A stretch of 64,000 nucleotides of DNA from Candidatus Undinarchaeales archaeon (GTDB taxonomy: Archaea; SpSt-1190; JASMDC01), in contig JASMDC010000013.1 in NCBI GenBank assembly GCA_030753015.1, forward strand, positions 1 through 64,000. Direction: 5' to 3'. A program made the translations under genes and the position numbers. The notes under the pieces were generated by a model that was not told the DNA's origin, did not search any database, and worked only from the letters and a program-made list of their open reading frames with translations. This document shows positions 1-64,000 of this stretch, piece after piece; the first letter of the stretch is position 1, and each line of letters starts with the position of its first letter.

Positions 1-607
1 GATCGATCTTGGTCACAGTGGTGCAGCACTCCACTGCTTGGTCGTGGTAACCCTGAGCGTTGTAGACGAAGGCGAGGTTCACCCATGCCTGGATGTAGTA
101 CGGGTCTGCGGCGAGGATCTCTTGGATAAGGGCGGATGCCCGTTCGTAATCCTCCTTCCCCATGTAGGCGTAGGCAAGGTTGTTCTTGGCCACGTTGAGG
201 TCCGGTTTGACCTCAAGTGCCTTCTGACAGAGCTCGATCTCCCGGTCCCAGAGATCCTGTCGGCCGTATGCCGTCCCGAGATTGATGAGCGCGGTAAGAT
301 AGTCGGGTTTGGCCTCCAGCGCCTTCTGATAGTACTCGATCTCTTTGGAGATGATACCCTTCAGCTTGTAGCAGTGTCCGAGGTTGGCCAGTGCGTAGGC
401 GTTCGACATGTCAGCGTGCGCCACCTGCATGAGGAGCTCGATGGCCTTGTCCACGTCACCCGTCCTCATGAGCTCGATGCCCTCGGCGCATTGAGGATCC
501 GCAACCACGATCCCGACCGGGATCGCTCCCTCTGGTGTGGCTGACACCGCTGTCGGAGCCACTTCCGGAGCTGTTGTCGCGTCTACAGCACCCTGTCCCT
601 CGTCCAT
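1..607 (-). CDS. TPR-repeat protein (3' end cut by window edge)
   Basis: Reading leftward from the ATG at 607 there are 202 open codons with no stop before the window edge, so the C-terminus is missing. After a low-complexity Ala/Thr/Pro-rich start of about 35 residues (MDEGQGAVDATTAPEV...), the translation is a string of 34-residue tetratricopeptide repeats, e.g. 'ALANLGHCYKLKGI', 'ALINLGTAYGRQDLWD' and 'NLAYAYMGKEDYERA', each with the usual small/aromatic TPR positions. TPR proteins are protein-interaction scaffolds; partner and role cannot be told. There is no signal peptide, so it is probably cytoplasmic. A TATA-like CCATAAAAAG at 630-639 is 23-32 nt before the ATG and fits a leaderless transcript. 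Open frames on the other strand here are shadows. Confidence 0.85.
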   Translation of the reverse strand, partial: MDEGQGAVDATTAPEVAPTAVSATPEGAIPVGIVVADPQCAEGIELMRTGDVDKAIELLMQVAHADMSNAYALANLGHCYKLKGIISKEIEYYQKALEAKPDYLTALINLGTAYGRQDLWDREIELCQKALEVKPDLNVAKNNLAYAYMGKEDYERASALIQEILAADPYYIQAWVNLAFVYNAQGYHDQAVECCTTVTKID

Positions 608-916
608 TGTGGTCTATCTCTCGACCAATCTTTTTATGGATTTGCGACATATACTGCGGCCGGAGCCCTGTCGAGACCGTTCGTTCGTCCACATATCGAC
701 AGCATTCATCGGCCCGTGCCCACAAAGGACGCGCTGATGTCAAGAACCGACCACACGGGCGCCATACCGGCCCCAGTTGTTCGATCCAGCGGCGTTCCAC
801 TGCCTTTCATATGAACTAGGGACGTGTCGTGAGCGTTCGTCAGCTGCGATATCCGTACTGGCCCAAAGCCAGGTTTATATATTAAGTCTTATTAAATATT
901 AATAGGGGGTATTAAG
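608..916. other. Intergenic region between divergent genes
   Basis: About 300 bp between the TPR gene (minus) and the small ORF (plus). The left end carries the TPR-gene TATA box. The right end is AT-rich, with TTTATATAT at 874-882 followed by ATTAAATATT, the probable promoter of the small plus-strand ORF. I see no RNA gene or repeat in the middle. Confidence 0.5.
630..639 (-). promoter_or_regulatory. TATA box of the TPR gene
   Basis: CCATAAAAAG on the minus strand lies 23-32 nt upstream of the ATG at 607, the spacing seen before many genes in this window and expected for an archaeal leaderless promoter. Confidence 0.5.
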
Positions 917-1063
917 GTGTCGACCGACATAGAACCCAGCATCCACCTAGTGTTGCGGATCGCGTCGGTGCTTCAGGACGTGATGGAAGGTGAGGGGATA
1001 GTCACCGAAGAGGCGGCCATGGTCCTCAACACCTTCAGTTTCTGCAACGAACTGGTGTCATAG
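917..1063 (+). CDS. Small hypothetical protein, 48 aa
   Basis: GTG start at 917 and TAG at 1061-1063. The start is supported by a strong Shine-Dalgarno AGGGGGT (904-910) six bases upstream and a TATA-like TTTATATAT at 874-882. The product (MSTDIEPSIHLVLRIASVLQ...) reads as one acidic helical domain with a hydrophobic face and a single Cys near the C-terminus. It has no membrane segment or known motif. The combination of promoter, ribosome-binding site and ordinary amino-acid usage makes it more likely than chance to be a real small gene. Function unknown. Confidence 0.5.
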   Translation: MSTDIEPSIHLVLRIASVLQDVMEGEGIVTEEAAMVLNTFSFCNELVS

Positions 1064-1132
1064 GGTACGACCCTACCGAAGAGTGGGGCACACAGGCACG
1101 GATTTTTATAGGTTGAGTGCCGCCGTTCTTTC

Positions 1133-1897
1133 GTGGTCAACCGCGACGACGTCCGTACCATTGTCCACCGTTTCGCCAGGGACACCTGGATTCGGAATCC
1201 GTTAGAGCTCAAATGGACCGATGGCGACGAGGGCCTGTCGGTGCGCGAGAGCAAGGGCGTCCTCGTGGTCCGATGCAACCCTTCTGCGCTTGAGGAAGAG
1301 GCGGATGAGAGCTGGGGCACTCTTGAAGAGTTCCTCCCCGGCCAGGACGAGAGTGACTTCGGTAAGAACCTCGTCGTCAACGCCCTGGCCCGGGGTGTGG
1401 CCGAACTCCTCTGCCCGCAGGCGAGCGAGGAGTATGGCGTGGTGCTCGCGTGCATGGCTGGCGCGTTCCCGTTTCGACCGCACGGCGACGATGCCCGTGA
1501 CCTCTGGACCGCGGTGACCACATCCACCGACAAGCTCGAGGCGCTGAAGGTGGCGCTCGTCCCGCCGTTCCGGCTCGATGTGCTCGATACGACACGGTTC
1601 TGGGTGCTCTCCGCAGAGCTCCCCCACAAGAAGGAGCCGGTGCTCGTCAGGTTCGGTCGACACCGGGACCGATCGGTACCTCTCGCTATAGCCTCTGTGC
1701 AGGAGGTGCTGTCCAAGCGATTCGGTGACATCTCTGATGAGGATGCTACCCTCCTTGGATTCGAGGGCCGTGAATCCCTGGATGCTTACCTGGAGGAGGG
1801 AAGGACTCTCTACCTACGTGCCGAACAGGTCCATCTCTGGCATATAGCAGTGGACCGTCCCATCATGCGGTGGCGTCCCGATCTCACGACGAGCTGA
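1133..1897 (+). CDS. ASCH-domain protein, 254 aa
   Basis: GTG start at 1133, with a TATA-like TTTTTATA at about 1102-1109, so probably leaderless. The C-terminal part (about residues 190-250) has the ASCH pattern: 'RFGDISDEDATLLGFEGRES' followed by 'LWHIAVDRPI'. ASCH is a PUA-related beta-barrel fold associated with RNA binding and, in some members, RNA cleavage or modified-nucleoside hydrolysis. The N-terminal 180 residues, rich in Asp/Glu and Leu, are not recognised. The protein has no signal peptide or membrane segment. It converges with the downstream methyltransferase gene, leaving 8 bp between stops. Antisense frames across this gene are arginine/serine-rich shadows. Assignment of the ASCH region is by motif only. 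Confidence 0.8.
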   Translation: MVNRDDVRTIVHRFARDTWIRNPLELKWTDGDEGLSVRESKGVLVVRCNPSALEEEADESWGTLEEFLPGQDESDFGKNLVVNALARGVAELLCPQASEEYGVVLACMAGAFPFRPHGDDARDLWTAVTTSTDKLEALKVALVPPFRLDVLDTTRFWVLSAELPHKKEPVLVRFGRHRDRSVPLAIASVQEVLSKRFGDISDEDATLLGFEGRESLDAYLEEGRTLYLRAEQVHLWHIAVDRPIMRWRPDLTTS

Positions 1898-1905
1898 GGC
1901 GTGCT

Positions 1906-2625
1906 TCACGTCCGTCGGAGCACGAGGTCCCAGTAGTAATAGCCGGGCACAGGAACCTTCAGTCGTCGGAGCAATCGGAGTAGCGTGCTCCGCTCATACA
2001 CGTCATTTTCCGCACCCAGACGGTGAAGGAAGAAGTCACTGACCGGGAACCAGCACAAACGCTTCTCGTTCTCAAGGACCTGAAAACCCGCGTTCTCAAG
2101 TAGCGGGACCAGCTCCGAGTCGTCCCGATATTCCCGGATATGCGTGGGATCTACGACCCACTCCCCGCGCTCGTTCCGATAGAAATACCATCCATACCAG
2201 CGTTTGAACACAGTGGTGAGGTACAGGTGGCCACTGGGCCTGAGCACGCGAGCGAGCTCACGGACCATCGCCCCGGGATCTTCGACGTGCTCAATGACCT
2301 GGCAGGCGAGCACTAGGTCCATGGACCCGTCTGGTACACTACCGCTTACGTCGCATACATCTGCGACAGCGCAGTTGAAGGAGCGGTCCATCCGCTGGAC
2401 ACGCCCGATACGATCGGCATTGGCGTCAATCGCGTGGACCTCTTTGCCCTTGAGATGATCCCGGGCCCTGAGTGTATAGAGTGTAGCACCATCGCCGCAC
2501 CCGAGGTCCAGAAGAGCGGTCACGTCCTCCCGCTCGACCAGCTGCTCCAACAGTGGTATCGCACGGACCTCGTAGTACTGGACCACAAGCCCCGCATAGT
2601 CCTCATCCTCGACGCGCATGGTCAT
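1906..2625 (-). CDS. Class I SAM-dependent methyltransferase, 239 aa
   Basis: Motif I 'LLDLGCGDGATLYTL' (about residue 40) binds the S-adenosylmethionine carboxypropyl group. An acidic strand end 'VHAIDANADRI' and motif 'DLVLACQVIEHVEDP' followed by 'RVLRPSGHLYLTTVF' complete the Methyltransf_11/UbiE-like Rossmann fold. The aromatic-rich C-terminal third (about 135-239: 'WYGWYFYRNERGEW', 'VPVPGYYYWDLVLRRT') is probably the substrate cap; the substrate is unknown. Start codons at 2625 and 2619 are both ATG. A GAGG six bases before 2619 favours the inner one (237 aa). The gene follows the two-helix membrane protein by 42 bp on the same strand without a clear TATA box, so the two are probably co-transcribed. 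Confidence 0.85.
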   Translation of the reverse strand: MTMRVEDEDYAGLVVQYYEVRAIPLLEQLVEREDVTALLDLGCGDGATLYTLRARDHLKGKEVHAIDANADRIGRVQRMDRSFNCAVADVCDVSGSVPDGSMDLVLACQVIEHVEDPGAMVRELARVLRPSGHLYLTTVFKRWYGWYFYRNERGEWVVDPTHIREYRDDSELVPLLENAGFQVLENEKRLCWFPVSDFFLHRLGAENDVYERSTLLRLLRRLKVPVPGYYYWDLVLRRT

Positions 2626-2667
2626 CCTCGAGCTACCGGGGACGGTAGCGAAACGGTCAGGACCTCC

Positions 2668-3114
2668 TCAGTCCTTCCCCTTCTTCTTACTGCTGCCCGA
2701 GACTTTCTCCTTGGCGGGGGTCTCAATAGTGAGCGCAGCATTCTTCTCCTTGAGCTGCTCGTACACATCGAGAAGGATCTCGTACATGCGGATGAGCATC
2801 AGGGAGTTGATGAGGAAGGCTATGACCTGAAGGAACAGGATTATCCCGATGATGGTTATGAGCGCCACGCTGAAGCTCTGGGACTGGACCATGGTCACGA
2901 GCTGATTATAGTTTGCGATGTAGTTGAAGTAGTCGTACTGAGCCCTCGTGGCCGCTTCAGGTCGCGGGGTCTCGTCGATGATCTTCGAGACCTCTTTCTG
3001 GTAGTCGTAGATCGTGATGGCCGTAAGGATCCCGGCGATGGTGAGGATGAGCATCCCCAGCATGATGAGGCGCTCCAGGGCCCGGGGCTTGATGTTCATC
3101 TCGCGGACTGCCAC
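2668..3114 (-). CDS. Two-helix membrane protein with Lys-rich tail (family D, copy 1), 148 aa
   Basis: GTG start at 3114, with TATA-like ATTTAAAG at about 3136-3143, 22-29 nt upstream (leaderless). The first membrane segment is near residues 16-35 ('LIMLGMLILTIAGILTAITI'). A loop of about 45 residues contains 'ATRAQYDYFNYIANYNQ'. The second membrane segment is near 82-105, followed by a helical, coiled-coil-like region ('LLDVYEQLKEKN') and a Lys-rich end. It sits directly downstream of the A1-B1-C1 cassette on the same strand. The IS-interrupted gene at 40,721-42,728 encodes a protein of the same plan with a similar loop, so this is a small paralogous family in this genome. Function unknown; its position suggests it may work with the cassette. 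Confidence 0.8.
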   Translation of the reverse strand: MAVREMNIKPRALERLIMLGMLILTIAGILTAITIYDYQKEVSKIIDETPRPEAATRAQYDYFNYIANYNQLVTMVQSQSFSVALITIIGIILFLQVIAFLINSLMLIRMYEILLDVYEQLKEKNAALTIETPAKEKVSGSSKKKGKD

Positions 3115-3159
3115 GAGAGGTCATTGGTGGTTGTGCTTTAAATGTGTATGCGGACCGCC

Positions 3160-6036
3160 TCAGCCGCACGCACCGTCCCACACCCATCCGCTGGGATTGC
3201 GTGAGAACAGGATGGCCCTTTCTGCTGTGATGGAACGGATCGCCTCGCCCTGGACAAGAAAGGTTAACTGTAGCCGCTTCCATCCCTCGACACCTTCGGG
3301 CGCATCGCACATCCGTGCGTTCGTGAAGTGGAGCCGATAGCCGAGCTGTGTGGACGCCACGTACAGCGGCGAGCCGAGATCGATGAGAGCCTCTCCATCC
3401 TCGTCGAGCACCTTTCCCGTGATAGTGCTCTCGGCCATCACATCGTCCCCTCGCACCGTGACCATCACGTCGAGGTCGAAGCCTTGGCGTTGAAGGATCT
3501 GGTAGACGGGCTCAGCCTTCGTTCCGGGATCGCTCCCTTCTATGTCGATGACGGTGCGCATGGCCCCGACCACCGTGAGGAACGCCGTGGAAGTCCCGCG
3601 TCGGCCGAGGCGATTTACTTCTAGCGAGAGCGTCTGCCGGCCTTCAGTGAGCTCACCACGTATCACCACTGTGATGATCCATTGCCGGAGGCTCTCCACA
3701 TAATGGAGCGAGAACAGCTGAGCCTCGCCCTCGTCGACGGTGACCGTCACATCGTCGCGCACCAGATCGATCACAGGCATCTCCCCCTCGTCCAGGACCG
3801 AGAGGTAGAGACGTACGAAGACCCCGTCCCGCAGCTCGTTGCGTGTGATGGTCTCAGGTTCGACGCTCGTCAGCTTGGCACGGAAGGTGGACTCGTGGGT
3901 AGGGTACCAGACCATGAGACTGGATGTCTGGGCCGACACCTCGCCCTCATGCTTGACGATGAGGTGGAGCGGGTGGCGGCCAGGCACGAGATCGGTAGAG
4001 AACGAGCGGGGAATGGTCGCCTCTACCCGCCACTGGAGGTCCTGGCGATGCACTTCGAGCGAACGGCCGGGAACCTCGAGGTCCCCGATGTAGAGGGTGA
4101 GGTCCTCATCGCTCACGCCCGTGAGCACGCTCTTTCCCTGGTATCGTGTCATGAACTCGAGCGCTACTGTGGCCTCGCCCAGGGCGATGGCATCGGCCCT
4201 GATATGGTCAGGGATCGTCGATACGATGCGGGAGACGAGCTGTGGGACGTAGCAGCCCGTCGGAGTGCATAGCTCTCCCGGGCCACAGTCATGGAGGAAG
4301 GAGTTCGCCATATCGCCGCACATGCAGTGGGCAGGGCAAATCTCCCAGCTTGTCACGAAGGGGATACGCTGGAGCCCCACTTGCGCTGTCTTGACACCGT
4401 CACGCTCGATCAGCATGAAAGGGAGACCTCCCAGAGGGGCACAACCGAAGTCCTGGCAACGTTCATTGAATCCGCAGGCGTCCACGACACCGCCCTCGTC
4501 AGAGAAGCACAGGCATACGGGGTGCTGGTCGGAGCGAGGATGGCACGTGACACCCGGACCGATGCACGGCACCTCGAGCCCCTTAGACTGCAGAAGACCA
4601 TCAACACATACGCGGTCCAGGTCGGTCCCCCGCTCGCTCCTGGGCCGCCAGGGTTCGACGGTGATTGTCGTGAGATGGACCCCGTGCTCCTCGCCGCGGA
4701 AGACCCGCACCCTGAGCTGATATAGCCCGGGAAGGATGCTCTCGGGGAGGTCGAAACGGAGGTTCCCGCAGGGGAACGTGCGACGGATGATCGTGTTCAC
4801 GCCCAGGCCCGTGTAGTTGAGAAGCTCCACCTCGCAGCGCTCCCCCCGTGTGTTGATGAACAATCGTACGGATTCACCAGCAATATAGGAGGATTTCTCC
4901 ACGGTCACCGGGACAGGGATGTCGTTACCGGAGGATAGGAGGAACATGGAGCTCGTGCCATGGGCCGGGAAACCGTGGCGGTTGTACACCGTCGTGCGTA
5001 CAAGGTAATCTCCCACCGGCCATGATGTACCGGTGACCACCGGGACCTGAAGGCAGGATGGTGCGCGAACGGAGTGGACCTTTTCCCCCTCGTGATGGAA
5101 CTCGATCTCGCAGTGGTCGACGGCCGTGAAGAAGCCGGTGGACACCAGGATGCCCTCGCCACGGAAGAAGGTGTCCTCGGTACGCCCCCCACCCTTGCTG
5201 AGGAACACTTCGACGGGGAAGAAGGCCGGTCGTATCACCACGGTCCGGGTAGCATTGAGCAACATATCGCTCCCCGGTCGCCGCACTATGGCCTGGAGCA
5301 CCATCTCCTGGGGCGGGCACATGCGATGGTCGAATCCCGCACACCCCAGCTCCGCGTACGAGACGGGCAGTGTGATGGTCGTACAGTTGAAGCATATCCT
5401 GACCTCGGACCGTGCGGCACCGGAGTGATCGAAGAGCGCCCATACGGCCAGCTCGGCCTCACCGATGTCCGCAGTGATGATGTCGCCCACCGCGTACTCG
5501 TCGGCAGGGGTTGACAGGGGCATGCGCTCCCAGCATCTGTCCGAGCCATCGGAACAAGCGAGCGGGAACTCGATCCTCACGTCACGCTTTACCACCATTT
5601 CTGTCACGGTCATACCGAAGGTGGGGAGGTCGAAGCGTACGAACCGGCTTCCCACGTCCTCGTTCTCGTCCGCTACCAGGAAGCTCAGGGGCACGTGATA
5701 AACTGCGAGCCTCGGTCGGAGCGTGGCCGGAGAGAATCCGCCCGCGATCTGCACCGCGTCCTTGATGGTGACCAGCTCGAACTCGACACGGTCCACGTAC
5801 CGTTCGTAATCGCAAGTGCGCGTGTACACGGGCGAGAGCTGGTCACACAGCGCACTGAGCACACCGGGACGGGACAACTCCTCCATCAGGTCGGGAGCTA
5901 TACCCCGCAGTACGATACGGACCTTGTTGTAGGGGGTGTGTGTAACGTCCACGTACTCCTCGACCGAGAGGATGCGCGGTCCCTCGGCGACAGCTAAGGT
6001 CAGCAGGAGTGCTAGCACGACCATCGTTCGCCTCAC
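3160..6036 (-). CDS. Secreted Ig/macroglobulin-like Cys-rich protein (family C, copy 1), 958 aa
   Basis: I take the GTG at 6036, not an upstream in-frame GTG at 6045. The 6036 GTG overlaps the stop of B1 (GTGA) and is preceded at good spacing by GGAGGTG, of which the 6045 GTG is part. A signal peptide (MRRTMVVLALLLTLAVA) is followed by several beta-sandwich-like stretches resembling macroglobulin/Ig domains ('SWPVGDYLVRTTVYN', 'PGLYQLRVRVFRGEEHGVH'). A Cys-rich core at about residues 465-595 contains 'HPVCLCFSDEGGVVDACGF' and 'CPAHCMCGDMANSFLHDCG', then more beta domains. No transmembrane segment follows the signal, so it is probably exported and disulphide-bonded. It aligns along its length by eye with C2 (18,823-21,837). 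The order A1-B1-C1 and translational coupling to B1 point to a shared complex. No enzyme motif seen. Confidence 0.85.
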   Translation of the reverse strand: MRRTMVVLALLLTLAVAEGPRILSVEEYVDVTHTPYNKVRIVLRGIAPDLMEELSRPGVLSALCDQLSPVYTRTCDYERYVDRVEFELVTIKDAVQIAGGFSPATLRPRLAVYHVPLSFLVADENEDVGSRFVRFDLPTFGMTVTEMVVKRDVRIEFPLACSDGSDRCWERMPLSTPADEYAVGDIITADIGEAELAVWALFDHSGAARSEVRICFNCTTITLPVSYAELGCAGFDHRMCPPQEMVLQAIVRRPGSDMLLNATRTVVIRPAFFPVEVFLSKGGGRTEDTFFRGEGILVSTGFFTAVDHCEIEFHHEGEKVHSVRAPSCLQVPVVTGTSWPVGDYLVRTTVYNRHGFPAHGTSSMFLLSSGNDIPVPVTVEKSSYIAGESVRLFINTRGERCEVELLNYTGLGVNTIIRRTFPCGNLRFDLPESILPGLYQLRVRVFRGEEHGVHLTTITVEPWRPRSERGTDLDRVCVDGLLQSKGLEVPCIGPGVTCHPRSDQHPVCLCFSDEGGVVDACGFNERCQDFGCAPLGGLPFMLIERDGVKTAQVGLQRIPFVTSWEICPAHCMCGDMANSFLHDCGPGELCTPTGCYVPQLVSRIVSTIPDHIRADAIALGEATVALEFMTRYQGKSVLTGVSDEDLTLYIGDLEVPGRSLEVHRQDLQWRVEATIPRSFSTDLVPGRHPLHLIVKHEGEVSAQTSSLMVWYPTHESTFRAKLTSVEPETITRNELRDGVFVRLYLSVLDEGEMPVIDLVRDDVTVTVDEGEAQLFSLHYVESLRQWIITVVIRGELTEGRQTLSLEVNRLGRRGTSTAFLTVVGAMRTVIDIEGSDPGTKAEPVYQILQRQGFDLDVMVTVRGDDVMAESTITGKVLDEDGEALIDLGSPLYVASTQLGYRLHFTNARMCDAPEGVEGWKRLQLTFLVQGEAIRSITAERAILFSRNPSGWVWDGACG

Positions 6037-8108
6037 GATCCGCACCTCCGCTGCTCGTAGATGGGCGTGAACGTACCGGTCACGTTAGCGGTGAACACCG
6101 GCTGCATGATGATGTCCTGCGCGAGGTCGTCCGTGACAGCGAGCACCTCGGCCCAGGTCTGCACCTTGTGCCCGATGTTCCCGGCTGCGTCCACGTTGGG
6201 CGCTGCGAGGAAGAGGTATCGGCCAGGGAGCACGCGGTTGAAGGTATATCGCCCATCCTCACCACTCGAGACCTCAAGACGGTCGCGTCCCGGATCAAGG
6301 GGCACGAGCGTGAGGCTCACATAGGAGGGTGGCGCCCCGGGGATATACTCCAGTGGCTCGAACACATCAGTGTCGTTATGGGTGCACGGCCCCCCATGTG
6401 CGATGACACGGAACTTGTGGTCGAGGCACGCCAGACGCCGTGTATCGACACAATAAACGGTCGTATTGGCCAGCACCCTACCGGTTACTTGCCGATAACG
6501 GGGAACTTCGACGGGGACCACATCGGGCGAGGGCACCTGGACTCGTACCCTAGCTGTCCCGAACCGTTCGGTGTCGTTGGGCGTGATTATGACCTCCCGC
6601 ACTCCACACGGGACCCCAAGACCGGTGTCGATGTGGTCCATCTCCGTCGCGTCGAAGACGAACGAGAGCTCCTGGAGGCACGGAGCGATCGCCACAGTGG
6701 CAGCGTCCACACCCACAGGTCGGATACGGACGGAACAGTGACCTTCACAGGACACGTCATACTCACGCGGTTCGTGTAGGGCGGCGGGGGATATGTCAGT
6801 CCCGAAAGGTGACTCCTTGACGAGCTCTACCTGCAACATGAACCTGAACTGGAGCGGACGCATCACGGTGGACGATCCCCGGACCGATCCTGTGGGCAGG
6901 AGATCGGTGATCCGTACCTCGACGGGGAACTGGAGTTGATAGGTGGCCTTGTACCACTTGCAGCACGCACACTGCGGATCGGGACAGCTGACCTCGTCCG
7001 GAGGCCTCCCCTGGACAAGCAGGTCGTTGGTAGCACCGTTGAGGGTGAGCCCCAATGACGGGAACCCTGTCTCGACGTCGCCGATGAGAGGAACGAACTC
7101 CCACTCAACACCGCGCATGAATCGTGCGAGCTCCTCTTCCGACCTGCTGCTCCCCGAGAACCTCTGGATGACTCGCTGGAAGCCCTCGCTAGCAGCCTTG
7201 GTGGAGAACATCGTCGCACCAACGAGAACGTCCTTCCCCACCTCACGCCGGATCTCGGTGAAAGGATAGGTCACGTCACGACAGAGCGTGCAGTAGCCCC
7301 GGGTGCGCTCAGCCTCGGTCCTGCCGAGGTTGGGCTCCAGCAGGAACGGCTGGACGGGGACATGGGCCTCTGCCGATGCTTCGGGGAGGAGCTGATCGTG
7401 CGCCATTAGGTAGGATACCAGCATCTCGAGCTCACGGTGCCACGGATTCTCCTCCAGGCCCAACCGATCGGCGGGCTTTGTGTAGAGCTCTGAGAAAGCC
7501 CTGGCCAAGCGCGCCAAGCGCATGAGACGGAGCGGCAGTTCAACGGTGACAGGTTCTCGCAGGACCGCCCGCACACCATCCATCTCGGCGATGACGGGGA
7601 TGTTGGCCGTGTAGGAAACATAATTGTCCCCGAGCACGAGGTCATCCTCCCCGACGAGGAGCTCACCGTCTATCTCGATCCGAGTTATGCCGTAGCGTTC
7701 CAACCGCCCCATGTCGAAGAGGTTGCTTTCCAGGCGTCGGCGCAGCTCCTGGCGTAGCATGCGTGCCAGGGTCCTCTCTGTGGGGAAATTGATAACGTTC
7801 CCACGGTCGACGAGCAGCGGTACGCCCATGTGGTTGGGCGAGGGTACGTTCTCTGCCGTGAACCCGCCCGTCTCCGCCACCTCGGTGACGGCCTGGAACA
7901 CGCTCTCCTCGACAACGAACCCGACGATCGTGCGCAGCTGTTCGCTCTTATCCTGGATGAGCTTTGCGTTGCGCTCCCGGTAGCGCACGACATCCTCGGT
8001 CTGTTCCTGCTGGAACATCATGTACGCCACTACGAACAGGACCACGGCCACGGCCACTAGTGCGATGATGGTGACCTGACCGCGGTTGTGGCGGGGAGCT
8101 TGGCCCAT
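6033..8108 (-). CDS. Pilin-like-anchored ectodomain protein (family B, copy 1), 691 aa
   Basis: The open frame continues upstream to 8393, but the ATG at 8108 is the start: a TATA-like CTTTATAC lies at 8135-8142 and the paralog B2 begins at the equivalent point. The N-terminus 'MGQAPRHNRGQVTIIALVAV' is basic, then RG/Q, then about 20 hydrophobic residues. This matches an archaeal class III (prepilin peptidase) signal, or else a simple N-terminal anchor. The ectodomain has the conserved block 'GGFTAENVPSPNHMGVP' (about 63-80), a 'RMLRQELRRRLESNL' helix, a CxxC-bearing middle region, 'FPVEVRITDLLPTG', and a C-terminal carboxypeptidase-regulatory-like beta-sandwich near residues 610-680 ('DGRYTFNRVLPGRYLFL'). 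It overlaps C1 by 4 nt. Function unknown; probably on the cell surface. Confidence 0.85.
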   Translation of the reverse strand: MGQAPRHNRGQVTIIALVAVAVVLFVVAYMMFQQEQTEDVVRYRERNAKLIQDKSEQLRTIVGFVVEESVFQAVTEVAETGGFTAENVPSPNHMGVPLLVDRGNVINFPTERTLARMLRQELRRRLESNLFDMGRLERYGITRIEIDGELLVGEDDLVLGDNYVSYTANIPVIAEMDGVRAVLREPVTVELPLRLMRLARLARAFSELYTKPADRLGLEENPWHRELEMLVSYLMAHDQLLPEASAEAHVPVQPFLLEPNLGRTEAERTRGYCTLCRDVTYPFTEIRREVGKDVLVGATMFSTKAASEGFQRVIQRFSGSSRSEEELARFMRGVEWEFVPLIGDVETGFPSLGLTLNGATNDLLVQGRPPDEVSCPDPQCACCKWYKATYQLQFPVEVRITDLLPTGSVRGSSTVMRPLQFRFMLQVELVKESPFGTDISPAALHEPREYDVSCEGHCSVRIRPVGVDAATVAIAPCLQELSFVFDATEMDHIDTGLGVPCGVREVIITPNDTERFGTARVRVQVPSPDVVPVEVPRYRQVTGRVLANTTVYCVDTRRLACLDHKFRVIAHGGPCTHNDTDVFEPLEYIPGAPPSYVSLTLVPLDPGRDRLEVSSGEDGRYTFNRVLPGRYLFLAAPNVDAAGNIGHKVQTWAEVLAVTDDLAQDIIMQPVFTANVTGTFTPIYEQRRCGS

Positions 8109-8356
8109 GGAAATAAGTATGAGTCCGGAAAAACGTATAAAGGCGTGGTTCACCCTGTGCGCTACCACGTCCTTTCGTTGACATGCGATGTGATTACCAT
8201 GATCGGTCCTGGCACCGTGCTCGTCGGCGGGATTGCCGGGATCCGCCTCCCCGAGCATGTGTGAGAGACGATGATGCAGGGTATAGGGCTCGTCCTGCTG
8301 AAGGTCGCCGCCGGACCAGCTTGGCGTTTTGTGGGTAGGTTGACCGCTTTCCCTGC
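8109..8356. other. A1-B1 intergenic region
   Basis: About 250 bp between the end of A1 and the start of B1. The part next to B1 contains its TATA box (CTTTATAC, 8135-8142). The rest is GC-rich, and one minus-strand frame happens to be free of stops (an upstream extension of B1), but its composition (His, Arg, Gly, Pro) and its absence from B2 argue against translation. I find no convincing RNA gene. Confidence 0.4.
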
Positions 8357-11300
8357 CTAGGACGGTCGATGATAGCGGATGTCCGTGCAACACCGCGTAG
8401 TGGCGTCGGAGAGCTCACAGGCACCGTCCTTCTCAACGATGCTGGGCATGAATCCCTCGGGGCACTTACAGTAGAGGTCGATGAAGCACCCGCCCTTGCC
8501 ATTGAGGCGCGACTGGCACGCACCACCGGTACACAGCTCCAGGGAGTACACCTGCGTGGCGGGTCCCGAGCAGCCCTCGGGGACCGGTCCCTCGGTGATG
8601 CTACCGTCATCGTCGGGGTGGTCATCTTTGTCCCGAGGATCGGTGCCTGCCTCTTCCTCGTCACCGTCGGAGTAGGTGTCCCCATCGGTGTCCGCCTTTT
8701 TCGGATCGGTACCGTTCTGGAACTCCTCTAGGTTGGTGAAGTCGTCCCCGTCGGGATCATCCGCTGAGTCGTCCACGTTCGGATTTAGGCCGTGGTGCTC
8801 CTCCCAGTCGTTGGGCATGCCATCACCGTCCGTATCCGGGTTCGGATCGGGCGGGAGCGGCGGCGTGCTGAGCGGGTCCAGAGGATCGCTGTTGGCCTGG
8901 ACCTCTTCGCCATCAGAGAAGCCGTCACCGTCGGTGTCCGGTTTCTGTGGATTGGTACCCTTCCTGAACTCGTCGATGTTGGAAAGGCCGTCACCGTCGG
9001 CGTCCTCACCAGCGTCGTTCCGAGTTATATCGAGGCTGTTGAGCTGCTCCCAGTCATCGTCCATCCCGTCATTGTCGTTGTCCGTGTTGGGATCCGGGTC
9101 ACCACCTGCGGGGTGGGAGGTCGGATCGAGCGGATCCGTCCGGGCCTGCACCTCGTCACCATCGCTGTAGTAATCCCCGTCAGTGTCCTTCTTCATCGGG
9201 CTGGTCCCGAGCTCGAACTCCTTGAGATTGGTGAGGCCATCACCGTCGGGGTCCTCGTTAGCATCGTTCCTTGTGGGATCGAGCCCGTTCTCCCGCTCCC
9301 ACGGGTCGTGCATGCCGTCGCCGTCCACGTCATTCGGATAGCTGTTCGGATCGTTGGGATCGGTCCCGGCTGTGATCTCGGCACCGTCGCTGAACCCGTC
9401 ATCGTCGCTATCGTCGTCGTTGGGATCGGTGCCGTACTCGTACTCGTCCTCGTTGAGCAGTCCGTCGCCATCGGGATCGAGCGTCGAGTCGTCCGTCTCC
9501 GGATCGAGGCCATTGTCCTCCTCCCAGTCATCGGGCATACCGTCGTCGTCGCCGTCCTCGCCACCGTCGCCGGGCCGTCCGCGCCGGCCCACGAGCCGGG
9601 CATCGGGGAAGTCCTGGATCGGCAGCACGCCACGGAACCACGGGAATCCGTTGGCGTCCTCCACGCCCACGTGGATGTAATAGGTACCCACGGTCGGGAT
9701 CGTGAAGCTCGAGTCGCTCTCGAAGGTCGTGCTCGACTCGGCGTTGGCATCCACTACAAGGGATGTCTGGGCCTCGCCCATGAGCTTGTTCTCATGGAAG
9801 ATGGAGATGTTGATAAGACCCTCGAAGTTGAGGGGCATCCTGTTCTTCGGCACCACAAGTGCCATCACGTTCTCGCCCACTGCAGCGGAGCCGCTGCGCG
9901 CGGAGTCATGGGATAGCTGGAAGAAGGCATCAGTGAAGTCCATCTGAGGCTGGACCACTGAAAGGCGTGCCTTTGGATAGGTCTGATCGCCAAGCCAGTC
10001 CTGGACAAGCACCTGTCCGGCCTCGGTCCACATGGTGATCGAGACACGGAACTCCTTGTTCAGGTCCTCGGGCGTGAACATTATATAATCGGTGGCCGCC
10101 TCGCCCACGGCACCCACGGCGATTGGATTGGAGCCGAAGTCCATGGTGTAGCGGTCGACCTCAAGGCCCTGACCATCAACGATACGAACCATCACCACTC
10201 CGGCGAACTCCGAGTTGAAGGTGTTCTTTACCTTGACGACAGCGCGCACCTCGGCACCGGGGAACGAGACCTGCTTGCCGCCCACGGTAGCAACCTCGCC
10301 ATCGAACAAGGCGTCCTCGAACCCGGGATCGCCCCTCTCGATGAGGAGCTGCATACCGGACACGAAGGGCGGGCTGAGGTAGGCCTGCTTGCCCATGACC
10401 GCAGCAGCACGGATGCGCAGACTGCCCCTGTTATCTGAACCCAGCATGAGAGTCGTGATGGTCATCTCGGGCGTGTAGTAGAGCTTGGCCTTACCTGGGC
10501 CCAGTGCGTTCTCCCCATCCTGGTTCTGGTAGATATGGGCCTTACAGAACTCCCGCACCCGTTCCTTCACATCGCTCTCAGATGGCGGGTCCTTGCACTG
10601 GAGCTTGCGCTTGCAGGCACCCTCGTGCGTCTCCTTGTAGACCTTGATCTTGATGGTCGAGCCCGTCCTGAGCAGTGCGTCGCACTGGCTCGTCGATGCC
10701 TCGGGCATCTCTGCGGAGAGCACGAAGATCTCGGCCAGCTTGGTGGACGTGCACCGGTCGATCGGGACGTTGGCGGCCCCCTTGTACTTACCACCGGGCG
10801 AGGTGAGCTCGTACTCGATTGATGCCTGGCATGAGCTCGACACGTCCTTCACGGTGATGTTGAGGATGCGCCCGTTGCCGATATTGATCTGGGAGTACTT
10901 GCCCAGCCTGGACTTCGTCAGCGAGAGCTCGCCACCGGAATCGCACGTGGGCTCCTCGGAACAGATCTCTGCGCCCTTGCTCACCGATGAACCGTACTCG
11001 TCGACGAGGTCGAGGTTCACCGAACCGGAGAACGGGGACGTGCCATCGTTCTTGATCTTGACATATCCGCGGATTGGCTCACCCAGGAACGCCCGACGCT
11101 TGCCTTCCTCGCCAGCGACCTCGAACCCGGCGCCCTGGACTATGAGGGATACACCGGATCCGATACCGCACTCAGCGGGATCGATCTCGTAATAGCTTGG
11201 TGTGCACTTGCACAGGAAACCCTCGCCCGAGGATGTGGGCTTGTTGATGAGGTTCTCGCAGTTGTAGCGCTCCACACAGCATTGATAGAGTCTCTTGTAG

Positions 11301-14300
11301 TAGTCGTCGGAGTTGGGGAGCTGGCAGTCGATGGCCTTCCCGGTCCCGTCAGAGACCGCAGTGCCCTCTGGATCAGACTCGGAAGCACAATAGCATTGTC
11401 CGGAGACCGTGACGCCGTCCTTGGTGACGACCGCCTTGCAGAAGCCGTAGAAGAGCTGGCGCTTCTTCTCCGGGATCGAGAACTTGTTGCATGCGTCCGT
11501 ACAGGTCTGTGCGGATGTCTGGCCTCCGCTAGCACCACCCTCATTCTGGTAGTCGAAGCACACCGGGTTGGGGAAGAGCCGGCCCAGATCGTCGAACAGG
11601 GCAGCGAGGTTGCGGTAGGCGTCGATGAGCTTTGGTGCTCCCGCCAGGTCCTGCTTGGATGTCGTCTTGAGGCCGAAGCTGCAGAGCATGGGCACCTCCT
11701 TGGGGAAGGAGGCCGTGACGTTGAAGTTGTTACGGTCCTCGACGGTGAGGAACGGCATGTCCTCGCCCGTGCACCCACGCTCGTCGCACTTCACGCACGC
11801 CTCGAGCTCCCCGCCGGCGACCTTTTGGGTCTCGCAGGTGTAGATGCAGTTGCTCGGATCCAGGGTGATGGCGCTGCCGTCGACCTTCTTGATACCGTAC
11901 CCGGAGATCTCGCCCTGGAAGTACGGCTTCCATGCCTTTCCGTCCCAGATGTCAGACGGATAGAATGGATAACATCCGGCGTCCTCGTCCCTGATCTCAC
12001 CGTTGCCCTTCTTGTCGTAGAAGGAAGGTGTGTCCTCGTTACCGTCATTGTCGTGCATATCGTCGCAGGTGACACCGGCCTTCAGGCCTGCGTAGAAGCA
12101 GCCCTTGTTGTCCTTGTCCTCACAGAAGCACTTCTCCCCGCCACGACCGTCGCGCCACGGTGTGATGCGGTAGGGCAGCTTGTTCTTGAGGTTGAGCCGG
12201 TAGCGGAAGGCAGCGTCCCAGAGGGCGCTGATGTTCTGCGGGTAGGTCTTGTCCTTGGCCACATCGTTGAGCGTGTAGAATGTGTCGAAGGTCCCCTCAT
12301 CGGTGGTCACCTTTGTCGATTCGGTACGGTAGGTGTCCTGGACGATCTTGAAGTATCGCTTGTCGAGGTCACCGATGATGGCCATGACCAACTGCTTGGT
12401 CATGATCTCGAAGTCCTGGGAGGTCACATCAGCGAAGGTGTTCTCCTGCATGGTCTCCTCGACCTGCTGCTGGAGGTCCTTGAGCTCAAGACAGTACTGA
12501 GCCTTGCGGGCCCACGCGGCCGAGGGATTGTCCATGGGCTGGCAGTCGCAAGAGTACTCCTCGGGTCGGCTGGACTTGTCCAGGCACTCGAGCCCTTCTA
12601 CATAATGGCCCATCTTGACCTGGAATTCGATCTGGTGCCGGATATAACCGTCAAGGTAGTCGATCATCTTGGTGAGCTTGACGCCCACGTCGCAGGGATC
12701 GTCTGTGGCAGGGTTCTGGTCGCCGATGGTGAACTGTGGCACGCCCTCGTCGGTGACCGAGTCGGCGTTCACGGTGAACATTCGCATGCCGAGCGCCGTG
12801 CAGGCGTTCTTGGCCTTGAGCACATCCCGGATGCACTTCTCCACCGCAGGGGTGTGGGGTATCACGGACCGGGAATTGAAGAGGTTATCCAGTGTGCTGT
12901 CGGGAAGTGTGCGCCACTCCTGGTCGATCGCGACACCGGACGAGCTGGACGCCATCTCCGTGGAGGTAGCGAAACACGCGCTCCCCTGCGTGTAGAGCGG
13001 ACATCGCTTGAAGGACGAGTCGGAGAGCCAGGCCTCGCCGATGGGAGTAGGCCTGTAGAGCTCGCACACGGGCAGGGTGCACAGCTGAACGGCCATCCGG
13101 TAGTCCACCTCGTCGGCGAGCTTGCCACGGATACCGTCCCTGTTGACGCCCTTGTTGATGATATCGCCGATAGCGAAGAACCGCTTCTTGTCCTTCACCT
13201 GCTCGGCAGCAGGATGATTGTCCAGGAGGGCCTCGTGCAGTGTCTTGCGGCCTATCTCCATCCGGTAGGTGGACGTTGTGATCTGACAGCCGCCGTAGGT
13301 CGTGATAACGCTATCGAGCAGACTGTTGCAGCTCTGGCACTGCTTGTTCAGTGCCCCCTTGAGATTGGCGATCGTCGTCTTGATCGTCTTGAGGAAGGTC
13401 ACACGGTCATCCATGTAGGACTTGATGTACTCGAGGTGTGCCCGCTTATTGGCGTGGACGAAGGGATCACAGGTCCCGTCCTCCTTGATGAGACGCCGCT
13501 TCTTCCCACCGCCGACGTCGACACAGTCGTCACCCTCCGTACATGGAGCGGGGCCGACGATGGCCTTGCGGTAGGCCGCGGCGAACGAGGAGTCCATGAC
13601 GATCTGGGCTGAGATCGCGTCCTCGGTACACAGCTTGGAGCGCGGGTCGCCGGACGCGAAGTTGCACTCCTTCTCGATGATGACCTCGCTCTTCTGCCCG
13701 TCGGTGCACACGCCGGCCGTGTTGTCCGTGGGCGTGTTCATTATCTCGTCAGCGAGCTTGGACAGGTCGGGCGTGTTCCCGAACCGGTACAGCTCAGCGC
13801 TGTACTTGAAGAAGGACTGGGTCCAGTCGACGCCCACCGAAGGATCGATCATCGAGCTGGTAATGACGATACCGCGGTGGATGACGTTCTTGTTCTTCAT
13901 GTACTTCAGGCCACCGGAGACCATCTTCTTTCCAAGACGCTTGGCCGCGTGTTCAGCAGCCTCCTTGATGGCGCTCTCGCTGGCCTCCTTTGCCGCTGCT
14001 TTCGCCACCGCCTTCCAGGCGCGTTGGCCTGCCGCCTTCGCAGCTTTCTTCGCGGCGGCCTCGGCGGCCTCCTGCGCGGCCTCCTTTACAAGCTGTTTTG
14101 CCACCCGTTTCGAGCCTGCTTCGACAAGCTCCTTGGACAACAGCTCGGCAGCTTCCTTTGCGGCCTTCTTCGCAGCCACATTGGCCGCATGCTTCACGGC
14201 CCACTTGGGCGCCACCTTGTTGATAAGACCTCCCGCCACCTTCGTCGCTCCCTTCTTCACGGCACCGCCAACGGCATTGGTAGCGGCCTTGTGGATCTTT

Positions 14301-16714
14301 GAGAGCGGCCCGCCATAGCCAATAGAGATGACGAATCCGGTCGCGTGACCAAGGAACTTACCGAGAGCGGCCTCCTCTGAGAATCCGCCTGTGTAGATAT
14401 GACAGCACTTCCCGCCGTTCTCCCGGCACTTTCCGAGCAGACCGTTGGAGGGCGGGTTGTAGATGATGCTCATGAGGAGTTCGGGCTGGAATGACCAGAC
14501 ATACTTGGAGTCCGCCATTGTCGCCTCGGCGGCCTGGCCCACGAGGAAGTCCGCAGGATCCTGTGGCCGGTTGACGTTGGGATCTATAACGGGCAGGAAT
14601 CCCTCGACCCCGTCTATCTCCGCGGTCTCGATGAACGTGATCACGGGCTTCGCTTCTAGCTCGGCCCGGTACGGGCTCTTGATATCTTTGTTGATCCCCG
14701 TGAAGCTACCGAGAAGGTTCTCTAGGGTTAGCGCCCGGATTATCTCAACGTCCTTACCATCACGGTTAACCTTCGTGGTCTCGAACTCCGCCTTTCGGCC
14801 CGATTTGAGGATGGGAGATCCCATATAGGTGACGACGTGTGGCTCGTCGACCTCTCGGGTGCAGTCCAGTACCACTCCGAAAGCATAGCTTTCGACTTCT
14901 TGCTGGGAGAGCTGGGCAGGCCAGAGGCGGCGTGATTTGAACGCGCTCTCGTCGTAGCTGTCCAACAGGGTACCTGTGAAGAAACCCACTACTCCGCTCA
15001 AGAATCCCCCGCCTTCGGAAGCGCCGAGGGCCTTCTTCCCATCGAACGCGCACTCGTTCTCCTTTAGCCCGGAGATCTCGCAGTACTGTTCCTTTATTCC
15101 GTACACTGCCTGTTCCTTCTCGTCCGCTGCATCTCCAGGATCAGCTTCGTTGATGGGACATGTCGCGAACACCTTGGAGTTGAGCGTGATGAGCCAGGGG
15201 AGCTTGAGCTCTCCGTCAGATATCCGTGGTTTCTTGATCGCGTCATAGGTCTTGGTATCAACGGCTGTGTTCCGCAAAAGGTTGCGGGGGCATGCCTTGA
15301 TCTTTTCAACGTCCACTTCCCATTGAGTGCACTCGTACCGGTATTTGTCCTCCTTGCACTTGAAGAAGCGAGGTCCGAGGATGAGGGGTACTCCCAAGGT
15401 CACCATCTCGGCCTGGTTCTCCCGTCCCCACTCGGAGATGGCCGTACCGGTTATGAGCTCGGAGACGTCCTTATCATCAGCGTTTTTCGTCATCCACTCG
15501 GACGGTCCCTTGGCGAAGGGATTACGCCCCTTGGTCATTTTACAGTGATGCATGCACACCGTGCCGAAGAACACGCGGGAAGCTATGTCTGCCTCCTCCT
15601 TCCCACCCGAGAGCAGGTCCGCGGTCATGCGAGCGATGTCCGTGACACCGTAGGTCAACTCCGAAGCGAGCCCCTGGGTGAATCCGGCCGCGTTCTGTGA
15701 TATCTTATCCCTGGTGACGGGTTTGAGCGTGATCTTCTCGTAGCAGTCTATTGCCAGATCGAAGCACTCGTCGCACCGCTCCTCGTTCTTGAGCACGTCC
15801 ACGGTTATGTCGACGCACCGGGACATCGGCCAGCTGGCGAAGAGCATAACATGGGTCAAGTAGGTGTCGTAGACTGCATTGTACAACTCCCAAGCCTGGT
15901 TGAAGTAACAGTCCTTCTGCATGTCACCGGTCTGGCTATCACAGGGCCCGAGCGTGCCCTTCAGGCTCTCCTTGTTGATATCGGCCCATTCATATGCAAA
16001 GAGGGTGGCGAGCGTTGAGATCACATTGCGGAACTCATTGGCCTCCATGACAGCGGCGCGCTCCTTGAAGCCTTCTTTCTCTCCACCGAAGAAGTCGAAG
16101 CTCAGGGCATCGGCAACATGGTCGGCGGCCCCGGGCCCCTCAGGTGCCTCGAGGCGTTCCTCGCATACGGAGTACTCCTCGCCATCTTTCTTTTCTGTCT
16201 TCCACTTCTTGCAGGGGAACCGGTTCTCGACGACCATCTCCCAGAAGGTTATCTCGTCCGGACCACCGTCCGTCCCGTCCTGCATGAGGCAGATAGGGAC
16301 AAAGATGTTCGAGGGCTTACTATCGTCTTCCAGGTTCTCCAGATCGATGTTGAGCCAACCACATCCGGGATCCCCGTCGGCCGCATCTACGAGACTGCAT
16401 ATCTTGAGGGAATAGAGCCGTTCGATGTTGTCGAGAGAGATGTCGAAATGACTTACGCCCTGGGGGTTCAGACCGAAGAATATATCCTTCTTGAACAAAG
16501 GATCGAAATCACCCTCGGAGTCAAGGAATACGTACTTGAGGTCTGGATTGGAGAACACCGCGGTCTGGAGCGCTTCCACCTCGATAGTACCCGCTCCAAG
16601 CTGCTGCATGAGCGGCCGCATCACCTCGAGACAGCCCTTCCCAGATGACGTCGTATCCTCCGCCAAGACCAGGGAAAGGGACAGGATGATTGCTAGGATG
16701 GTCACTATCTCCAT
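8357..16714 (-). CDS. Giant secreted Cys-rich protein with C-terminal TSP3-type Ca2+ repeats (family A, copy 1), 2,785 aa
   Basis: I use the ATG at 16714 (MEIVTILAIILSLSLVLA, a clear signal peptide) rather than an in-frame TTG at 16735. The N-terminal 770 residues are Cys-rich with 'CDECFDLAIDCYEKI' near 315. 'CHIYTGGFSEEAALGKFLGH' is near 772. A striking Ala/Lys/Glu helical segment occupies about 800-945, ending at 'GVDWTQSFFKYSAELYRFG'. Long Cys-rich and beta-rich regions follow. Residues about 2,380-2,690 hold repeated thrombospondin-type-3/EF-like Asp-rich units ('DPDGDGLLNEDEYEYGTDP', 'DTDGDGFSDGEEVQANSDP'), a Ca2+-binding fold. The end is a small Cys domain ('CTGGACQSRLNGKGGCFIDL'). No C-terminal anchor or catalytic motif is recognised. 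It is paralogous to A2 (23,976-32,087) outside the swapped modules. First gene of the A1-B1-C1 cassette. Confidence 0.85.
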   Translation of the reverse strand: MEIVTILAIILSLSLVLAEDTTSSGKGCLEVMRPLMQQLGAGTIEVEALQTAVFSNPDLKYVFLDSEGDFDPLFKKDIFFGLNPQGVSHFDISLDNIERLYSLKICSLVDAADGDPGCGWLNIDLENLEDDSKPSNIFVPICLMQDGTDGGPDEITFWEMVVENRFPCKKWKTEKKDGEEYSVCEERLEAPEGPGAADHVADALSFDFFGGEKEGFKERAAVMEANEFRNVISTLATLFAYEWADINKESLKGTLGPCDSQTGDMQKDCYFNQAWELYNAVYDTYLTHVMLFASWPMSRCVDITVDVLKNEERCDECFDLAIDCYEKITLKPVTRDKISQNAAGFTQGLASELTYGVTDIARMTADLLSGGKEEADIASRVFFGTVCMHHCKMTKGRNPFAKGPSEWMTKNADDKDVSELITGTAISEWGRENQAEMVTLGVPLILGPRFFKCKEDKYRYECTQWEVDVEKIKACPRNLLRNTAVDTKTYDAIKKPRISDGELKLPWLITLNSKVFATCPINEADPGDAADEKEQAVYGIKEQYCEISGLKENECAFDGKKALGASEGGGFLSGVVGFFTGTLLDSYDESAFKSRRLWPAQLSQQEVESYAFGVVLDCTREVDEPHVVTYMGSPILKSGRKAEFETTKVNRDGKDVEIIRALTLENLLGSFTGINKDIKSPYRAELEAKPVITFIETAEIDGVEGFLPVIDPNVNRPQDPADFLVGQAAEATMADSKYVWSFQPELLMSIIYNPPSNGLLGKCRENGGKCCHIYTGGFSEEAALGKFLGHATGFVISIGYGGPLSKIHKAATNAVGGAVKKGATKVAGGLINKVAPKWAVKHAANVAAKKAAKEAAELLSKELVEAGSKRVAKQLVKEAAQEAAEAAAKKAAKAAGQRAWKAVAKAAAKEASESAIKEAAEHAAKRLGKKMVSGGLKYMKNKNVIHRGIVITSSMIDPSVGVDWTQSFFKYSAELYRFGNTPDLSKLADEIMNTPTDNTAGVCTDGQKSEVIIEKECNFASGDPRSKLCTEDAISAQIVMDSSFAAAYRKAIVGPAPCTEGDDCVDVGGGKKRRLIKEDGTCDPFVHANKRAHLEYIKSYMDDRVTFLKTIKTTIANLKGALNKQCQSCNSLLDSVITTYGGCQITTSTYRMEIGRKTLHEALLDNHPAAEQVKDKKRFFAIGDIINKGVNRDGIRGKLADEVDYRMAVQLCTLPVCELYRPTPIGEAWLSDSSFKRCPLYTQGSACFATSTEMASSSSGVAIDQEWRTLPDSTLDNLFNSRSVIPHTPAVEKCIRDVLKAKNACTALGMRMFTVNADSVTDEGVPQFTIGDQNPATDDPCDVGVKLTKMIDYLDGYIRHQIEFQVKMGHYVEGLECLDKSSRPEEYSCDCQPMDNPSAAWARKAQYCLELKDLQQQVEETMQENTFADVTSQDFEIMTKQLVMAIIGDLDKRYFKIVQDTYRTESTKVTTDEGTFDTFYTLNDVAKDKTYPQNISALWDAAFRYRLNLKNKLPYRITPWRDGRGGEKCFCEDKDNKGCFYAGLKAGVTCDDMHDNDGNEDTPSFYDKKGNGEIRDEDAGCYPFYPSDIWDGKAWKPYFQGEISGYGIKKVDGSAITLDPSNCIYTCETQKVAGGELEACVKCDERGCTGEDMPFLTVEDRNNFNVTASFPKEVPMLCSFGLKTTSKQDLAGAPKLIDAYRNLAALFDDLGRLFPNPVCFDYQNEGGASGGQTSAQTCTDACNKFSIPEKKRQLFYGFCKAVVTKDGVTVSGQCYCASESDPEGTAVSDGTGKAIDCQLPNSDDYYKRLYQCCVERYNCENLINKPTSSGEGFLCKCTPSYYEIDPAECGIGSGVSLIVQGAGFEVAGEEGKRRAFLGEPIRGYVKIKNDGTSPFSGSVNLDLVDEYGSSVSKGAEICSEEPTCDSGGELSLTKSRLGKYSQINIGNGRILNITVKDVSSSCQASIEYELTSPGGKYKGAANVPIDRCTSTKLAEIFVLSAEMPEASTSQCDALLRTGSTIKIKVYKETHEGACKRKLQCKDPPSESDVKERVREFCKAHIYQNQDGENALGPGKAKLYYTPEMTITTLMLGSDNRGSLRIRAAAVMGKQAYLSPPFVSGMQLLIERGDPGFEDALFDGEVATVGGKQVSFPGAEVRAVVKVKNTFNSEFAGVVMVRIVDGQGLEVDRYTMDFGSNPIAVGAVGEAATDYIMFTPEDLNKEFRVSITMWTEAGQVLVQDWLGDQTYPKARLSVVQPQMDFTDAFFQLSHDSARSGSAAVGENVMALVVPKNRMPLNFEGLINISIFHENKLMGEAQTSLVVDANAESSTTFESDSSFTIPTVGTYYIHVGVEDANGFPWFRGVLPIQDFPDARLVGRRGRPGDGGEDGDDDGMPDDWEEDNGLDPETDDSTLDPDGDGLLNEDEYEYGTDPNDDDSDDDGFSDGAEITAGTDPNDPNSYPNDVDGDGMHDPWERENGLDPTRNDANEDPDGDGLTNLKEFELGTSPMKKDTDGDYYSDGDEVQARTDPLDPTSHPAGGDPDPNTDNDNDGMDDDWEQLNSLDITRNDAGEDADGDGLSNIDEFRKGTNPQKPDTDGDGFSDGEEVQANSDPLDPLSTPPLPPDPNPDTDGDGMPNDWEEHHGLNPNVDDSADDPDGDDFTNLEEFQNGTDPKKADTDGDTYSDGDEEEAGTDPRDKDDHPDDDGSITEGPVPEGCSGPATQVYSLELCTGGACQSRLNGKGGCFIDLYCKCPEGFMPSIVEKDGACELSDATTRCCTDIRYHRPS
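8640..9570 (-). repeat. Asp-rich TSP3/EF-like calcium repeats within A1
   Basis: Within the A1 coding sequence, units of the type 'DxDGDGLxNxxExxxGTDPxxxDTDGDGxSDGxEVxxxTDP' recur at least four times, separated by Pro-rich linkers such as 'PLPPDPNPDTDGDGMPNDW'. The spacing of Asp/Gly matches thrombospondin type 3 repeats, which coordinate Ca2+ and are common stalks on secreted proteins. The paralog A2 has no such repeats at the same place. Confidence 0.85.
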
Positions 16715-17018
16715 CCGCCCGTCCTTTTTAAACAAGACTTTTTACCCCCTTACAGTTACGACAGATAGTTCTATCTAGTTGATATTATGGATTGTGGAGT
16801 TTAAATAGTTTTGCCAAAGCACGCTGCGTGCTTCTCTCCGTCCATTTAGAGAAAATACAAGGTTTATTTGGATCCTTTCGCCTGAAACGCTCTTTTTACG
16901 CGAATTCTCGAAAGCTGAGGGCGTTTTTCATTTCGCTACGTGGCGCAGTTCGCTCCCGTCGACGTTCAGGGACGGCGGGTGCCGTTGTATATATAGTTTT
17001 CGGGAGGACGGAGAGGCC
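16715..17018. other. Divergent intergenic region A1 / nth with perfect inverted repeat
   Basis: About 300 bp of control region. For nth the TATA box is TATATATAG at 16988-16996. For A1, candidate TATA elements on the minus strand are CTATTTAAAC (about 16,799-16,808) and GGTAAAAAGT (about 16,739-16,748). Between them AAGCACG-CTG-CGTGCTT (16,817-16,833) is a perfect 7-bp inverted repeat with a 3-nt spacer, a possible operator just upstream of the distal A1 TATA. No gene is evident. Confidence 0.4.
16988..16996 (+). promoter_or_regulatory. TATA box of nth
   Basis: TATATATAG, 23-31 nt before the ATG at 17019, fits an archaeal promoter giving a leaderless or nearly leaderless transcript. Confidence 0.55.
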
Positions 17019-17717
17019 ATGGAGCCGGCTGTCGAACGTGCTCCCCGCATCCTTTCCCGCCTCTACAGCGCCTACCCGAACGCCACGTGCGCTCTCACTC
17101 ACCAGGACCCATGGCAGCTGCTGGTCGCCACCATACTCTCGGCCCAGTGCACCGACAAACGCGTGAACATGGTAACGCCCGAGCTGTTCGCACGGTACCC
17201 CACACCCGATGCCGTTGCAGCCGCGGAACAGGAAGAGCTAGAGAGTATTATCCATTCGACCGGGTTCTACCACGCCAAGGCACGTCACCTGCGGGCATCG
17301 GCGAGCATCATCGCCGAGGAACATGGCGGTCGTGTTCCCGACAACATGGAGGAGCTACTCAAACTTCCTGGTGTCGCACGGAAGACGGCCAATGTCGTGC
17401 TCGGCACGGGTTACGGCATCGCCGTGGGTGTGGTCGTGGACACGCACGTTTTCCGCATCTCTCGCCGCCTGGGACTCTCTGCTGGCCGCTCACCCTCGAT
17501 TGTCGAGCGTGATCTCATAAGGGTCGTGCCTCGGGACGAGTGGATCATGTATTCACACCTTCTCATCCACCACGGCAGGGCCGTATGTATGGCGCGCAAG
17601 CCTACCTGTAAGGGATGCACGCTTACCGACCTGTGCCCGTCCGCTTTCTTTTCCGAGAGTCGTACCAAGGACCTCCATGTATCACTCAAGGCAGCCCCGT
17701 CCAAAGGAAAGGATTAA
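17019..17717 (+). CDS. nth: Endonuclease III
   Basis: Base-excision-repair DNA glycosylase/AP lyase acting on oxidised pyrimidines. The helix-hairpin-helix is 'LPGVARKTANVV' (116-127) with the catalytic Lys122. 'VVVDTHVFRIS' supplies the catalytic Asp (about 141). The [4Fe-4S] cluster ligands are C190-x6-C197-x2-C200-x5-C206 ('CMARKPTCKGCTLTDLC'), the standard spacing. The length of 232 aa is typical. The gene lies between the two A-B-C cassettes and is transcribed against them. The downstream transglutaminase-like frame begins in the same reading frame after the TAA at 17715-17717, so the two may share a transcript. Confidence 0.95.
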   Translation: MEPAVERAPRILSRLYSAYPNATCALTHQDPWQLLVATILSAQCTDKRVNMVTPELFARYPTPDAVAAAEQEELESIIHSTGFYHAKARHLRASASIIAEEHGGRVPDNMEELLKLPGVARKTANVVLGTGYGIAVGVVVDTHVFRISRRLGLSAGRSPSIVERDLIRVVPRDEWIMYSHLLIHHGRAVCMARKPTCKGCTLTDLCPSAFFSESRTKDLHVSLKAAPSKGKD

Positions 17718-17744
17718 GAACTCTCGGCCTCGGCGAACACCGTC

Positions 17745-18818
17745 TTGTACGGGGCAGGCGACGAAGTCGAGCGTTTCAGTTTTGCTGAAGCAGAGGCTCG
17801 ATTCGGATCACTGGGCCTGTCCTACGACAACCTCGAGCCGCCCGAGAGAAACGAGCCTGCAGCAGTCAAGGACGAGGACGGCGTGTACACGGTCGTGGGC
17901 AAAGCGCTCACACCTGCCCAGTCCTACCTGTTCGATACGTCCGGCGAGTACCATGCTCTCGACGAAGGTGAGTTCGCCAGAGAGCTCAGGCAGAAGGAAG
18001 GCTACGAGGAGATCATCTCAGTCAAAGGCCTGCGGGCCGATGAGGTAAAGGGCATCGGAATCGATCCGAACGGTGGCCTCGCGAACGGTACGGTGTACGT
18101 GTTCGACCATCCCGGACCGGACAAGGTCGAAGTGGAGATACACGGCCAGGAGTGCAGCGAGCTCGCGAGCTATACGCGCTCCAGGGACCTCCGGCTCGTG
18201 CTCGATCCCGCCAAGTACGGATTCGACGACGACACTACCATATCCTACAATGCTCTCAAGGACGTCAGGGTGGAGTGGTCCGGATTATCCGTGAACGGAC
18301 GTTCCCTTCACCTCAACGAGCGTTCCGACAGCGAGCTCGACCGGCTCTATTCGTCCGGGAACATCGCTGTCAACGGACTTCTCGAGACCGTTGGCGGCAT
18401 CGTGAACGGCTCCATGGAGTACGACACCAAGGTGCTCACTGATGCCCTGACCACGATCGCCCAGGAAAAGGACCTCTCCAAGGAAGCGCTCCAGCGCGAG
18501 CTGGACACCCTCAACGAGGTCCACGCGTACGATCCTGACGCCACCATGACCGGCGTTTGCCGTCATGCGGGACTGCTCATGCGCGATATCCTTCTCTCGC
18601 TCGAACTCGAAGGGGACCGCTACCTCTGGGCCCAGACCACAGGGCTCATCGAGGGTGACGTCCCGGCACTCCATGATTACACGGTGCTCGTCGACCGGGA
18701 GACCGGCCACTGGGCGCTCATCAACAGCAAGACCACGCGTAACGAGATGAATCTCGTCCCGAGGGATCGATTGGACGAGTGCGGGCTCCCCTTCTCAGGC
18801 ATCGGGAAAAACGCGTGA
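17745..18818 (+). CDS. Transglutaminase-like (papain-fold) protein, about 357 aa
   Basis: The frame continues from nth after a single TAA and has no ATG at its beginning. The TTG at 17745 is the first usable start and has no good ribosome-binding site; a GTG further in (about 17,892) is an alternative. The C-terminal third reads 'MTGVCRHAGLLMRDILLSL' (Cys272, His274) then 'HDYTVLVDRETGHWALINS' (His310, Asp311/Asp317). This is the Cys...His...Asp order of transglutaminase-like cysteine proteases and amidases. The first 250 residues are acidic and not recognised, apart from a sign of beta structure ('VEVEIHGQECSELASYTRS'). No signal peptide is seen with this start. Placed between two cassettes of disulphide-rich surface proteins, it could process or cross-link them, but that is inference. 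Confidence 0.7.
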   Translation: MYGAGDEVERFSFAEAEARFGSLGLSYDNLEPPERNEPAAVKDEDGVYTVVGKALTPAQSYLFDTSGEYHALDEGEFARELRQKEGYEEIISVKGLRADEVKGIGIDPNGGLANGTVYVFDHPGPDKVEVEIHGQECSELASYTRSRDLRLVLDPAKYGFDDDTTISYNALKDVRVEWSGLSVNGRSLHLNERSDSELDRLYSSGNIAVNGLLETVGGIVNGSMEYDTKVLTDALTTIAQEKDLSKEALQRELDTLNEVHAYDPDATMTGVCRHAGLLMRDILLSLELEGDRYLWAQTTGLIEGDVPALHDYTVLVDRETGHWALINSKTTRNEMNLVPRDRLDECGLPFSGIGKNA

Positions 18819-18822
18819 ACTC

Positions 18823-21800
18823 CTAGCCGCTCTCTTCGCTGTCCTCGGACGTTTCTTCCTCGCCCGAGTCGGGAGCAGTGGTAGTCTCCTCGACGCCGCC
18901 CTCGCACTGCCCGAAGAACTTCCACTCACCGGGATTGCGCACGAAGAGGACCTTGCCTGTCGCGGTGTGCGTGGCCGAGGCACCCGTCTCAGCGTCCACC
19001 TCCTCGGTGAACGTGAGAACCATGTCCTTCCATCCTATTACGCTCTCACCACAGAACTGGAGGCGGGACTCCTCGGTAGTGCCGCCGAAGTGTATGCGGT
19101 AGCCCTCCTGGCTCTTGGATACATAGAGCGGGGAGAGGTTCTCCTTGATCTTGGCGTTGGTCTCGGGATCGACGATGTCCATGGTGATTACGCTCTGGGG
19201 GATGATGTCCCGTCCTTTCACCGAGACCATCACGTCCATATCGAACCCGATGCGTTCCATGACCTGGAAGATCGGTTGGTAACGGGAACCAGGGGTCACG
19301 TCGTTGATGTTGACGCGTACCTTCTGGGAGCCCACGACCGAGAGGAAGTCGGCGCTCTTGCCCGACTTACCAAGCCGGTTCACATCTACATGGAGCACGC
19401 GGTTCCCCTCGTTCACCTGACCCCTGACGACGACCGTGAGCACCCACTGACGGATGCCGGGGACGTAGCGCATGGAGAACACTTGGACCTTGCGGCCGTC
19501 AAGGGTGATGGTTAGGTCGTCACGAGTTAGCTCGGTCACCGGTGTCCCCTCCTCGTCCGTCACTCCGAGGTACATCTTCAGGAAGCTGCCGTGCTTCACC
19601 TCGTCCATGGCGATGGTGCTCGGCTCCAGGGAATGGACCTTCACGTTGTACTCCGCCTTTTCGACGGAGTACCACACGGTGAATCCGCTGCGCACCCCTG
19701 TAGTCTCGCCCTTGTAGCGGACGCCGATCCAGACCCATTTCTCACCGGGATTGAGGTGAGTGGCCATGTCCTTGGGGAGGTTCACGGTGACGTGCCAGTT
19801 AAAGTCCCGGCGCTTGACCTCGATCTCCTCGGGAGCGATCTCACGCCCGTTGATGACGACGTTCACGGAGCGCTCGTCGATGCCTGCAGTGAGCGTCTTA
19901 CCCTCGTAACGTACCTCGATGGTGGCCTCCAGTTTCCCCTCACCGAGGGCGATGTCGTTCTGGCGCACGTTGTCCGGGGAGAACGATATCAAGCGCGAGG
20001 AGAGCAATGGCGTGTAGCAGTCATCCCGCGTGCACATCTCGCCCGATCCGCACACATGGTAGAACGAGGCGTCCATGTCGGAGCAGATGCAGTGAGTTGG
20101 ACACATCTCGTACTGGGTGACGAAGGGGAGCTTCTGGAGCCCGGTGACGGCGTAGCGGTCGCCGCCCTCCTCGAGCACGACGAAGGGGACTCCGGTGCTC
20201 TCGCGTCTACAGCTCGATTCGAGGCATCGCTCGTTGAACTCGCACACGTCAGTGAGCATCCCGTCCTTTCGGAAGCACAGGCATACGGGGAAGTCGTCAG
20301 TTGACGGCTGACAGAGCACCTCGGGGCCGATGCAGGGGATATCGACGTCGCGCAGCCCCAGCATCCCGTCGAGGCAGAGACGGTCCAGGTCGGTCCCACG
20401 TTTGCTCTTCGGGATCCACTCGTTGATCTTGAAGGTGACGACGTGGACGCCGTACTCCTCTCCGCGGTACACCTTCACCCTGAGCTGGTAGACGCCCGGA
20501 ATGATGCTCTCCGGGATCTCGAACTTGATGGCGCCGCAGGGGAACGCACGCTCGTAGAGGGTCTCGACCGCCATTCCGGTGTAGTTGACGAGCTCGACGA
20601 CACAGCGTTCGCCAGGTGTATTGATGTAGAGGGCGACGGTATCACCGACGATGTACTCGGCCTTCTCCATAGAGACAGGTACGGGGATATCCGTTCCCGG
20701 GGACACGAGGAACACCTTCTGTGTTGCAGCGGACGTGGCCCCTAGGTCGTTGGTGATCTCCGCCACGACCACGTACTCGCCCTCGGGCCAGGAGGTGTCG
20801 GTCATGATCGGTACCATCGAGCACTCGGGAAGTGTCTTTGTCTGGTAGAGGACCTGCTTGCCACGCATGAGCTTGATGACGCACCCGGTCACCTTACGCT
20901 CCAGGGCAAGTGCCCCCACGATCATGGTCTCTCCCAGGAACAGGGACTCGGCGATCGAGCCGTCCCCTTTGCCGACGTAGATGTACACGAGGAACTCTGC
21001 CGGTTTGAACGTCACCATCCTGCTGGCGTTGTAGAGGTGCTTGTCACCCTCCTTCTTGTAGATGGCGTGGACCATGATCTCGCCCAGGGGACAGATATTG
21101 CTCGGGAACCGTCGGCAGTCGAACTCGAAGGGGCCATAGCTGGTGGGGAGGGTCATCTTCGTGCAGTTGAAGCACTTGTAGATCTCTGAGAGCGGGGTGG
21201 CCCCCCAGGTCATATTGAATATGGTCCAGAGCGCGAAGTCCACCTTCTCGTTGAGGAACACCGTGTCCCCGACCTCATAGGTGTCCTTGTCCGTTGGTAT
21301 GTCCACGCTCCGCCAGCAGTCGATGGTGCCGTCGGGGCATTGGACAGGGAAGTCGATGGCGATGTCCTTCTTGGACTTGATGTCCTCGAGCGTGAATCCG
21401 AATGTGGGGAGCTGGAACTCTATTGAACGCGTGCCCACGTCCTCGTACTCGTCCACGATGAGGAAGTTGAGGGGCACGTAATAGAGCTTTAGCTTGGGAG
21501 TGAGGCTGTTGGGTGAGTAGCCGGCAGAGACGTCGATGAGGTTCTTGATAGTGCGCAGATGGAACGTGATGGTCCGTCTGTCCCTGTCCACCTTGGGAGT
21601 ACATTTCTTTGTATAGGACGGTTTGATGTTGGAGCACACGGCCTCCAGGACCTCTGGTTTGTTGATGTTCTCGAACAGTGTCTGCTCGATGTTGTGAAGG
21701 ATGACGGTCACGTCATTGATAGGTGTCTTGCTCACGTCCGCTATCTCCTCGATGCGTTCGATCTTATTACCGGCAGCTGTGGCGAGCAGCGTCAGCATGA

Positions 21801-21837
21801 GCATGAGCACCAATACCGTCCGCGTCGAGGATACCAT
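18823..21837 (-). CDS. Secreted Ig/macroglobulin-like Cys-rich protein (family C, copy 2), 1,004 aa
   Basis: ATG at 21837 is chosen over the in-frame GTG at 21846 because the GTG is part of the AGAGGTG ribosome-binding site, and the ATG begins 3 nt after the stop of B2. A signal peptide (VLVLMLMLTLLATAAG) is followed by the same domain plan as C1. The shared blocks include 'TLEDIKSKKDIAIDFPVQCP', 'SWPEGEYVVVAEITNDLG', 'GVYQLRVKVYRGEEYGVHV', the Cys-rich core at about 482-606 ('FPVCLCFRKDGMLTDVCEF', 'CPTHCICSDMDASFYHVCG') and a C-terminal beta region. Unlike C1 it ends in a low-complexity Glu/Thr/Ser tail ('EETTTAPDSGEEETSEDSE'). There is no C-terminal membrane anchor. Last gene of the A2-B2-C2 cassette, converging with the transglutaminase-like gene (4 nt between stops). 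Confidence 0.85.
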   Translation of the reverse strand: MVSSTRTVLVLMLMLTLLATAAGNKIERIEEIADVSKTPINDVTVILHNIEQTLFENINKPEVLEAVCSNIKPSYTKKCTPKVDRDRRTITFHLRTIKNLIDVSAGYSPNSLTPKLKLYYVPLNFLIVDEYEDVGTRSIEFQLPTFGFTLEDIKSKKDIAIDFPVQCPDGTIDCWRSVDIPTDKDTYEVGDTVFLNEKVDFALWTIFNMTWGATPLSEIYKCFNCTKMTLPTSYGPFEFDCRRFPSNICPLGEIMVHAIYKKEGDKHLYNASRMVTFKPAEFLVYIYVGKGDGSIAESLFLGETMIVGALALERKVTGCVIKLMRGKQVLYQTKTLPECSMVPIMTDTSWPEGEYVVVAEITNDLGATSAATQKVFLVSPGTDIPVPVSMEKAEYIVGDTVALYINTPGERCVVELVNYTGMAVETLYERAFPCGAIKFEIPESIIPGVYQLRVKVYRGEEYGVHVVTFKINEWIPKSKRGTDLDRLCLDGMLGLRDVDIPCIGPEVLCQPSTDDFPVCLCFRKDGMLTDVCEFNERCLESSCRRESTGVPFVVLEEGGDRYAVTGLQKLPFVTQYEMCPTHCICSDMDASFYHVCGSGEMCTRDDCYTPLLSSRLISFSPDNVRQNDIALGEGKLEATIEVRYEGKTLTAGIDERSVNVVINGREIAPEEIEVKRRDFNWHVTVNLPKDMATHLNPGEKWVWIGVRYKGETTGVRSGFTVWYSVEKAEYNVKVHSLEPSTIAMDEVKHGSFLKMYLGVTDEEGTPVTELTRDDLTITLDGRKVQVFSMRYVPGIRQWVLTVVVRGQVNEGNRVLHVDVNRLGKSGKSADFLSVVGSQKVRVNINDVTPGSRYQPIFQVMERIGFDMDVMVSVKGRDIIPQSVITMDIVDPETNAKIKENLSPLYVSKSQEGYRIHFGGTTEESRLQFCGESVIGWKDMVLTFTEEVDAETGASATHTATGKVLFVRNPGEWKFFGQCEGGVEETTTAPDSGEEETSEDSEESG

Positions 21838-21839
21838 GT

Positions 21840-23933
21840 TCAACACCTCTTGACCCTGTACACCGGTACGTACCCACGGGTCATGTTGACCGAGAACACC
21901 GAGTTCATGATGACATCCTTTGTCATGTCACGCTCGATCTCCGAGACCTCCGCGAAGGGCTTGACCTTGTAGCCGATATTGCCCGCAAAATCGCGGTTGG
22001 GGCTGGCCAGCAGGAGATAGTTACCACCCAGGACCTTCTCGAAAACGTACCGTCCGTCGACGTCCGTGTTGGTCGTAAGGTACTCGAGGCTCGTGTTGAG
22101 AGGAATGAGCTGGACGGTTATGTAAGAGGGTGGCATCCCTCCGATGAAGCCCAGCCGCTTGAACCGTCCGCGGTCGCCCTCCTCGCACCCTCCCGGATGG
22201 ATGATCGCCTCATCGGACGGAGAGTAGCAGTGGAGTTTCGCGTCCTTCTGACAATAGATTGTCGTGTTGACCATCACGGCCCCTTCGACGCGATAGTACT
22301 CGCTCAGGTGGAGGTCGAGGGTCCCCGCAGGAAGGGCCAGCTTGGTACGGAGGGGTGCGTACTGTTCGATGTACTCGCCGCCGGGGATGACACGCACGTC
22401 CCTGATACCGCACGGGACATCGTTAATGGTGACGTCGGGCGTTGTGAACCGTGCTCGCTTGTCCTTGCAGGGTTCTACTATGACCTCGCCCTCCCGCGGC
22501 CCGTGGATGCGCACGGAGAGCGAGCACCGTCCAGCGCACTCAAGGTCGAACTCGTCGTTGAAGGTGGTCGGGAGGGTGATGTCCGTCTTCGCCTCGTCGC
22601 CGAGCTCCAAGTACGGGTAGATGACGAACCTGAACTGGAGAGGCTTGAGAAGGGTCGAACCGCCCAGGATCTTGCCTGTAGGCAGGAGGTCGGTGATGGA
22701 AACCTCCACGGGGAAGCTCGCCGAGTAGTTAGCCTTGTAGGATTTGTAGCGGTTCCCGGCAGAGCAGCTCTGGAAGCACCCCGTGTCCTTCTGGGTCTTA
22801 CCCTCGACCCGGAGGTTGTCCTGCTTGCTGTTGAGAGTGAGGTTGAGCTGAGGATAGCACTCGTCCATCCCACCAATGAGGCTCTTGAAGTTCCAGTTGA
22901 AACCCTTCATGAACCCAAGCACATCAGCCTCGTTTGCAGGGTCCATCTCGATGACGAGGTTGGCGTCAGCGAGGTACTTGAGCATCATACGCTGGTACTC
23001 CTTCGTCTGGGCCTTAGAGGAGAAGATCGTCGTGGCCACCACCACATCATCACCGAACGAGCCCTTGATGCTCTTCGCGTCGGAGCCCTTGGCCTCGAAG
23101 GGGATGTAGATCTCCTTCTTATCACCTGGCAGACAAAAGCCGAAGTGCGGTTTTCCGGTTGTATCGGGGAGATTGAAGGGTTTGCAGATGTGCTGTGTCG
23201 ACGGCCGGGGGAGACGGAAGTCCTGATTCACTATATAGTCGATCCAGAACTCGATCTTCCGGTACCAGGGGTGTGAGACCCTCTGGTCCGATATGGGAAT
23301 CGTGTACCGGTCGTCCTTCTGTGCGTAGAGATGGACGAACGCGTACGCGAGCTTGCGGAGGCGGAAGATACGCAGGGGGAGGTTGACGTCGAAGCTGAAT
23401 TTGAGATCCCCCTCGATGTCGTTATACTCGAGCTTTATGGGGATATTCACCTTCACTTTGACGAACATGTCCCCCACCTGGAGGTCCTCCTCGCCGATCT
23501 CGATATGCTCACCCTCGATCTCGATCTGGGAAACCCGGTACTGCTTCTTCTTGACGAGATTGTGGAGGTTGCTCTCGATGCGACGCGCGATCTCGAACCG
23601 CAACATACGCTTCATGGCGTCCTCAGTGGGGACGTTGGTAACCTTTCCTTTGTAGAAGAACACGGGAAGGCCGTGGTAGTTGGGTTCGGGTATGTTCTCC
23701 GCGGTGAAGCCGCCCGTCTGGCCAACAGCATTGGCGGCCTCGTACACGCTTGTGCGGACAATGTCGTCGACGATGCGTTCAATTTGCTCAGCATATTCTT
23801 TCAGGTTCTCTGGATCAGGATCAGGTCGCCGAATCTTCTGTTCTTCCTGGAAATAGTATATCACAAAAATAATAACGATTGAAATGGCCATCAGCCCAAT
23901 AAGTGCCATCTGCGCACGGGTCCGAGGCGCCAT
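21840..23933 (-). CDS. Pilin-like-anchored ectodomain protein (family B, copy 2), 697 aa
   Basis: ATG at 23933; a TATA-like TATTTAAG block on the bottom strand at about 23,960-23,967 sits in the short gap after A2 and implies a promoter of its own. The N-terminus 'MAPRTRAQMALIGLMAISIV' is again basic, then RA/Q, then a hydrophobic helix, consistent with a class III signal or anchor. Shared with B1: 'GGFTAENIPEPNYHGLPVFF', a 'RMLRFEIARRIESNL' helix, 'FPVEVSITDLLPTG' and 'PLQFRFVIY'. The C-terminal carboxypeptidase-regulatory-like domain has 'DGRYVFEKVLGGNYLLLAS' and 'AGNIGYKVKPFAEV'. Middle Cys residues ('GCFQSC') occur where B1 has 'CPDPQCACC'. Followed at once by C2. Role unknown; the matching architecture suggests the same partner set as B1. 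Confidence 0.85.
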   Translation of the reverse strand: MAPRTRAQMALIGLMAISIVIIFVIYYFQEEQKIRRPDPDPENLKEYAEQIERIVDDIVRTSVYEAANAVGQTGGFTAENIPEPNYHGLPVFFYKGKVTNVPTEDAMKRMLRFEIARRIESNLHNLVKKKQYRVSQIEIEGEHIEIGEEDLQVGDMFVKVKVNIPIKLEYNDIEGDLKFSFDVNLPLRIFRLRKLAYAFVHLYAQKDDRYTIPISDQRVSHPWYRKIEFWIDYIVNQDFRLPRPSTQHICKPFNLPDTTGKPHFGFCLPGDKKEIYIPFEAKGSDAKSIKGSFGDDVVVATTIFSSKAQTKEYQRMMLKYLADANLVIEMDPANEADVLGFMKGFNWNFKSLIGGMDECYPQLNLTLNSKQDNLRVEGKTQKDTGCFQSCSAGNRYKSYKANYSASFPVEVSITDLLPTGKILGGSTLLKPLQFRFVIYPYLELGDEAKTDITLPTTFNDEFDLECAGRCSLSVRIHGPREGEVIVEPCKDKRARFTTPDVTINDVPCGIRDVRVIPGGEYIEQYAPLRTKLALPAGTLDLHLSEYYRVEGAVMVNTTIYCQKDAKLHCYSPSDEAIIHPGGCEEGDRGRFKRLGFIGGMPPSYITVQLIPLNTSLEYLTTNTDVDGRYVFEKVLGGNYLLLASPNRDFAGNIGYKVKPFAEVSEIERDMTKDVIMNSVFSVNMTRGYVPVYRVKRC

Positions 23934-23959
23934 CCCAAGAATGATTAGGGCACTTGCAG

Positions 23960-23967
23960 TATTTAAG
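23960..23967 (-). promoter_or_regulatory. TATA box of B2 in the A2-B2 gap
   Basis: CTTAAATA on the minus strand, 27-34 nt before the B2 ATG and inside the 42-bp gap between A2 and B2. It would let B2-C2 be expressed separately from A2. B1 has the equivalent element at 8135-8142. Confidence 0.5.
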
Positions 23968-23975
23968 GTTAAGCG

Positions 23976-26900
23976 TCACCCGGCGCGCGAAGCGTGGCAG
24001 GGGACGCAGCAGGTGGCCGTCTCGGCAGAGAGCTTGCTGCCATGGACCGTCTCTTCGATCCGGGGCGTTATCCCCGTTGGACAGAAACAACCTTCGATGC
24101 GCATGTACCTGCCGCCGTTCATGTCCTCTCGGGTCATGCATGCACTGCCGGTGCAGTAGACAAGGTCGTACCGGTTGGAGGGCGGATCGTCCGGACAGGT
24201 GACGTCCACAGGAGCTTCGTCAGGCACTGACGTGTCCGGGACTCCTTCTTGGGTGCCCTCTTCGGCTACCTCCCCCTCCGGCACCCATGCGGGAGCGTCC
24301 TTGAGGTCGGCGAAAGTGCTCGCCTCGATCGTCCCCTCCGGCACCTCAAGATCGCCATCGTCCTCCCAGGCGTCCTCGACCGGAGCCCCCTCACACGGGT
24401 GATCCGCGGGAACGTTGAGCCGTGTGCGTGCCGCCGGTCCCGGCACTAGTCGCCACGGGATGTCGTCGCCACCAACTGCCCGGATATGCGCTCGGAACGT
24501 TCCCTGACGCTGTGGGCGCACATTATTTGATGATAATAGGACATCACCGCCACCAGCGTCCACGGTGATGTGGGTACGGGTCAGTCCCAGCACAGTGCCG
24601 CTCCGCTCGTGCAGAAGCCCTACCTCAACAGTACCGGAGAAGCTGGCGGTCGTGGGATTCTCAAGAACGACGTTCACGGATACCAGATCGCATGGACCGA
24701 TCGATGCAGCTCGCAGCGACTCGGTCTCGTCAACGAAGGACACGTCCGTCGCTATTAGGGTCGGTGCGACCACTCTGATCCCAGGACCGCCGGTCTCATC
24801 GAGCACCGGGACGCCAAAATCGTTGACTACCGTGACCTTTGCTCGTATGCGTTTCCCAACGTCCTCCACTCGCACGTCATGACCCTCGCCTTCCACGGTG
24901 AAGGACTCCCCGGGTGGGACTCCCGCGACGGGGATCGCGTCAGTCGTAATGGCGCGTCCGCGCTCGTCGACCACGGCGACGGTGACCATCGCGTCCAGGG
25001 GGCTGTTACGGTTGTTCCTCAGGACCGCCACGGGATACACCCTCGCGCCCACAGTGGTTGCACCTTCGCTCACGTCGCCCTCCATCCGTGCCTCGTCGAG
25101 CCCGGGCTGTCCAAAGGCGACCCTGAGTGGCGTGCCCAAGATACGCTCTTCAAGGACCGAGCGCTCGCCCGTCATCGCTGACATCCTTAAAGCGAGGGTC
25201 GCAGCCCCTCCGGAACCGAGCAGGCTATCGCTCACCGTGGTAGGTGTCGTACACACGACGACGGTGTCGCCGGACGACAGTATGACCTCGTCAACAGCCT
25301 CTTCACCCTCCACAAGGCCCCGGCGGTCGACAAGGGCGGACGTCACCGTTCCGCGGAACTGGCCCATACCGGTGTTCTCCAACTCCGCGCACCCGACCAC
25401 CTCCTCATCGAAGAAGGCCCGGTGAGGGCCATCGGGTCCCACTGGCTCTCCCTCCACCTCGAAGATGGTGCTAACCACCCGCAGGTCGGAGAGCTCGTCG
25501 CGGACAGCGTCCGCCAGGTCCACGTCCAAGGGGCCCATGCCGTTGCACAAGCACGCGAACCGTCCCTCCTGGGCGTTGAACGCGTTCGTGAACCCTCGGC
25601 ACCCGTACTCGTCGCGGCAGTACGTCTGCAATGCTCGGTACACGGCTGCGCCTTGCGGAAGTGGGCATGGTCTGCCCGTATGGACGCCCACGGGATCGTC
25701 ATCCCAGGCACAGTGGCACTCGCCCGCTACGGTACCATCAGCGGATACCGAAGCGCGACAGTAACCGTAGAGGCTTCCCGGGACACCACCGGGCGAGCGG
25801 AACATGCTACATGCGTCCTGGCACGAGACCGCCTCATGCACGCGCTCGTAGGGATCCAGACCTCCCCCCTCGATATCGAAGCATTCCGGATCGGGGAAGA
25901 TCCGGCGGACATCTAGTGAAGCGATGGACGCGATGGTCGCCTGGAGCAGTGTCCGACGTGCGATCTCCCGCCCACGGTCAGCGGCCTTGAGCGAGCAGAC
26001 CATGGGTATCGGGCCGGGATAGCTGGCGTTGATGATGAAAGCCGTCCGGTCGGCCAGGGTGTCGAACGGATAGGGATGCTCGACATCGCAATCGACCGGG
26101 TTCACCGACCAGATCTCATCGGGACATCGCACGCAAGCAGGGAAAGTACCCTGTTCGTTCGGTCCGGTGGTGGGATTGCCGCAGGCGAACGTACAGCTTC
26201 CCGGGACGATACCCACACCCTCGTCACCGAAGACCGCGCCGTTGGCCGTAGCCAAGGGTCTGTCGCGGAGCGCGTCAGCGATCCGATCGCCCAAGCACTG
26301 CTCGTCCAGCTCACCTTCGGCAGTGCATGCCGGTGCTCCGCGTTCGTGGATGCCCTGGAAGCATCCTGTGTCGTCACCGCCCGTGCACTGACATTCACCG
26401 TCGAGGAGCGTCGCGAGGACCCCTTCGTCGTACTTGGGAGAGAGCATGAACGGTATCTGCTGGTCGGCCTCCACGACAATGTCGTGCGCGATGTCCCAAA
26501 GCATTCCTACAGGAGCGACGGCATCCTCGCTCACTGCGTCAGCTGGCATGTCCCGATAGAGATCGCGTAGCAGGTCAGCCGCTCCCGGCTCGAGGTCGCC
26601 ACGCGCGGCAATGACGAGCTGCTCGAGGAGGAGGCTGAAATCATCTAGGATCAGGTCGGAAGTATCCGCATGTGCGGCCGCCTCGAACAGCTTGGCAGCC
26701 ACCTCGCCGTTCTCGAAGGCCACGCAGGCATCATGTCTGGGCTTCCAGAGAGCGACCAACGCGCGATAAGCATCATCGTTGCCCTGGCCGGATTCGGGGA
26801 ATGGAACGCACGCGCATGGATCCATGTCAGGATAGGGCGCGTTTGCAATGCACCTTGACGCTTCCTGCATTCGTTCCCACCCTGCGTCCATCCCCTGCAG

Positions 26901-29900
26901 TGTTGTGAGATAGGCGTCCAGGAACGTGTCCATCTCGTCCAGTCGCTCGATAGAACCGCAGGGATTATCTGTGCCTTCTTCCATGATGATGGTGCGTAGG
27001 TTGGCCCCCAGTTCGGCGGTGGGTGCGCCGTTCCATGTGACGTTCGAGGTGAAGACACGCAGACCGCGCAGTGTGCATGCGCGCTTGGTACGGAGGACGT
27101 CGCGGACGCAGGTCGCGATACCCTCGGCGCTGGGTGCCGGCTCGGTACCGGGTGCACCGGGGGCGACTGAATCCCCTTCGGTCATGCAGGTCCCAACACG
27201 GGTAACCAATGGGCACGCCTCTACGTCGAATCCCTCCCACTGCGTGCATGTGGCCGTGCAGAGTGCGGCAGCGCTAGCATAGCTGAGACCGTCGGCGAAG
27301 TACACGGACAGTCCCGCTTCGTCGTGGTCGGCGATTGCGTTACCGATAAGTGGCGGGGCGTCCTGGTCCGTGCTCGTGCATCCTCCATAGGTCGCCCCGA
27401 GCACGCGGACATCGGCCAGACATCGTCCGCACTGCTGTTCGAGGACGTTGCGGAGCGCAAGCAGGTCGTCGCGCACGCGCGAAAGGAGCGCACGCCGCGC
27501 CCGCAGGTAGCCGTCCAGGTACTCGAGCCTACTAACCTCGCTCTCGTGGTGGAAGGATACGCACCGGCCGTCCGGTAGAACCCTCAACACATCGTCAAGG
27601 CACTCCTCTTCCGGATCCCCATCCCGGCAGGGCTTTGGGGACCGCATGGCCGCGTCCTGGAGCTTGCCGAGCTCGTCGTCCGGTGACACGGGTACCCACT
27701 CGCCATCGCACACGGCACGGTCGGCCCCCTCACCGCATCTCGGGGTGATATGGACCGCGTCGTTGCCCTCGGCATCGCACACACCGGCCACCGCCAATGG
27801 CAGGGTTGCTCGCTCCCGGTCCCGGAACCGTGCTCCGACAGCACCGCCCTCCGGGGCCAGCCGCCACAGGTCCGCCGAGTACGAGAACAGGGGCTGGGTC
27901 CAATCGAGGCCATAGCCCTTGTTAAGGCTCTGTCTTGCGATTCCGCGCCAGGCACTGTAATGGAGCGCCCGCTGACGCAGGGCGTGCTTGGTCATTCCTG
28001 TCGCCGTACCGATGGCCAATCCCATGTCCTGAAGCACTTCGGTGGCTGTGAGAGAGGTCGCCTTACCCATCACGTCAAGCCCACCGTCCAACGCCTGGGC
28101 GTTCACCTTCTCGATCGCTTCCAGGACCAGGTCCCGTGCTGCGGGCTGGCCGCCGGACAGCGCTTCTCTCGAAAAGACCCGCTCGAGCGCCTCCCGGATG
28201 GGGCCGATGAAACCTACGCTCCCGAGCATGTCTATCGCTGCACGCTCGGTGATACCGAAACGAAGGGCGATCCGCCGGCCGGTCCGCTTGATATGTGCCT
28301 CGAGGAGGATTGCATTGAGACCGTCCACCATCTCACGTTGGAACTGCGAATGGGCCGCCGCGGTTGCCTCCTCGAACGCCTCAGGTGTCAAGGTCTTCCC
28401 GCCCCGCGCCATGAACTCCTTGTTGAGGTGCTTGGCATAGATCGCACCCGTGTCGATGGACGGGAGGAGCTCGTCCAGGTAGCTGTACGTTGCCGCACGG
28501 AGCGTTTTCCCGTCGGAGAACCGGGAGACGAGATGCCTCAGGTCCATGTTGTTCGCGACCCCCTTCAGGGCCGAGGCCCTGCTGACCATTCCTGGAGGAT
28601 ATTTACGTGAAAAGAACTCGACCTGTGCGTCGAGCATCTTCCTGCTCAAGGTTGCCGGATCGCCTGCGAACGGGCCCGCCTCTTTCGCTCCTTTCGCGAA
28701 GGCAGCTCGTGCCTGCTTGAAGGCCTCGTCACCTATCCGCTCTTTTAGCAATAACTGACCCTCGGGGCCGATAGCGTCGAACCCTTCACGAAGGAGTAGG
28801 TATTTCGTCCGTTTACCTGTACCGGTCACCGGTCGCGCGAGGATCTTGCCCAGCCCTTCTGTCATCTCTATGGCCACCTTCTCCACGTTCAGTTCTGAAA
28901 GTCCCTTCCCGATGGTCCGGCCGATATCGATACCGAGCTCCCTGGACCCTAAAGGTAACCGTTTCGGCATGCGTGCGTTCATACCAGCCATGAGAGCGGT
29001 GGCCTGGTCGACCGAGAAACCTATGGTATGGAGCCTTTCGGCCACGGTCGCCCATCCATCGCCGTCCAGAGCATCGAGATGACGCAGCGCGTCATCCGTG
29101 AACTTGAACCATCCGCCCTGCTTTGGAACAGTGAATGCACCATTGTCCCAGATCTCGGGTACAAGGGTCGAGGGGGACCTGAATGTGTACCTCGGTGGAG
29201 CTTCCATACCCCTGCGCATCATATCGTCAAGACCCCTGCCCATGCGCTCGGCCAGTTCCCGCTGCACGTCGTCGGCAGGCTCTGCAAGGATCAAGCGCGC
29301 TGTGTCGAGGGCGGATCTGGCGGTCTCACCGGCCGTCACCTTGACCGCGAACTCCCCGGCCTCCCCTCCGGCCTCCTCGGCAAGCTCTTTGGCTGCCCGT
29401 CGCACCGAGTTCGCGCCAGCCGTCGCGGCCCCTTCGGTCACCTCCATCCCGAGCCGGGTGGCGACCTTGGGAGCGTAGTGCGTGAGCAGATAGCTGCCCG
29501 CACCGCCGACCTTCGTGTTGATCCGCATAGGGAGATAGTAGGGGCTCCGTGCCAGATACTGGGCCGCATCGGTGCCCGCTTCCGTCGCGAGCTTCCCATG
29601 CCCCGTGATCTCGGCGACCGCGCTGGCCGCCCCTGCGGTATAAAGCAGCGATGCCCCGTGGCCGAGGAGCTCGCCCGTGCCGGACTTCGAGTATCCACCT
29701 GTGTAGAGGTGCATGCAGTACCCGTCATCGACGCCTGGCAGCGCTTGGTCCGACTGGTGGTAGAGCAGATCGGCCATGAGGGCCGGATCGAGCTCCCGGA
29801 AGTACGGATTCACCTGCTCCTCGCCGGCCCCTACCAAGTCGGATACGACAGGGTAGGTAGTACCCTCGTTCTCCACGTGCTCGATGATGGACGTACCCCG

Positions 29901-32087
29901 CCCCGAGACCGCCGTACGCTCCAGCTCGCGGATGGTGTAGAACCATGGCGGACTGCCCGGAGAGAGCGGCTGCCCTTGCCGGTCGGTCGGTGTCCACGCT
30001 CCCTGCTCGTCGAGCACCTCGATGCCGTCGGTCCCACGGGCTAGGACGGGGCCTCCTGCAACGGTCACGATGACCGGCTCCTCGTCCGGCGCGGTGCACG
30101 TCGTGATCACACCGAAAACGAGGGCCTGGACCTTGGCAGGATCGGGTACCAGCTCGTGTACTATGCGGGATTTGAACGAGCTCTTGTGCGTGGAGTCCAA
30201 TAGGACCCCGGTCGCGCCCCAGAGGGCTGTCTGAAAAGTCGTATCACGCTCCGATCCGCCCACGGCCAATCTCCCGTTGAACGAACAGGCACCCTTCTCC
30301 CTGGCATAGGGTCCGGATTCGCACAGCTGCCGCATCACGTCCAGGATGGCCCGGTCCTGTGGGCCATCATCATCAGCGGCGAGCTGGTTGTGCGGGCACG
30401 CGAGGTAGGAACGGGATGCCAAGTGCACCTTCCATGGAAGCCCGCGCGCACCCTTGGCCTGACGCTGAGTGACCGATGTCCCGTCATCCCCGAGCGACAT
30501 GGAGGCAAGCAGTCCACGGGGGCAGCGTGCCAGCGCCTCCTGATCGAGCGTGCCGTCATCCTTGCGGAAGCTCGGTCCCAGCACCAGCGCCACTCCGATG
30601 TCCACTGAAGCCCCCGTGACGCTATCTCCGCCATCGGTGATCTCGACCTTGCCCCCGTAGCGGTGGGCCATCGACAGGTCATGGGACGAGAATTGCTCCA
30701 GCATCCAACCAGCCGGACCGGCGCCGATGGTACCGGTGTTCCTGTCCAGGGCGCACGAGCGCATGCAGTAGAGACCGAAGAACATCCGAGATGCCGCTTC
30801 CGCCTGTTCCTTCTGTTGAAGACCATAGGAGCGGATCGCTTTCTCTCGCGTTGTATATTCAATTCTTGATACCGCGTCCACACCCGGAGTGTCTGTCAAC
30901 CCTTGTCCTACTGTGGCACCGGCCATTCCCAGATCACGGGTCAAATAGAACCAGGGCATCGCCTCACGCAGCGCGCCCTCCATCACTCCCAGGGCCTCCT
31001 GGGACATCCTGCTCCGGACGATCTGGTGGCCGAGGTTGTTCTCGTAGCAGTCAATGGCGAGGTCGAAGCACGAGGCGCAGGCGTTGTCGTCCTCCAGGAC
31101 ACGTCGCACCTGGTCACGGCACCTGATGAGGGGCGAATGGGAGATGAGCGTCTCCAGCTCAAGTACGTATCGTCCCAGGAGGTCGGCCATGAGCCGTGTC
31201 TTCTCGGCGTAGCATTTCCGTCGTCGCTCGGTCGCAAGGCCTTCGCACTTGCCCACGTGTATGGACACTCGGGGATCCATCAAACGCAGCATGCCTATGG
31301 CGTCTACTGACCGTGCGGCCGTGAATACGACCTCCTTCGCGCAGTGAGCGGTATCACAGGTCGTGGGGTACTGGGGACAGCTACAATCCTCGGCATTATC
31401 GGCGCACGCATCGCACTCTTGGCACCTGCGGGCGAGCGAACCGTCATGCCAGATCAGGTCCTTGGCACGCCGTGCGGTCCATTCCGCGACATCGAGGTCC
31501 CCGAACGCTGTGTCGAAGCCCTTCGTGAATATGTCATATCTGGTAACCTTGAAGTCGCAGAGGTTCTCTGCAGGCGTGAGTTCGGTGACCGCAGTGAACT
31601 CGTCCTTCAGGTACTCGGCCCGCAGCATTTCACCAAGACAGACGGGCACTCCATAAAGAGGCGTGCTCTCTGTGAAGGACCATTCGGCGCAGAACCGTCG
31701 GCCGTCCGGATCGAGGATATCACCTGCGTCGCACACGAGCACGACATAGGCACGGTCCACGTCATCATACGCTAGCTCGTCGATGGTCACGAACGATGGG
31801 ACCACGTCCATATCGAGCCCGAGGGCTTCGGATAGGATGAGGCCGCTCTCCTTGTCGTCCCCTTCCGGAAGGAGCCCGTCCGGGAGTACGAGGACACCGC
31901 CCCGCGCCACCTCCTTCATAATGTGGGCTGCGGTGTCGGCCGTCAGCTTCCTTCCAGAGAGGGCCTGTCGCCGCAGGTCTTGGCAGCTCGCCCCATCAGC
32001 GAGGGCAGGCAAGGTGACGAGAAAGACTATGAGAAGGAGTCCGAAGGCTCGTGGAACAAGACATCTCGGAACAATTTCCCCCCCCAT
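23976..32087 (-). CDS. Giant secreted Cys-rich protein with long helical insert (family A, copy 2), 2,703 aa
   Basis: ATG at 32087, followed at once by a run of G (eight in all counting the ATG's G). A signal peptide lies at about residues 9-31 ('AFGLLLIVFLVTLPALADG'). Conserved with A1: 'CASCFDLAIDCYENNLG' near 340, 'CMHLYTGGYSKSGTGELLGH' near 791, 'GLDWTQPLFSYSADLWRL' near 1,395, a 'TYGGC' site, long Cys-rich regions and the terminal Cys domain ('YDLVYCTGSACMTREDMNGG'). Between the YTGG and DWTQ blocks A2 carries about 560 residues of mostly helical sequence, against about 150 in A1. It lacks the TSP3 calcium repeats, having instead an acidic Pro/Glu-rich hinge. No anchor or catalytic motif is seen. 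It starts 27 bp after the PurM-like gene; a weak TATA-like CTTAATTC at about 32,113-32,121 may serve it. Confidence 0.85.
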   Translation of the reverse strand: MGGEIVPRCLVPRAFGLLLIVFLVTLPALADGASCQDLRRQALSGRKLTADTAAHIMKEVARGGVLVLPDGLLPEGDDKESGLILSEALGLDMDVVPSFVTIDELAYDDVDRAYVVLVCDAGDILDPDGRRFCAEWSFTESTPLYGVPVCLGEMLRAEYLKDEFTAVTELTPAENLCDFKVTRYDIFTKGFDTAFGDLDVAEWTARRAKDLIWHDGSLARRCQECDACADNAEDCSCPQYPTTCDTAHCAKEVVFTAARSVDAIGMLRLMDPRVSIHVGKCEGLATERRRKCYAEKTRLMADLLGRYVLELETLISHSPLIRCRDQVRRVLEDDNACASCFDLAIDCYENNLGHQIVRSRMSQEALGVMEGALREAMPWFYLTRDLGMAGATVGQGLTDTPGVDAVSRIEYTTREKAIRSYGLQQKEQAEAASRMFFGLYCMRSCALDRNTGTIGAGPAGWMLEQFSSHDLSMAHRYGGKVEITDGGDSVTGASVDIGVALVLGPSFRKDDGTLDQEALARCPRGLLASMSLGDDGTSVTQRQAKGARGLPWKVHLASRSYLACPHNQLAADDDGPQDRAILDVMRQLCESGPYAREKGACSFNGRLAVGGSERDTTFQTALWGATGVLLDSTHKSSFKSRIVHELVPDPAKVQALVFGVITTCTAPDEEPVIVTVAGGPVLARGTDGIEVLDEQGAWTPTDRQGQPLSPGSPPWFYTIRELERTAVSGRGTSIIEHVENEGTTYPVVSDLVGAGEEQVNPYFRELDPALMADLLYHQSDQALPGVDDGYCMHLYTGGYSKSGTGELLGHGASLLYTAGAASAVAEITGHGKLATEAGTDAAQYLARSPYYLPMRINTKVGGAGSYLLTHYAPKVATRLGMEVTEGAATAGANSVRRAAKELAEEAGGEAGEFAVKVTAGETARSALDTARLILAEPADDVQRELAERMGRGLDDMMRRGMEAPPRYTFRSPSTLVPEIWDNGAFTVPKQGGWFKFTDDALRHLDALDGDGWATVAERLHTIGFSVDQATALMAGMNARMPKRLPLGSRELGIDIGRTIGKGLSELNVEKVAIEMTEGLGKILARPVTGTGKRTKYLLLREGFDAIGPEGQLLLKERIGDEAFKQARAAFAKGAKEAGPFAGDPATLSRKMLDAQVEFFSRKYPPGMVSRASALKGVANNMDLRHLVSRFSDGKTLRAATYSYLDELLPSIDTGAIYAKHLNKEFMARGGKTLTPEAFEEATAAAHSQFQREMVDGLNAILLEAHIKRTGRRIALRFGITERAAIDMLGSVGFIGPIREALERVFSREALSGGQPAARDLVLEAIEKVNAQALDGGLDVMGKATSLTATEVLQDMGLAIGTATGMTKHALRQRALHYSAWRGIARQSLNKGYGLDWTQPLFSYSADLWRLAPEGGAVGARFRDRERATLPLAVAGVCDAEGNDAVHITPRCGEGADRAVCDGEWVPVSPDDELGKLQDAAMRSPKPCRDGDPEEECLDDVLRVLPDGRCVSFHHESEVSRLEYLDGYLRARRALLSRVRDDLLALRNVLEQQCGRCLADVRVLGATYGGCTSTDQDAPPLIGNAIADHDEAGLSVYFADGLSYASAAALCTATCTQWEGFDVEACPLVTRVGTCMTEGDSVAPGAPGTEPAPSAEGIATCVRDVLRTKRACTLRGLRVFTSNVTWNGAPTAELGANLRTIIMEEGTDNPCGSIERLDEMDTFLDAYLTTLQGMDAGWERMQEASRCIANAPYPDMDPCACVPFPESGQGNDDAYRALVALWKPRHDACVAFENGEVAAKLFEAAAHADTSDLILDDFSLLLEQLVIAARGDLEPGAADLLRDLYRDMPADAVSEDAVAPVGMLWDIAHDIVVEADQQIPFMLSPKYDEGVLATLLDGECQCTGGDDTGCFQGIHERGAPACTAEGELDEQCLGDRIADALRDRPLATANGAVFGDEGVGIVPGSCTFACGNPTTGPNEQGTFPACVRCPDEIWSVNPVDCDVEHPYPFDTLADRTAFIINASYPGPIPMVCSLKAADRGREIARRTLLQATIASIASLDVRRIFPDPECFDIEGGGLDPYERVHEAVSCQDACSMFRSPGGVPGSLYGYCRASVSADGTVAGECHCAWDDDPVGVHTGRPCPLPQGAAVYRALQTYCRDEYGCRGFTNAFNAQEGRFACLCNGMGPLDVDLADAVRDELSDLRVVSTIFEVEGEPVGPDGPHRAFFDEEVVGCAELENTGMGQFRGTVTSALVDRRGLVEGEEAVDEVILSSGDTVVVCTTPTTVSDSLLGSGGAATLALRMSAMTGERSVLEERILGTPLRVAFGQPGLDEARMEGDVSEGATTVGARVYPVAVLRNNRNSPLDAMVTVAVVDERGRAITTDAIPVAGVPPGESFTVEGEGHDVRVEDVGKRIRAKVTVVNDFGVPVLDETGGPGIRVVAPTLIATDVSFVDETESLRAASIGPCDLVSVNVVLENPTTASFSGTVEVGLLHERSGTVLGLTRTHITVDAGGGDVLLSSNNVRPQRQGTFRAHIRAVGGDDIPWRLVPGPAARTRLNVPADHPCEGAPVEDAWEDDGDLEVPEGTIEASTFADLKDAPAWVPEGEVAEEGTQEGVPDTSVPDEAPVDVTCPDDPPSNRYDLVYCTGSACMTREDMNGGRYMRIEGCFCPTGITPRIEETVHGSKLSAETATCCVPCHASRAG

Positions 32088-32113
32088 TTAATCTACATTG
32101 GATAGGAGCAGAA

Positions 32114-33082
32114 TTAAGAGTCTTTGCTACGGACCGGACGAGGCCACATCCCGGCCACACCGCCGTGCTTCAGGTCCACCACAGGCGCCTCTTGTCCCCC
32201 GAGTCCCACACGCAGCACACCTGAGCCATCGGTCTCGCCGACCACGGCAGTGGTGAAAGGCCCGTCCAGAGCCCTGATGAGCTCATCCGGCCGGTCCGTG
32301 GTGAACACGAATCCCCGTGCCGGATAGACGAGCGACCAGCGATCAACCAGTACGCTATCGGGACGGGGGATTCGGTCCGCGTGGACGATGCCGCCCACGG
32401 TGCTTGTCTCAAAGAGCATCCCGAGCGTACCGATGATTCCCGGATTGCTCGCGTCCTTGCCCGCCGTCGCTAGGTGCCGTTTTGCTACCTCGCGTATGGC
32501 ATCATGTGCTTCCCTGTACCGTTCCGGCCCCTCATTATCAGGGGGCCGCCACGCGAGAGGCCAGCGCGGATGGGCCTCTCCCGTCAGGTCCACGGCGACC
32601 ACGATGGCGTCACCAGGTGACGCGCCACTTGAAGTGAGAAGGGCGTCACGGGGCACGGTCCCTAGCGCTGTGGCGCTCACGCCGGTCCGCGGTGCGTCTG
32701 GATGGATATGCCCACCGACCACGGGGACACCGAGCAGGTCTGCACCCTCTTGGAGCCCCGCGAGCACGCTGGGAAGGTCGTCATCATGAGCCGACACTAC
32801 ATTGACGATGGCGAGGGGAGTCCCCCCCATGGCGACTATATCGTTTACGTTCACGAGCACGGCGCACCGCCCTGCGAACCGAGGATCGGCCTCCACAAGA
32901 TCAGCGATGATACCGTCCGCTGCAAGGAGCAGGAGCTCATCACCGCCACGGTCGATGACGGCCGCGTCCTCACCCCAGCTCGAGGGGGGTACGCCGAGGG
33001 TCTTGCAGGCCTCTCCCAGGGGCGATTTCCGAACGAAGCCACGGTGCTCCCTGACGGCACTGGCGAGGGCACGGGCGTCCAT
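32114..33082 (-). CDS. PurM/AIR-synthase-like protein of the methanogenesis-marker-2 / sll0787 type, 322 aa
   Basis: The frame is open to 33622, but the upstream part is antisense to the Lrp gene. The ATG at 33082 (MDARALASAVREHRG) has a TATA-like TCTTAAAACC about 20-28 nt upstream. PurM-superfamily marks are 'SWGEDAAVI' (ATP/phosphate-binding loop), 'LLLLAADGI', 'CAVLVNVNDIVAMGGTPLAI' (the hallmark VNDI.AMGG), 'VPVVGGHIHPDAPRTGVSA' and, in the C-terminal half, 'GKDASNPGIIGTLGMLFE'. That last motif is typical of the methanogenesis marker 2 / sll0787-like branch rather than PurM, HypE or SelD. The branch has no firmly established reaction; an ATP-dependent phosphoryl or amidine-type activation is expected from the fold. 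No methanogenesis gene is seen nearby. Confidence 0.8.
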   Translation of the reverse strand: MDARALASAVREHRGFVRKSPLGEACKTLGVPPSSWGEDAAVIDRGGDELLLLAADGIIADLVEADPRFAGRCAVLVNVNDIVAMGGTPLAIVNVVSAHDDDLPSVLAGLQEGADLLGVPVVGGHIHPDAPRTGVSATALGTVPRDALLTSSGASPGDAIVVAVDLTGEAHPRWPLAWRPPDNEGPERYREAHDAIREVAKRHLATAGKDASNPGIIGTLGMLFETSTVGGIVHADRIPRPDSVLVDRWSLVYPARGFVFTTDRPDELIRALDGPFTTAVVGETDGSGVLRVGLGGQEAPVVDLKHGGVAGMWPRPVRSKDS

Positions 33083-33218
33083 GACGTGGGTGGGCCCGTT
33101 CGGTTTTAAGAGTGTTTGCCCCAGCACTCCACCTGACAGATACGATGTATCGTCATCACAGAGTAGAAAGCATAAGGTTTTTATTGGCCATCCTCGGAAG
33201 AAAGCTCGTGATGTGCCC

Positions 33219-33710
33219 ATGAAGATCGACAGCCTTGACGTTTCTATCCTGCGCCATCTCCAGAATGACGCACGGACCTCTTTCAATGCGATCGCCAAGG
33301 CCTGCGATACGACCACCGATACGGTGAGCAAGCGTTTCAAACGCATGGTCCGTGACGGACTGGTGCGCAAGACCACCATCATCAAGGATCCCCGCCGGTT
33401 CGGCCAGGACTGCATCGCCATCTTCGGCATCTCCGTGGGGAGGCCGGTGACCGATACCACCCTGGAGCATCTCCAGCGGGTTCCGGGCGTGCTCTTCTGT
33501 AGCCACAGCTTCGGAGCGCACGACATCATCGGTATCGTCGTAATGGACTCGATCGACCACTTGGGGAGCATCCAGGAGCGTATCCGGGACATCCCCTCGA
33601 TCAAGGACCTCCACATCAGCATCTTCGTGGGAGACTACCGGCTATGCCCGCACAACCTGGAGTTCGACGTTGAGGGCAGCTGTTGGGAGACCAAGAGGGG
33701 TGAAGCCTGA
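33219..33710 (+). CDS. Lrp/AsnC-family transcriptional regulator, 163 aa
   Basis: N-terminal winged helix-turn-helix 'LDVSILRHLQNDARTSFNAI' then 'TTTDTVSKRFKRMVRDGLV' (residues about 5-55), and a C-terminal RAM-like (ligand-binding/oligomerisation) domain with 'GVLFCSHSFGAHDIIGIVV'. ATG at 33219 is chosen (MKIDSLDVSIL); an in-frame GTG two codons earlier is possible. A TATA-like GTTTTTATTGG at about 33,174-33,184 lies upstream. Its TGA overlaps the ATG of a second Lrp gene (TGATG), so the two are translationally coupled and may form hetero-oligomers. It is divergent from the PurM-like gene, whose promoter shares this region and may be a target. Confidence 0.9.
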   Translation: MKIDSLDVSILRHLQNDARTSFNAIAKACDTTTDTVSKRFKRMVRDGLVRKTTIIKDPRRFGQDCIAIFGISVGRPVTDTTLEHLQRVPGVLFCSHSFGAHDIIGIVVMDSIDHLGSIQERIRDIPSIKDLHISIFVGDYRLCPHNLEFDVEGSCWETKRGEA

Positions 33711-34165
33711 TGGCCGGCGACATGGACGAGATCGATCACGGCATCATCATGCGGCTCGAGAACGATGCACGGACGCCATTCTCGGCCATCGCCAAGGAGC
33801 TGGGCACATCGGTCGATACCATCCGCAACCGATTCCGCAAGCTCCAGCGCCTGGGTATCGTCCGCGGCTCGACAGCGGTCATCCGGCCGGAGAAGCTCGG
33901 GTACGAGGTCATCGTGTTCTTCGGCGTCACCGTGCGACTCGGATCCCACGAGGAGCTCTTGGACAAGATCATCAAGATCCCGTCCATCTTAGTGGCCACA
34001 CAGACAGTGGGACCCCACGACGTGATGGCCATCGGAGCCGCGAAGAGCTTCGCCCACCTGGACAGGATCGTACAAGCCATCCGCAGCCTCCCGCAGGTGT
34101 CCGGTATCGACATGACCTTCAGCATGGGGCCCATGGAGCTCCACTCCCAGTACTTCCTGTTCTAG
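33710..34165 (+). CDS. Lrp/AsnC-family transcriptional regulator, 151 aa
   Basis: Second of a coupled pair (TGATG junction at 33708-33712). The winged HTH is 'IDHGIIMRLENDARTPFSAI' with the recognition part 'TSVDTIRNRFRKLQRLGIVR'. The RAM domain follows ('ILVATQTVGPHDVMAIGAA', 'FAHLDRIVQAIRSLPQVSGI'). Its length is typical of the family. It differs from the neighbour mainly in the effector-domain loops, so the two probably respond to different ligands or form a heteromer. The physiological ligand (commonly an amino acid) cannot be told. Confidence 0.92.
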   Translation: MAGDMDEIDHGIIMRLENDARTPFSAIAKELGTSVDTIRNRFRKLQRLGIVRGSTAVIRPEKLGYEVIVFFGVTVRLGSHEELLDKIIKIPSILVATQTVGPHDVMAIGAAKSFAHLDRIVQAIRSLPQVSGIDMTFSMGPMELHSQYFLF

Positions 34166-34228
34166 CTGGAGCATCCCGGCCGACAGGTATTTATCCGAGC
34201 ACGGGCTCTTTGCTGTTAAGGGAGCATC

Positions 34229-34810
34229 GTGAGACGCGTTCCGTCAGGGAGAAGGGGTCAGACCCAACCAGTCATTCTCGTGCTCGTCATCGGCCTCATC
34301 GTGGCGGGGTACGTCGGTAGTGATCTCATCGAGATGGTCGGAGAGGGTCTCCACTCGTTCTGGAAGAGCTTTACAGGAGAAAAGCAGGCCCTGGAAACCC
34401 GGATTGAAGTAATCACCGTATACGGCTCCACTGACGTGACGGGCCCTCGTGCCAATCCGTACTGTGTGGCCAGCTGTTCGCCCGATGATGCGAGCCTCAG
34501 GCTCGTGCTCAAGGTGAAGAACACCGGTGAACACGACATCAAGCGAGGCCAGTACGATGAGCTCAAGGTCTACATGGGCGGCGTGCCGCTGGACAACGAC
34601 ACCGGCTACCGCCTCGACCACACCGTGGACCTCGGTAAGCGGGATGGCATGATGGATATCCCTCTCAACGTCACCTGTGCACAGGTGGGTGCCTCTACTG
34701 GATCGTCTGTGACGTTCGAGGTCAGACCGCCGAAGGGACAGGTAGGATCGATCGAGGTAGGGTGTGCCGAGTGCTGTGGTGAGCACACGACCTGCCTGAC
34801 GGCCTGCTGA
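34229..34810 (+). CDS. Pilin-like secreted protein with class III signal, 193 aa
   Basis: GTG at 34229 preceded by GGAG at proper spacing, with a TATA-like TATTTATC near 34,185. The N-terminus 'MRRVPSGRRGQTQPVILVLV' has a basic stretch, RG/Q, then about 18 hydrophobic residues. This matches the archaeal class III signal pattern and resembles B1 and B2. The rest is a beta-rich ectodomain of about 150 residues ('SLRLVLKVKNTGEHDIKRGQ' resembles a CARDB/COG1361-type module) with Cys clusters ('NPYCVASCSPDD', and 'GCAECCGEHTTCLTAC' at the very end) that suggest disulphides. It lies between the Lrp pair and the dihydrolipoamide dehydrogenase. A pilin-like surface component is likely; whether it joins the A-B-C system is unknown. 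Confidence 0.75.
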   Translation: MRRVPSGRRGQTQPVILVLVIGLIVAGYVGSDLIEMVGEGLHSFWKSFTGEKQALETRIEVITVYGSTDVTGPRANPYCVASCSPDDASLRLVLKVKNTGEHDIKRGQYDELKVYMGGVPLDNDTGYRLDHTVDLGKRDGMMDIPLNVTCAQVGASTGSSVTFEVRPPKGQVGSIEVGCAECCGEHTTCLTAC

Positions 34811-34863
34811 AGGCCGGGACCACCCCATTAATTACTTAAGCCTGGGCCAGGAAGGCGTCAGTC

Positions 34864-36267
34864 ATGTCCGACCGGTACGATATCGTGGTCATCGGCGGCG
34901 GCCCCGGCGGCTACTCAGCTGCCATCAGGGCGGCCCACCAGGACCTTTCCGTCGCCATCGTCGAGGAGGACAGGCTTGGAGGCACCTGCCTGAACCGCGG
35001 TTGTATACCGACCAAGGCGCTGATCGCCTCGAGCTCGCGCTTCGCCTCCCTCGCCACGCTAGAAGAGCACGGTATCTCGGTCAAGAGCCAGTCCTTCTCC
35101 TACGGTGCGATGGCCTCCCGGAAGGACCGTGTGGTCGAAGCGATAGTATCCTCCCTGGAGAAGCTCGTAGCAGGTAACGGTATCACTGTGGTCACGGGCC
35201 GCGGACGGATCGTCGACGGTGGCACCGCGGTGGAAGTGGCCCTCACTGACGGTGGGACACAAAGGCTCGAGGCGGGGACGCTCATCATCGCCACCGGCTC
35301 ACGGACCGCTTGCTTGCCCTTCATTACTCCGGACCATGAACACATCCTCTTCTCGGACGATCTCCTGAAGCTCACCGAGCTGCCAGCGAGCCTTACCATC
35401 ATCGGTGGGGGCGTCATCGGGTGCGAGTGGGCCTCGATCCTCGCTGACCTGGGGTGCAATGTGACCATCGTCGAGCTTATGCCCACTCTGCTCCCCGGCA
35501 TGGACAGGATGGCCGCGAACCTGGTGAAGCGGAGCCTGAAGAGCAAGGGCGTCACCATCAATACCAAGGTCTGCGTGACCGGTGTGAGCGTTGACGGGAA
35601 CTATACCGTGACGACGCTCGAGTCCGGTGAGGATGTACGCTCGGAACGGACCCTCGTGTGTGTTGGCCGGTCCTGCAACACCGAGGACCTCGGTCTGGAG
35701 GAGGCCGGTGTGGAGCTAGAGAAGGGACACATTGTCGTGGACAGGTTCCTACGGACAGATAACGACCACATCTTCGCCGTGGGCGATGTAGTGGGAGGGC
35801 TCATGCTCGCCCACAAGGCAAGCTGGGAGGGGGAGGTGGCCGTCCACAACATACTCCACCCTGATGAGATGGTCGACGCCACCGACGCGCTCATCCCTTC
35901 GGTGGTGTTCACGAGCCCGGAGATCGCCATGTTCGGTAGGACCGAGAACGAACTCAAGGCAGAGGACATCGCCTTCCGGGCAGGGAGGTTCTCCTTCGCT
36001 GCCAACGGCAAGTCCTTGTGCTCAGGAGAGTCGGACGGTTTCGTCAAGGTCCTCGTGGGCGAGGACGGATGCATCCTCGGCGCCATCATCGTGGGCCCGG
36101 ACGCATCGTCCCTCATCCCGTCGCTGCTCGTCCCGACCGTCACGGGTGTGACCGTGGAGCTGATCTCCGATGTCGTGTTCCCCCACCCCACTCTCGGCGA
36201 GGCAGTGAAGGAGGCAGTGGACGACGCCCAAGGGAGGGCGCTGCACAAGACTGCCCCGAAGCGGTGA
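34864..36267 (+). CDS. lpdA: Dihydrolipoamide dehydrogenase (pyridine nucleotide-disulphide oxidoreductase), 467 aa
   Basis: FAD-dependent oxidation of dihydrolipoamide with NAD+. FAD site 'IVVIGGGPGGYSAAIRAA' (6-23). The redox disulphide is 'GGTCLNRGCIPTK' with C42 and C47. NAD site 'LTIIGGGVIGCEWASILADL'. FAD motif 'DHIFAVGDVVGG'. The catalytic His-Glu dyad 'HPTLGEA' (H441, E446) is in the dimerisation domain. The length is normal for E3. No E1, E2 or glycine-cleavage genes are adjacent, so it stands alone here and its lipoyl partner must be encoded elsewhere, or it serves another disulphide substrate. TATA-like TTAATTACTTAA lies near 34,828-34,839, about 25 nt before the ATG. Confidence 0.92.
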   Translation: MSDRYDIVVIGGGPGGYSAAIRAAHQDLSVAIVEEDRLGGTCLNRGCIPTKALIASSSRFASLATLEEHGISVKSQSFSYGAMASRKDRVVEAIVSSLEKLVAGNGITVVTGRGRIVDGGTAVEVALTDGGTQRLEAGTLIIATGSRTACLPFITPDHEHILFSDDLLKLTELPASLTIIGGGVIGCEWASILADLGCNVTIVELMPTLLPGMDRMAANLVKRSLKSKGVTINTKVCVTGVSVDGNYTVTTLESGEDVRSERTLVCVGRSCNTEDLGLEEAGVELEKGHIVVDRFLRTDNDHIFAVGDVVGGLMLAHKASWEGEVAVHNILHPDEMVDATDALIPSVVFTSPEIAMFGRTENELKAEDIAFRAGRFSFAANGKSLCSGESDGFVKVLVGEDGCILGAIIVGPDASSLIPSLLVPTVTGVTVELISDVVFPHPTLGEAVKEAVDDAQGRALHKTAPKR

Positions 36268-36280
36268 CAATACCTGTGAA

Positions 36281-36415
36281 CTACCCCTCTCCAAGTGGAG
36301 GGGCTTCCCGCTTCGACGCTGTTTCCAGCTCCACGGGCGCATCGGGTGGTCCCCACCCTGATCTATCCTGAATGTTGATCGCAGCGTTCAGGTCGCGGTC
36401 TATTGTCAGCCCGAG
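36281..36415 (-). pseudogene. 3' remnant of a TnpB (IS605/IS1341-type) gene
   Basis: The last 44 codons of a minus-strand frame read 'LGLTIDRDLNAAINIQDRSG' then 'GPPDAPVELETA'. 'CGL.IDRDLNAAINI' is the hallmark RuvC-III/zinc-ribbon end of TnpB proteins, here with Leu replacing the Cys before Gly. Upstream no zinc-finger or catalytic-domain sequence is found, so only the tail of the gene remains. A GC hairpin (36,284-36,303) overlaps the stop region, as the right ends of IS200/IS605 elements often do. It probably marks an old transposition or recombination event between lpdA and the tRNA. Confidence 0.65.
36284..36303. repeat. Inverted repeat at the end of the tnpB remnant
   Basis: CCCCTCTCCAAGTGGAGGGG can fold into a hairpin (CCCCT with AGGGG, plus an inner CCA/TGG). 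It could be the remaining right-end hairpin of the lost IS605-type element or a terminator-like structure behind lpdA. Confidence 0.45.
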
Positions 36416-36699
36416 GGTGATCCGGCCCAGACTATCGATGGAAACGTTCAGATCTCCTTCCATTACCAGACTGGGTCGAGGCATCTGCACGTGCACGAGG
36501 ACCTCCCTCAGAGCGCACCATGCTATGGGCATCCATCACCCTGCCCCTGGAAGACCACGACCCCGACCGATCAGCCAGCATTCTCATCTTTGCTCATCGT
36601 TGGCCGGTTTTAGGTCTCCAGGACGCGACTGTTATCGCCTCTGGTCAATGATTGTCCTTGGTGGTCACCCCTATAGGTATTAGGCCGTTCATCATTATA

Positions 36700-36790
36700 T
36701 CCCAAAGGGAGGTGGCGTGCCGGTACTCGTCCGGAAAGTAACTTTCGGGTCCGTCCCCCCCACGCCCCATCGGAAGGGGATTTCCCGCCA
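36700..36790 (+). ncRNA. Possible structured RNA upstream of tRNA-Ile
   Basis: GGTGGCGTG (36,711-36,719) can pair with CACGCCCC (36,761-36,768) around an inner hairpin GAAAG-TAA-CTTTC (36,734-36,746). TATA-like elements lie just upstream (about 36,671-36,701). The strand is assumed from the promoter-like sequence. I do not recognise SRP, RNase P, H/ACA or C/D-box signatures, so this is a structural suggestion only. Confidence 0.2.
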
Positions 36791-36810
36791 AAATAAATAA
36801 AGAGTTAAAT

Positions 36811-36858
36811 CTTGGGAACGCTCAACCTGCGGTGCTGCTCGCAGGACGCCTTCCCAAG
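36811..36858 (+). ncRNA. Long two-part hairpin just upstream of tRNA-Ile
   Basis: CTTGGGAA (36,811-36,818) pairs perfectly with TTCCCAAG (36,851-36,858), and inside it CCTGCG (36,826-36,831) pairs with CGCAGG (36,840-36,845). It directly follows an AT-rich promoter-like stretch and precedes the tRNA by 18 nt. It may be a small RNA, part of the tRNA precursor leader, or a terminator. Confidence 0.25.
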
Positions 36859-36876
36859 GCGTGAGGGCGGCGGTTC

Positions 36877-36978
36877 GGGCTCGTAGCTCAGCCGGTTAGA
36901 GCGCCGGTCTTATATGGCCTGTGCTCATACACAGCCTAGGACAGCCGGAGGTCAGGGGTTCAAGCCCCCTCGGGCCCA
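36877..36978 (+). tRNA. tRNA-Ile(UAU) with 28-nt intron
   Basis: Acceptor GGGCTCG pairs with CGGGCCC (36,971-36,977), with discriminator A. D-stem GCTC/GAGC encloses an AGCCGGTTA loop. Anticodon stem is CCGGT/GCCGG. T-arm is AGGGG-TTCAAGC-CCCCT. The spliced anticodon loop is CTTATAA, giving anticodon UAU at positions 34-36. The intron occupies 36,915-36,942 at the canonical 37/38 site. CTTA pairs with TAGG to form the 4-bp helix, with 3-nt bulges TAT and ACA, a proper bulge-helix-bulge for the archaeal splicing endonuclease. CCA is not encoded. A UAU isoleucine tRNA is unusual in archaea, where AUA is normally read by agmatidine-modified CAU. Confidence 0.85.
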
Positions 36979-37073
36979 TGGGGGAGGTCGTTGGGCCTCC
37001 CCCGATAACTTTGTCGTCCTGCTCGAGCTGCGGTCATTATATATCCTATAACTGATTAAGAATTAGGGGGACG

Positions 37074-39086
37074 ATGGCGAGGACAATCATTGCCGTGCTC
37101 ATCGTGGTGTCATTGCTGACAACTGCCCCGGTATCGGTGGAGGCGAACTGGGACGCGCTCGGCGGTGGCAAGGCCTACAACGGCATGACGTCCTTCTTCA
37201 AGGTTACCGTCATGAACCGGGACCGGGACGATGGTGTACGGACATCACTGCTCGTCACCGTGGACAGCGAGGACCTCCATCTGTCAGGTCCGCTGGACTG
37301 GCAGAACGTCCTTCTCAACCGGGCCATGTACACCATTCCTTTCCACCATGGCGAGGAGGACATGGTGCTCGAGACCGAGGCCGTGGAAGTGTTATACGGT
37401 AATCCGGCGACTTACTACTTCGGTATCGAACCCGACGAGGAGTGCGAGACCGGGACCTACCGCGTCAACATCGGCGTCCAGGCGATGAACCCGGACGGGA
37501 CCTGGGCCATCGTCGAGTCCAAGGTACTCATGTTGAGGGTGGAGGAGAGCATCGAAGTGGTTCTCCCCAGTATGGAGCTCTTCGTGGGCGGCGAGGCCAA
37601 GAAGATAGCCCTCCTGGTGAGGAACCGCGGACGTGCTGTAGAGAAGATCGAGGAAGTCTCGGCGACCTTCGAGGTACTCACACCGGAGTGCGATGGCCAG
37701 CTCCTCTTCTGTGACCTGACCAACCGGCCGTGCGATGCGACCGAATGGCGGTTCCGTCCCCAGCGTAAGGATTCGCTCGTCAATACCGAGGATAATCCCA
37801 TCATTCCCTACACCATCAGGGTGGATGAGAGGTTCCGTTGCGATGATTCAGAATATTGCGGGATGTGCGACATCCGGGTCAATGTCACGTACATAACGTC
37901 CTACACCGACCTCCTCCTCAAGCGCAGCTACTCGTCCCAGATAAAGGCCGATGGCCTGGCGCCCATCACCGTCCGGGCCGGTGAGCGATCCGACGTCCAT
38001 GTACGGCTCGTCGGTGCCCGGGCGCAGGACGGTGAGCTCCATTATGACGGCATCCCCGGCGAAGATCTCGAGATCCCACTCCTCATTAAGAACACAGGCA
38101 GAGGCTATGCTCACAGCTGCGAGGCGCTGATAGCTGTTCCGTCCTTCCGCGGAATGGCCGCATACGACATCCTCCAGATAGTATCTCCCTTCGAGGGCCA
38201 GGCGGTCGGGGAAGACCTGGTGAGCGACGGAGTAGTCCTTGATAGGCTCGCACCGGACGAGCTCAGGGAGGTCAGGTACGTCCTGCGCATCAGCCCTGAC
38301 GCACAAGACAACCTTGACAGGATGCCCGTTTTTTTCGAATTGGAATGCATGGACGGGTTCGGACGACAGTACACTGCCGAGAAGGACGGTGGATGGGACG
38401 ATTTCTACATCACCGTGTCCCGACCGATTCCGCCCGAGCTCGCGCTCGATGTCACAGCATCAAGTGACGTCATCGACGGCGATCCTTTCAATGTCGACAT
38501 CACGCTCACCAACATGGCCCCCACTCCCGCTCACGATTGTACACTGTCCGCCAGCTGGTCCGGGCCGGTCCCTGTGGCCGGTGACGGGCACCTCTCCCTC
38601 AGCCGCCAGCTCGGACGTGACACGCCCTACTCGCGTGTCATGGAGTTCACGGTCGTGGTGTCGGAGGACATCAAGGCCACTTGGCAGGGTGCGGCCCCTG
38701 GATCGATACGCATCAGTGGCACCTTCACGGCCTGGTGCACGGACCCGCGAGGAGTGAGCCTCGCCACGACATCGAGGTCGCTGAGCATCGCTGTGCGGGA
38801 GCGCGAGTCCGCGTTCATGAAACGCCGCGACCGCTCATGGGCGAGCCCCGGCCGCTCATGGACGAGCCCCGGTACTGTCGAGCAGGATGTCGTCGATGTG
38901 GAGGACAAGCTGGCCTGGCGAGGTATCCTCGGACTGGGGGTATTGGTCGTATTCATCTGGCTGATCGTCATGCTCAATCATCTCCAGCGGATGATGTCCG
39001 CACCCTTCACGGCCGTGTCCGATGAGGAACGGGACAGGAAGATGCGCGATAAGGAATCGTCCGACGAGGACGTGGATGAGCTGTAG
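37074..39086 (+). CDS. S-layer/COG1361-like surface protein with C-terminal membrane anchor, 670 aa
   Basis: The signal peptide (IIAVLIVVSLLTTAPVSVEA) is followed by a long beta-rich ectodomain with CARDB/COG1361-like modules ('VGGEAKKIALLVRNRGRAVE', 'DLEIPLLIKNTGRGYAHSCE', 'DPFNVDITLTNMAPTPAHDC'). There are a few paired Cys ('CDDSEYCGMCDI'). A transmembrane helix at about 622-640 ('LGVLVVFIWLIVMLNHL') precedes a charged cytoplasmic tail ('DEERDRKMRDKESSDEDVDE'). Start ATG at 37074 is supported by AGGGGGA six bases upstream and a TATA-like TTATATATC near 37,036. An imperfect tandem 20-bp duplication just before the anchor encodes RSWASPG/RSWTSPG. Probably a cell-surface adhesion or envelope protein; no enzyme motif. 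Confidence 0.8.
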   Translation: MARTIIAVLIVVSLLTTAPVSVEANWDALGGGKAYNGMTSFFKVTVMNRDRDDGVRTSLLVTVDSEDLHLSGPLDWQNVLLNRAMYTIPFHHGEEDMVLETEAVEVLYGNPATYYFGIEPDEECETGTYRVNIGVQAMNPDGTWAIVESKVLMLRVEESIEVVLPSMELFVGGEAKKIALLVRNRGRAVEKIEEVSATFEVLTPECDGQLLFCDLTNRPCDATEWRFRPQRKDSLVNTEDNPIIPYTIRVDERFRCDDSEYCGMCDIRVNVTYITSYTDLLLKRSYSSQIKADGLAPITVRAGERSDVHVRLVGARAQDGELHYDGIPGEDLEIPLLIKNTGRGYAHSCEALIAVPSFRGMAAYDILQIVSPFEGQAVGEDLVSDGVVLDRLAPDELREVRYVLRISPDAQDNLDRMPVFFELECMDGFGRQYTAEKDGGWDDFYITVSRPIPPELALDVTASSDVIDGDPFNVDITLTNMAPTPAHDCTLSASWSGPVPVAGDGHLSLSRQLGRDTPYSRVMEFTVVVSEDIKATWQGAAPGSIRISGTFTAWCTDPRGVSLATTSRSLSIAVRERESAFMKRRDRSWASPGRSWTSPGTVEQDVVDVEDKLAWRGILGLGVLVVFIWLIVMLNHLQRMMSAPFTAVSDEERDRKMRDKESSDEDVDEL

Positions 39087-39155
39087 GCCACAAGCCCGAA
39101 AGTGGGAGTGCGTTGGTTGACAGGTTTTTAATAATCCACAGACATTTCGGAGACC

Positions 39156-40517
39156 ATGAAGGTCACGGTCCTCAACGGCAGCCCCAAGGGCGACGTCTCC
39201 GTCACCATGCAGTACGTCGGCTATATCCGCAAGCGCTTCCCCGGGCACGAGTACGTGGTGCATGACATCTCGCAACGGGTCAAGAAGCTGGAAGGTAACT
39301 TGACCGCGTTCAAGGAGGTTGTCGACGACGTCGGTTCATCGGATGTTGTACTGTGGGCCTTCCCCCTTTATCACATGCTGGTCCCCTCCCAGTACAAACG
39401 GTTCATCGAGCTGGTTTCTGAGAAGGATGCGGTTGATGCTTTCAAGGAAAAGTATGCTGCGGTCCTGACCACGTCCATCCACTTCTTCGACCACACCGCT
39501 CACGCCTACATGCATGCCATCTGCGACGACCTGGGGATGCGGTACGTCGGCTTCCATTCGGCCGAAATGAGCGACCTGCTGAAAGAGAAGGGTCGCGACC
39601 AGCTCGTTCTGTTCGCAGAGGATTTCTTCGACGCTGCCGAGCGCAAGAGGGTCACATCACGGGCGAACCCTCCCGTGAACACACGCTCCTGGAACTACCT
39701 TCCCGGTGCAGTCGCCGGGGCCATCGATACGAAGGGCAAGCAGATTATCGTGCTCACAGACGGGACCGGGGGGAACCTGGGGCGGATGGTTGAGCGCTTC
39801 ACTGAGAGCCTCGCTGGTAAGGTGGAGGTCCACGACATCAATGACATCCCACTGAAGAACGGCTGTCTGGGATGCTGCAACTGTGGGCTGGACAACGAGT
39901 GCTCCCAGAAGGACGGCTTCCCGGAGTTCTTCAATGAGAAGGTCCGTACGGCGGATGTCGTCGTGTACGCGGGGAAGGTGACCGACCGCCACCTCTCCTC
40001 CCAATGGAAGAAGTTCATCGACCGCACGTTCTTCCACAACCACGTCCCGGCGCTCAAGGGTAAACAGCTCGGTTGGATCATTGCGGGGCCGCTAGGCCAG
40101 CTCCCCACGCTCAGGGCGACCTTGGAGGGCGAGGCCGAACTGGGTAGGATTAACCTCGTGGACATCGTGACCGACGAGTCCGGTGACAACGAGACCGTGG
40201 ACACCATGATCCAATCCCTCGCAGAGCGCCTCATCAGGCATTCCTGCTCAGGATACATGCGGACGCGCACGTTCCTTGGTGTGGGGGGTGACAAGCTATT
40301 TCGCGACTTCGTGTACAATAGCCGGTTCGTGTTCCAGGCCGACCATGCTTACTACAAGAAGCACGGATTCTACGACTTCCCCCAGCACGAGTACGGAACG
40401 CGACTCCTTAATACTGTAATGACCGGGCTGACGTGGATTCCGCAGTTCAGGAAGGAGTTCAAGAAGCGTACGACCTCCGAAATGATCAAACCGTTCCAGA
40501 GACTGCTCGATGAGTAA
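39156..40517 (+). CDS. Tandem flavodoxin-fold NAD(P)H:FMN oxidoreductase-like protein, 453 aa
   Basis: Two flavodoxin-like domains in one chain. The first begins 'MKVTVLNGSPKGDVSVTMQY' (phosphate-binding loop of FMN) with 'VLWAFPLYHMLVPSQYKRFI' near residue 65. The second begins 'KQIIVLTDGTGGNLGRMVER' at about 192 and has 'CLGCCNCGLDNECSQKDGF', the Cys-rich segment found in iron-sulphur flavoproteins and NADPH:FMN reductases, then 'VVYAGKVTDRHLSSQWKKFI'. The C-terminal 80 residues are helical and aromatic. It probably transfers electrons through FMN and perhaps a 4Fe-4S cluster; the partner is unknown. A TATA-like TTTTTAATAATCC at about 39,124-39,136 lies 20-32 nt before the ATG. It is a single-gene unit followed by the tRNA-fragment repeat. 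Confidence 0.82.
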   Translation: MKVTVLNGSPKGDVSVTMQYVGYIRKRFPGHEYVVHDISQRVKKLEGNLTAFKEVVDDVGSSDVVLWAFPLYHMLVPSQYKRFIELVSEKDAVDAFKEKYAAVLTTSIHFFDHTAHAYMHAICDDLGMRYVGFHSAEMSDLLKEKGRDQLVLFAEDFFDAAERKRVTSRANPPVNTRSWNYLPGAVAGAIDTKGKQIIVLTDGTGGNLGRMVERFTESLAGKVEVHDINDIPLKNGCLGCCNCGLDNECSQKDGFPEFFNEKVRTADVVVYAGKVTDRHLSSQWKKFIDRTFFHNHVPALKGKQLGWIIAGPLGQLPTLRATLEGEAELGRINLVDIVTDESGDNETVDTMIQSLAERLIRHSCSGYMRTRTFLGVGGDKLFRDFVYNSRFVFQADHAYYKKHGFYDFPQHEYGTRLLNTVMTGLTWIPQFRKEFKKRTTSEMIKPFQRLLDE

Positions 40518-40532
40518 GCAATTGATGGAGAA

Positions 40533-40547
40533 TGGTGCGCCGGTCGA
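40533..40547. repeat. 15-nt copy of tRNA-Gly 3' end (attachment-site-like direct repeat)
   Basis: ATGGTGCGCCGGTCG is identical to 42,905-42,919, which is the CCA, discriminator, acceptor 3' strand and first T-stem bases of tRNA-Gly(GCC). Both copies are in the same orientation, this one lying downstream of the tRNA 3' end, as left by site-specific integration into a tRNA gene. Confidence 0.55.
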
Positions 40548-40869
40548 GAACAAAGCGCACACTCACGAGTAATTGTTTACAGATTCACACGTAGAGGGCC
40601 GCATTCTAGGGAAGAAGGGATAGAATGATGTACAGTAGTCCAGACCAAGACGACCTGCTGATGGGCCGGAAAGGTACGAAATTTAAAGACACTCGATAAC
40701 AGAATCCATAGGTGGCAGAAATGGATTCTAACAAACCTACATCAGTGGCCTACAGCCAGGGGATAACCGCACTCATCTTCGTGTCGGCGCTCCTCGGGTT
40801 GTTCATCATGCCCATGGAGGGGTTCGGGCCGTCGGACCCTGATGTGCCCCCTTTTGACACTACACGGGC

Positions 40870-42520
40870 TCAATAGAGCTTCCGTTCAACGTTATCATTT
40901 CGAAAGCTTTAAATCAGGGTAGTGATAATAACACTACATGACCTTCATTCGCCGTATCAAGAGGGGCGACAGCACTTATGTGTACAATGTGCGGACCTAC
41001 CGTGAGAAGGGTACCGGCAAAGTCAAGCAGGATACCGAGTACCTCGGCAAAGAGGTAGAGAAGGACGGCGAGACCACCATCATTCCACCCAAGAGAAGGA
41101 CAAAGGGATTGCGCTCGATCCTGGATTACGGTGAGCCCATGGCCCTCTACAAGCTCGCCAAGGAGTTCGGCCTGCCCGAGGTCATCGATTCCTGCATCGC
41201 GCCACACACGAGGATCGATGACATCGGCCTGAAGACCACCATCCTGGCCATCAACAAGGTCACTGCGGACGCGAGCCTCAGGGCGACAGGCTCCTGGTTC
41301 TCCCGCACGGCCCTCAGGGAGCGCGTCGATCTCACGTCGGCCGACCTCACCCCCAAGTGTGTCAGAGGCATCCTCTCGCTCCTCTCCAAGGAGACGCCCG
41401 ACGTGACGGGGTTGATCGAGGAGGGCATTGCGCGGCGCATCAAGAAGCTGTACAGCGATGATCTCGACACGCTCGTCTACGACCTGACGCCCATGACGTA
41501 CTACGGCGACTGCAACGACCTTGCCCGGTACGGCCATGCCTACCGTAGCACGGGGGAGAAGCAGGTGAACATGGTCCTTGCCGTGACCATGGGCCACCGC
41601 CTCCCCATCCATCACAAGGTGCTCCCTGGCAACATCGTCAGCGTTTCCACCATCCGCACGTTCCTCAAGGAGCTGGAGGTCTTCGGGGTCAAGAACCTCG
41701 TCCTGGTGCTCGATCGTGGCTTTTACAGCAAGAGGAACATCGAGGAGATCCTGGGCGCGAAGCACGACGTCATCGGCGCGCTGGCATCGAACCTGAACCT
41801 GACCAAGCGGGCGCTCACCAAGAGCGTCGGCATGGAGAACTCCCGGAACCGTATCAGGTATCCGGGGGCCGTGACCTTCGCCAAGGAGTTCAAGGAGGAC
41901 GATATCAGGGCCTTCGTCTACCACGATTCGGAGCGGCGGAGCCGCCAGCTCACCAGCTTCTACGAGGGCCTCACCGAGGTGGAGCGGAAGCTGGACGATC
42001 TGGGTGAGGTGGCGTTCCCGATCAAGGACGAGATGCTGGGGGAGCTGCACGGCGTGTGCGGTGACTACGCCGGGTACATCCGAGTCACGCCGACGTTCTC
42101 CGAGGACTGGTCGTTCACCTACCGGGTGAAGCACAAGGCGGTCCAGAGGACGACCAACCGGTTCGGGAAGACCGTCCTCTTCACCTCCACGAGTTTGAAT
42201 GCCGTGGACGTGCTGAAGCTCTATCGGGAGAAGGACGTGATCGACAAGACCTTCAGGCTGATGAAGGACCGCGGGCTCGGGCCACTGCAGGCGAACCTCG
42301 AGGGATCGACGAGAGCTCGGGTATTCCTGGCGTACCTGGGCTACCTGATGCTCTGCCTTCTGCGAATGAAGCTGAAGGAGGAGACCTCCCTGGAGGAAGC
42401 GCTCTCACGGCTTGGTGAAGTGAGGGAGGTGCTCTACAAGGATGGATCACGGGAACTGCCAGAGCTCACGAAGCAGCAGAAGGCGGTCCTCAAGATGCTC
42501 GGGATGATGTAGTGATAAAA
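40870..42520 (+). mobile_element. IS1634-type insertion sequence in the family D gene
   Basis: The element holds one transposase gene and is bounded by ACGGGC on both sides (40,864-40,869 and 42,521-42,526). I read this as a 6-bp target duplication because it restores the interrupted gene in frame. Terminal inverted repeats are not clear at these exact borders. A partial inverted match is seen slightly inside (TAACACTACATGACC near 40,927-40,941 versus TATCACTACATCATC on the other strand near the right end). The left boundary could therefore be off by some bases. Confidence 0.6.
40938..42512 (+). CDS. IS1634-type DDE transposase, 524 aa
   Basis: Large IS4-superfamily transposase. Candidate catalytic acidic residues are the first Asp in 'LDTLVYDLTPMTYYG', the second Asp in 'LVLVLDRGFYSKRNI', and the Glu in 'LYREKDVIDKTFRLMKDRGL' (the Y-REK-type signature). 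The N-terminus ('FIRRIKRGDSTYVYNVRTYR') is the usual start of IS1634-type proteins. Full length and open, so possibly active. ATG at 40938, with TATA-like CTTTAAATC at about 40,909-40,917 and an imperfect palindrome GTAGTG-ATAATAA-CACTAC between, which might bind the transposase. It cuts the family D gene in two. Confidence 0.85.
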   Translation: MTFIRRIKRGDSTYVYNVRTYREKGTGKVKQDTEYLGKEVEKDGETTIIPPKRRTKGLRSILDYGEPMALYKLAKEFGLPEVIDSCIAPHTRIDDIGLKTTILAINKVTADASLRATGSWFSRTALRERVDLTSADLTPKCVRGILSLLSKETPDVTGLIEEGIARRIKKLYSDDLDTLVYDLTPMTYYGDCNDLARYGHAYRSTGEKQVNMVLAVTMGHRLPIHHKVLPGNIVSVSTIRTFLKELEVFGVKNLVLVLDRGFYSKRNIEEILGAKHDVIGALASNLNLTKRALTKSVGMENSRNRIRYPGAVTFAKEFKEDDIRAFVYHDSERRSRQLTSFYEGLTEVERKLDDLGEVAFPIKDEMLGELHGVCGDYAGYIRVTPTFSEDWSFTYRVKHKAVQRTTNRFGKTVLFTSTSLNAVDVLKLYREKDVIDKTFRLMKDRGLGPLQANLEGSTRARVFLAYLGYLMLCLLRMKLKEETSLEEALSRLGEVREVLYKDGSRELPELTKQQKAVLKMLGMM

Positions 42521-42728
42521 ACGGGCACATCTGGGGTCGGAGTACCTTGCCGCGCTGGAGACCAACCAGTTCATCGCAGGATTGATTTTCTACATCACAA
42601 TCCTGGGCGCGGTGGCTTTGGGGCTCGCGTATATAATCCAAGAGATTGAGCGGACCCGGGCGGCTTGCCTCGAGAAGCTGTTCGACATGGACGAGAAACT
42701 TGGAATGCTGGTCGAGAAGAAGAAGTAG

Positions 42729-42904
42729 ACTGGACGACAAGATCCTACCGCCTTGAACGTCAGGTTTCGGGACAGCGGCAACCACATCCAGAAGTTCTCG
42801 TAGACATAGGGTTCCCGGTGCACGAGCTCTCCGAAGGTAAGGAGGAGAAACCGAACACGCAAATCAATCCCCGAGTAAAGTCCTCCGAATCGGAGCGTAA
42901 TCGG
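42729..42904. other. Short gene-free stretch between split D gene and tRNA-Gly
   Basis: No coding frame with sensible composition and no repeat is visible, apart from the tRNA-end repeat beginning at 42,905. Confidence 0.4.
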
Positions 42905-42919
42905 ATGGTGCGCCGGTCG
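42905..42919. repeat. tRNA-Gly 3'-end copy of the 15-nt direct repeat
   Basis: ATGGTGCGCCGGTCG, part of the intact tRNA-Gly gene; the second copy is at 40,533-40,547. Together they bracket the split family D gene and its IS. Confidence 0.55.
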
Positions 42920-42982
42920 GGATTTGAACCCGAGTTATCTGCGTGGCAGGCAGATGTCCTAGGCCAGCTAGACTACCGGCGC
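42906..42982 (-). tRNA. tRNA-Gly(GCC)
   Basis: Acceptor GCGCCGG pairs with CCGGCGC. D-arm is GTCT/GGAC. Anticodon stem TCTGC/GCAGA holds the loop CTGCCAC, giving anticodon GCC. T-arm is TCGGG-TTCAAAT-CCCGA. Discriminator A is followed by an encoded CCA (42,906-42,908). No intron. A TATA-like CTTAAAAG about 26-36 nt upstream (about 43,010-43,018) supports transcription on this strand. Confidence 0.92.
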
Positions 42983-43061
42983 ACCTGACCTCGTGCCGGA
43001 GGAAGCCAAATCTTTTAAGGTTAGTGGTCGGCCTCCGGGCCTCCGTTGTAGCGCTTGTGGA

Positions 43062-43733
43062 CTACTTCATCCGCATGAGCCGGGCAGTGCGTCTGCGCCA
43101 CTCCTTGTCGACTTCTCTGAGCTCCTGCTGGCACTTTTTCACGAGCTCTTCAATGCGCCTTCGCTTGACGTACTTCATGTAGTAGGGCAGTATGTGCTTG
43201 AGCACGGGATTGCGCTGCCAGATGAGCTCGAAGTCCATGTCCACGTACCAGGTGGTCCAGATGGCATAGGGGCCCGTGGGGGGCTCGCCATCGAGCCAGC
43301 CAACTCCCGGCGGGAAGGGCCGGTCCGGGATCCACAGGGTAAGGTACGGGATGCGGATCTGGGAGAACATATAGTCCTCCTCGCGCAGCATGATTCCGCC
43401 GTGGAGGATGATGTCGCGCACCCGTCGTGTGGCGAGGAAGAAGAAGTTCTCCATGATGCGGAACCCGCGCTCCTTCATGAGCTGGATGAAGGTATCCTCC
43501 ACTTCGGGAAAGAGCTTGCCCACGTAGGTGAGCTCGAAGTTCTTTACCGCCACCTTGGACCAGCGGCCCGTGCGTCCACCTGTGCCGAAGGCGTCCACCC
43601 ACGCCGGGTTCTGGCGCGAGCTGTAGATACCACCCCCGACAAACTCGGAGTCCTCCTCCTGCAGCAGCCCCATGAGGGTGGCGCCACGGGGGACCATCAC
43701 GTCCGGCATGCCCACGGGAAGGTTAATCGCCAT
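43062..43733 (-). CDS. Uncharacterised protein, 223 aa, coupled to the upstream 643-aa gene
   Basis: ATG at 43733 lies one base after the TGA of the larger upstream gene, so the pair is translationally coupled. No family recognised. The protein has no signal peptide or clear transmembrane helix. It is rich in aromatic residues and Pro ('IPYLTLWIPDRPFPPGVGWL', 'IWTTWYVDMDFELIW') and ends in a basic helix ('KRRRIEELVKKCQQELREVD'). The N-terminal 60 residues include a Gly-rich stretch ('VGGGIYSSRQNPAWVDAFG'). It probably acts in a complex with the product of the upstream gene, which is also rich in Trp and Tyr. Confidence 0.75.
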   Translation of the reverse strand: MAINLPVGMPDVMVPRGATLMGLLQEEDSEFVGGGIYSSRQNPAWVDAFGTGGRTGRWSKVAVKNFELTYVGKLFPEVEDTFIQLMKERGFRIMENFFFLATRRVRDIILHGGIMLREEDYMFSQIRIPYLTLWIPDRPFPPGVGWLDGEPPTGPYAIWTTWYVDMDFELIWQRNPVLKHILPYYMKYVKRRRIEELVKKCQQELREVDKEWRRRTARLMRMK

Positions 43734-43734
43734 C

Positions 43735-45666
43735 TCAGTGCCTCCCCTGCTGTTGTGGTGGGTTCAGATCGAACTTGAAGGCCCCTCTCCAGGCCTCCTG
43801 CATGGCCGCGGTGAAGATGGGCTGCATCTCGAAGAGCAGCGCGTACATAGCCCTCCGGCGCCGGCTGGAGAAGAGCCCGCCGAACATACCGCGGAACCTT
43901 CCGTACCGGTCGATGGGGGGCGCGTCACCGCCGTATGAGAGGCCGAAACCCTTTGGATAGAGCCCGAAGGTCGCCAGGACATCGACGACCGAGTACCACG
44001 ACTCGGCGATGCCCCGGCGGAGGGGTTCGAAGAGGCTCTCGACCCGTTCCACCTGCTTGATGACGATTCCGTCGTTGACGTGCGCGGGATCGAAGCGGAA
44101 TAGCTCGTCCAACCACCCGAACGTGATGAAGTTCACTATCCAGGGAAGCCCTTTACCGAACACCGCATCGAGGATGCCGCCCTCATGGGCGTGCCCGTGG
44201 TCTTCCGTCTCGCCGTACTCCTCGTCCTCGAGGTCCCCCTCGTCCTCCTCGAGCTCTCTTAGCCATTTGGGCTTCTTCTTCTTGTTGAATAGCTTGTTGC
44301 CATAATCGATGGTCTCCCAAGGCGAGAAGCCCGAGGCCTTGTTGAGCCAGTACATGAGGAACGCGTGGGACCGTGCCCGCTTTGCGGGGATGCGCTGGCA
44401 GAACACGGTGGGATCGCCACGCCACCAGACGTTGAATGACGCCCATGAGATCACGTTCGCGAGGCGCTCGACCTCCACGATGCCTATGTAGCTCCACGTC
44501 CTCACCCTGCCCCAGAGGAAGGGGGTCCCGGGTTCGGAGTACACGACCATGGCACGCTCGACGAGGATCTTCCACATTGGTTTCCAGAAGTGCCACATGG
44601 GCTGGCAGAAGAGGAAGTATGCAGTGTACCTTACACGAGGCACCCACTCGATCTGTTCTCTCACTACCCCTTCCATCTGGCCCTTCTCGCTGGTCCTCTG
44701 GAACTCGTTGAACGTGTCGATGCGGATCTTCTCAGCGGCCGCGATGTGCCGGGCCGCCCACATCTTGTAGGACCGTAGGTTGGCCAGCTGGAGCGACATG
44801 TTCTTGTGGATCTCCGTCTTGAGGCGGTGGAGCATCTGATAGTAGTTGATCTTCCAATGGAGGTACTCCTGTAGCTTTCGTTTGAGCACTGCCGCCACTG
44901 CGGGATTGATCTTCTTGTTCTTCACCAGATCGTCCACGCTCTTATAGTCCTGGACCCGGTAGAACCACATCATCACCCCCCGGAAGGTCTCCACAGGTTT
45001 CCCACCGGTCGCGCGTCCGGTCGCGAGGGCTGAGATGCTGGCGTTACCACCGTACTCGTCGATGAAGATACCCCGCACGAACTCCTCCTTCGGTCCCGTG
45101 AGGCATGCTGTTGATACTTCCTCAGACCACTCCTCCACGTTTCCGACGTCGACCTTTCGCCGGTCAGTGACCTCGTTGAAGGTGCGGAGGTTGTCCTCGA
45201 ACACCCCGAGCCTCTCATCGATCTTCTGCTGGTCGGCCCGGAGGTTGTACACAGCGGTCTGGACGGACTGGATGGTAGAAAGGAGCTGCTGGGCGCTGCG
45301 GCGCTGGTAATCCTGGCGCGAGAGGAGTTCGCCGGCCGTACGTGACATGGGCGTGGCGTAGAACGCCTCGTCTAGGATGAAGCCGCCCCAGTAAGTACCC
45401 TCCGAGAAGAGCTGCTCGTGGCAGGCGTTGATCTGTTGGTAGGCGTACTCGATGGCCTTGAAGAGGTCCACATCGGTCCGCATGGCGATCTCAAGGATGA
45501 TGAACCACGAGAATGAGGTCAGGCCGAGGTAGTTCATGAGGTCGTCCACGGACACGGGTTTGCGCTCCTTGAACAGGTCCACGAACTGCTTTTCGGCGGC
45601 CTTGAGGAGCAATAGCTCTCTCCAGGTCTCGTAGAGAATGATCATCACGATGATGAACAAGCCCAC
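43735..45666 (-). CDS. Uncharacterised membrane-anchored helical protein, at least 643 aa
   Basis: The first conventional start is GTG 45666, but the in-frame sequence upstream is open for 20 more codons and completes the membrane helix ('IAALLLFGAKYIGVVGLFII'). No ATG/GTG/TTG occurs there, only ACG at 45720 and ATT at 45714, while GGGGTGA at 45,727-45,733 looks like a ribosome-binding site. After the helix come a coiled-coil-like region ('LLSTIQSVQTAVYNLRADQQ', about 120-165), a central helical domain rich in Trp/Tyr ('YFLFCQPMWHFWKPMWKILV'), an acidic/His insert ('LEDEEYGETEDHGHAHEGG') and a C-terminal 'QPIFTAAMQEAW' helix. A TATA-like CTTATACC lies at 45,758-45,765. Function unknown. Confidence 0.75.
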   Translation of the reverse strand: MGLFIIVMIILYETWRELLLLKAAEKQFVDLFKERKPVSVDDLMNYLGLTSFSWFIILEIAMRTDVDLFKAIEYAYQQINACHEQLFSEGTYWGGFILDEAFYATPMSRTAGELLSRQDYQRRSAQQLLSTIQSVQTAVYNLRADQQKIDERLGVFEDNLRTFNEVTDRRKVDVGNVEEWSEEVSTACLTGPKEEFVRGIFIDEYGGNASISALATGRATGGKPVETFRGVMMWFYRVQDYKSVDDLVKNKKINPAVAAVLKRKLQEYLHWKINYYQMLHRLKTEIHKNMSLQLANLRSYKMWAARHIAAAEKIRIDTFNEFQRTSEKGQMEGVVREQIEWVPRVRYTAYFLFCQPMWHFWKPMWKILVERAMVVYSEPGTPFLWGRVRTWSYIGIVEVERLANVISWASFNVWWRGDPTVFCQRIPAKRARSHAFLMYWLNKASGFSPWETIDYGNKLFNKKKKPKWLRELEEDEGDLEDEEYGETEDHGHAHEGGILDAVFGKGLPWIVNFITFGWLDELFRFDPAHVNDGIVIKQVERVESLFEPLRRGIAESWYSVVDVLATFGLYPKGFGLSYGGDAPPIDRYGRFRGMFGGLFSSRRRRAMYALLFEMQPIFTAAMQEAWRGAFKFDLNPPQQQGRH

Positions 45667-45777
45667 TACACCGATATACTTCGCACCGAAGAGTAGAAGT
45701 GCTGCGATATCAATGGCCGTTGTAGGTCACCCCTCTGTAGTAACTAGTCGCGTCGTTGGTATAAGTACCACTCAACT

Positions 45778-45796
45778 TTTACACTATCAGTGTAAA
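45778..45796. promoter_or_regulatory. Palindromic operator candidate in divergent promoter region
   Basis: TTTACACT-ATC-AGTGTAAA is a perfect 8-bp inverted repeat with a 3-nt spacer. It sits between the minus-strand TATA (45,758-45,765) and the plus-strand TATA (TTATATAT, 45,811-45,818), the right place for a dimeric regulator controlling both transcripts. Confidence 0.5.
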
Positions 45797-45810
45797 GTGT
45801 ATATGAATGC

Positions 45811-45818
45811 TTATATAT
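45811..45818 (+). promoter_or_regulatory. TATA box of the 511-aa gene
   Basis: TTATATAT, 23-30 nt before the ATG at 45841, indicating a leaderless transcript. Confidence 0.5.
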
Positions 45819-45840
45819 CTATTACGCCATTTGTATACAC

Positions 45841-47376
45841 ATGGCGCGTCTAGACCCCCGGATCCTGCACCAATTACGCATAACGGGATCTATCTTCGTG
45901 AACAATGTGGAGAACAGGAACGAAGCCCGACTGCTCGTGATCAGGCATGTCCATGAGCATCCGGGGATAACCGTTGACGACCTGTACACCGCCCTGAAGC
46001 GTGAGCTCCACCCCCTCTGGGTGCGCTCGCCCAAGGACCTGGAGACCCATGTGCTCCGACGACTGTCCCAGCACGTGATCGAGATCGTCGACGCCTCAGG
46101 GACGCGGAAGGAACGCGATCCAGAGATCGGAGAGGTGTTGCGTATCAGGGGGAACGACCACCTGAGCATCGAGCCCGAATTCACTGCAACCCTCCGGCCC
46201 GAGGAGCGCCCTGCCGATCCATCACGGGCCGCGACCTCCCTGCAGGCCTTGCAGGCAGCCACGCTCGAGGCAGAGGGGCGCCTCTCGTTCTGTGATGGGC
46301 TCTTGACCCTCCTCGAGCTCGACCTGTACCATTATAGCAAGTCGTTCCACATCCGGTACGAGGACATGCGACCGCTCTTGGATAAGCTACGATCGGCAGG
46401 TTCCCTGGCGGACCCCGACCTCGGCCTGGAAGGATTCAGCGAGATCATGCGCCCCGAATCGGAGGCGCGGTTCCTGAGAGCCTGCGCCGAGGGGGTCCAT
46501 TACCTCAACCATACCCTCAAGGTCGAACGTCGATTGACCGTTGAGGAGCGGTCCCATGTCGAGGAGGAAGCGCGGGCCATCGCCGAGATGGCGGGCGAGG
46601 CCTTCACTGCCCTGAACGCACACCTCGAGGATAATCTCCAGCTGCGGTTGCGCACGTTCTCTAGATGCGAGTGCGTGCTCGCGCTCTCAGCATATACCGC
46701 GACACTTGCTCATATGGGCGAGGAGAAGGAGAGGATCGAGACGGCGAACCAGCTCCTCAGGCGCCTGGCCGACATGCTCGTCCTCGACGTGAAGGGGAAG
46801 ACCTTTCACTACATAGATACTATCGAGCGGAAGGAGACGCTCGTGAACGACCGGGCACCGTACCTCATGGCACTCGCCACCATCGCGCTCTCGGCCTCCG
46901 TCCCCGCCTTCCATCGGGACGGTGATGAGGGACGGGTGTTCGAATGCGAGCGCACTGTCACCAAAGCACTCCATGAGCTCGCGGCCATCGGGACCGACGA
47001 ACTCGAGGGGATGAGCGATGACGAGGCCGCTGCCGAGCGGTTCGGTTTCGGCTACGGGAAGGTAATGGTCCCCCATCCCGGTCTCGCGCTCGTCCTGGCC
47101 GCCGTAAGCGGTGCCATGACGGACCCGCCCCCGGGGGCGGATAGGGAGAGCGATCCTGAGCTCATCGAGGCGTTGGAAGAGCTCCAGCTCGTAGGGTACC
47201 CCCTGCTCCTCGACCTACGAGGGGAGGACGGCATGTGGGAGGACAAGAACGGGGCGGCCGTGGTACCATTCACCGCGATGGCGATGCGTGCGCTCACTCT
47301 CCGTTCCGATCTCCTCGATGCCAGAGAGGTGGCCACTGCCATCAGCAGCTCGGTGGAGACTAACGAGGAGAACTAA
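45841..47376 (+). CDS. Uncharacterised helical protein with possible N-terminal winged helix, 511 aa
   Basis: Leaderless ATG at 45841. Residues about 25-85 ('LLVIRHVHEHPGITVDDLYT', then 'LETHVLRRLSQHVIEIV') look like a winged-helix-type module, but the match is weak. The rest is almost entirely alpha-helical, acidic and Leu/Ala-rich ('LLTLLELDLYHYSKSFHIRY', 'VEEEARAIAEMAGEAFTALN', 'RRLADMLVLDVKGKTFHYID'), with no membrane segment and no catalytic motif I know. It is divergent from the 643-aa membrane protein across a shared palindrome and might regulate that operon. It converges with the phosphoesterase gene (5 nt between stops). Function unknown. Confidence 0.8.
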   Translation: MARLDPRILHQLRITGSIFVNNVENRNEARLLVIRHVHEHPGITVDDLYTALKRELHPLWVRSPKDLETHVLRRLSQHVIEIVDASGTRKERDPEIGEVLRIRGNDHLSIEPEFTATLRPEERPADPSRAATSLQALQAATLEAEGRLSFCDGLLTLLELDLYHYSKSFHIRYEDMRPLLDKLRSAGSLADPDLGLEGFSEIMRPESEARFLRACAEGVHYLNHTLKVERRLTVEERSHVEEEARAIAEMAGEAFTALNAHLEDNLQLRLRTFSRCECVLALSAYTATLAHMGEEKERIETANQLLRRLADMLVLDVKGKTFHYIDTIERKETLVNDRAPYLMALATIALSASVPAFHRDGDEGRVFECERTVTKALHELAAIGTDELEGMSDDEAAAERFGFGYGKVMVPHPGLALVLAAVSGAMTDPPPGADRESDPELIEALEELQLVGYPLLLDLRGEDGMWEDKNGAAVVPFTAMAMRALTLRSDLLDAREVATAISSSVETNEEN

Positions 47377-47381
47377 AGGAC

Positions 47382-48488
47382 CTATACCTCGAACCTGTTC
47401 GCATCGATCTCCTGCCCGAGCTCGAGCAGGGCACCACCACAACCGATGGCGTCCCACCGAGGCCCGGCGACATACTCCCGTGCGAACGGATCACGGTAGG
47501 TCCGCAGGTTCATGATCGGATTCTCCATCATCCGCAACTGCCCGGGATTGACCACGGGAGTGCCCTCGAGATAGGTCACACCGACGCACGAGTGGACGTG
47601 TCCGCAGCCGACCACGGCCGTCGCCGAACGCTGCGCGAACTTGGCCACCATCTTCGAGCCCACGAAGAACACCTTGAACTTTTCCTCGTCCTCGGTATCA
47701 CTGAGGATACCGATATCGGCACCGGAGTGGTAAGGCGGGATATGCGAGAGCAGGATTATACGCCGCCCTTCCGCTTTACGGTAGGCACGAAGAAGAAGTC
47801 GGCCGTACTCCTCCTCGGAATACTCCAGGCGAGGGGCGTTCTGGGTCAGGACCTGCGTGTGGAATGTATTGAGGTAGTAGGATTCCCAGGGGATGAGCGA
47901 AGTGGGGAGCCCCGCGGGTACCAGTTCCACTACACGCCCGAGCCCAACGACTGCCAGGTCGTTGCTGAGGGGGACGGCCCGTCCATGAGCATGGACGATG
48001 TTCGGATGGTCCTCGCCCACCTCCTCGACCATACGCTCGGCATTGAAGTAGTCCTGCTCACCCAGCACGATGACCACTGGCTGCTTCCTGATGGTCGTGA
48101 GGACGTCAAGAACGTCCCGGAGGCTCCGGCGTGTGAAATCCTTGAAGTCCGGGTCGTTCCGCCCACGCTCGATGAGTCCCTCGACCCATATGACGCGTTC
48201 CGTTTCCACAGGACGCTCCCCCTTCACGTCCTTCACGTACTCCTCGAACCGCAGGTGTTCGTCCTGCGTCACCTTAAAGGGGAAGTAACCTCGCTCCCTG
48301 AGCGTGTCGCGCTCCTTCTCAGTGGCGTCCGGGGCCACGGGCCAGACGGCACGGGAGCCGACGTCCCCGGCCACAAGGAAGGCGTCCGCCTTGCGCGATA
48401 GATGGAACCGCACGGCTCTGCGCGTGTTCTCCACGTCACCATGGATGTCGGCGACAAGCACCGCCCGGTATCTATGCGTCTTCGACAT
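47382..48488 (-). CDS. Calcineurin-like metallophosphoesterase, 368 aa
   Basis: The dinuclear-metal motifs are all present: 'LVADIHGD' (D14, H16), 'FLVAGDVGS' (D42), 'IVLGEQDYF' (GNHD-type), 'IILLSHIPPYHSG' (His) and 'VVGCGHVHSCVGV' (GHxH). It could hydrolyse phosphomono- or diesters; the substrate is unknown. The insertion between blocks 2 and 3 (about residues 45-135) is longer than in minimal family members and may form a substrate cap. Its ATG overlaps the end of the upstream paralog by 17 nt, so they form an operon. The paralog has lost several metal ligands, so this gene probably provides the active subunit. Confidence 0.88.
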   Translation of the reverse strand: MSKTHRYRAVLVADIHGDVENTRRAVRFHLSRKADAFLVAGDVGSRAVWPVAPDATEKERDTLRERGYFPFKVTQDEHLRFEEYVKDVKGERPVETERVIWVEGLIERGRNDPDFKDFTRRSLRDVLDVLTTIRKQPVVIVLGEQDYFNAERMVEEVGEDHPNIVHAHGRAVPLSNDLAVVGLGRVVELVPAGLPTSLIPWESYYLNTFHTQVLTQNAPRLEYSEEEYGRLLLRAYRKAEGRRIILLSHIPPYHSGADIGILSDTEDEEKFKVFFVGSKMVAKFAQRSATAVVGCGHVHSCVGVTYLEGTPVVNPGQLRMMENPIMNLRTYRDPFAREYVAGPRWDAIGCGGALLELGQEIDANRFEV

Positions 48489-49581
48489 GCTCGGTCACGA
48501 TGATGGGGGAAGCGCGGACATCCCGCCCCTCTACCTCTGCGATTGCGGCCATTCCACCCATGGGTTCCCAGATGGCTACGGGGACGTATGACGTAGCAAT
48601 CTCGTCCACCACGTTGCGTACGTTGTACAGAGGGCGCTCGAGGCCGGCGAGCTGCCCCGTGTTGACGACCAGCGTCTCACCGATGCGCGTGAGTCCCGTG
48701 CAGGCGCGGATGTGGCCGGTATTAACGAGGAGGGTTTCGTCACGCATGGCGTACGTACGCACGGCGGACGATCCCGTAGGATGCACCTGTCCCTCTTTTG
48801 AAACCACAAGATCGGCCCCCGATGCGAAGGGCGGCGTGTGGCTGAGGAGCAGGACTGGACGTCCTTTTGCCTTCTTGTAGCCCAGCCCGAGGAGCCGACC
48901 GGCCTCTCCCTCCGCGATCTCGTTATGCCCCACGGATTTGTGGACCTTTGGCCTTGAGCGCTCGTGTCCGGCGAAGAACGAAGCGGGGCTCTTGGTGAAG
49001 AGGGTCTCCACCACCTCGGAGCTGTCGGTGGCCACGACCCGGCCGAGGCCAACGACGGCAAGGTCGCCGAGGTCAGCACAATCCCCATGGATGAGCTTGA
49101 AAAGGGGCGTTCGCTCCCCAGTGGCCTCCATCAGGTCAGAGGCGCAATCGATGTCCCCGGAGCCGGGCACTATCAGGCAGGGGAGGTCGTTGTCGGCACA
49201 GAAGGTCTCGATCGTCTCGAGCACGGTGCTGAGCGATCGCTTACCGAAGTCTGATCCTTCGAGTTTGGTAGCACCCTCCTTGAACAAGCGGTCAAGGGAG
49301 TCCATGTCCTCTGCAGTGGCCTTCATGTCAAGGAAATCGTTGAACCGTCGAGCGAAACCGTCGAAGGTGGCGGCGTCCACAGAAAACGGCATGACCCCTC
49401 GTTGCTCGAGGAAAGCGCGGTCGCGATCGTCAGCTTCTGGATGGACGGGCCATGCTCGGTCGCCACCGAGGTCGCCGCTGACAAGCAGGCCGTCCACTCC
49501 AGTCTTCCTGCCCTCCTCGAGGACGTGTGAAAGGAAGAGACTGTCCCCGTGGACATTCGAGAGAAAAAGCAGCCGCGTCAT
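48472..49581 (-). CDS. Degenerate metallophosphoesterase paralog, 369 aa
   Basis: Start ATG at 49581 is preferred over an in-frame ATG at 49602: the TATA element at about 49,611-49,619 is only about 10 nt from 49602 but 30-38 nt from 49581. It has the same fold and length as the downstream phosphoesterase, but the metal motifs are altered: 'FLSNVHGD' (Asn for the first Asp), 'VPGSGDIDC' for the GNHD loop and 'NTGHIRACTGL' where the partner has GHxH. 'LLVSGDLGG' and 'LLLSHTPPFASGA' remain. It is probably weakly active or inactive and may act as a regulatory or structural partner of the overlapping downstream enzyme. That role is inferred. Confidence 0.85.
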   Translation of the reverse strand: MTRLLFLSNVHGDSLFLSHVLEEGRKTGVDGLLVSGDLGGDRAWPVHPEADDRDRAFLEQRGVMPFSVDAATFDGFARRFNDFLDMKATAEDMDSLDRLFKEGATKLEGSDFGKRSLSTVLETIETFCADNDLPCLIVPGSGDIDCASDLMEATGERTPLFKLIHGDCADLGDLAVVGLGRVVATDSSEVVETLFTKSPASFFAGHERSRPKVHKSVGHNEIAEGEAGRLLGLGYKKAKGRPVLLLSHTPPFASGADLVVSKEGQVHPTGSSAVRTYAMRDETLLVNTGHIRACTGLTRIGETLVVNTGQLAGLERPLYNVRNVVDEIATSYVPVAIWEPMGGMAAIAEVEGRDVRASPIIVTEHVEDA

Positions 49582-49607
49582 AGTGTTCAGTACCGTTATC
49601 ATAGGAA

Positions 49608-49620
49608 AACTATAAAAACT
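49608..49620. promoter_or_regulatory. Shared divergent TATA element
   Basis: AACTATAAAAACT reads as a TATA box on both strands (CTATAAAAA on plus, TTTTTATAG on minus). It is 28-38 nt from the plus-strand ATG at 49647 and from the minus-strand ATG at 49581. Confidence 0.45.
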
Positions 49621-49646
49621 TCCAACGGTGCTCCTTTCGTAAGGAA

Positions 49647-49868
49647 ATGGGACACGAAGAATTCATGTATATGAACTACCTCTTTGGCCTCGGACTTTTG
49701 GCCATCTTCATCTCGGTAGTCGTGAATTACTTCTCCACACCTATTTCGCTGCTCGTGGCCGCAATCCTTATACTCCTCATCTTCAAGGAGGTCATTACGC
49801 CGGAGTTCCCCGAGATCGACAAGTGGGATGCCGAGTCCGATCTCTACGAGGACTACCACAACTACTGA
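49647..49868 (+). CDS. Small two-helix membrane protein, 73 aa
   Basis: Two hydrophobic segments close together ('YLFGLGLLAIFISVVVNYF' and 'ISLLVAAILILLIFKEVI'), followed by an acidic C-terminus ('DKWDAESDLYEDYHNY'). ATG at 49647 with GTAAGG a few bases upstream and a TATA element at about 49,611. It starts a run of three closely spaced plus-strand genes (gaps of 10 and 34 bp) that includes another membrane protein, suggesting a membrane complex. No family recognised. Confidence 0.75.
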   Translation: MGHEEFMYMNYLFGLGLLAIFISVVVNYFSTPISLLVAAILILLIFKEVITPEFPEIDKWDAESDLYEDYHNY

Positions 49869-49878
49869 GGTCTTCGCC

Positions 49879-50346
49879 GTGAACGACGACGATCCGCTTA
49901 CAAGCTTACTAAGCCCGCTCTTCGAAGAGCCTGCTGAGCGAGAGGAACCAGTGATCGGCCCCATTCGCGATGACTTCGGGCCGGTCCTGCCTTCCGTCAT
50001 GGATGAGCCGACGTCCGCTCCCACGGACACGTGGATGTGGCCCATGCAGGACCCTCACCCCGAGGATATCGACCGTGAAGCGGACCTTCGCTCTCGTCTG
50101 GAGTTCATCCGCAAGGAGCTCCCCCCCGCCCAACGTCGGGAATGGATGCTGCGCCTGCTCAACCAGTTCTCCGACCTCTCCGAGGACAACGCCCTGTTCG
50201 GTGAGCTTAACAACTACATGCGCCTCACTCAGGAGGAGGAGCATGCCGCCGGCGAGTTCTGGGAACGTACACCGCAGGCCTGGGACCATCCCCACGGTGG
50301 TGACTACGAGGACAACAACACTCGTGACACATACAGGCTAGTGTGA
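49879..50346 (+). CDS. Acidic soluble protein, 155 aa
   Basis: The frame is open from an ATG at 49828, but the part before 49879 overlaps the preceding gene and is Thr-rich. The GTG at 49879 (MNDDDPLTSLLS) has GAGGTC 8 nt upstream and is the likely start. The product is acidic: a probably disordered Pro/Glu-rich N-terminal half ('FEEPAEREEPVIGPIRDDFG') and a helical C-terminal half ('LRSRLEFIRKELPPAQRREW', 'MLRLLNQFSDLSEDNALFG'). There are no Cys and no membrane segment. It lies between two membrane-protein genes and is likely their cytoplasmic partner. Function unknown. Confidence 0.7.
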   Translation: MNDDDPLTSLLSPLFEEPAEREEPVIGPIRDDFGPVLPSVMDEPTSAPTDTWMWPMQDPHPEDIDREADLRSRLEFIRKELPPAQRREWMLRLLNQFSDLSEDNALFGELNNYMRLTQEEEHAAGEFWERTPQAWDHPHGGDYEDNNTRDTYRLV

Positions 50347-50380
50347 ACCTTTTTATCCAGTGAGGGGTCAATAGGAACCT

Positions 50381-50956
50381 ATGCGGCCTCAACTGGAGGA
50401 TGCTGACAAGGGCATGACAGGGCTCTTCGTCTATCCCGTTGTGCTACTGGCCGTGTTCTATCCTTTTCGGTTCACCCTTTCCATCGACGACATCGGCGTG
50501 GTCATCAATTCCACCCTCATGATAACTGCCATCCGCCTCGCTCCCCTTGGCCTCTACCTCTTCTTCTGCGAGATGCGCGTGTTCTTCGCCTTCCGCGCCG
50601 CCATGGACGATGGCCAGCGCACTCTTTCGATCCTGTTCGGTGCATTCTTGCTCCTCTCATGGATCCCCGTCATGTACGGCGCCCAGAGCCAGATTACCCT
50701 CAAGGTCGTTGAACCTGTTGCAGGTGAGGAGCCTCTGATCCAGGCATTGTTCGAGACATTCGCCTCCATAGCCACGGTCATGGCCGAGGGCACTATCCCT
50801 GCTTTCGCTTTCCTGGGCTTCGCGGCCTTGGTCAACGCCTTTACATCGATGATCGACCGCGACTCGGATCCCTATTACCAGATGTACCAGCTTTCTGAGC
50901 AAGAACGCAAGAGGCGGGACCGTCACCATGACGCTCGCATGGAGATTCACCTTTGA
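50381..50956 (+). CDS. Four-helix integral membrane protein, 191 aa
   Basis: Hydrophobic segments at about residues 13-32 ('MTGLFVYPVVLLAVFYPF'), 40-62 ('VVINSTLMITAIRLAPLGLY'), 80-100 ('TLSILFGAFLLLSWIPVMY') and 130-155 ('GTIPAFAFLGFAALVNAF'), then a charged cytoplasmic tail ('QERKRRDRHHDARMEIH'). A TATA-like CTTTTTATCC at about 50,348-50,357 lies 24-33 nt before the ATG, so it can be transcribed separately from the two genes before it. No transporter or enzyme signature is recognised. Confidence 0.75.
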   Translation: MRPQLEDADKGMTGLFVYPVVLLAVFYPFRFTLSIDDIGVVINSTLMITAIRLAPLGLYLFFCEMRVFFAFRAAMDDGQRTLSILFGAFLLLSWIPVMYGAQSQITLKVVEPVAGEEPLIQALFETFASIATVMAEGTIPAFAFLGFAALVNAFTSMIDRDSDPYYQMYQLSEQERKRRDRHHDARMEIHL

Positions 50957-51011
50957 AGGATCTGCCCCCGCTCGGGAAGAGTTTTTATTTCTAATCATCT
51001 AGTCACGGTCC

Positions 51012-51203
51012 ATGACCATCATCGAGAGCCCCATGAAGGACTTCGTGGTGCACATCTGTGCCAACTGCAGCGAGAAGGACGAGTGTGCGAAGTCGGAGAA
51101 GGACATGCTTACATGCTCCGACATCCTCGCCGCGCGCTCCCTGAGCTTCATCTCCAACTACCTCGCTGCCCAGATGCAGTTCTGCGCCGAGCAGTACAAA
51201 TAA
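51012..51203 (+). CDS. Small Cys-rich protein, 63 aa
   Basis: 'HICANCSEKDECAKSEKDML' followed by 'TC' gives a C-x2-C-x5-C-x8-C pattern that could hold a zinc ion or iron-sulphur cluster. The C-terminal half is a hydrophobic helix ('ARSLSFISNYLAAQMQFC'). A TATA-like TTTTTATTT near 50,980-50,988 precedes the ATG by about 25-30 nt. Function unknown. Confidence 0.7.
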   Translation: MTIIESPMKDFVVHICANCSEKDECAKSEKDMLTCSDILAARSLSFISNYLAAQMQFCAEQYK

Positions 51204-51218
51204 ACAGATCGGTCCCCC

Positions 51219-51830
51219 ATGGGACGCTCCGCGGGTCCGCCGTCGCGTCCCGGTCGACGGCGGTCCTCCCGAGCCCTCCGTTTCTCGTTATTCCACACGT
51301 TCCTCAATCTCGGCTGGCGTCATCATCTCAAGCTCCGCCAGCTTGTCGACCTCGCTGGTTGTGATGTACTTGACCTCGGTGGGGGCGGGATCCCGCTCCA
51401 GGGGTTCTACGCTGGAGGTGCCAATCGTTACGTTGTCGGTGACATAGATGGTACGTCCCTCGGCCTCGGACGGTCCCTTTCACGGTTCTTGCGCATCCCT
51501 ATCGAATACCGTCGTCTCGACGCCCGCTCCCTTCCCGATGAACGTTACGATGTCGTCGTGTCCACGAACCTCGATCTCCATCCACGGAAGTACTTCGAAG
51601 AGGTAGACCGCATCCTTTCCCCCGGAGGACGGTTCTACTGGAGCTACACCGAGTTCGAAGGCATCAGTCCATGGTATCTGGATGCCGAGGCACGGATGCG
51701 CAAGTTCGGATTCTCCACCCATGTAGTCTCATCCTCCTGGTACCCGTTCTCCACGATGCGTGCGGGTCGCCACGGGGGCCGTCACATGGTCGTCATCGGC
51801 CGCAAGGAAGAGAATAAGAGAAACCTTTAA
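51219..51830 (+). CDS. SAM-dependent methyltransferase, 203 aa
   Basis: The Rossmann-type SAM site 'DVLDLGGGGIPLQGFY' (about 49-64) is followed by an acidic strand end 'RYVVGDIDGTSLGLGRSL', 'ERYDVVVSTNLDLHPRKYF' (motif IV region) and 'VDRILSPGGRFYWSYTEF' (Methyltransf_11-like). The Arg-rich first 25 residues look unnatural, so the true start may lie a little downstream, e.g. near 'LFHTFLNLGWRHHLK', but no ATG/GTG is obvious there. It follows the small Cys-rich gene by 15 bp and may be cotranscribed with it. Substrate unknown. Confidence 0.8.
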   Translation: MGRSAGPPSRPGRRRSSRALRFSLFHTFLNLGWRHHLKLRQLVDLAGCDVLDLGGGGIPLQGFYAGGANRYVVGDIDGTSLGLGRSLSRFLRIPIEYRRLDARSLPDERYDVVVSTNLDLHPRKYFEEVDRILSPGGRFYWSYTEFEGISPWYLDAEARMRKFGFSTHVVSSSWYPFSTMRAGRHGGRHMVVIGRKEENKRNL

Positions 51831-51858
51831 ATAGTTGTTACTACTAATAAGTAGTGGC

Positions 51859-52638
51859 ATGCTGCCTTCTTCAACCCTTGAGTACGCGGTACGCGATTTC
51901 TCCGGTGGTAAGGCTAACATCACCGGGACCTACCGCGTTGACGAGGGCAATATCAATGCGGCCTACCGTATCGATGTAGATGAGAAGGGGCTTCTTTTTT
52001 CGTCCTCCGGTTCGTATTACGCGAAAGAGGGGGACATGCGCGGGGAGATCGTGGGCTCCAAGCTCGCGGAATGCGCCGGGCTCTCCACATATCGCATCAA
52101 GCAGTACAAGGGCTTCGGCCTCATGGAATCGGCGCCAGGGAACATGGTAATCAAGTCCCGTAACGCGATCGACAAGGACCCCAAGCGCTTCGCCTACGAG
52201 ATCGGTAAGTTATGCGCCTATGACTTCGTGTTCGGCGTAGGGGACGGTCACGCCAAGAACGTGTTCTACGACGGCAAGAAGGCAACACGGATCGACATGG
52301 AGTCCGTTCTAATGACGGACATGGTGGACACCCGATACGTTGCCAGGGACTTCCTCGACAACCTCACGGGCTACCACACCAAGGCCGAGACGCTCAAGCC
52401 GCAACTGCGCAAGGGCTTCGACGACGCCTACAAGTCCATCCGCTCGAACAAGAGAGAGGCCCTCGGGACCGTGAACCGGGCCATCCGCGCAGGTATCGAG
52501 GTGGGCGACGGCTATGGGAAGAAACCAGTGGACCCGAGTGTCACCAGTGAGGTGTCCCGACGCATCGATCTGAACACCGATCGCCTCTTTGACGAGATCT
52601 TCGACCAGTACCGGATTCTGGCGGAGAGGAGACAGTGA
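51859..52638 (+). CDS. HipA/PI3K-like protein kinase-fold protein, 259 aa
   Basis: ATG at 51859 is placed by TATA-like TTTAAATAG (51,826-51,834); an earlier in-frame ATG at 51835 would lie at the TATA box. The motif 'VFGVGDGHAKNVFYDG' (D129, H131, N134) followed by 'RIDMES' (D146) matches the catalytic loop (DxHxKN) and metal-binding Asp of HipA- and PI3/4-kinase-like enzymes. The upstream 'SSGSYYAKEGDMRGEIVGSK' supplies a candidate ATP-binding Lys56 and paired Glu. The protein is smaller than HipA (about 440 aa) and has a basic C-terminal helical region. No antitoxin-like HipB gene adjoins it. Likely phosphorylates a protein or small molecule; substrate unknown. Confidence 0.65.
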   Translation: MLPSSTLEYAVRDFSGGKANITGTYRVDEGNINAAYRIDVDEKGLLFSSSGSYYAKEGDMRGEIVGSKLAECAGLSTYRIKQYKGFGLMESAPGNMVIKSRNAIDKDPKRFAYEIGKLCAYDFVFGVGDGHAKNVFYDGKKATRIDMESVLMTDMVDTRYVARDFLDNLTGYHTKAETLKPQLRKGFDDAYKSIRSNKREALGTVNRAIRAGIEVGDGYGKKPVDPSVTSEVSRRIDLNTDRLFDEIFDQYRILAERRQ

Positions 52639-52732
52639 TAGAATATACCACCGATGAACTTTGCCCCAGCCGCGAAGGTCAGATTTTTAAAATCCGTCAT
52701 GGTGGGGTGCCCCGCATCCAGGGTGACATGCC

Positions 52733-53938
52733 ATGATCAATCCCACTGAGCGTTCGGCCAACATCGAGTACGCGATCCGAGACGTTCTCATTCCTGCTCT
52801 CAAGCTGGAGGAGCAGGGCCGGACCATCCTCAAGCTCAACATCGGCGATCCCATCGCCTTCGATTTCGAAACGCCTCCGCACATGGTGGAGGCGTACTGC
52901 CGAGCGCTGCGCGACGGCCACAACGGCTACTCTGACTCGCAAGGGTACAAACCACTCATCAGTTCCATCGTGGAGCATGAGCGCAAGAAGTACGGCACTG
53001 AGCTGGATCCGTCCAAGGTGCTCGTCACTGCCGGTATATCTGAAGCACTGGTGTTCCTGTTCGGAGCTCTGCTGGAGCAGGGGGACGAGATCCTCGTTCC
53101 GGGACCGAGCTACCCACCGTACACCACCCTCGTGAAGTTCATGGGTGGCGTAGCCCGCACCTACCGTACAGATGAGAACAACGGCTGGCAGCCCGATATC
53201 GATGACCTGCGGGCCAAGATCACGAACCGTACCAAGGCTATCGCCATCATCAATCCCAACAATCCCACAGGCTCTGCTTACACCCGACAAGTGCTCGCTC
53301 CGATCATCGACCTGGCCGCCGAGCATAAGTTGCCCATCATCAGCGATGAGATATACGATGGGCTGGTGTACGACCTGCCCCACACCTCGCCCCTGGCCCT
53401 CTCCGAGGAAGTACCAATGGTGCTCCTCAACGGCTTCTCGAAAGTGTACATGGTCCCAGGCTGGCGTGTCGGGTACATGGCCTTCAGGGACACCGAGGGA
53501 CGGTTGGACGGCCTGTACGACGGCTGCATCCGCCAGGCCCGTGTGCGCCTGAGCACGAACCACCCGGCCCAGGTCGCATCCCTGGCAGCACTGGAGGGCC
53601 CGCAGGAGCACATCGAGGAGAACCGCCGGAAGCTCATGGAGCGGCGGGACATCATCTCCCGGCGCGTCAACGCCATCGACGGCCTCTCGGTGGCCAGGCC
53701 CGAGGGCGCGTTCTATGCCTTCCCCCGTATCGATATCGAGCGGGGGCCATGGAAGAACGACAAGGCCTTCGTGCTGGACATGCTGGAGACCGCCGGTGTG
53801 CTTTGCGTCCACGGTAGCGGGTTCTGCGAGGATTTCGGCAAGGACCACTTCCGTGTCGTGTTCCTGGCACCACCTGCCGAGCTGGAAAGGGCCTGTGATG
53901 CCATCGAGGACTTCATGGCCACACGGCTGCGGGACTGA
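52733..53938 (+). CDS. Class I/II PLP-dependent aminotransferase (alanine-aminotransferase-like), 401 aa
   Basis: Fold-type I aminotransferase. 'KLNIGDPIAFDFETPPHMVE' forms the N-terminal arm. Further marks are 'VTAGISEALVFLFGALLEQG', 'VPGPSYPPYTTLVKF', 'AIINPNNPTGSAYTR' (the Asn contacting PLP), 'ISDEIYDGLVYD' (Asp and Tyr for the pyridine ring), 'LNGFSKVYMVPGWRVGYM' with the Schiff-base Lys237, and 'FRVVFLAPPAELE' with the carboxylate-binding Arg. The IGDP and YGL-type marks resemble the AlaA/AlaT branch (alanine or aspartate as amino donor). GGTGA before the ATG (52,723-52,727) and a TATA-like TTTTTAAAA at about 52,684-52,692 support the start. Cytoplasmic. Confidence 0.9.
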   Translation: MINPTERSANIEYAIRDVLIPALKLEEQGRTILKLNIGDPIAFDFETPPHMVEAYCRALRDGHNGYSDSQGYKPLISSIVEHERKKYGTELDPSKVLVTAGISEALVFLFGALLEQGDEILVPGPSYPPYTTLVKFMGGVARTYRTDENNGWQPDIDDLRAKITNRTKAIAIINPNNPTGSAYTRQVLAPIIDLAAEHKLPIISDEIYDGLVYDLPHTSPLALSEEVPMVLLNGFSKVYMVPGWRVGYMAFRDTEGRLDGLYDGCIRQARVRLSTNHPAQVASLAALEGPQEHIEENRRKLMERRDIISRRVNAIDGLSVARPEGAFYAFPRIDIERGPWKNDKAFVLDMLETAGVLCVHGSGFCEDFGKDHFRVVFLAPPAELERACDAIEDFMATRLRD

Positions 53939-53941
53939 GGC

Positions 53942-54460
53942 TCACGGCTCCTTCTTCTCCACAGGGGCGGGAGCGAACCGGAAGGACTCGACCCAAGGTT
54001 CCTCGACCAGGCCCTTGGTATCCACTGCCGCAATGAAGAACTGTATCTTTCGGGTGGTCTTGTCCCCGGCAAAAGGCTGGCCGCCCGTGGCGTTGATAGC
54101 GTCCACGACCTGATCGAAGGTCATCTCCTCCGAGTGAACGAGGGTGACCATGACCTTCGTGCCGGGATTCTTGGCCATGTACTCCTTCATCCCCTCACGG
54201 CCGTAGGGCCCCTCGTCCGTCATGACGTTGTAACCGAAGTAGGCCGCCACGACGAGCACGAGGAGGATACCTATGACCTTGGGCGATATGCTGATGCCCC
54301 TCCCGGTCGCGGCGGGCGCTACCGGGGTCTGGCCGTAGTCCATCTGGGGCTGGCCGTAGTCCATACGCTGCTGTACCATACCGTATCCGCGGCTGCCGTA
54401 GTAGGAGCCGTATCCCTGGCCCTGGTACGCGCCTCCGGCCTGCTGAGGGTACGGGCCCAC
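53942..54460 (-). CDS. Single-pass membrane protein with Gln/Gly/Tyr-rich cytoplasmic N-terminus, 172 aa
   Basis: GTG start at 54460 with GGGGAC 8 nt upstream, following nadM by 12 bp, so the two are co-transcribed. Residues 1-55 are low complexity ('GGAYQGQGYGSYYGSRGYGM', 'QPQMDYGQTPVAP'), like a disordered, phase-separation-prone segment. A membrane helix occupies about 61-80 ('VIGILLVLVVAAYFGYNVM'). The C-terminal 90 residues form a small alpha/beta domain ('KVMVTLVHSEEMTFDQVVDA', 'RKIQFFIAAVDTKGLVEEPW') presumably outside the membrane. No family recognised. Confidence 0.75.
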   Translation of the reverse strand: MGPYPQQAGGAYQGQGYGSYYGSRGYGMVQQRMDYGQPQMDYGQTPVAPAATGRGISISPKVIGILLVLVVAAYFGYNVMTDEGPYGREGMKEYMAKNPGTKVMVTLVHSEEMTFDQVVDAINATGGQPFAGDKTTRKIQFFIAAVDTKGLVEEPWVESFRFAPAPVEKKEP

Positions 54461-54472
54461 GGTAAGTGTCCC

Positions 54473-54979
54473 CTATTCCTTCTCCTCGAGGATCCGGATG
54501 CGCTCCACACCGTCGACGCGCTTGATGAGGTCGGCGACCTCGGGCGGGACGAGCGACTCCCAGTCCTCACCGGTCACGATGCGCCGCCGGATCTCCGTAC
54601 CGGAGAGCGCCTCCCGCTCGTACAGCGGTGAGTGGCGCACGTCGAACCCTGCCTCAGAGAACAGACGCCGGACCAGTGGGTTGTTGGAGAACACGACATC
54701 GATGGGCGGGCACATGGACTCTACATGGCGCACCCAGATAGCGTTGCGGTTGACGTCGATGATGGGCACGAAGAAGAACACGCCCTTGCCCGACTGCTTC
54801 ATCACCTTGGATAGCATCCACACGCGCTCGCCCGCAGTGAACGGATTATTATGAGTGTGCGATGTCTGGGCGGAGCCTATACCGACGACCACGTCATCGA
54901 ACTTCGCAGCTATGTCGCTGAGCACCCTGACATGGCCCTTGTGGGGCGGTTGATAGCGCCCTATCACGAGTGCGCGCAT
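54473..54979 (-). CDS. nadM: Nicotinamide-nucleotide adenylyltransferase (archaeal NadM)
   Basis: Makes NAD+ from NMN and ATP. 'MRALVIGRYQPPHKGHVRVL' contains the nucleotidyltransferase (H/T)xGH motif (H13, H16). 'VVVGIGSAQTSHTHNNPFTA' and 'LYEREALSGTEIRRRIVTGE' (the ISGTxIR-type phosphate-binding motif) are typical of archaeal NMNAT, and 168 aa is the usual length. The frame is open far upstream, but the ATG at 54979 begins exactly at the family N-terminus. A TATA-like TTATAAG block near 55,003-55,010, shared with the divergent KH gene, sits 24-31 nt upstream. Confidence 0.95.
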   Translation of the reverse strand: MRALVIGRYQPPHKGHVRVLSDIAAKFDDVVVGIGSAQTSHTHNNPFTAGERVWMLSKVMKQSGKGVFFFVPIIDVNRNAIWVRHVESMCPPIDVVFSNNPLVRRLFSEAGFDVRHSPLYEREALSGTEIRRRIVTGEDWESLVPPEVADLIKRVDGVERIRILEEKE

Positions 54980-55025
54980 CCCGGGAAGAACGCGAGATGC
55001 ACTTATAACTCTTATGCAGGATTCG

Positions 55026-55547
55026 ATGGGCATGAAGCTTCCCATCTGTGCGTTCTGCGCAAACTCGTCCGCCCTCTGCGCCGTTGACGAGCCGCGTCTG
55101 GAGGCAGGGGAGATCGACCAGGCCGACATCATAATCTCACGCGCCATCGCCCGCATCGGCCGCCGGTCCCGCGCCCTCCAGGAATCCGAGATCGTCCGGG
55201 GGTTCGACCTGGGTGACCGATTAGTAATCATCACCCGGGAGGAGGACGTAGGCCGCATCATCGGGAAGAAGGGCACTCGCGTCAAGCGTCTCACCGACAC
55301 GCTGGGCAAGCGCGTCGTCGTCGTGGGCCAGCGGGACGACGTGCGGGGCATCGTGGACCGGATCATCTACCCGGGACGCCTGCGCGCCATCTCCAACGTC
55401 TACACCGACACGGGCTCCAAGCGCCTCGTCGAGGTGAACCGGGCTGGCGAGATCGACCTCGATCGGTTCGTAGCCATGCTCGCCTTTCTCTTCGGTGGTG
55501 AGTTCGAGGTCCGTGTCCTGGACAAAAAGAAGCGGGACGACGAATGA
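55026..55547 (+). CDS. NusA-like KH-domain protein with N-terminal Cys motif, 173 aa
   Basis: Starts possible at ATG 55014, 55026 or 55032. The shared TATA element near 55,003-55,010 favours 55026/55032. 'MKLPICAFCANSSALCAVDE' gives CxxC-x6-C, apparently a zinc-ribbon-like start lacking one Cys. A KH-like domain follows, with the GxxG loop in 'VGRIIGKKGTRVKRLTDTLG' (RNA-binding), and a second domain ('SKRLVEVNRAGEIDLDRF') resembles archaeal NusA-like factors. It probably binds RNA in transcription or ribosome-related work. Its stop overlaps the abce1 start (ATGA), so the two are coupled. Confidence 0.82.
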   Translation: MGMKLPICAFCANSSALCAVDEPRLEAGEIDQADIIISRAIARIGRRSRALQESEIVRGFDLGDRLVIITREEDVGRIIGKKGTRVKRLTDTLGKRVVVVGQRDDVRGIVDRIIYPGRLRAISNVYTDTGSKRLVEVNRAGEIDLDRFVAMLAFLFGGEFEVRVLDKKKRDDE

Positions 55548-57319
55548 CGCGCATCGCCATCGTCAAGAAGGACGAATGCCAGGGCGGCCGTGATTGCCCC
55601 TATACGTGCCAACGCTTCTGCCCCCGCGTCCGTACCGGCGACGAGACCGTCACCGTGGGCGAGGACGGTAAGCCCGTCATCCACGAGGAGTTGTGCGTGG
55701 GATGCGGTATCTGCGTGAACAAGTGCCCCCACGACTCGATCATCATCGTCAACCTCCCGGAGGAGCTGAAGAGCGAACCGGTCCACCGGTTCGGTATCAA
55801 CGGGTTCCGCCTGTTCAGGCTGCCGGTGCCCAAGCGCGGTTCCGTGGTGGGCCTACTGGGACCCAACGGTATCGGTAAGTCCACGGCCATCTCCATCCTC
55901 GGTGGCCAGCTGGTCCCTGACCTCGGAACGGGCGAGCCCGCCGATTGGGACGACATTGCGGAGTTCTTCGCAGGCAACGAGATCCTCAACTACCTCCAGG
56001 AACTGCGAGAAGGTACGGCCAACCTCGCCTTCAAGCCCCAGCAGATCACCGCGATCCCCAAGCTGTACAAGGGCAAGAGTGCTCGCGAGCTCTTGGAGAA
56101 AATTGACCAGGCCGGTCGTTTGGACGAGCTGGTGAAGGCCTTCGAGCTCACCGACCTCCTCGATCACCCCGTGCAGAATCTCTCAGGTGGCGAGATGCAG
56201 CGCGTGTCCATCGCAGGCTGTCTCTCCCGGGACGCACAGTTCTTCTTCCTTGACGAGCCCTCGTCCTTTCTCGACATCAAGCAGCGCCTCAACGTGTCCA
56301 AGGTCATCAGGGACCTGGCGACCCAGGACAAGGCCGTGATGGTCGTCGAGCACGACCTGGTCATCCTCGACTACCTCACAGATTACACCCACTTGATGTA
56401 CGGCAAGGCCGCAGCTTTCGGCGTGGTCTCCCTCCTGCGCGGTGCGCGGGCCGGTATAAACACTTACCTCGGCGGGTACCTTAAAGAGGAGAACGTCCGG
56501 TTCCGGACCGGCCCCATCACCTTCGATGTGCGGGCCCCGATACCCGAGCGGGACGCCGACAAACTCGTGACCTTCGAGGGACTGAAGCGTTCGTTCCCGA
56601 GCTTCTCGCTGGACGTGCCCAAGGGCAACGTATTCCGTGGAGAGGTCGTAGGGATCCTTGGGCCCAACGGCATCGGTAAGACCACCATGGTCAAGATGCT
56701 GGCCGGGATTGAGGAGCCGGACGAGGGCTTCATAGACACGACCGTGACGGTCTCATATAAGCCTCAGTACCTAGAGGCCAAGGGCAACGCTACGGTCCAG
56801 TCCACGCTCAAGGCGGTCACCTCCGACGTCGGTACGGGGCTCTACCAGACCGAAGTGCTCCGCCCGTTGGCTCTCGAGGGCCTGCTCACCAAGCGTATCG
56901 TCCACTTGTCGGGTGGCGAGCTCCAGCGCCTTGCCATCGCTGTCTGCCTCTCCCGCGAGGCCGACCTGTACCTGCTCGACGAGCCCGCGGCGTACCTTGA
57001 CGTAGAGCAGCGCATTAACGCTGCCCGGGTCATCCGCCGCACCATGGAGAGACGGGAGGCGTCGTGCATGGTGGTCGACCACGACATCCTCTTCCTCGAC
57101 TACCTCTCCAACCGGCTCATGGTGTTCATGGGCCGACCGGGCGTCTCGGGTAAGGCTGTGGGCCCCATGACGATGCGGGACGGGATGAACCTCTTCCTCA
57201 AGGACGTGGGCGTCACCTTCCGGCGAGATCCCGAAACTCGCCGGCCGCGCGCGAACAAGACCGCATCCCTCAAGGACCGGGAGCAGAAGGCGCAGGGCGA
57301 GTACTACTACCTCGAGTGA
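55544..57319 (+). CDS. abcE1: ABCE1/Rli1 ribosome-recycling ATPase, 591 aa
   Basis: Splits post-termination ribosomes into subunits. An N-terminal domain carries two [4Fe-4S] clusters: C12, C18, C22, C26 and C51, C54, C57, C61. There are two ABC ATPase domains: Walker A 'GLLGPNGIGKSTAIS' and 'GILGPNGIGKTTMVK', signatures 'NLSGGEMQRVSIAG' and 'HLSGGELQRLAIAV', Walker B 'FFFLDEPSSFLD' and 'LYLLDEPAAYLD', and His switches 'VVEHDL' and 'VVDHDI'. The length is as expected for archaea. The gene overlaps the KH gene by 4 nt. A universal single-copy archaeal/eukaryotic protein, and the clearest sign of the domain of life here. Confidence 0.97.
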   Translation: MTRIAIVKKDECQGGRDCPYTCQRFCPRVRTGDETVTVGEDGKPVIHEELCVGCGICVNKCPHDSIIIVNLPEELKSEPVHRFGINGFRLFRLPVPKRGSVVGLLGPNGIGKSTAISILGGQLVPDLGTGEPADWDDIAEFFAGNEILNYLQELREGTANLAFKPQQITAIPKLYKGKSARELLEKIDQAGRLDELVKAFELTDLLDHPVQNLSGGEMQRVSIAGCLSRDAQFFFLDEPSSFLDIKQRLNVSKVIRDLATQDKAVMVVEHDLVILDYLTDYTHLMYGKAAAFGVVSLLRGARAGINTYLGGYLKEENVRFRTGPITFDVRAPIPERDADKLVTFEGLKRSFPSFSLDVPKGNVFRGEVVGILGPNGIGKTTMVKMLAGIEEPDEGFIDTTVTVSYKPQYLEAKGNATVQSTLKAVTSDVGTGLYQTEVLRPLALEGLLTKRIVHLSGGELQRLAIAVCLSREADLYLLDEPAAYLDVEQRINAARVIRRTMERREASCMVVDHDILFLDYLSNRLMVFMGRPGVSGKAVGPMTMRDGMNLFLKDVGVTFRRDPETRRPRANKTASLKDREQKAQGEYYYLE

Positions 57320-57340
57320 GGGTGTAACCGCTTCCTACGG

Positions 57341-57355
57341 GCCGCCGATCAGAAC
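57341..57355. repeat. Left target-site duplication of the IS481 element
   Basis: GCCGCCGATCAGAAC, identical to 58,279-58,293; a 15-bp duplication exactly abutting the terminal inverted repeat. Confidence 0.9.
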
Positions 57356-58278
57356 TGTAATTCCTCAGGACATATTGGACACTTTCGAGAATACTTGTGA
57401 GGGTATTTGGTATCCTATGCCTGCATGTGGCCTTTCGTTGTTGTAATAATCGACGAACGTTTCCAAGCTGTTGAATCGTGGGTATGTTGCTCTGAACGTC
57501 CTGTGGAATCTCTCGATTTTTCCGAGCGTGGTGGGCTTGCCTATACCTCCGAATATGTGTTGTATACCTCGATCTTTGCAGAAGATCGTGAAGCCGGATA
57601 CCTGTCCTTTAGATGCGTAGTACTGTGTTCCGTGGTCTGTGATTATCTGTCGGGGCTTGCCGTAGTCGTCAATAATCGTCTCGAGCTGTCCGAGGATGTT
57701 TTCTGTCGTTCCCCGTTTGAACAGCTCGATCCCCAGGATGTATCGCGAACAGTCGTCGATGAATGTTGACAGCCAACGGCGCTTGTAGATGCATAGATCT
57801 GTCTGCCATAGGCTGTTCGGGTGCTTCCTGGACCAGCTCTTGTACGTCTTCTGCCTGCGTTTTTTCTTCAGGCGTTTGATCAGACCTGCATCTTTGAGCG
57901 TCCGGTATACCGTCGCATGACCAACGCAGATACCTTCTTTTTCTAGCAAAACTTGTAGGGTCTTCTCGTTATGTCCCGTCTCTTCACGGATCGCTATGAT
58001 CCGCTCTTTGACACTCTCGGGTGTCCTGTGTATCGTTTTGGGACGCCGGGACTTGGGCTTGAGACCTTCAAAGCCTTCCTTCTCATACTTGTCCCACCAT
58101 GTGTAGAACGTGCTGCGTGGAACGCGGGCTTGAGAACAGATGTCATCCACGCGCCTTCCTTCTTTCCGTCGCCTTACCATCCAAAGCCTGAGCTTAGCAA
58201 GATCACGCTTCATAACTTACCACAAGAAAAAAGAGAGACTCAACAACAAGAATGTCCAACATGTGGTGAGGAACTACA
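57356..58278 (-). mobile_element. IS481-type insertion sequence, 923 bp
   Basis: Borders are exact. The left end TGTAATTCCTCAGGACATAT and the right end (other strand) TGTAGTTCCTCACCACATGT form an imperfect inverted repeat of about 26 bp with 22 matches, flanked by the 15-bp target duplication. It contains one transposase on the minus strand, of visibly lower GC than its neighbours. It lies in the gap between abcE1 and the C25 protease gene, 70 bp before the protease ATG. Confidence 0.92.
57365..58213 (-). CDS. IS481-family DDE transposase, 282 aa
   Basis: The N-terminal helix-turn-helix ('GRRVDDICSQARVPRSTFYT', then 'GICVGHATVYRTLKDAGLIK') is followed by an integrase catalytic core: Asp in 'NSLWQTDLCIYKRRWL', Asp in 'RQIITDHGTQYYAS' and Glu in 'LGKIERFHRTFRATYPRF', the D-D-35-E arrangement, then 'YYNNERPHAGIGYQIPSQVF'. 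Complete and uninterrupted, so it may still be active. Its A/T-richer codon choice and intact duplication indicate recent arrival. Confidence 0.92.
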   Translation of the reverse strand: MKRDLAKLRLWMVRRRKEGRRVDDICSQARVPRSTFYTWWDKYEKEGFEGLKPKSRRPKTIHRTPESVKERIIAIREETGHNEKTLQVLLEKEGICVGHATVYRTLKDAGLIKRLKKKRRQKTYKSWSRKHPNSLWQTDLCIYKRRWLSTFIDDCSRYILGIELFKRGTTENILGQLETIIDDYGKPRQIITDHGTQYYASKGQVSGFTIFCKDRGIQHIFGGIGKPTTLGKIERFHRTFRATYPRFNSLETFVDYYNNERPHAGIGYQIPSQVFSKVSNMS

Positions 58279-58293
58279 GCCGCCGATCAGAAC
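58279..58293. repeat. Right target-site duplication of the IS481 element
   Basis: GCCGCCGATCAGAAC, identical to 57,341-57,355. Six bases to its right begins the TATA-like element of the protease gene. Confidence 0.9.
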
Positions 58294-58299
58294 AACAAC

Positions 58300-58308
58300 C
58301 CTTATATG
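58300..58308 (+). promoter_or_regulatory. TATA-like element of the C25 protease gene
   Basis: CTTATATGG, about 40-49 nt before the ATG at 58349, allowing a short leader. The IS481 insertion replaced what lay immediately upstream of it. Confidence 0.4.
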
Positions 58309-58348
58309 GTATCCAAACTACATCAATAACTAGTAGATAGTGGAACCT

Positions 58349-61300
58349 ATGGAGAATGGGAAGGAACAATCCAGTGTCCTAGTAGAAGGACTCTTGCTGT
58401 TGGTACTGCTCCCATCGCTGGTACTGTCCACCGAGCTCGACGTCGGCACAAACATAGCCACGAGCGAGATGTACTCCCAGCAGCTGAGGTACTTCAATGT
58501 CGATGTGGCCTTCTCCGACCCCGTACTCACTATGGAGGACGGTTCCACGAGCATCACTATCGAGAACACCACGCTCGTCTCCGAGCCCACGCACCCCATG
58601 CTCCCGATGAGGATCGTCACCCTTTACATCCCTGAAGGGTATCAGGTCTCGTCGGTGGAGGTCATTGAACTTGTGACTCGCTCCCTCGGAGCTGACCATC
58701 AGGTTCTGCCCGCCCCCTACCCCATTAGCCCCATCGATCATAAGCCTTCTGAAAGGAACACCTCCATCTACGGCTCACCGGAACCCTTCCCTCCTCAGTC
58801 TTTCATGACGTATGGGACCCGGCGCCTGATGGGATACAACGTGTTCCAGGTCGCGACCTTCCCCATCACCTACTACCCGATCAATGGAAGTCTACTCTTC
58901 CATCCAAGAATCAGAATCAGGGCACAGCTGGAGTGGACCGGAACGGAGGGTCCAGGAAAGGAGGAGGAAGAGCGAGGTTTCATCAGCTCGATAGTCGAGA
59001 ACGACTTCGCGCTCGAGGAGGGATTCGGAACGCCCGTCGTCCCCGATCACTCGGATTCCGATGGAGCTGGTGAAGGTGAGGGTGAGTCCGGGACCACGGA
59101 GGGCGGTGCGGACGGTGAGGGCGAACCACAGGCGGACAGCGGTCCAACATACGAATACCTTATCGTGTATCATTCACCGACCTTCAACTCCGCCGCGAAC
59201 AGGCTGGGAACGTGGAAGTACCAGAAGGGCTACACAGTCGGTCTTGCCTCGACCGCATACTTCAACAGTAATTATGCAGGATATGACCTTGCCGAAAAGA
59301 TCAGAAACGGTCTCAAGAACCTCCATGATAACTACGGTACTCAATGGGTCGTTCTCATTGGAGATTACAACTACGTCCCCCCCCGGTGCGGGTATGACAA
59401 GAAAGGAACGAACACAGGGGGCAATACGGGTTACCTCTGTGACGCTGACTCCACACCAACTGACCTATACTACGCTGATCTCGATAGCGACTGGGACTAC
59501 GACGGGGACAACCTGTACGGCGAGTACATCGATGATCACTGGGGCGGGGGAGTCCAGCGCCTCGACCTCACGGCAGAAGTGTACGTAGGAAGGATTTCTG
59601 TGTCTGATGCCGACACCGCCCTGCAGGTCGTCGACAAGATCATCAAATACGAGAAGGAACCTACGACAGGGGACTGGCTATCGAAGGCCCTCATCCTGGG
59701 CGCTATGGCCAACTACGACGAGGACACGAACAGCGACGGTCAGGTGGACAAGTTCAAGCGCGACTGGGCCCCGGTCATGGAGCAGCTCAGGACCGACTAC
59801 TTCCCCGCAGACTATTCCCTCACCACCATGTACGAGAAGGAAGGGGTCGCCTCACCCCTGGGACAGTCCACTTACTCATGCACCACGCCCCTCACGAACG
59901 ACAACGTGAAGTCCGCTATCAATCAGGGCTACGGTGTCATGACCATGGGCGGCCACGGCGGTAAAACCGACATCTGGAGGGTCATCTGGAGCATGGACGC
60001 CGATAGTGACAACATCAACGACCCCTCTGAAAAACAATGGTCGGCGTACCTGAAGACGACGGATACACTGTCGAACGCCAACAAGACACCATTCGTGTAT
60101 ACTGCCTCATGCCTGACCGCCCTCATTGACGGTTCAAGTGACTCCCTGGGGGAATGGCTCGTCAACCAGCAGTGGTCGGGAGCGATCGGGTATGTGGGAG
60201 CGACGCGCACTTCGTACTCCGGCATCGGTAGCACCGAATATTACAATCAGAAGCTCGTCAAGCTATTCTGGGATTCGCTCTTCTCAGGGTACTACTCATC
60301 GGGCGAGGCGCTCTACCGCTCCAAGACACAGTACTCTGTACACCATCCGTTCACAGGTGCCTCGAATGATAATACCAAACTAAGGAACTACTACGACTAC
60401 ATCCTGCTAGGTGATCCCGAGACGCCTATCTGGACGGATGATCCCGTTACGGTCTCCTCCACAGGGCTTCCCGAGAAACTCCAGACCGGGCATGCCAATG
60501 AATTCGTAGTGATAATCAAAGACTCGGAGCAAAGCGCGGTCAATGGAGCACGTGTATCCATATCAGGAGCTGGGACCCATGAGGAAAAGACGACGGATAC
60601 CCAAGGGAACGCTGCATTCACGGGGATCTCGCCCACGTCGGACGGTACCGTGACCCTTGTCGTCACCAAGCACAACCACCTCACGGTAATCGAGGAGGTA
60701 CAATCTATCACGGACAATGACGCCCCGACCACCACGCCCGGAGTAACGGAGGACGGGTGGTACTCCGAGGACCAGACGCTCAGCCTGACATGCGACGACG
60801 GTTCCGGTGTGGGATGCAGCACGACGTACTACTGCACGGACTCTGTAGGAACGTGCACGCCCGGGACTGTGTACACGCAACCGGTCTCGCTCTCATGCTC
60901 GACAGGGAGCATATGCATCCACTACGTCAGGTACTACAGTAAGGACCAGTTCGACAACGCGGAGTCATTCAAGACGAGCGTGGCTTTCAGGATCGACAAG
61001 CAGAAACCGACAACGACGGACAGTTCGGATGCGAACTGGCACGGAAGCGACCAGGCCATCACGCTGACGTGCAATGACGGGACCGGCGCGGGATGTGACA
61101 CCACGTACTACTGCACCGATACGAGCGGTACGTGCACGCCTGATACGAATTACACGCAGCCCATCAGCATTACGTGCTCCGCTGGAAGCGTGTGCACAAG
61201 GTACGTCAGGTATCGCAGTAACGACACCCTTGCGAACACGGAGGACGTCAGGACAAGCAATCAGGTCAGGATCGACAAGCAGAAACCGACAACGTCGGAC

Positions 61301-64000
61301 AACTCCGATACGAACTGGCACGGAAGCGACCAGACGGTCACTCTCACGTGCAACGATGGGACCGGCGCGGGATGCGACACCACGTACTACTGCACCGATA
61401 CGAGCGGGACGTGCACGCCCAACACAACGTACTCGCAACCGATCAGCGTCACGTGCTCTGTGGGAAGCGTATGCACCAGATATGTCAGGTACCGCAGCAA
61501 CGACACCCTTGCGAACACGGAGGATGTCAGTACGAGCAATCCGGTGAAGATCGACAAGCATATACCGACCACGACCGACAGCTCTGACGCGAACTGGCAC
61601 GGAAGCGACCAGGCAATCACGCTCACGTGCGATGACGGATCGGGTGCAGGGTGCGACACCACATACTACTGCACCGATATGAACGGGACGTGTACGCCCG
61701 ACACAGCGTACACGCAGCCGATCAGCATCACGTGCTCCGCGGGGAGCGTCTGCACGAGGTACGTCAGATACATCAGCAACGACACACTCGCAAATATCGA
61801 GGATGTAAAGACAAGCACGGGTCCCCGCATCGATAACGAGGCCCCTGTCACGAGCTCCAATGTGACGGAAGCATGGCACTCAATGGACCAATGGGCATCT
61901 CTGGTGTGTGATGACGCCACAGGTGTGGGATGTAACGCTACCGCATACTGCATTGACACAAGCAGCGTATGTGGCTGTACCCCCACCACCATCTACGAAG
62001 GCCCGACCAACCTAATCTGCTCCCCGGGTAGCGTGTGCACCCACCATATCTGCGTCGCGAGCAACGATTCTCTAGGCAATCTCGAGGAGAAGAGGAACAT
62101 CGACGTGAACATCGACAAATCCGGCATTGTGCTCCGCGACATAATCCTCCCCACGCAGGGAGGCCACTACCGGACACCAACGTCCCTGCCCCTTTCCCTG
62201 TCAGTGAACGATCACATCATCGACACGTGCTGGTACACAATCACGTCGACCGTCGGAGGCCGCTCCGTGCACACAATCCCAAAGTGTCAGAACGTCACTC
62301 TGGACATCACGACGGGCTCGTGGCTGGACGACTTTGACGATGGCTCGTGGATCGATAACAGTACATCCCACAACATCACCGTTTCCACCGGGGCGGTCCG
62401 ACTCGTGCCCAAGGGCAACTCCACGGCCATTACCGGCAGGCTCCACAGCAGCCGGATCCGACCCATTAATCCTGGAAACTGGGGCCGCTTCACAGCCATC
62501 CAGAACGTCAACAAGTCCCAGGGCTCTGCGATCAGCTATTCGGTCCTGGACGGGGAGACGAACGAGACCTTGTGCAGTACCAACACCTCTAACAGGACTG
62601 TTGTGATTGACCTTTCCTCCTGTCTGAACGGGACCGCTTCGATAGTACTCTCGGCATCGCTCACATCTACGAACACATCGGCCGTGCCAGTTATCTACAT
62701 GTGGAACGTGACGTGGTCACGGGCGGACGGCCCCTACGATCTGACGGTCCATGCCAACGACACGACGGGACGCTCCCAGAACAAGTCGCGACAATTCGTT
62801 GTCGACACGATCCCACCTTCCATCACTTCGCTACTCATCAACGATGATGCCGCCTCCACGTCCACGAGGGACGTCACGCTCAATGCATCGGGCAGCGGGT
62901 TCTCGGAATGCAGGTTCAGCAACGATGGAGCCGAATGGTCCACGTACACTGCCTATAGCGGACCCGCGTCGTGGACACTCTCGGCCGGGAACGCTCAGAA
63001 GACCGTCTCTATGCAATGTCGGGACTCCGCCGGTAACGAGGCGGTACAGGTCACCGATACCATCGACCTATCGATCCCGTCCAGTGGTGGTGGGAGCAGC
63101 AGCGGCAGCAGCAGCAGCAGCGCGAGCAGCAGCAGTGTAGCCAGTAGCAGCAGCAGCGGGAGCAGCGGTGGTGGTGGTGGAGGCGGCTATTCGCGCCTGA
63201 GCTATAACTTCTCGATCGAGTGCGACCACCCGGAAATGCTCACGATGGAACCGGGCGGTCGCGCCAAGGTGTCCTGTATCGTGACTGCCCTGGAGACCCA
63301 GCTCCCCTCACTCAACGTGACGACGGAACCGGTGGAAGGGCTCCATATCTTTCCCGCCATCCATTCCTTCGAAGAGATCCCGTACTGGACCTATAAGGAC
63401 GCGGAAGAGACCTTGAAAGATGAACTGGTCGCATACCGGAAGTTCGTTCTCGAGATCAGTTCGGAGAAAAGCTGCAGAACGAGGATAGCTCCGATAAACA
63501 TAATCGGTAGCTGCATCTCGGAGGATGACAGGATCAACGTCACGAACGTGAGCAGGATATTCGCTAAAGTGCTCCCGCTACCGGAGTGTCCCGAGGAGAG
63601 TGATGGGTTCTGTCAGTCTTCGTGTCCTCTGGATGTCAGCGGGTGCGTTCCCGAGACGTGCGAGAACGCTCCCGAGGACTGCGGCCCATGTCCCGCGGAC
63701 GAGGAAGAGGACGCGAACACTACGGATGACGAGGCCATCGGGCACGAAAACGTGACCCTTGAAGTCCCTACACCCTCCCCTTCCCAGGAAGCTACACCTG
63801 AGCCGACGGTCTCTCCTTCCCCGACGCCCGAGCCCGAGCCCGAGCCCGAACTTGAACCTGAGCCAAGCCTTGAACCTGAACCCGAGCCGACCCCGGTCCC
63901 GAATCCCAATGTAACCGAGGACGAGTTCAACATGCATCTTGACGAGACGCGGAGCATCGTGGAGGACCTATCGTCAAGAACTGAGAACGTGACATCCCTC
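58349..64000 (+). CDS. Gingipain-type (C25) surface cysteine protease with 93-aa repeats (3' end beyond window)
   Basis: 1,884 codons are open to the window edge with no stop. A signal peptide (about 10-28, 'LVEGLLLLVLLPSLVLS') is followed by a propeptide-like region and an acidic Gly/Glu linker (about 233-268). The C25 catalytic domain (about 268-650) has 'VLIGDYNYVPPRCGYD', the catalytic His in 'GVMTMGGHGGKTDIW' (H536) and Cys in 'FVYTASCLTALIDG' (C588). A CNA-B/Ig-like domain (about 700-785), five 93-residue Cys-rich repeats (about 789-1,258) and a further beta-rich region come next. A Ser/Gly linker (about 1,581-1,613), a Cys domain and a Pro-Glu repeat stalk complete the visible part. 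It looks like a large envelope-anchored protease; the anchor would lie beyond the edge. Confidence 0.85.
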   Translation, partial: MENGKEQSSVLVEGLLLLVLLPSLVLSTELDVGTNIATSEMYSQQLRYFNVDVAFSDPVLTMEDGSTSITIENTTLVSEPTHPMLPMRIVTLYIPEGYQVSSVEVIELVTRSLGADHQVLPAPYPISPIDHKPSERNTSIYGSPEPFPPQSFMTYGTRRLMGYNVFQVATFPITYYPINGSLLFHPRIRIRAQLEWTGTEGPGKEEEERGFISSIVENDFALEEGFGTPVVPDHSDSDGAGEGEGESGTTEGGADGEGEPQADSGPTYEYLIVYHSPTFNSAANRLGTWKYQKGYTVGLASTAYFNSNYAGYDLAEKIRNGLKNLHDNYGTQWVVLIGDYNYVPPRCGYDKKGTNTGGNTGYLCDADSTPTDLYYADLDSDWDYDGDNLYGEYIDDHWGGGVQRLDLTAEVYVGRISVSDADTALQVVDKIIKYEKEPTTGDWLSKALILGAMANYDEDTNSDGQVDKFKRDWAPVMEQLRTDYFPADYSLTTMYEKEGVASPLGQSTYSCTTPLTNDNVKSAINQGYGVMTMGGHGGKTDIWRVIWSMDADSDNINDPSEKQWSAYLKTTDTLSNANKTPFVYTASCLTALIDGSSDSLGEWLVNQQWSGAIGYVGATRTSYSGIGSTEYYNQKLVKLFWDSLFSGYYSSGEALYRSKTQYSVHHPFTGASNDNTKLRNYYDYILLGDPETPIWTDDPVTVSSTGLPEKLQTGHANEFVVIIKDSEQSAVNGARVSISGAGTHEEKTTDTQGNAAFTGISPTSDGTVTLVVTKHNHLTVIEEVQSITDNDAPTTTPGVTEDGWYSEDQTLSLTCDDGSGVGCSTTYYCTDSVGTCTPGTVYTQPVSLSCSTGSICIHYVRYYSKDQFDNAESFKTSVAFRIDKQKPTTTDSSDANWHGSDQAITLTCNDGTGAGCDTTYYCTDTSGTCTPDTNYTQPISITCSAGSVCTRYVRYRSNDTLANTEDVRTSNQVRIDKQKPTTSDNSDTNWHGSDQTVTLTCNDGTGAGCDTTYYCTDTSGTCTPNTTYSQPISVTCSVGSVCTRYVRYRSNDTLANTEDVSTSNPVKIDKHIPTTTDSSDANWHGSDQAITLTCDDGSGAGCDTTYYCTDMNGTCTPDTAYTQPISITCSAGSVCTRYVRYISNDTLANIEDVKTSTGPRIDNEAPVTSSNVTEAWHSMDQWASLVCDDATGVGCNATAYCIDTSSVCGCTPTTIYEGPTNLICSPGSVCTHHICVASNDSLGNLEEKRNIDVNIDKSGIVLRDIILPTQGGHYRTPTSLPLSLSVNDHIIDTCWYTITSTVGGRSVHTIPKCQNVTLDITTGSWLDDFDDGSWIDNSTSHNITVSTGAVRLVPKGNSTAITGRLHSSRIRPINPGNWGRFTAIQNVNKSQGSAISYSVLDGETNETLCSTNTSNRTVVIDLSSCLNGTASIVLSASLTSTNTSAVPVIYMWNVTWSRADGPYDLTVHANDTTGRSQNKSRQFVVDTIPPSITSLLINDDAASTSTRDVTLNASGSGFSECRFSNDGAEWSTYTAYSGPASWTLSAGNAQKTVSMQCRDSAGNEAVQVTDTIDLSIPSSGGGSSSGSSSSSASSSSVASSSSSGSSGGGGGGGYSRLSYNFSIECDHPEMLTMEPGGRAKVSCIVTALETQLPSLNVTTEPVEGLHIFPAIHSFEEIPYWTYKDAEETLKDELVAYRKFVLEISSEKSCRTRIAPINIIGSCISEDDRINVTNVSRIFAKVLPLPECPEESDGFCQSSCPLDVSGCVPETCENAPEDCGPCPADEEEDANTTDDEAIGHENVTLEVPTPSPSQEATPEPTVSPSPTPEPEPEPELEPEPSLEPEPEPTPVPNPNVTEDEFNMHLDETRSIVEDLSSRTENVTSL
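60713..62122 (+). repeat. Five tandem 93-residue repeats in the protease gene
   Basis: Units begin at 60713, 60995, 61274, 61553 and 61832 (spacing 282, 279, 279, 279 nt). Each follows 'DKQKPTTTDSSDANWHGSDQ', 'LTCNDGTGAGCDTTYYCTDT', 'GTCTP' and 'CSAGSVCTRYVRYRSND' with six or more Cys. The middle three are closely similar at nucleotide level, so unit number could change by recombination. They resemble the chitobiase-like/OmpL47-type surface repeats and probably form a rigid stalk. Confidence 0.9.
63092..63183 (+). repeat. AGC-rich trinucleotide tract encoding a Ser/Gly linker
   Basis: Runs of AGC interrupted by GGC, GCG and AGT, ending in repeated GGT, encode a poly-Ser then poly-Gly linker in the protease gene. 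A microsatellite-like tract, in frame, able to change length without frameshift. Confidence 0.8.

What the first reader, a model, noticed from the sequence alone, without database searches (positions are those of the whole stretch)
3160..32087. A three-gene cassette for giant Cys-rich surface proteins, present twice with conserved order
Seen: A1-B1-C1 (16,714 to 3,160) and A2-B2-C2 (32,087 to 18,823) share order, strand and sizes (2,785/2,703, 691/697, 958/1,004 aa). They also share a B/C junction in which C starts on or next to B's stop behind a GAGGTG-type site. Shared blocks include 'CFDLAIDCYE' and 'DWTQ' in A, 'GGFTAEN' and 'ITDLLPTG' in B, and 'SWP.G(D/E)Y' plus the Cys core in C. The six genes cover about 27 kb. 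I know no named family for A, B or C. Inference: B is a membrane-anchored base, C an exported partner and A the large extracellular component of an envelope apparatus, possibly with different targets for the two copies.
Basis: partly seen in the sequence, partly recalled or inferred. Interest (0 to 1): 0.88.

Follow-up and report, generated by a model that had tools for sequence, protein, structure and literature searches.

The report
Archaeal interchangeable giant surface-protein cassettes
The two gene trios are real, but they belong to about twenty related cassettes in one unusual archaeon, each pairing a conserved membrane anchor and partner protein with, in most cases, a different giant exported protein, some carrying sugar-binding or bacterial-wall-cutting parts, so the cell probably displays an exchangeable set of contact tools.

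Summary
In detail: A1-B1-C1 and A2-B2-C2 are homologous in the same order and strand (A about 25-27% identical in blocks, B 36%, C 42%; shuffled controls at noise). The genome shows much more. B and C form about 19 adjacent pairs scattered over the assembly. Twelve pairs lie next to a giant exported Cys-rich protein of 750-2,790 aa. Twelve giants share a conserved Cys-rich C-terminal region of about 650 aa, part of which A1 and A3 also match. Their other parts vary and carry known modules: M23, SLT and NlpC/P60 wall-enzyme folds, C-type lectin, FG-GAP, Kazal. B starts with an archaeal prepilin-type motif (charged-G/A-Q, then a membrane helix). Divergent B homologues occur in 25 of 393 other archaeal genomes searched, and 20 of 31 such loci inspected have an ORF of at least 1,000 aa directly downstream. 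C and the shared giant end were found only in this genome. Best reading: B (pilin-like anchor) plus C (Ig-like domains and an EGF-like Cys core) is a platform displaying interchangeable giant disulfide-rich proteins for contact with other cells; A1/A2 are one subtype with no recognised payload. Topology, co-evolution and adjacency are shown; assembly, display and targets are inferred.

The parts
8357..16714 (-). A1: giant exported protein (about 2,785 aa, 3% Cys); CARDB/Ig-like repeats towards the C-terminus, seven calcium-binding TSP3 repeats, short Cys-rich tail
   Evidence: (TSP3_bac E 8e-31)
6033..8108 (-). B1: prepilin-like membrane-anchored protein (691 aa); RGQ motif then membrane helix, GGF motif, FPV....D motif, TTR-like end, Cys near the C-terminus
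3160..6036 (-). C1: exported partner (about 958 aa) with Ig/macroglobulin-like domains around a Cys-rich EGF-like core; starts at B1's stop
23976..32087 (-). A2: giant exported protein (2,703 aa), homologue of A1 without TSP3 repeats
21840..23933 (-). B2: prepilin-like membrane-anchored protein (697 aa)
18823..21846 (-). C2: exported partner (about 1,004-1,007 aa), homologue of C1

Best explanation
B and C are the constant base of a cell-surface display system and the giants are its exchangeable working parts. Proposed order of events: (1) B is exported and held in the membrane by its N-terminal helix, probably after trimming by a prepilin peptidase at [KR][GA]|Q, and may be inserted into or seeded on a type-IV-pilus-like assembly; (2) C is exported, folds into a disulfide-rich chain of Ig/macroglobulin-like domains with an EGF-like core, and docks on its cognate B; (3) the giant is exported, its conserved Cys-rich C-terminal region docks on B-C, and the rest reaches outward; (4) the outward part does the work: sugar binding (C-type lectin), protein or calcium-dependent adhesion (FG-GAP, TSP3), protease blocking (Kazal) or acting on bacterial peptidoglycan (M23, SLT). 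About twenty cassettes give the cell a repertoire, some with their own membrane-bound winged-helix regulator. The window's A1 and A2 are one giant subtype, most likely adhesive, differing in the calcium-binding TSP3 stalk. Shown: homology, gene order, B-C co-evolution, signal/TM topology, modular giants. Inferred: the complex, docking by the conserved end, pilus link, function at contact with other cells.
For: About 19 B-C neighbour pairs in one genome; B and C distance matrices correlate at r 0.92 over 16 loci and r 0.90 within an 11-locus clade, 0 of 9,999 permutations reaching either. 12 of 19 pairs lie next to a giant Cys-rich ORF. Twelve giants share a C-terminal region of about 650 aa; the A profile matches it at probability 99.1, E 1e-18, A1 and A3 also by HMM. 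One giant carries a B ectodomain inserted in it, a fusion linking the two. Modules over the Pfam cut-off: M23 in three giants, SLT, NlpC/P60, three lectin repeats, FG-GAP, Kazal. [KR][GAS]Q start motif in 15 of 17 B paralogues and 10 of 10 B homologues from other archaea, matching the -2 charged, -1 G/A/S, +1 Gln rule of EppA-type prepilins (PMC4371748). B-then-giant arrangement in 20 of 31 loci from other archaea, 13 with a 4-base overlap. A type IV pilus/secretion ATPase gene lies directly upstream of one C-B pair. Two C cysteines are lost together in the three window-clade copies and kept together in the 13 others, as expected of a disulfide.
Against: No physical evidence of a complex. Seven B-C pairs have no giant next to them (some at contig ends), and three giants sit in tandem on a contig without B-C. 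No B copy examined has the +5 Glu typical of polymerising bacterial-type pilins. The 11-helix protein next to the ATPase could not be shown to be TadC-like. Structure models are poor (pLDDT 39 and 41), so folds of B and C are not established. A1, A2 and A3 have no recognised payload domain apart from TSP3. The giants following B in other archaea show no detectable homology to A or to the shared giant end.
Confidence: 0.55

Rival explanations
1. A dedicated antibacterial or predatory contact weapon: the giants bring wall-cutting domains to bacterial cells, B and C hold and deliver them, and lectin/FG-GAP copies do target recognition.
For: M23 with HxxxD and HxH intact in two giants, SLT Glu intact by eye; M23 and NlpC/P60 in one giant; an M14 carboxypeptidase and SecA lie in the M23 locus on C41; archaeal M23 proteins that kill bacteria are known (PMC12352652).
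Against: Only three giants carry such domains; one M23 lacks its first His and the NlpC domain lacks the catalytic Cys; the window's own A1/A2 have none.
Confidence: 0.2
2. An S-layer-like or envelope matrix: giants and C form a disulfide-linked coat, B is its membrane anchor, and the paralogues are alternative coats.
For: Chains of Ig-like domains, high Cys, membrane anchor; weak C match to the S-layer protein Sap (E 0.046) and low-confidence fold matches to S-layer assembly domains.
Against: Enzyme, lectin and protease-inhibitor modules and the diversity of giants are unusual for a lattice subunit; fold matches to complement/macroglobulin rank higher, and all rest on a poor model.
Confidence: 0.15
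3. Ordinary local duplication of a lineage-specific adhesin operon with no common mechanism across the other B-C loci; shared domains are only generic building blocks.
For: The A-B-C order occurs only here; A is shared with one other contig only.
Against: Whole-length homology of B and C across about 19 loci and their tight co-evolution.
Confidence: 0.08
4. Artefact of binning: contigs from several organisms were pooled, inflating the copy number.
For: Contamination estimate 5%.
Against: B-C pairs occur on many contigs of mostly similar G+C (0.56-0.64) and no C was found in any other genome or collection searched.
Confidence: 0.04

Closest known systems
Archaeal type IV pili: minor pilins with PilY1-like tip adhesins (Makarova et al. 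2016, PMC4858521)
   Same: Prepilin-type N-terminus in B; large exported partner encoded next to it; an assembly-type ATPase gene next to one C-B pair; A24 prepilin peptidase genes in the genome
   Different: B is about 600-700 aa and lacks +5 Glu; Pfam scans of the giants showed no DUF2341; most cassettes lack assembly genes; C has no counterpart there that I know of
B-plus-giant gene pairs in other small-genome archaea (found here; no description found in the papers searched)
   Same: B homologue with the same motif and GGY block, giant exported ORF usually overlapping its 3' end by 4 bases
   Different: At most a few B copies per genome; no C; giants start with FN3/Ig-like domains where scanned and are not detectably related to A
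Archaeal peptidoglycan hydrolases that kill bacteria (PMC12352652)
   Same: M23 domain in an archaeal exported protein
   Different: There modular proteins with cell-wall-binding domains; here modules inside giants of 1,900-2,100 aa with a shared Cys-rich end and partner genes
Alpha-2-macroglobulin/complement fold (C protein)
   Same: Tandem Ig/MG-like domains suggested by a low-confidence model
   Different: No CGEQ thioester motif in any of 16 C copies; added EGF-like Cys core; model pLDDT 41

Membership tests
Archaeal prepilin (class III signal peptide) | Charged residue at -2, G/A/S at -1, then a hydrophobic helix at the N-terminus (EppA type: Gln at +1) | tested here: met
   15 of 17 B paralogues and 10 of 10 B homologues in other archaea; rule from PMC4371748; TM helix at the N-terminus
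Archaeal prepilin (class III signal peptide) | Glu at +5 (EppA-type and bacterial pilins; not universal in archaea) | tested here: not met
   No B copy examined has it
Archaeal prepilin (class III signal peptide) | Cleavage by a prepilin peptidase and presence in a filament | not testable with these tools
   A24 peptidase genes exist in the genome (4 matches); needs mass spectrometry
Type IV pilus system | Gene linkage to assembly ATPase and TadC/FlaJ | tested here: inconclusive
   T2SSE ATPase and an 11-helix protein directly precede C-B on contig C26; the latter matched no Pfam family or TadC candidate; not seen at the other pairs
PilY1-like tip adhesin | DUF2341 / PilY domains in the giant | tested here: not met
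   Not among the Pfam matches of the giants scanned
S-layer protein | Most abundant surface protein forming a lattice | not testable with these tools
   Only weak sequence and low-confidence fold hints
Alpha-2-macroglobulin | Thioester CGEQ motif | tested here: not met
   Absent from all 16 C sequences
Polymorphic toxin system | Variable C-terminal toxin with a downstream immunity gene | tested here: not met
   The conserved part is C-terminal, the variable part N-terminal or internal; immunity genes were not specifically searched for

The most novel reading that the evidence does not exclude
A previously undescribed archaeal surface-display system: a two-gene core (prepilin-like B plus giant exported protein) spread through small-genome, DPANN-like archaea, which in this 3.85 Mb archaeon gained a third protein C and grew to about twenty cassettes with exchangeable adhesive and peptidoglycan-acting payloads, i.e. 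an archaeal repertoire for attaching to and attacking other cells.
Probability: 0.35. Interest if true: 0.9.

Novelty: new variant of a known kind. Interest (0 to 1): 0.72.

Why it matters
How small-genome archaea recognise, hold and perhaps kill partner cells is largely unknown. This gives concrete, testable parts: a shared membrane protein family (B) in 25 of 393 other archaeal genomes searched with a giant neighbour in most loci inspected, and in one large-genome archaeon a repertoire of about twenty cassettes whose giants include wall-cutting and sugar-binding modules. It also turns 'hypothetical giant proteins' into a modular set with a conserved end.

Tried and rejected
Structure prediction of B2 and C2 from two-sequence alignments gave pLDDT 39 and 41. 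The fold search with the C model gives complement/macroglobulin-like hits with TM about 0.12 and is treated as a hint only. Genome contigs and viral-contig scans with C found no relatives. The C profile in 393 other archaea hit mostly single Ig/MG-like segments. The shared giant end was found in no other genome. Profile comparison of A and of the giant end with giants next to B in other archaea: no relation. ABCE1 used to place the organism: best named matches 50% identity (Thermoplasmatota), with search patterns that bias the result, so no taxonomic name is claimed. The phylum of the genome holds only ten genomes here, the others 0.6-1.1 Mb, without full-length C, B or the giant end. TadC identity of the 11-helix neighbour not supported. 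Papers on DPANN surface proteins, pili and giant proteins: none found describing this family.

Full report
What was checked. The six ORFs of the finding are in the sequence where stated, all on the minus strand. Pairwise comparison gives 256 bits for A1/A2 (25-27% identity in blocks), 432 bits for B1/B2 (36%) and 841 bits for C1/C2 (42%); 40 shuffles of each partner never exceeded 27.3 bits. The quoted motifs are present in both copies. At both B/C junctions C begins at or overlapping B's stop.

What the genome adds. The window lies in a 3.85 Mb, 117-contig genome whose phylum is represented here by ten genomes only, the other nine being 0.6-1.1 Mb. Searching that genome, B gives about 21 places on many contigs and C about 20; I read 18 stretches around them and a summary of gene order is. 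There are about 19 B-C neighbour pairs. In the window clade (B1, B2 and a third pair on contig C26) B precedes C; in most others C precedes B. A proper exists three times: A1, A2 and a 3,114-aa copy on contig C74. The C26 pair has no A beside it and the C74 A has no B-C beside it, so the exact A-B-C order is confined to this window and looks like a tandem duplication (inference).

B and C belong together. Over 16 loci the pairwise distances of B and of C correlate at r 0.92, and at 0.90 within an 11-locus clade, with none of 9,999 permutations reaching either value. These are paralogues of one genome, so the result says that B and C were duplicated and diverged as pairs; it does not by itself prove contact between the proteins.

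The giants. Twelve of 19 B-C pairs have a giant, Cys-rich exported ORF next to them. Twelve giants share a C-terminal region of about 650 aa with 39 invariant columns in an 8-sequence alignment, rich in Cys and ending in a Cys cluster; the A profile matches it with probability 99.1, E 1e-18, and A1 and A3 match it by HMM. Upstream of that region the giants differ, and Pfam recognises known modules over their curated cut-offs: M23 plus SLT (C21), M23 (C41), M23 plus NlpC/P60 (C53), three C-type lectin domains (C29), FG-GAP (C117), Kazal (C36, C39); the C36 Kazal giant is next to C-B but is not among the giants with the shared end. A1 has TSP3 calcium-binding repeats. By eye the M23 active-site motifs HxxxD and HxH are intact in two giants; in the third the first His is replaced; the NlpC domain lacks its Cys; the SLT Glu is present. 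One giant on C39 contains a B ectodomain inserted in its middle, a fusion that links B and giants.

B protein. B has one N-terminal membrane helix preceded by [KR][GA]Q in 15 of 17 paralogues and by [KR][GAS]Q in all 10 homologues from other archaea. Published rules for archaeal prepilins are G/A/S at -1, a charged residue at -2 and, for the EppA class, Gln at +1 (PMC4371748). The +5 Glu of many pilins is missing in every copy examined. Prepilin peptidase-family genes are in the genome. A type II/IV secretion ATPase gene and an 11-helix protein lie directly upstream of one C-B pair; I could not show that the second is TadC-like. B paralogues end in an invariant Cys at or near the last residue. 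B is therefore prepilin-like by motif and topology; processing is not shown.

C protein. C carries a signal-like N-terminus, several Ig-like domains and a core in which 14 Cys columns are invariant across 16 copies; the first six fit the EGF spacing by eye. Two further Cys of the core are absent together in the three window-clade copies and present together in the other 13, as expected for a disulfide. The two-sequence model is poor (pLDDT 41); its fold hits to complement and macroglobulin are a hint only, and the thioester motif is absent. No relative of full-length C was found in 393 other archaeal genomes, the species-level genome collection or the viral contigs.

Other archaea. With a profile mixing both kinds of B, 25 of 393 other archaeal genomes match, all 0.5-2.1 Mb, none of the nine same-class genomes. 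I read 31 such loci in 19 genomes: in 20 an ORF of at least 1,000 aa on the same strand follows B directly, in 13 with a 4-base overlap; several of the rest are cut by contig ends. Of the three of those giants that were scanned, two carry fibronectin-III-like domains over or near the Pfam cut-off and all three have Ig-like or related matches in their first part. Those compared show no detectable relation to A or to the shared giant end. So the pairing B-plus-giant is wider than this organism, while C, the shared giant end and the expansion are, as far as searched, its own. I found no description of this family in the open papers searched; subscription papers are mostly not held, so this is not proof of absence.

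Mechanism and limits. The best-supported account is a display platform: B anchors, C links, the giant works outside, and about twenty cassettes make a repertoire; five loci include a member of a family of membrane-bound winged-helix proteins that could regulate its own cassette. The steps that are shown are homology, order, co-evolution, topology and modules. The complex, its pilus link and its targets are inferred. The window's A1 and A2 have no recognised catalytic payload, so for them adhesion, with a calcium-stiffened stalk in A1, is the likeliest role. The wall-cutting modules elsewhere make an antibacterial or predatory use of some cassettes plausible; archaeal M23 hydrolases that kill bacteria are known (PMC12352652).

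Verdict. Observation confirmed; interpretation partly supported and considerably extended. I file it as a new variant of a known kind (pilin-like anchors with large surface partners), with a real chance that it deserves a category of its own.

Noticed in passing
L026:3779-6250 (contig C41): A SecA-like ATPase (823 aa; SecA_DEAD E 1.8e-121 plus three further SecA domains) 72 bp downstream of a B gene, in a run giant(M23)-C-B-SecA-x-M14 carboxypeptidase. Archaea are generally held to lack SecA (own knowledge); the matches in 80 other archaea searched were weak, partial ones.
   Followed up: partly
L013, L014, L015, L018, L025: A family of 330-365 aa proteins next to or near B or C in five loci: exported N-terminal part, membrane helix, cytosolic winged-helix (DUF7343 in the three scanned), i.e. 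likely membrane-bound regulators.
   Followed up: partly
window 58340-64000 (+), continuing to about C22:65437: Giant gingipain-like Peptidase_C25 protein (E 4.7e-60) with Ig-like domains.
   Followed up: partly
contig C39 (L011, L015): Three tandem giants, one with an inserted B ectodomain, plus a truncated B copy (499 aa) near an intact C-B pair.
   Followed up: partly
window 40938-42512 and 57365-58213: Transposase-like genes (DDE_Tnp_1; rve integrase) in the same window.
   Followed up: no
window 51835-52638: Short DUF4135 (lanthionine synthetase-type) match next to a methyltransferase gene.
   Followed up: no
L027:6205-8704: Four small Cys-rich exported or lipoprotein-like ORFs in a row, three of them related to each other.
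   Followed up: no
whole genome G000: A 3.85 Mb genome in a phylum whose other nine held members are 0.6-1.1 Mb; an expansion of surface genes may be part of this.
   Followed up: no
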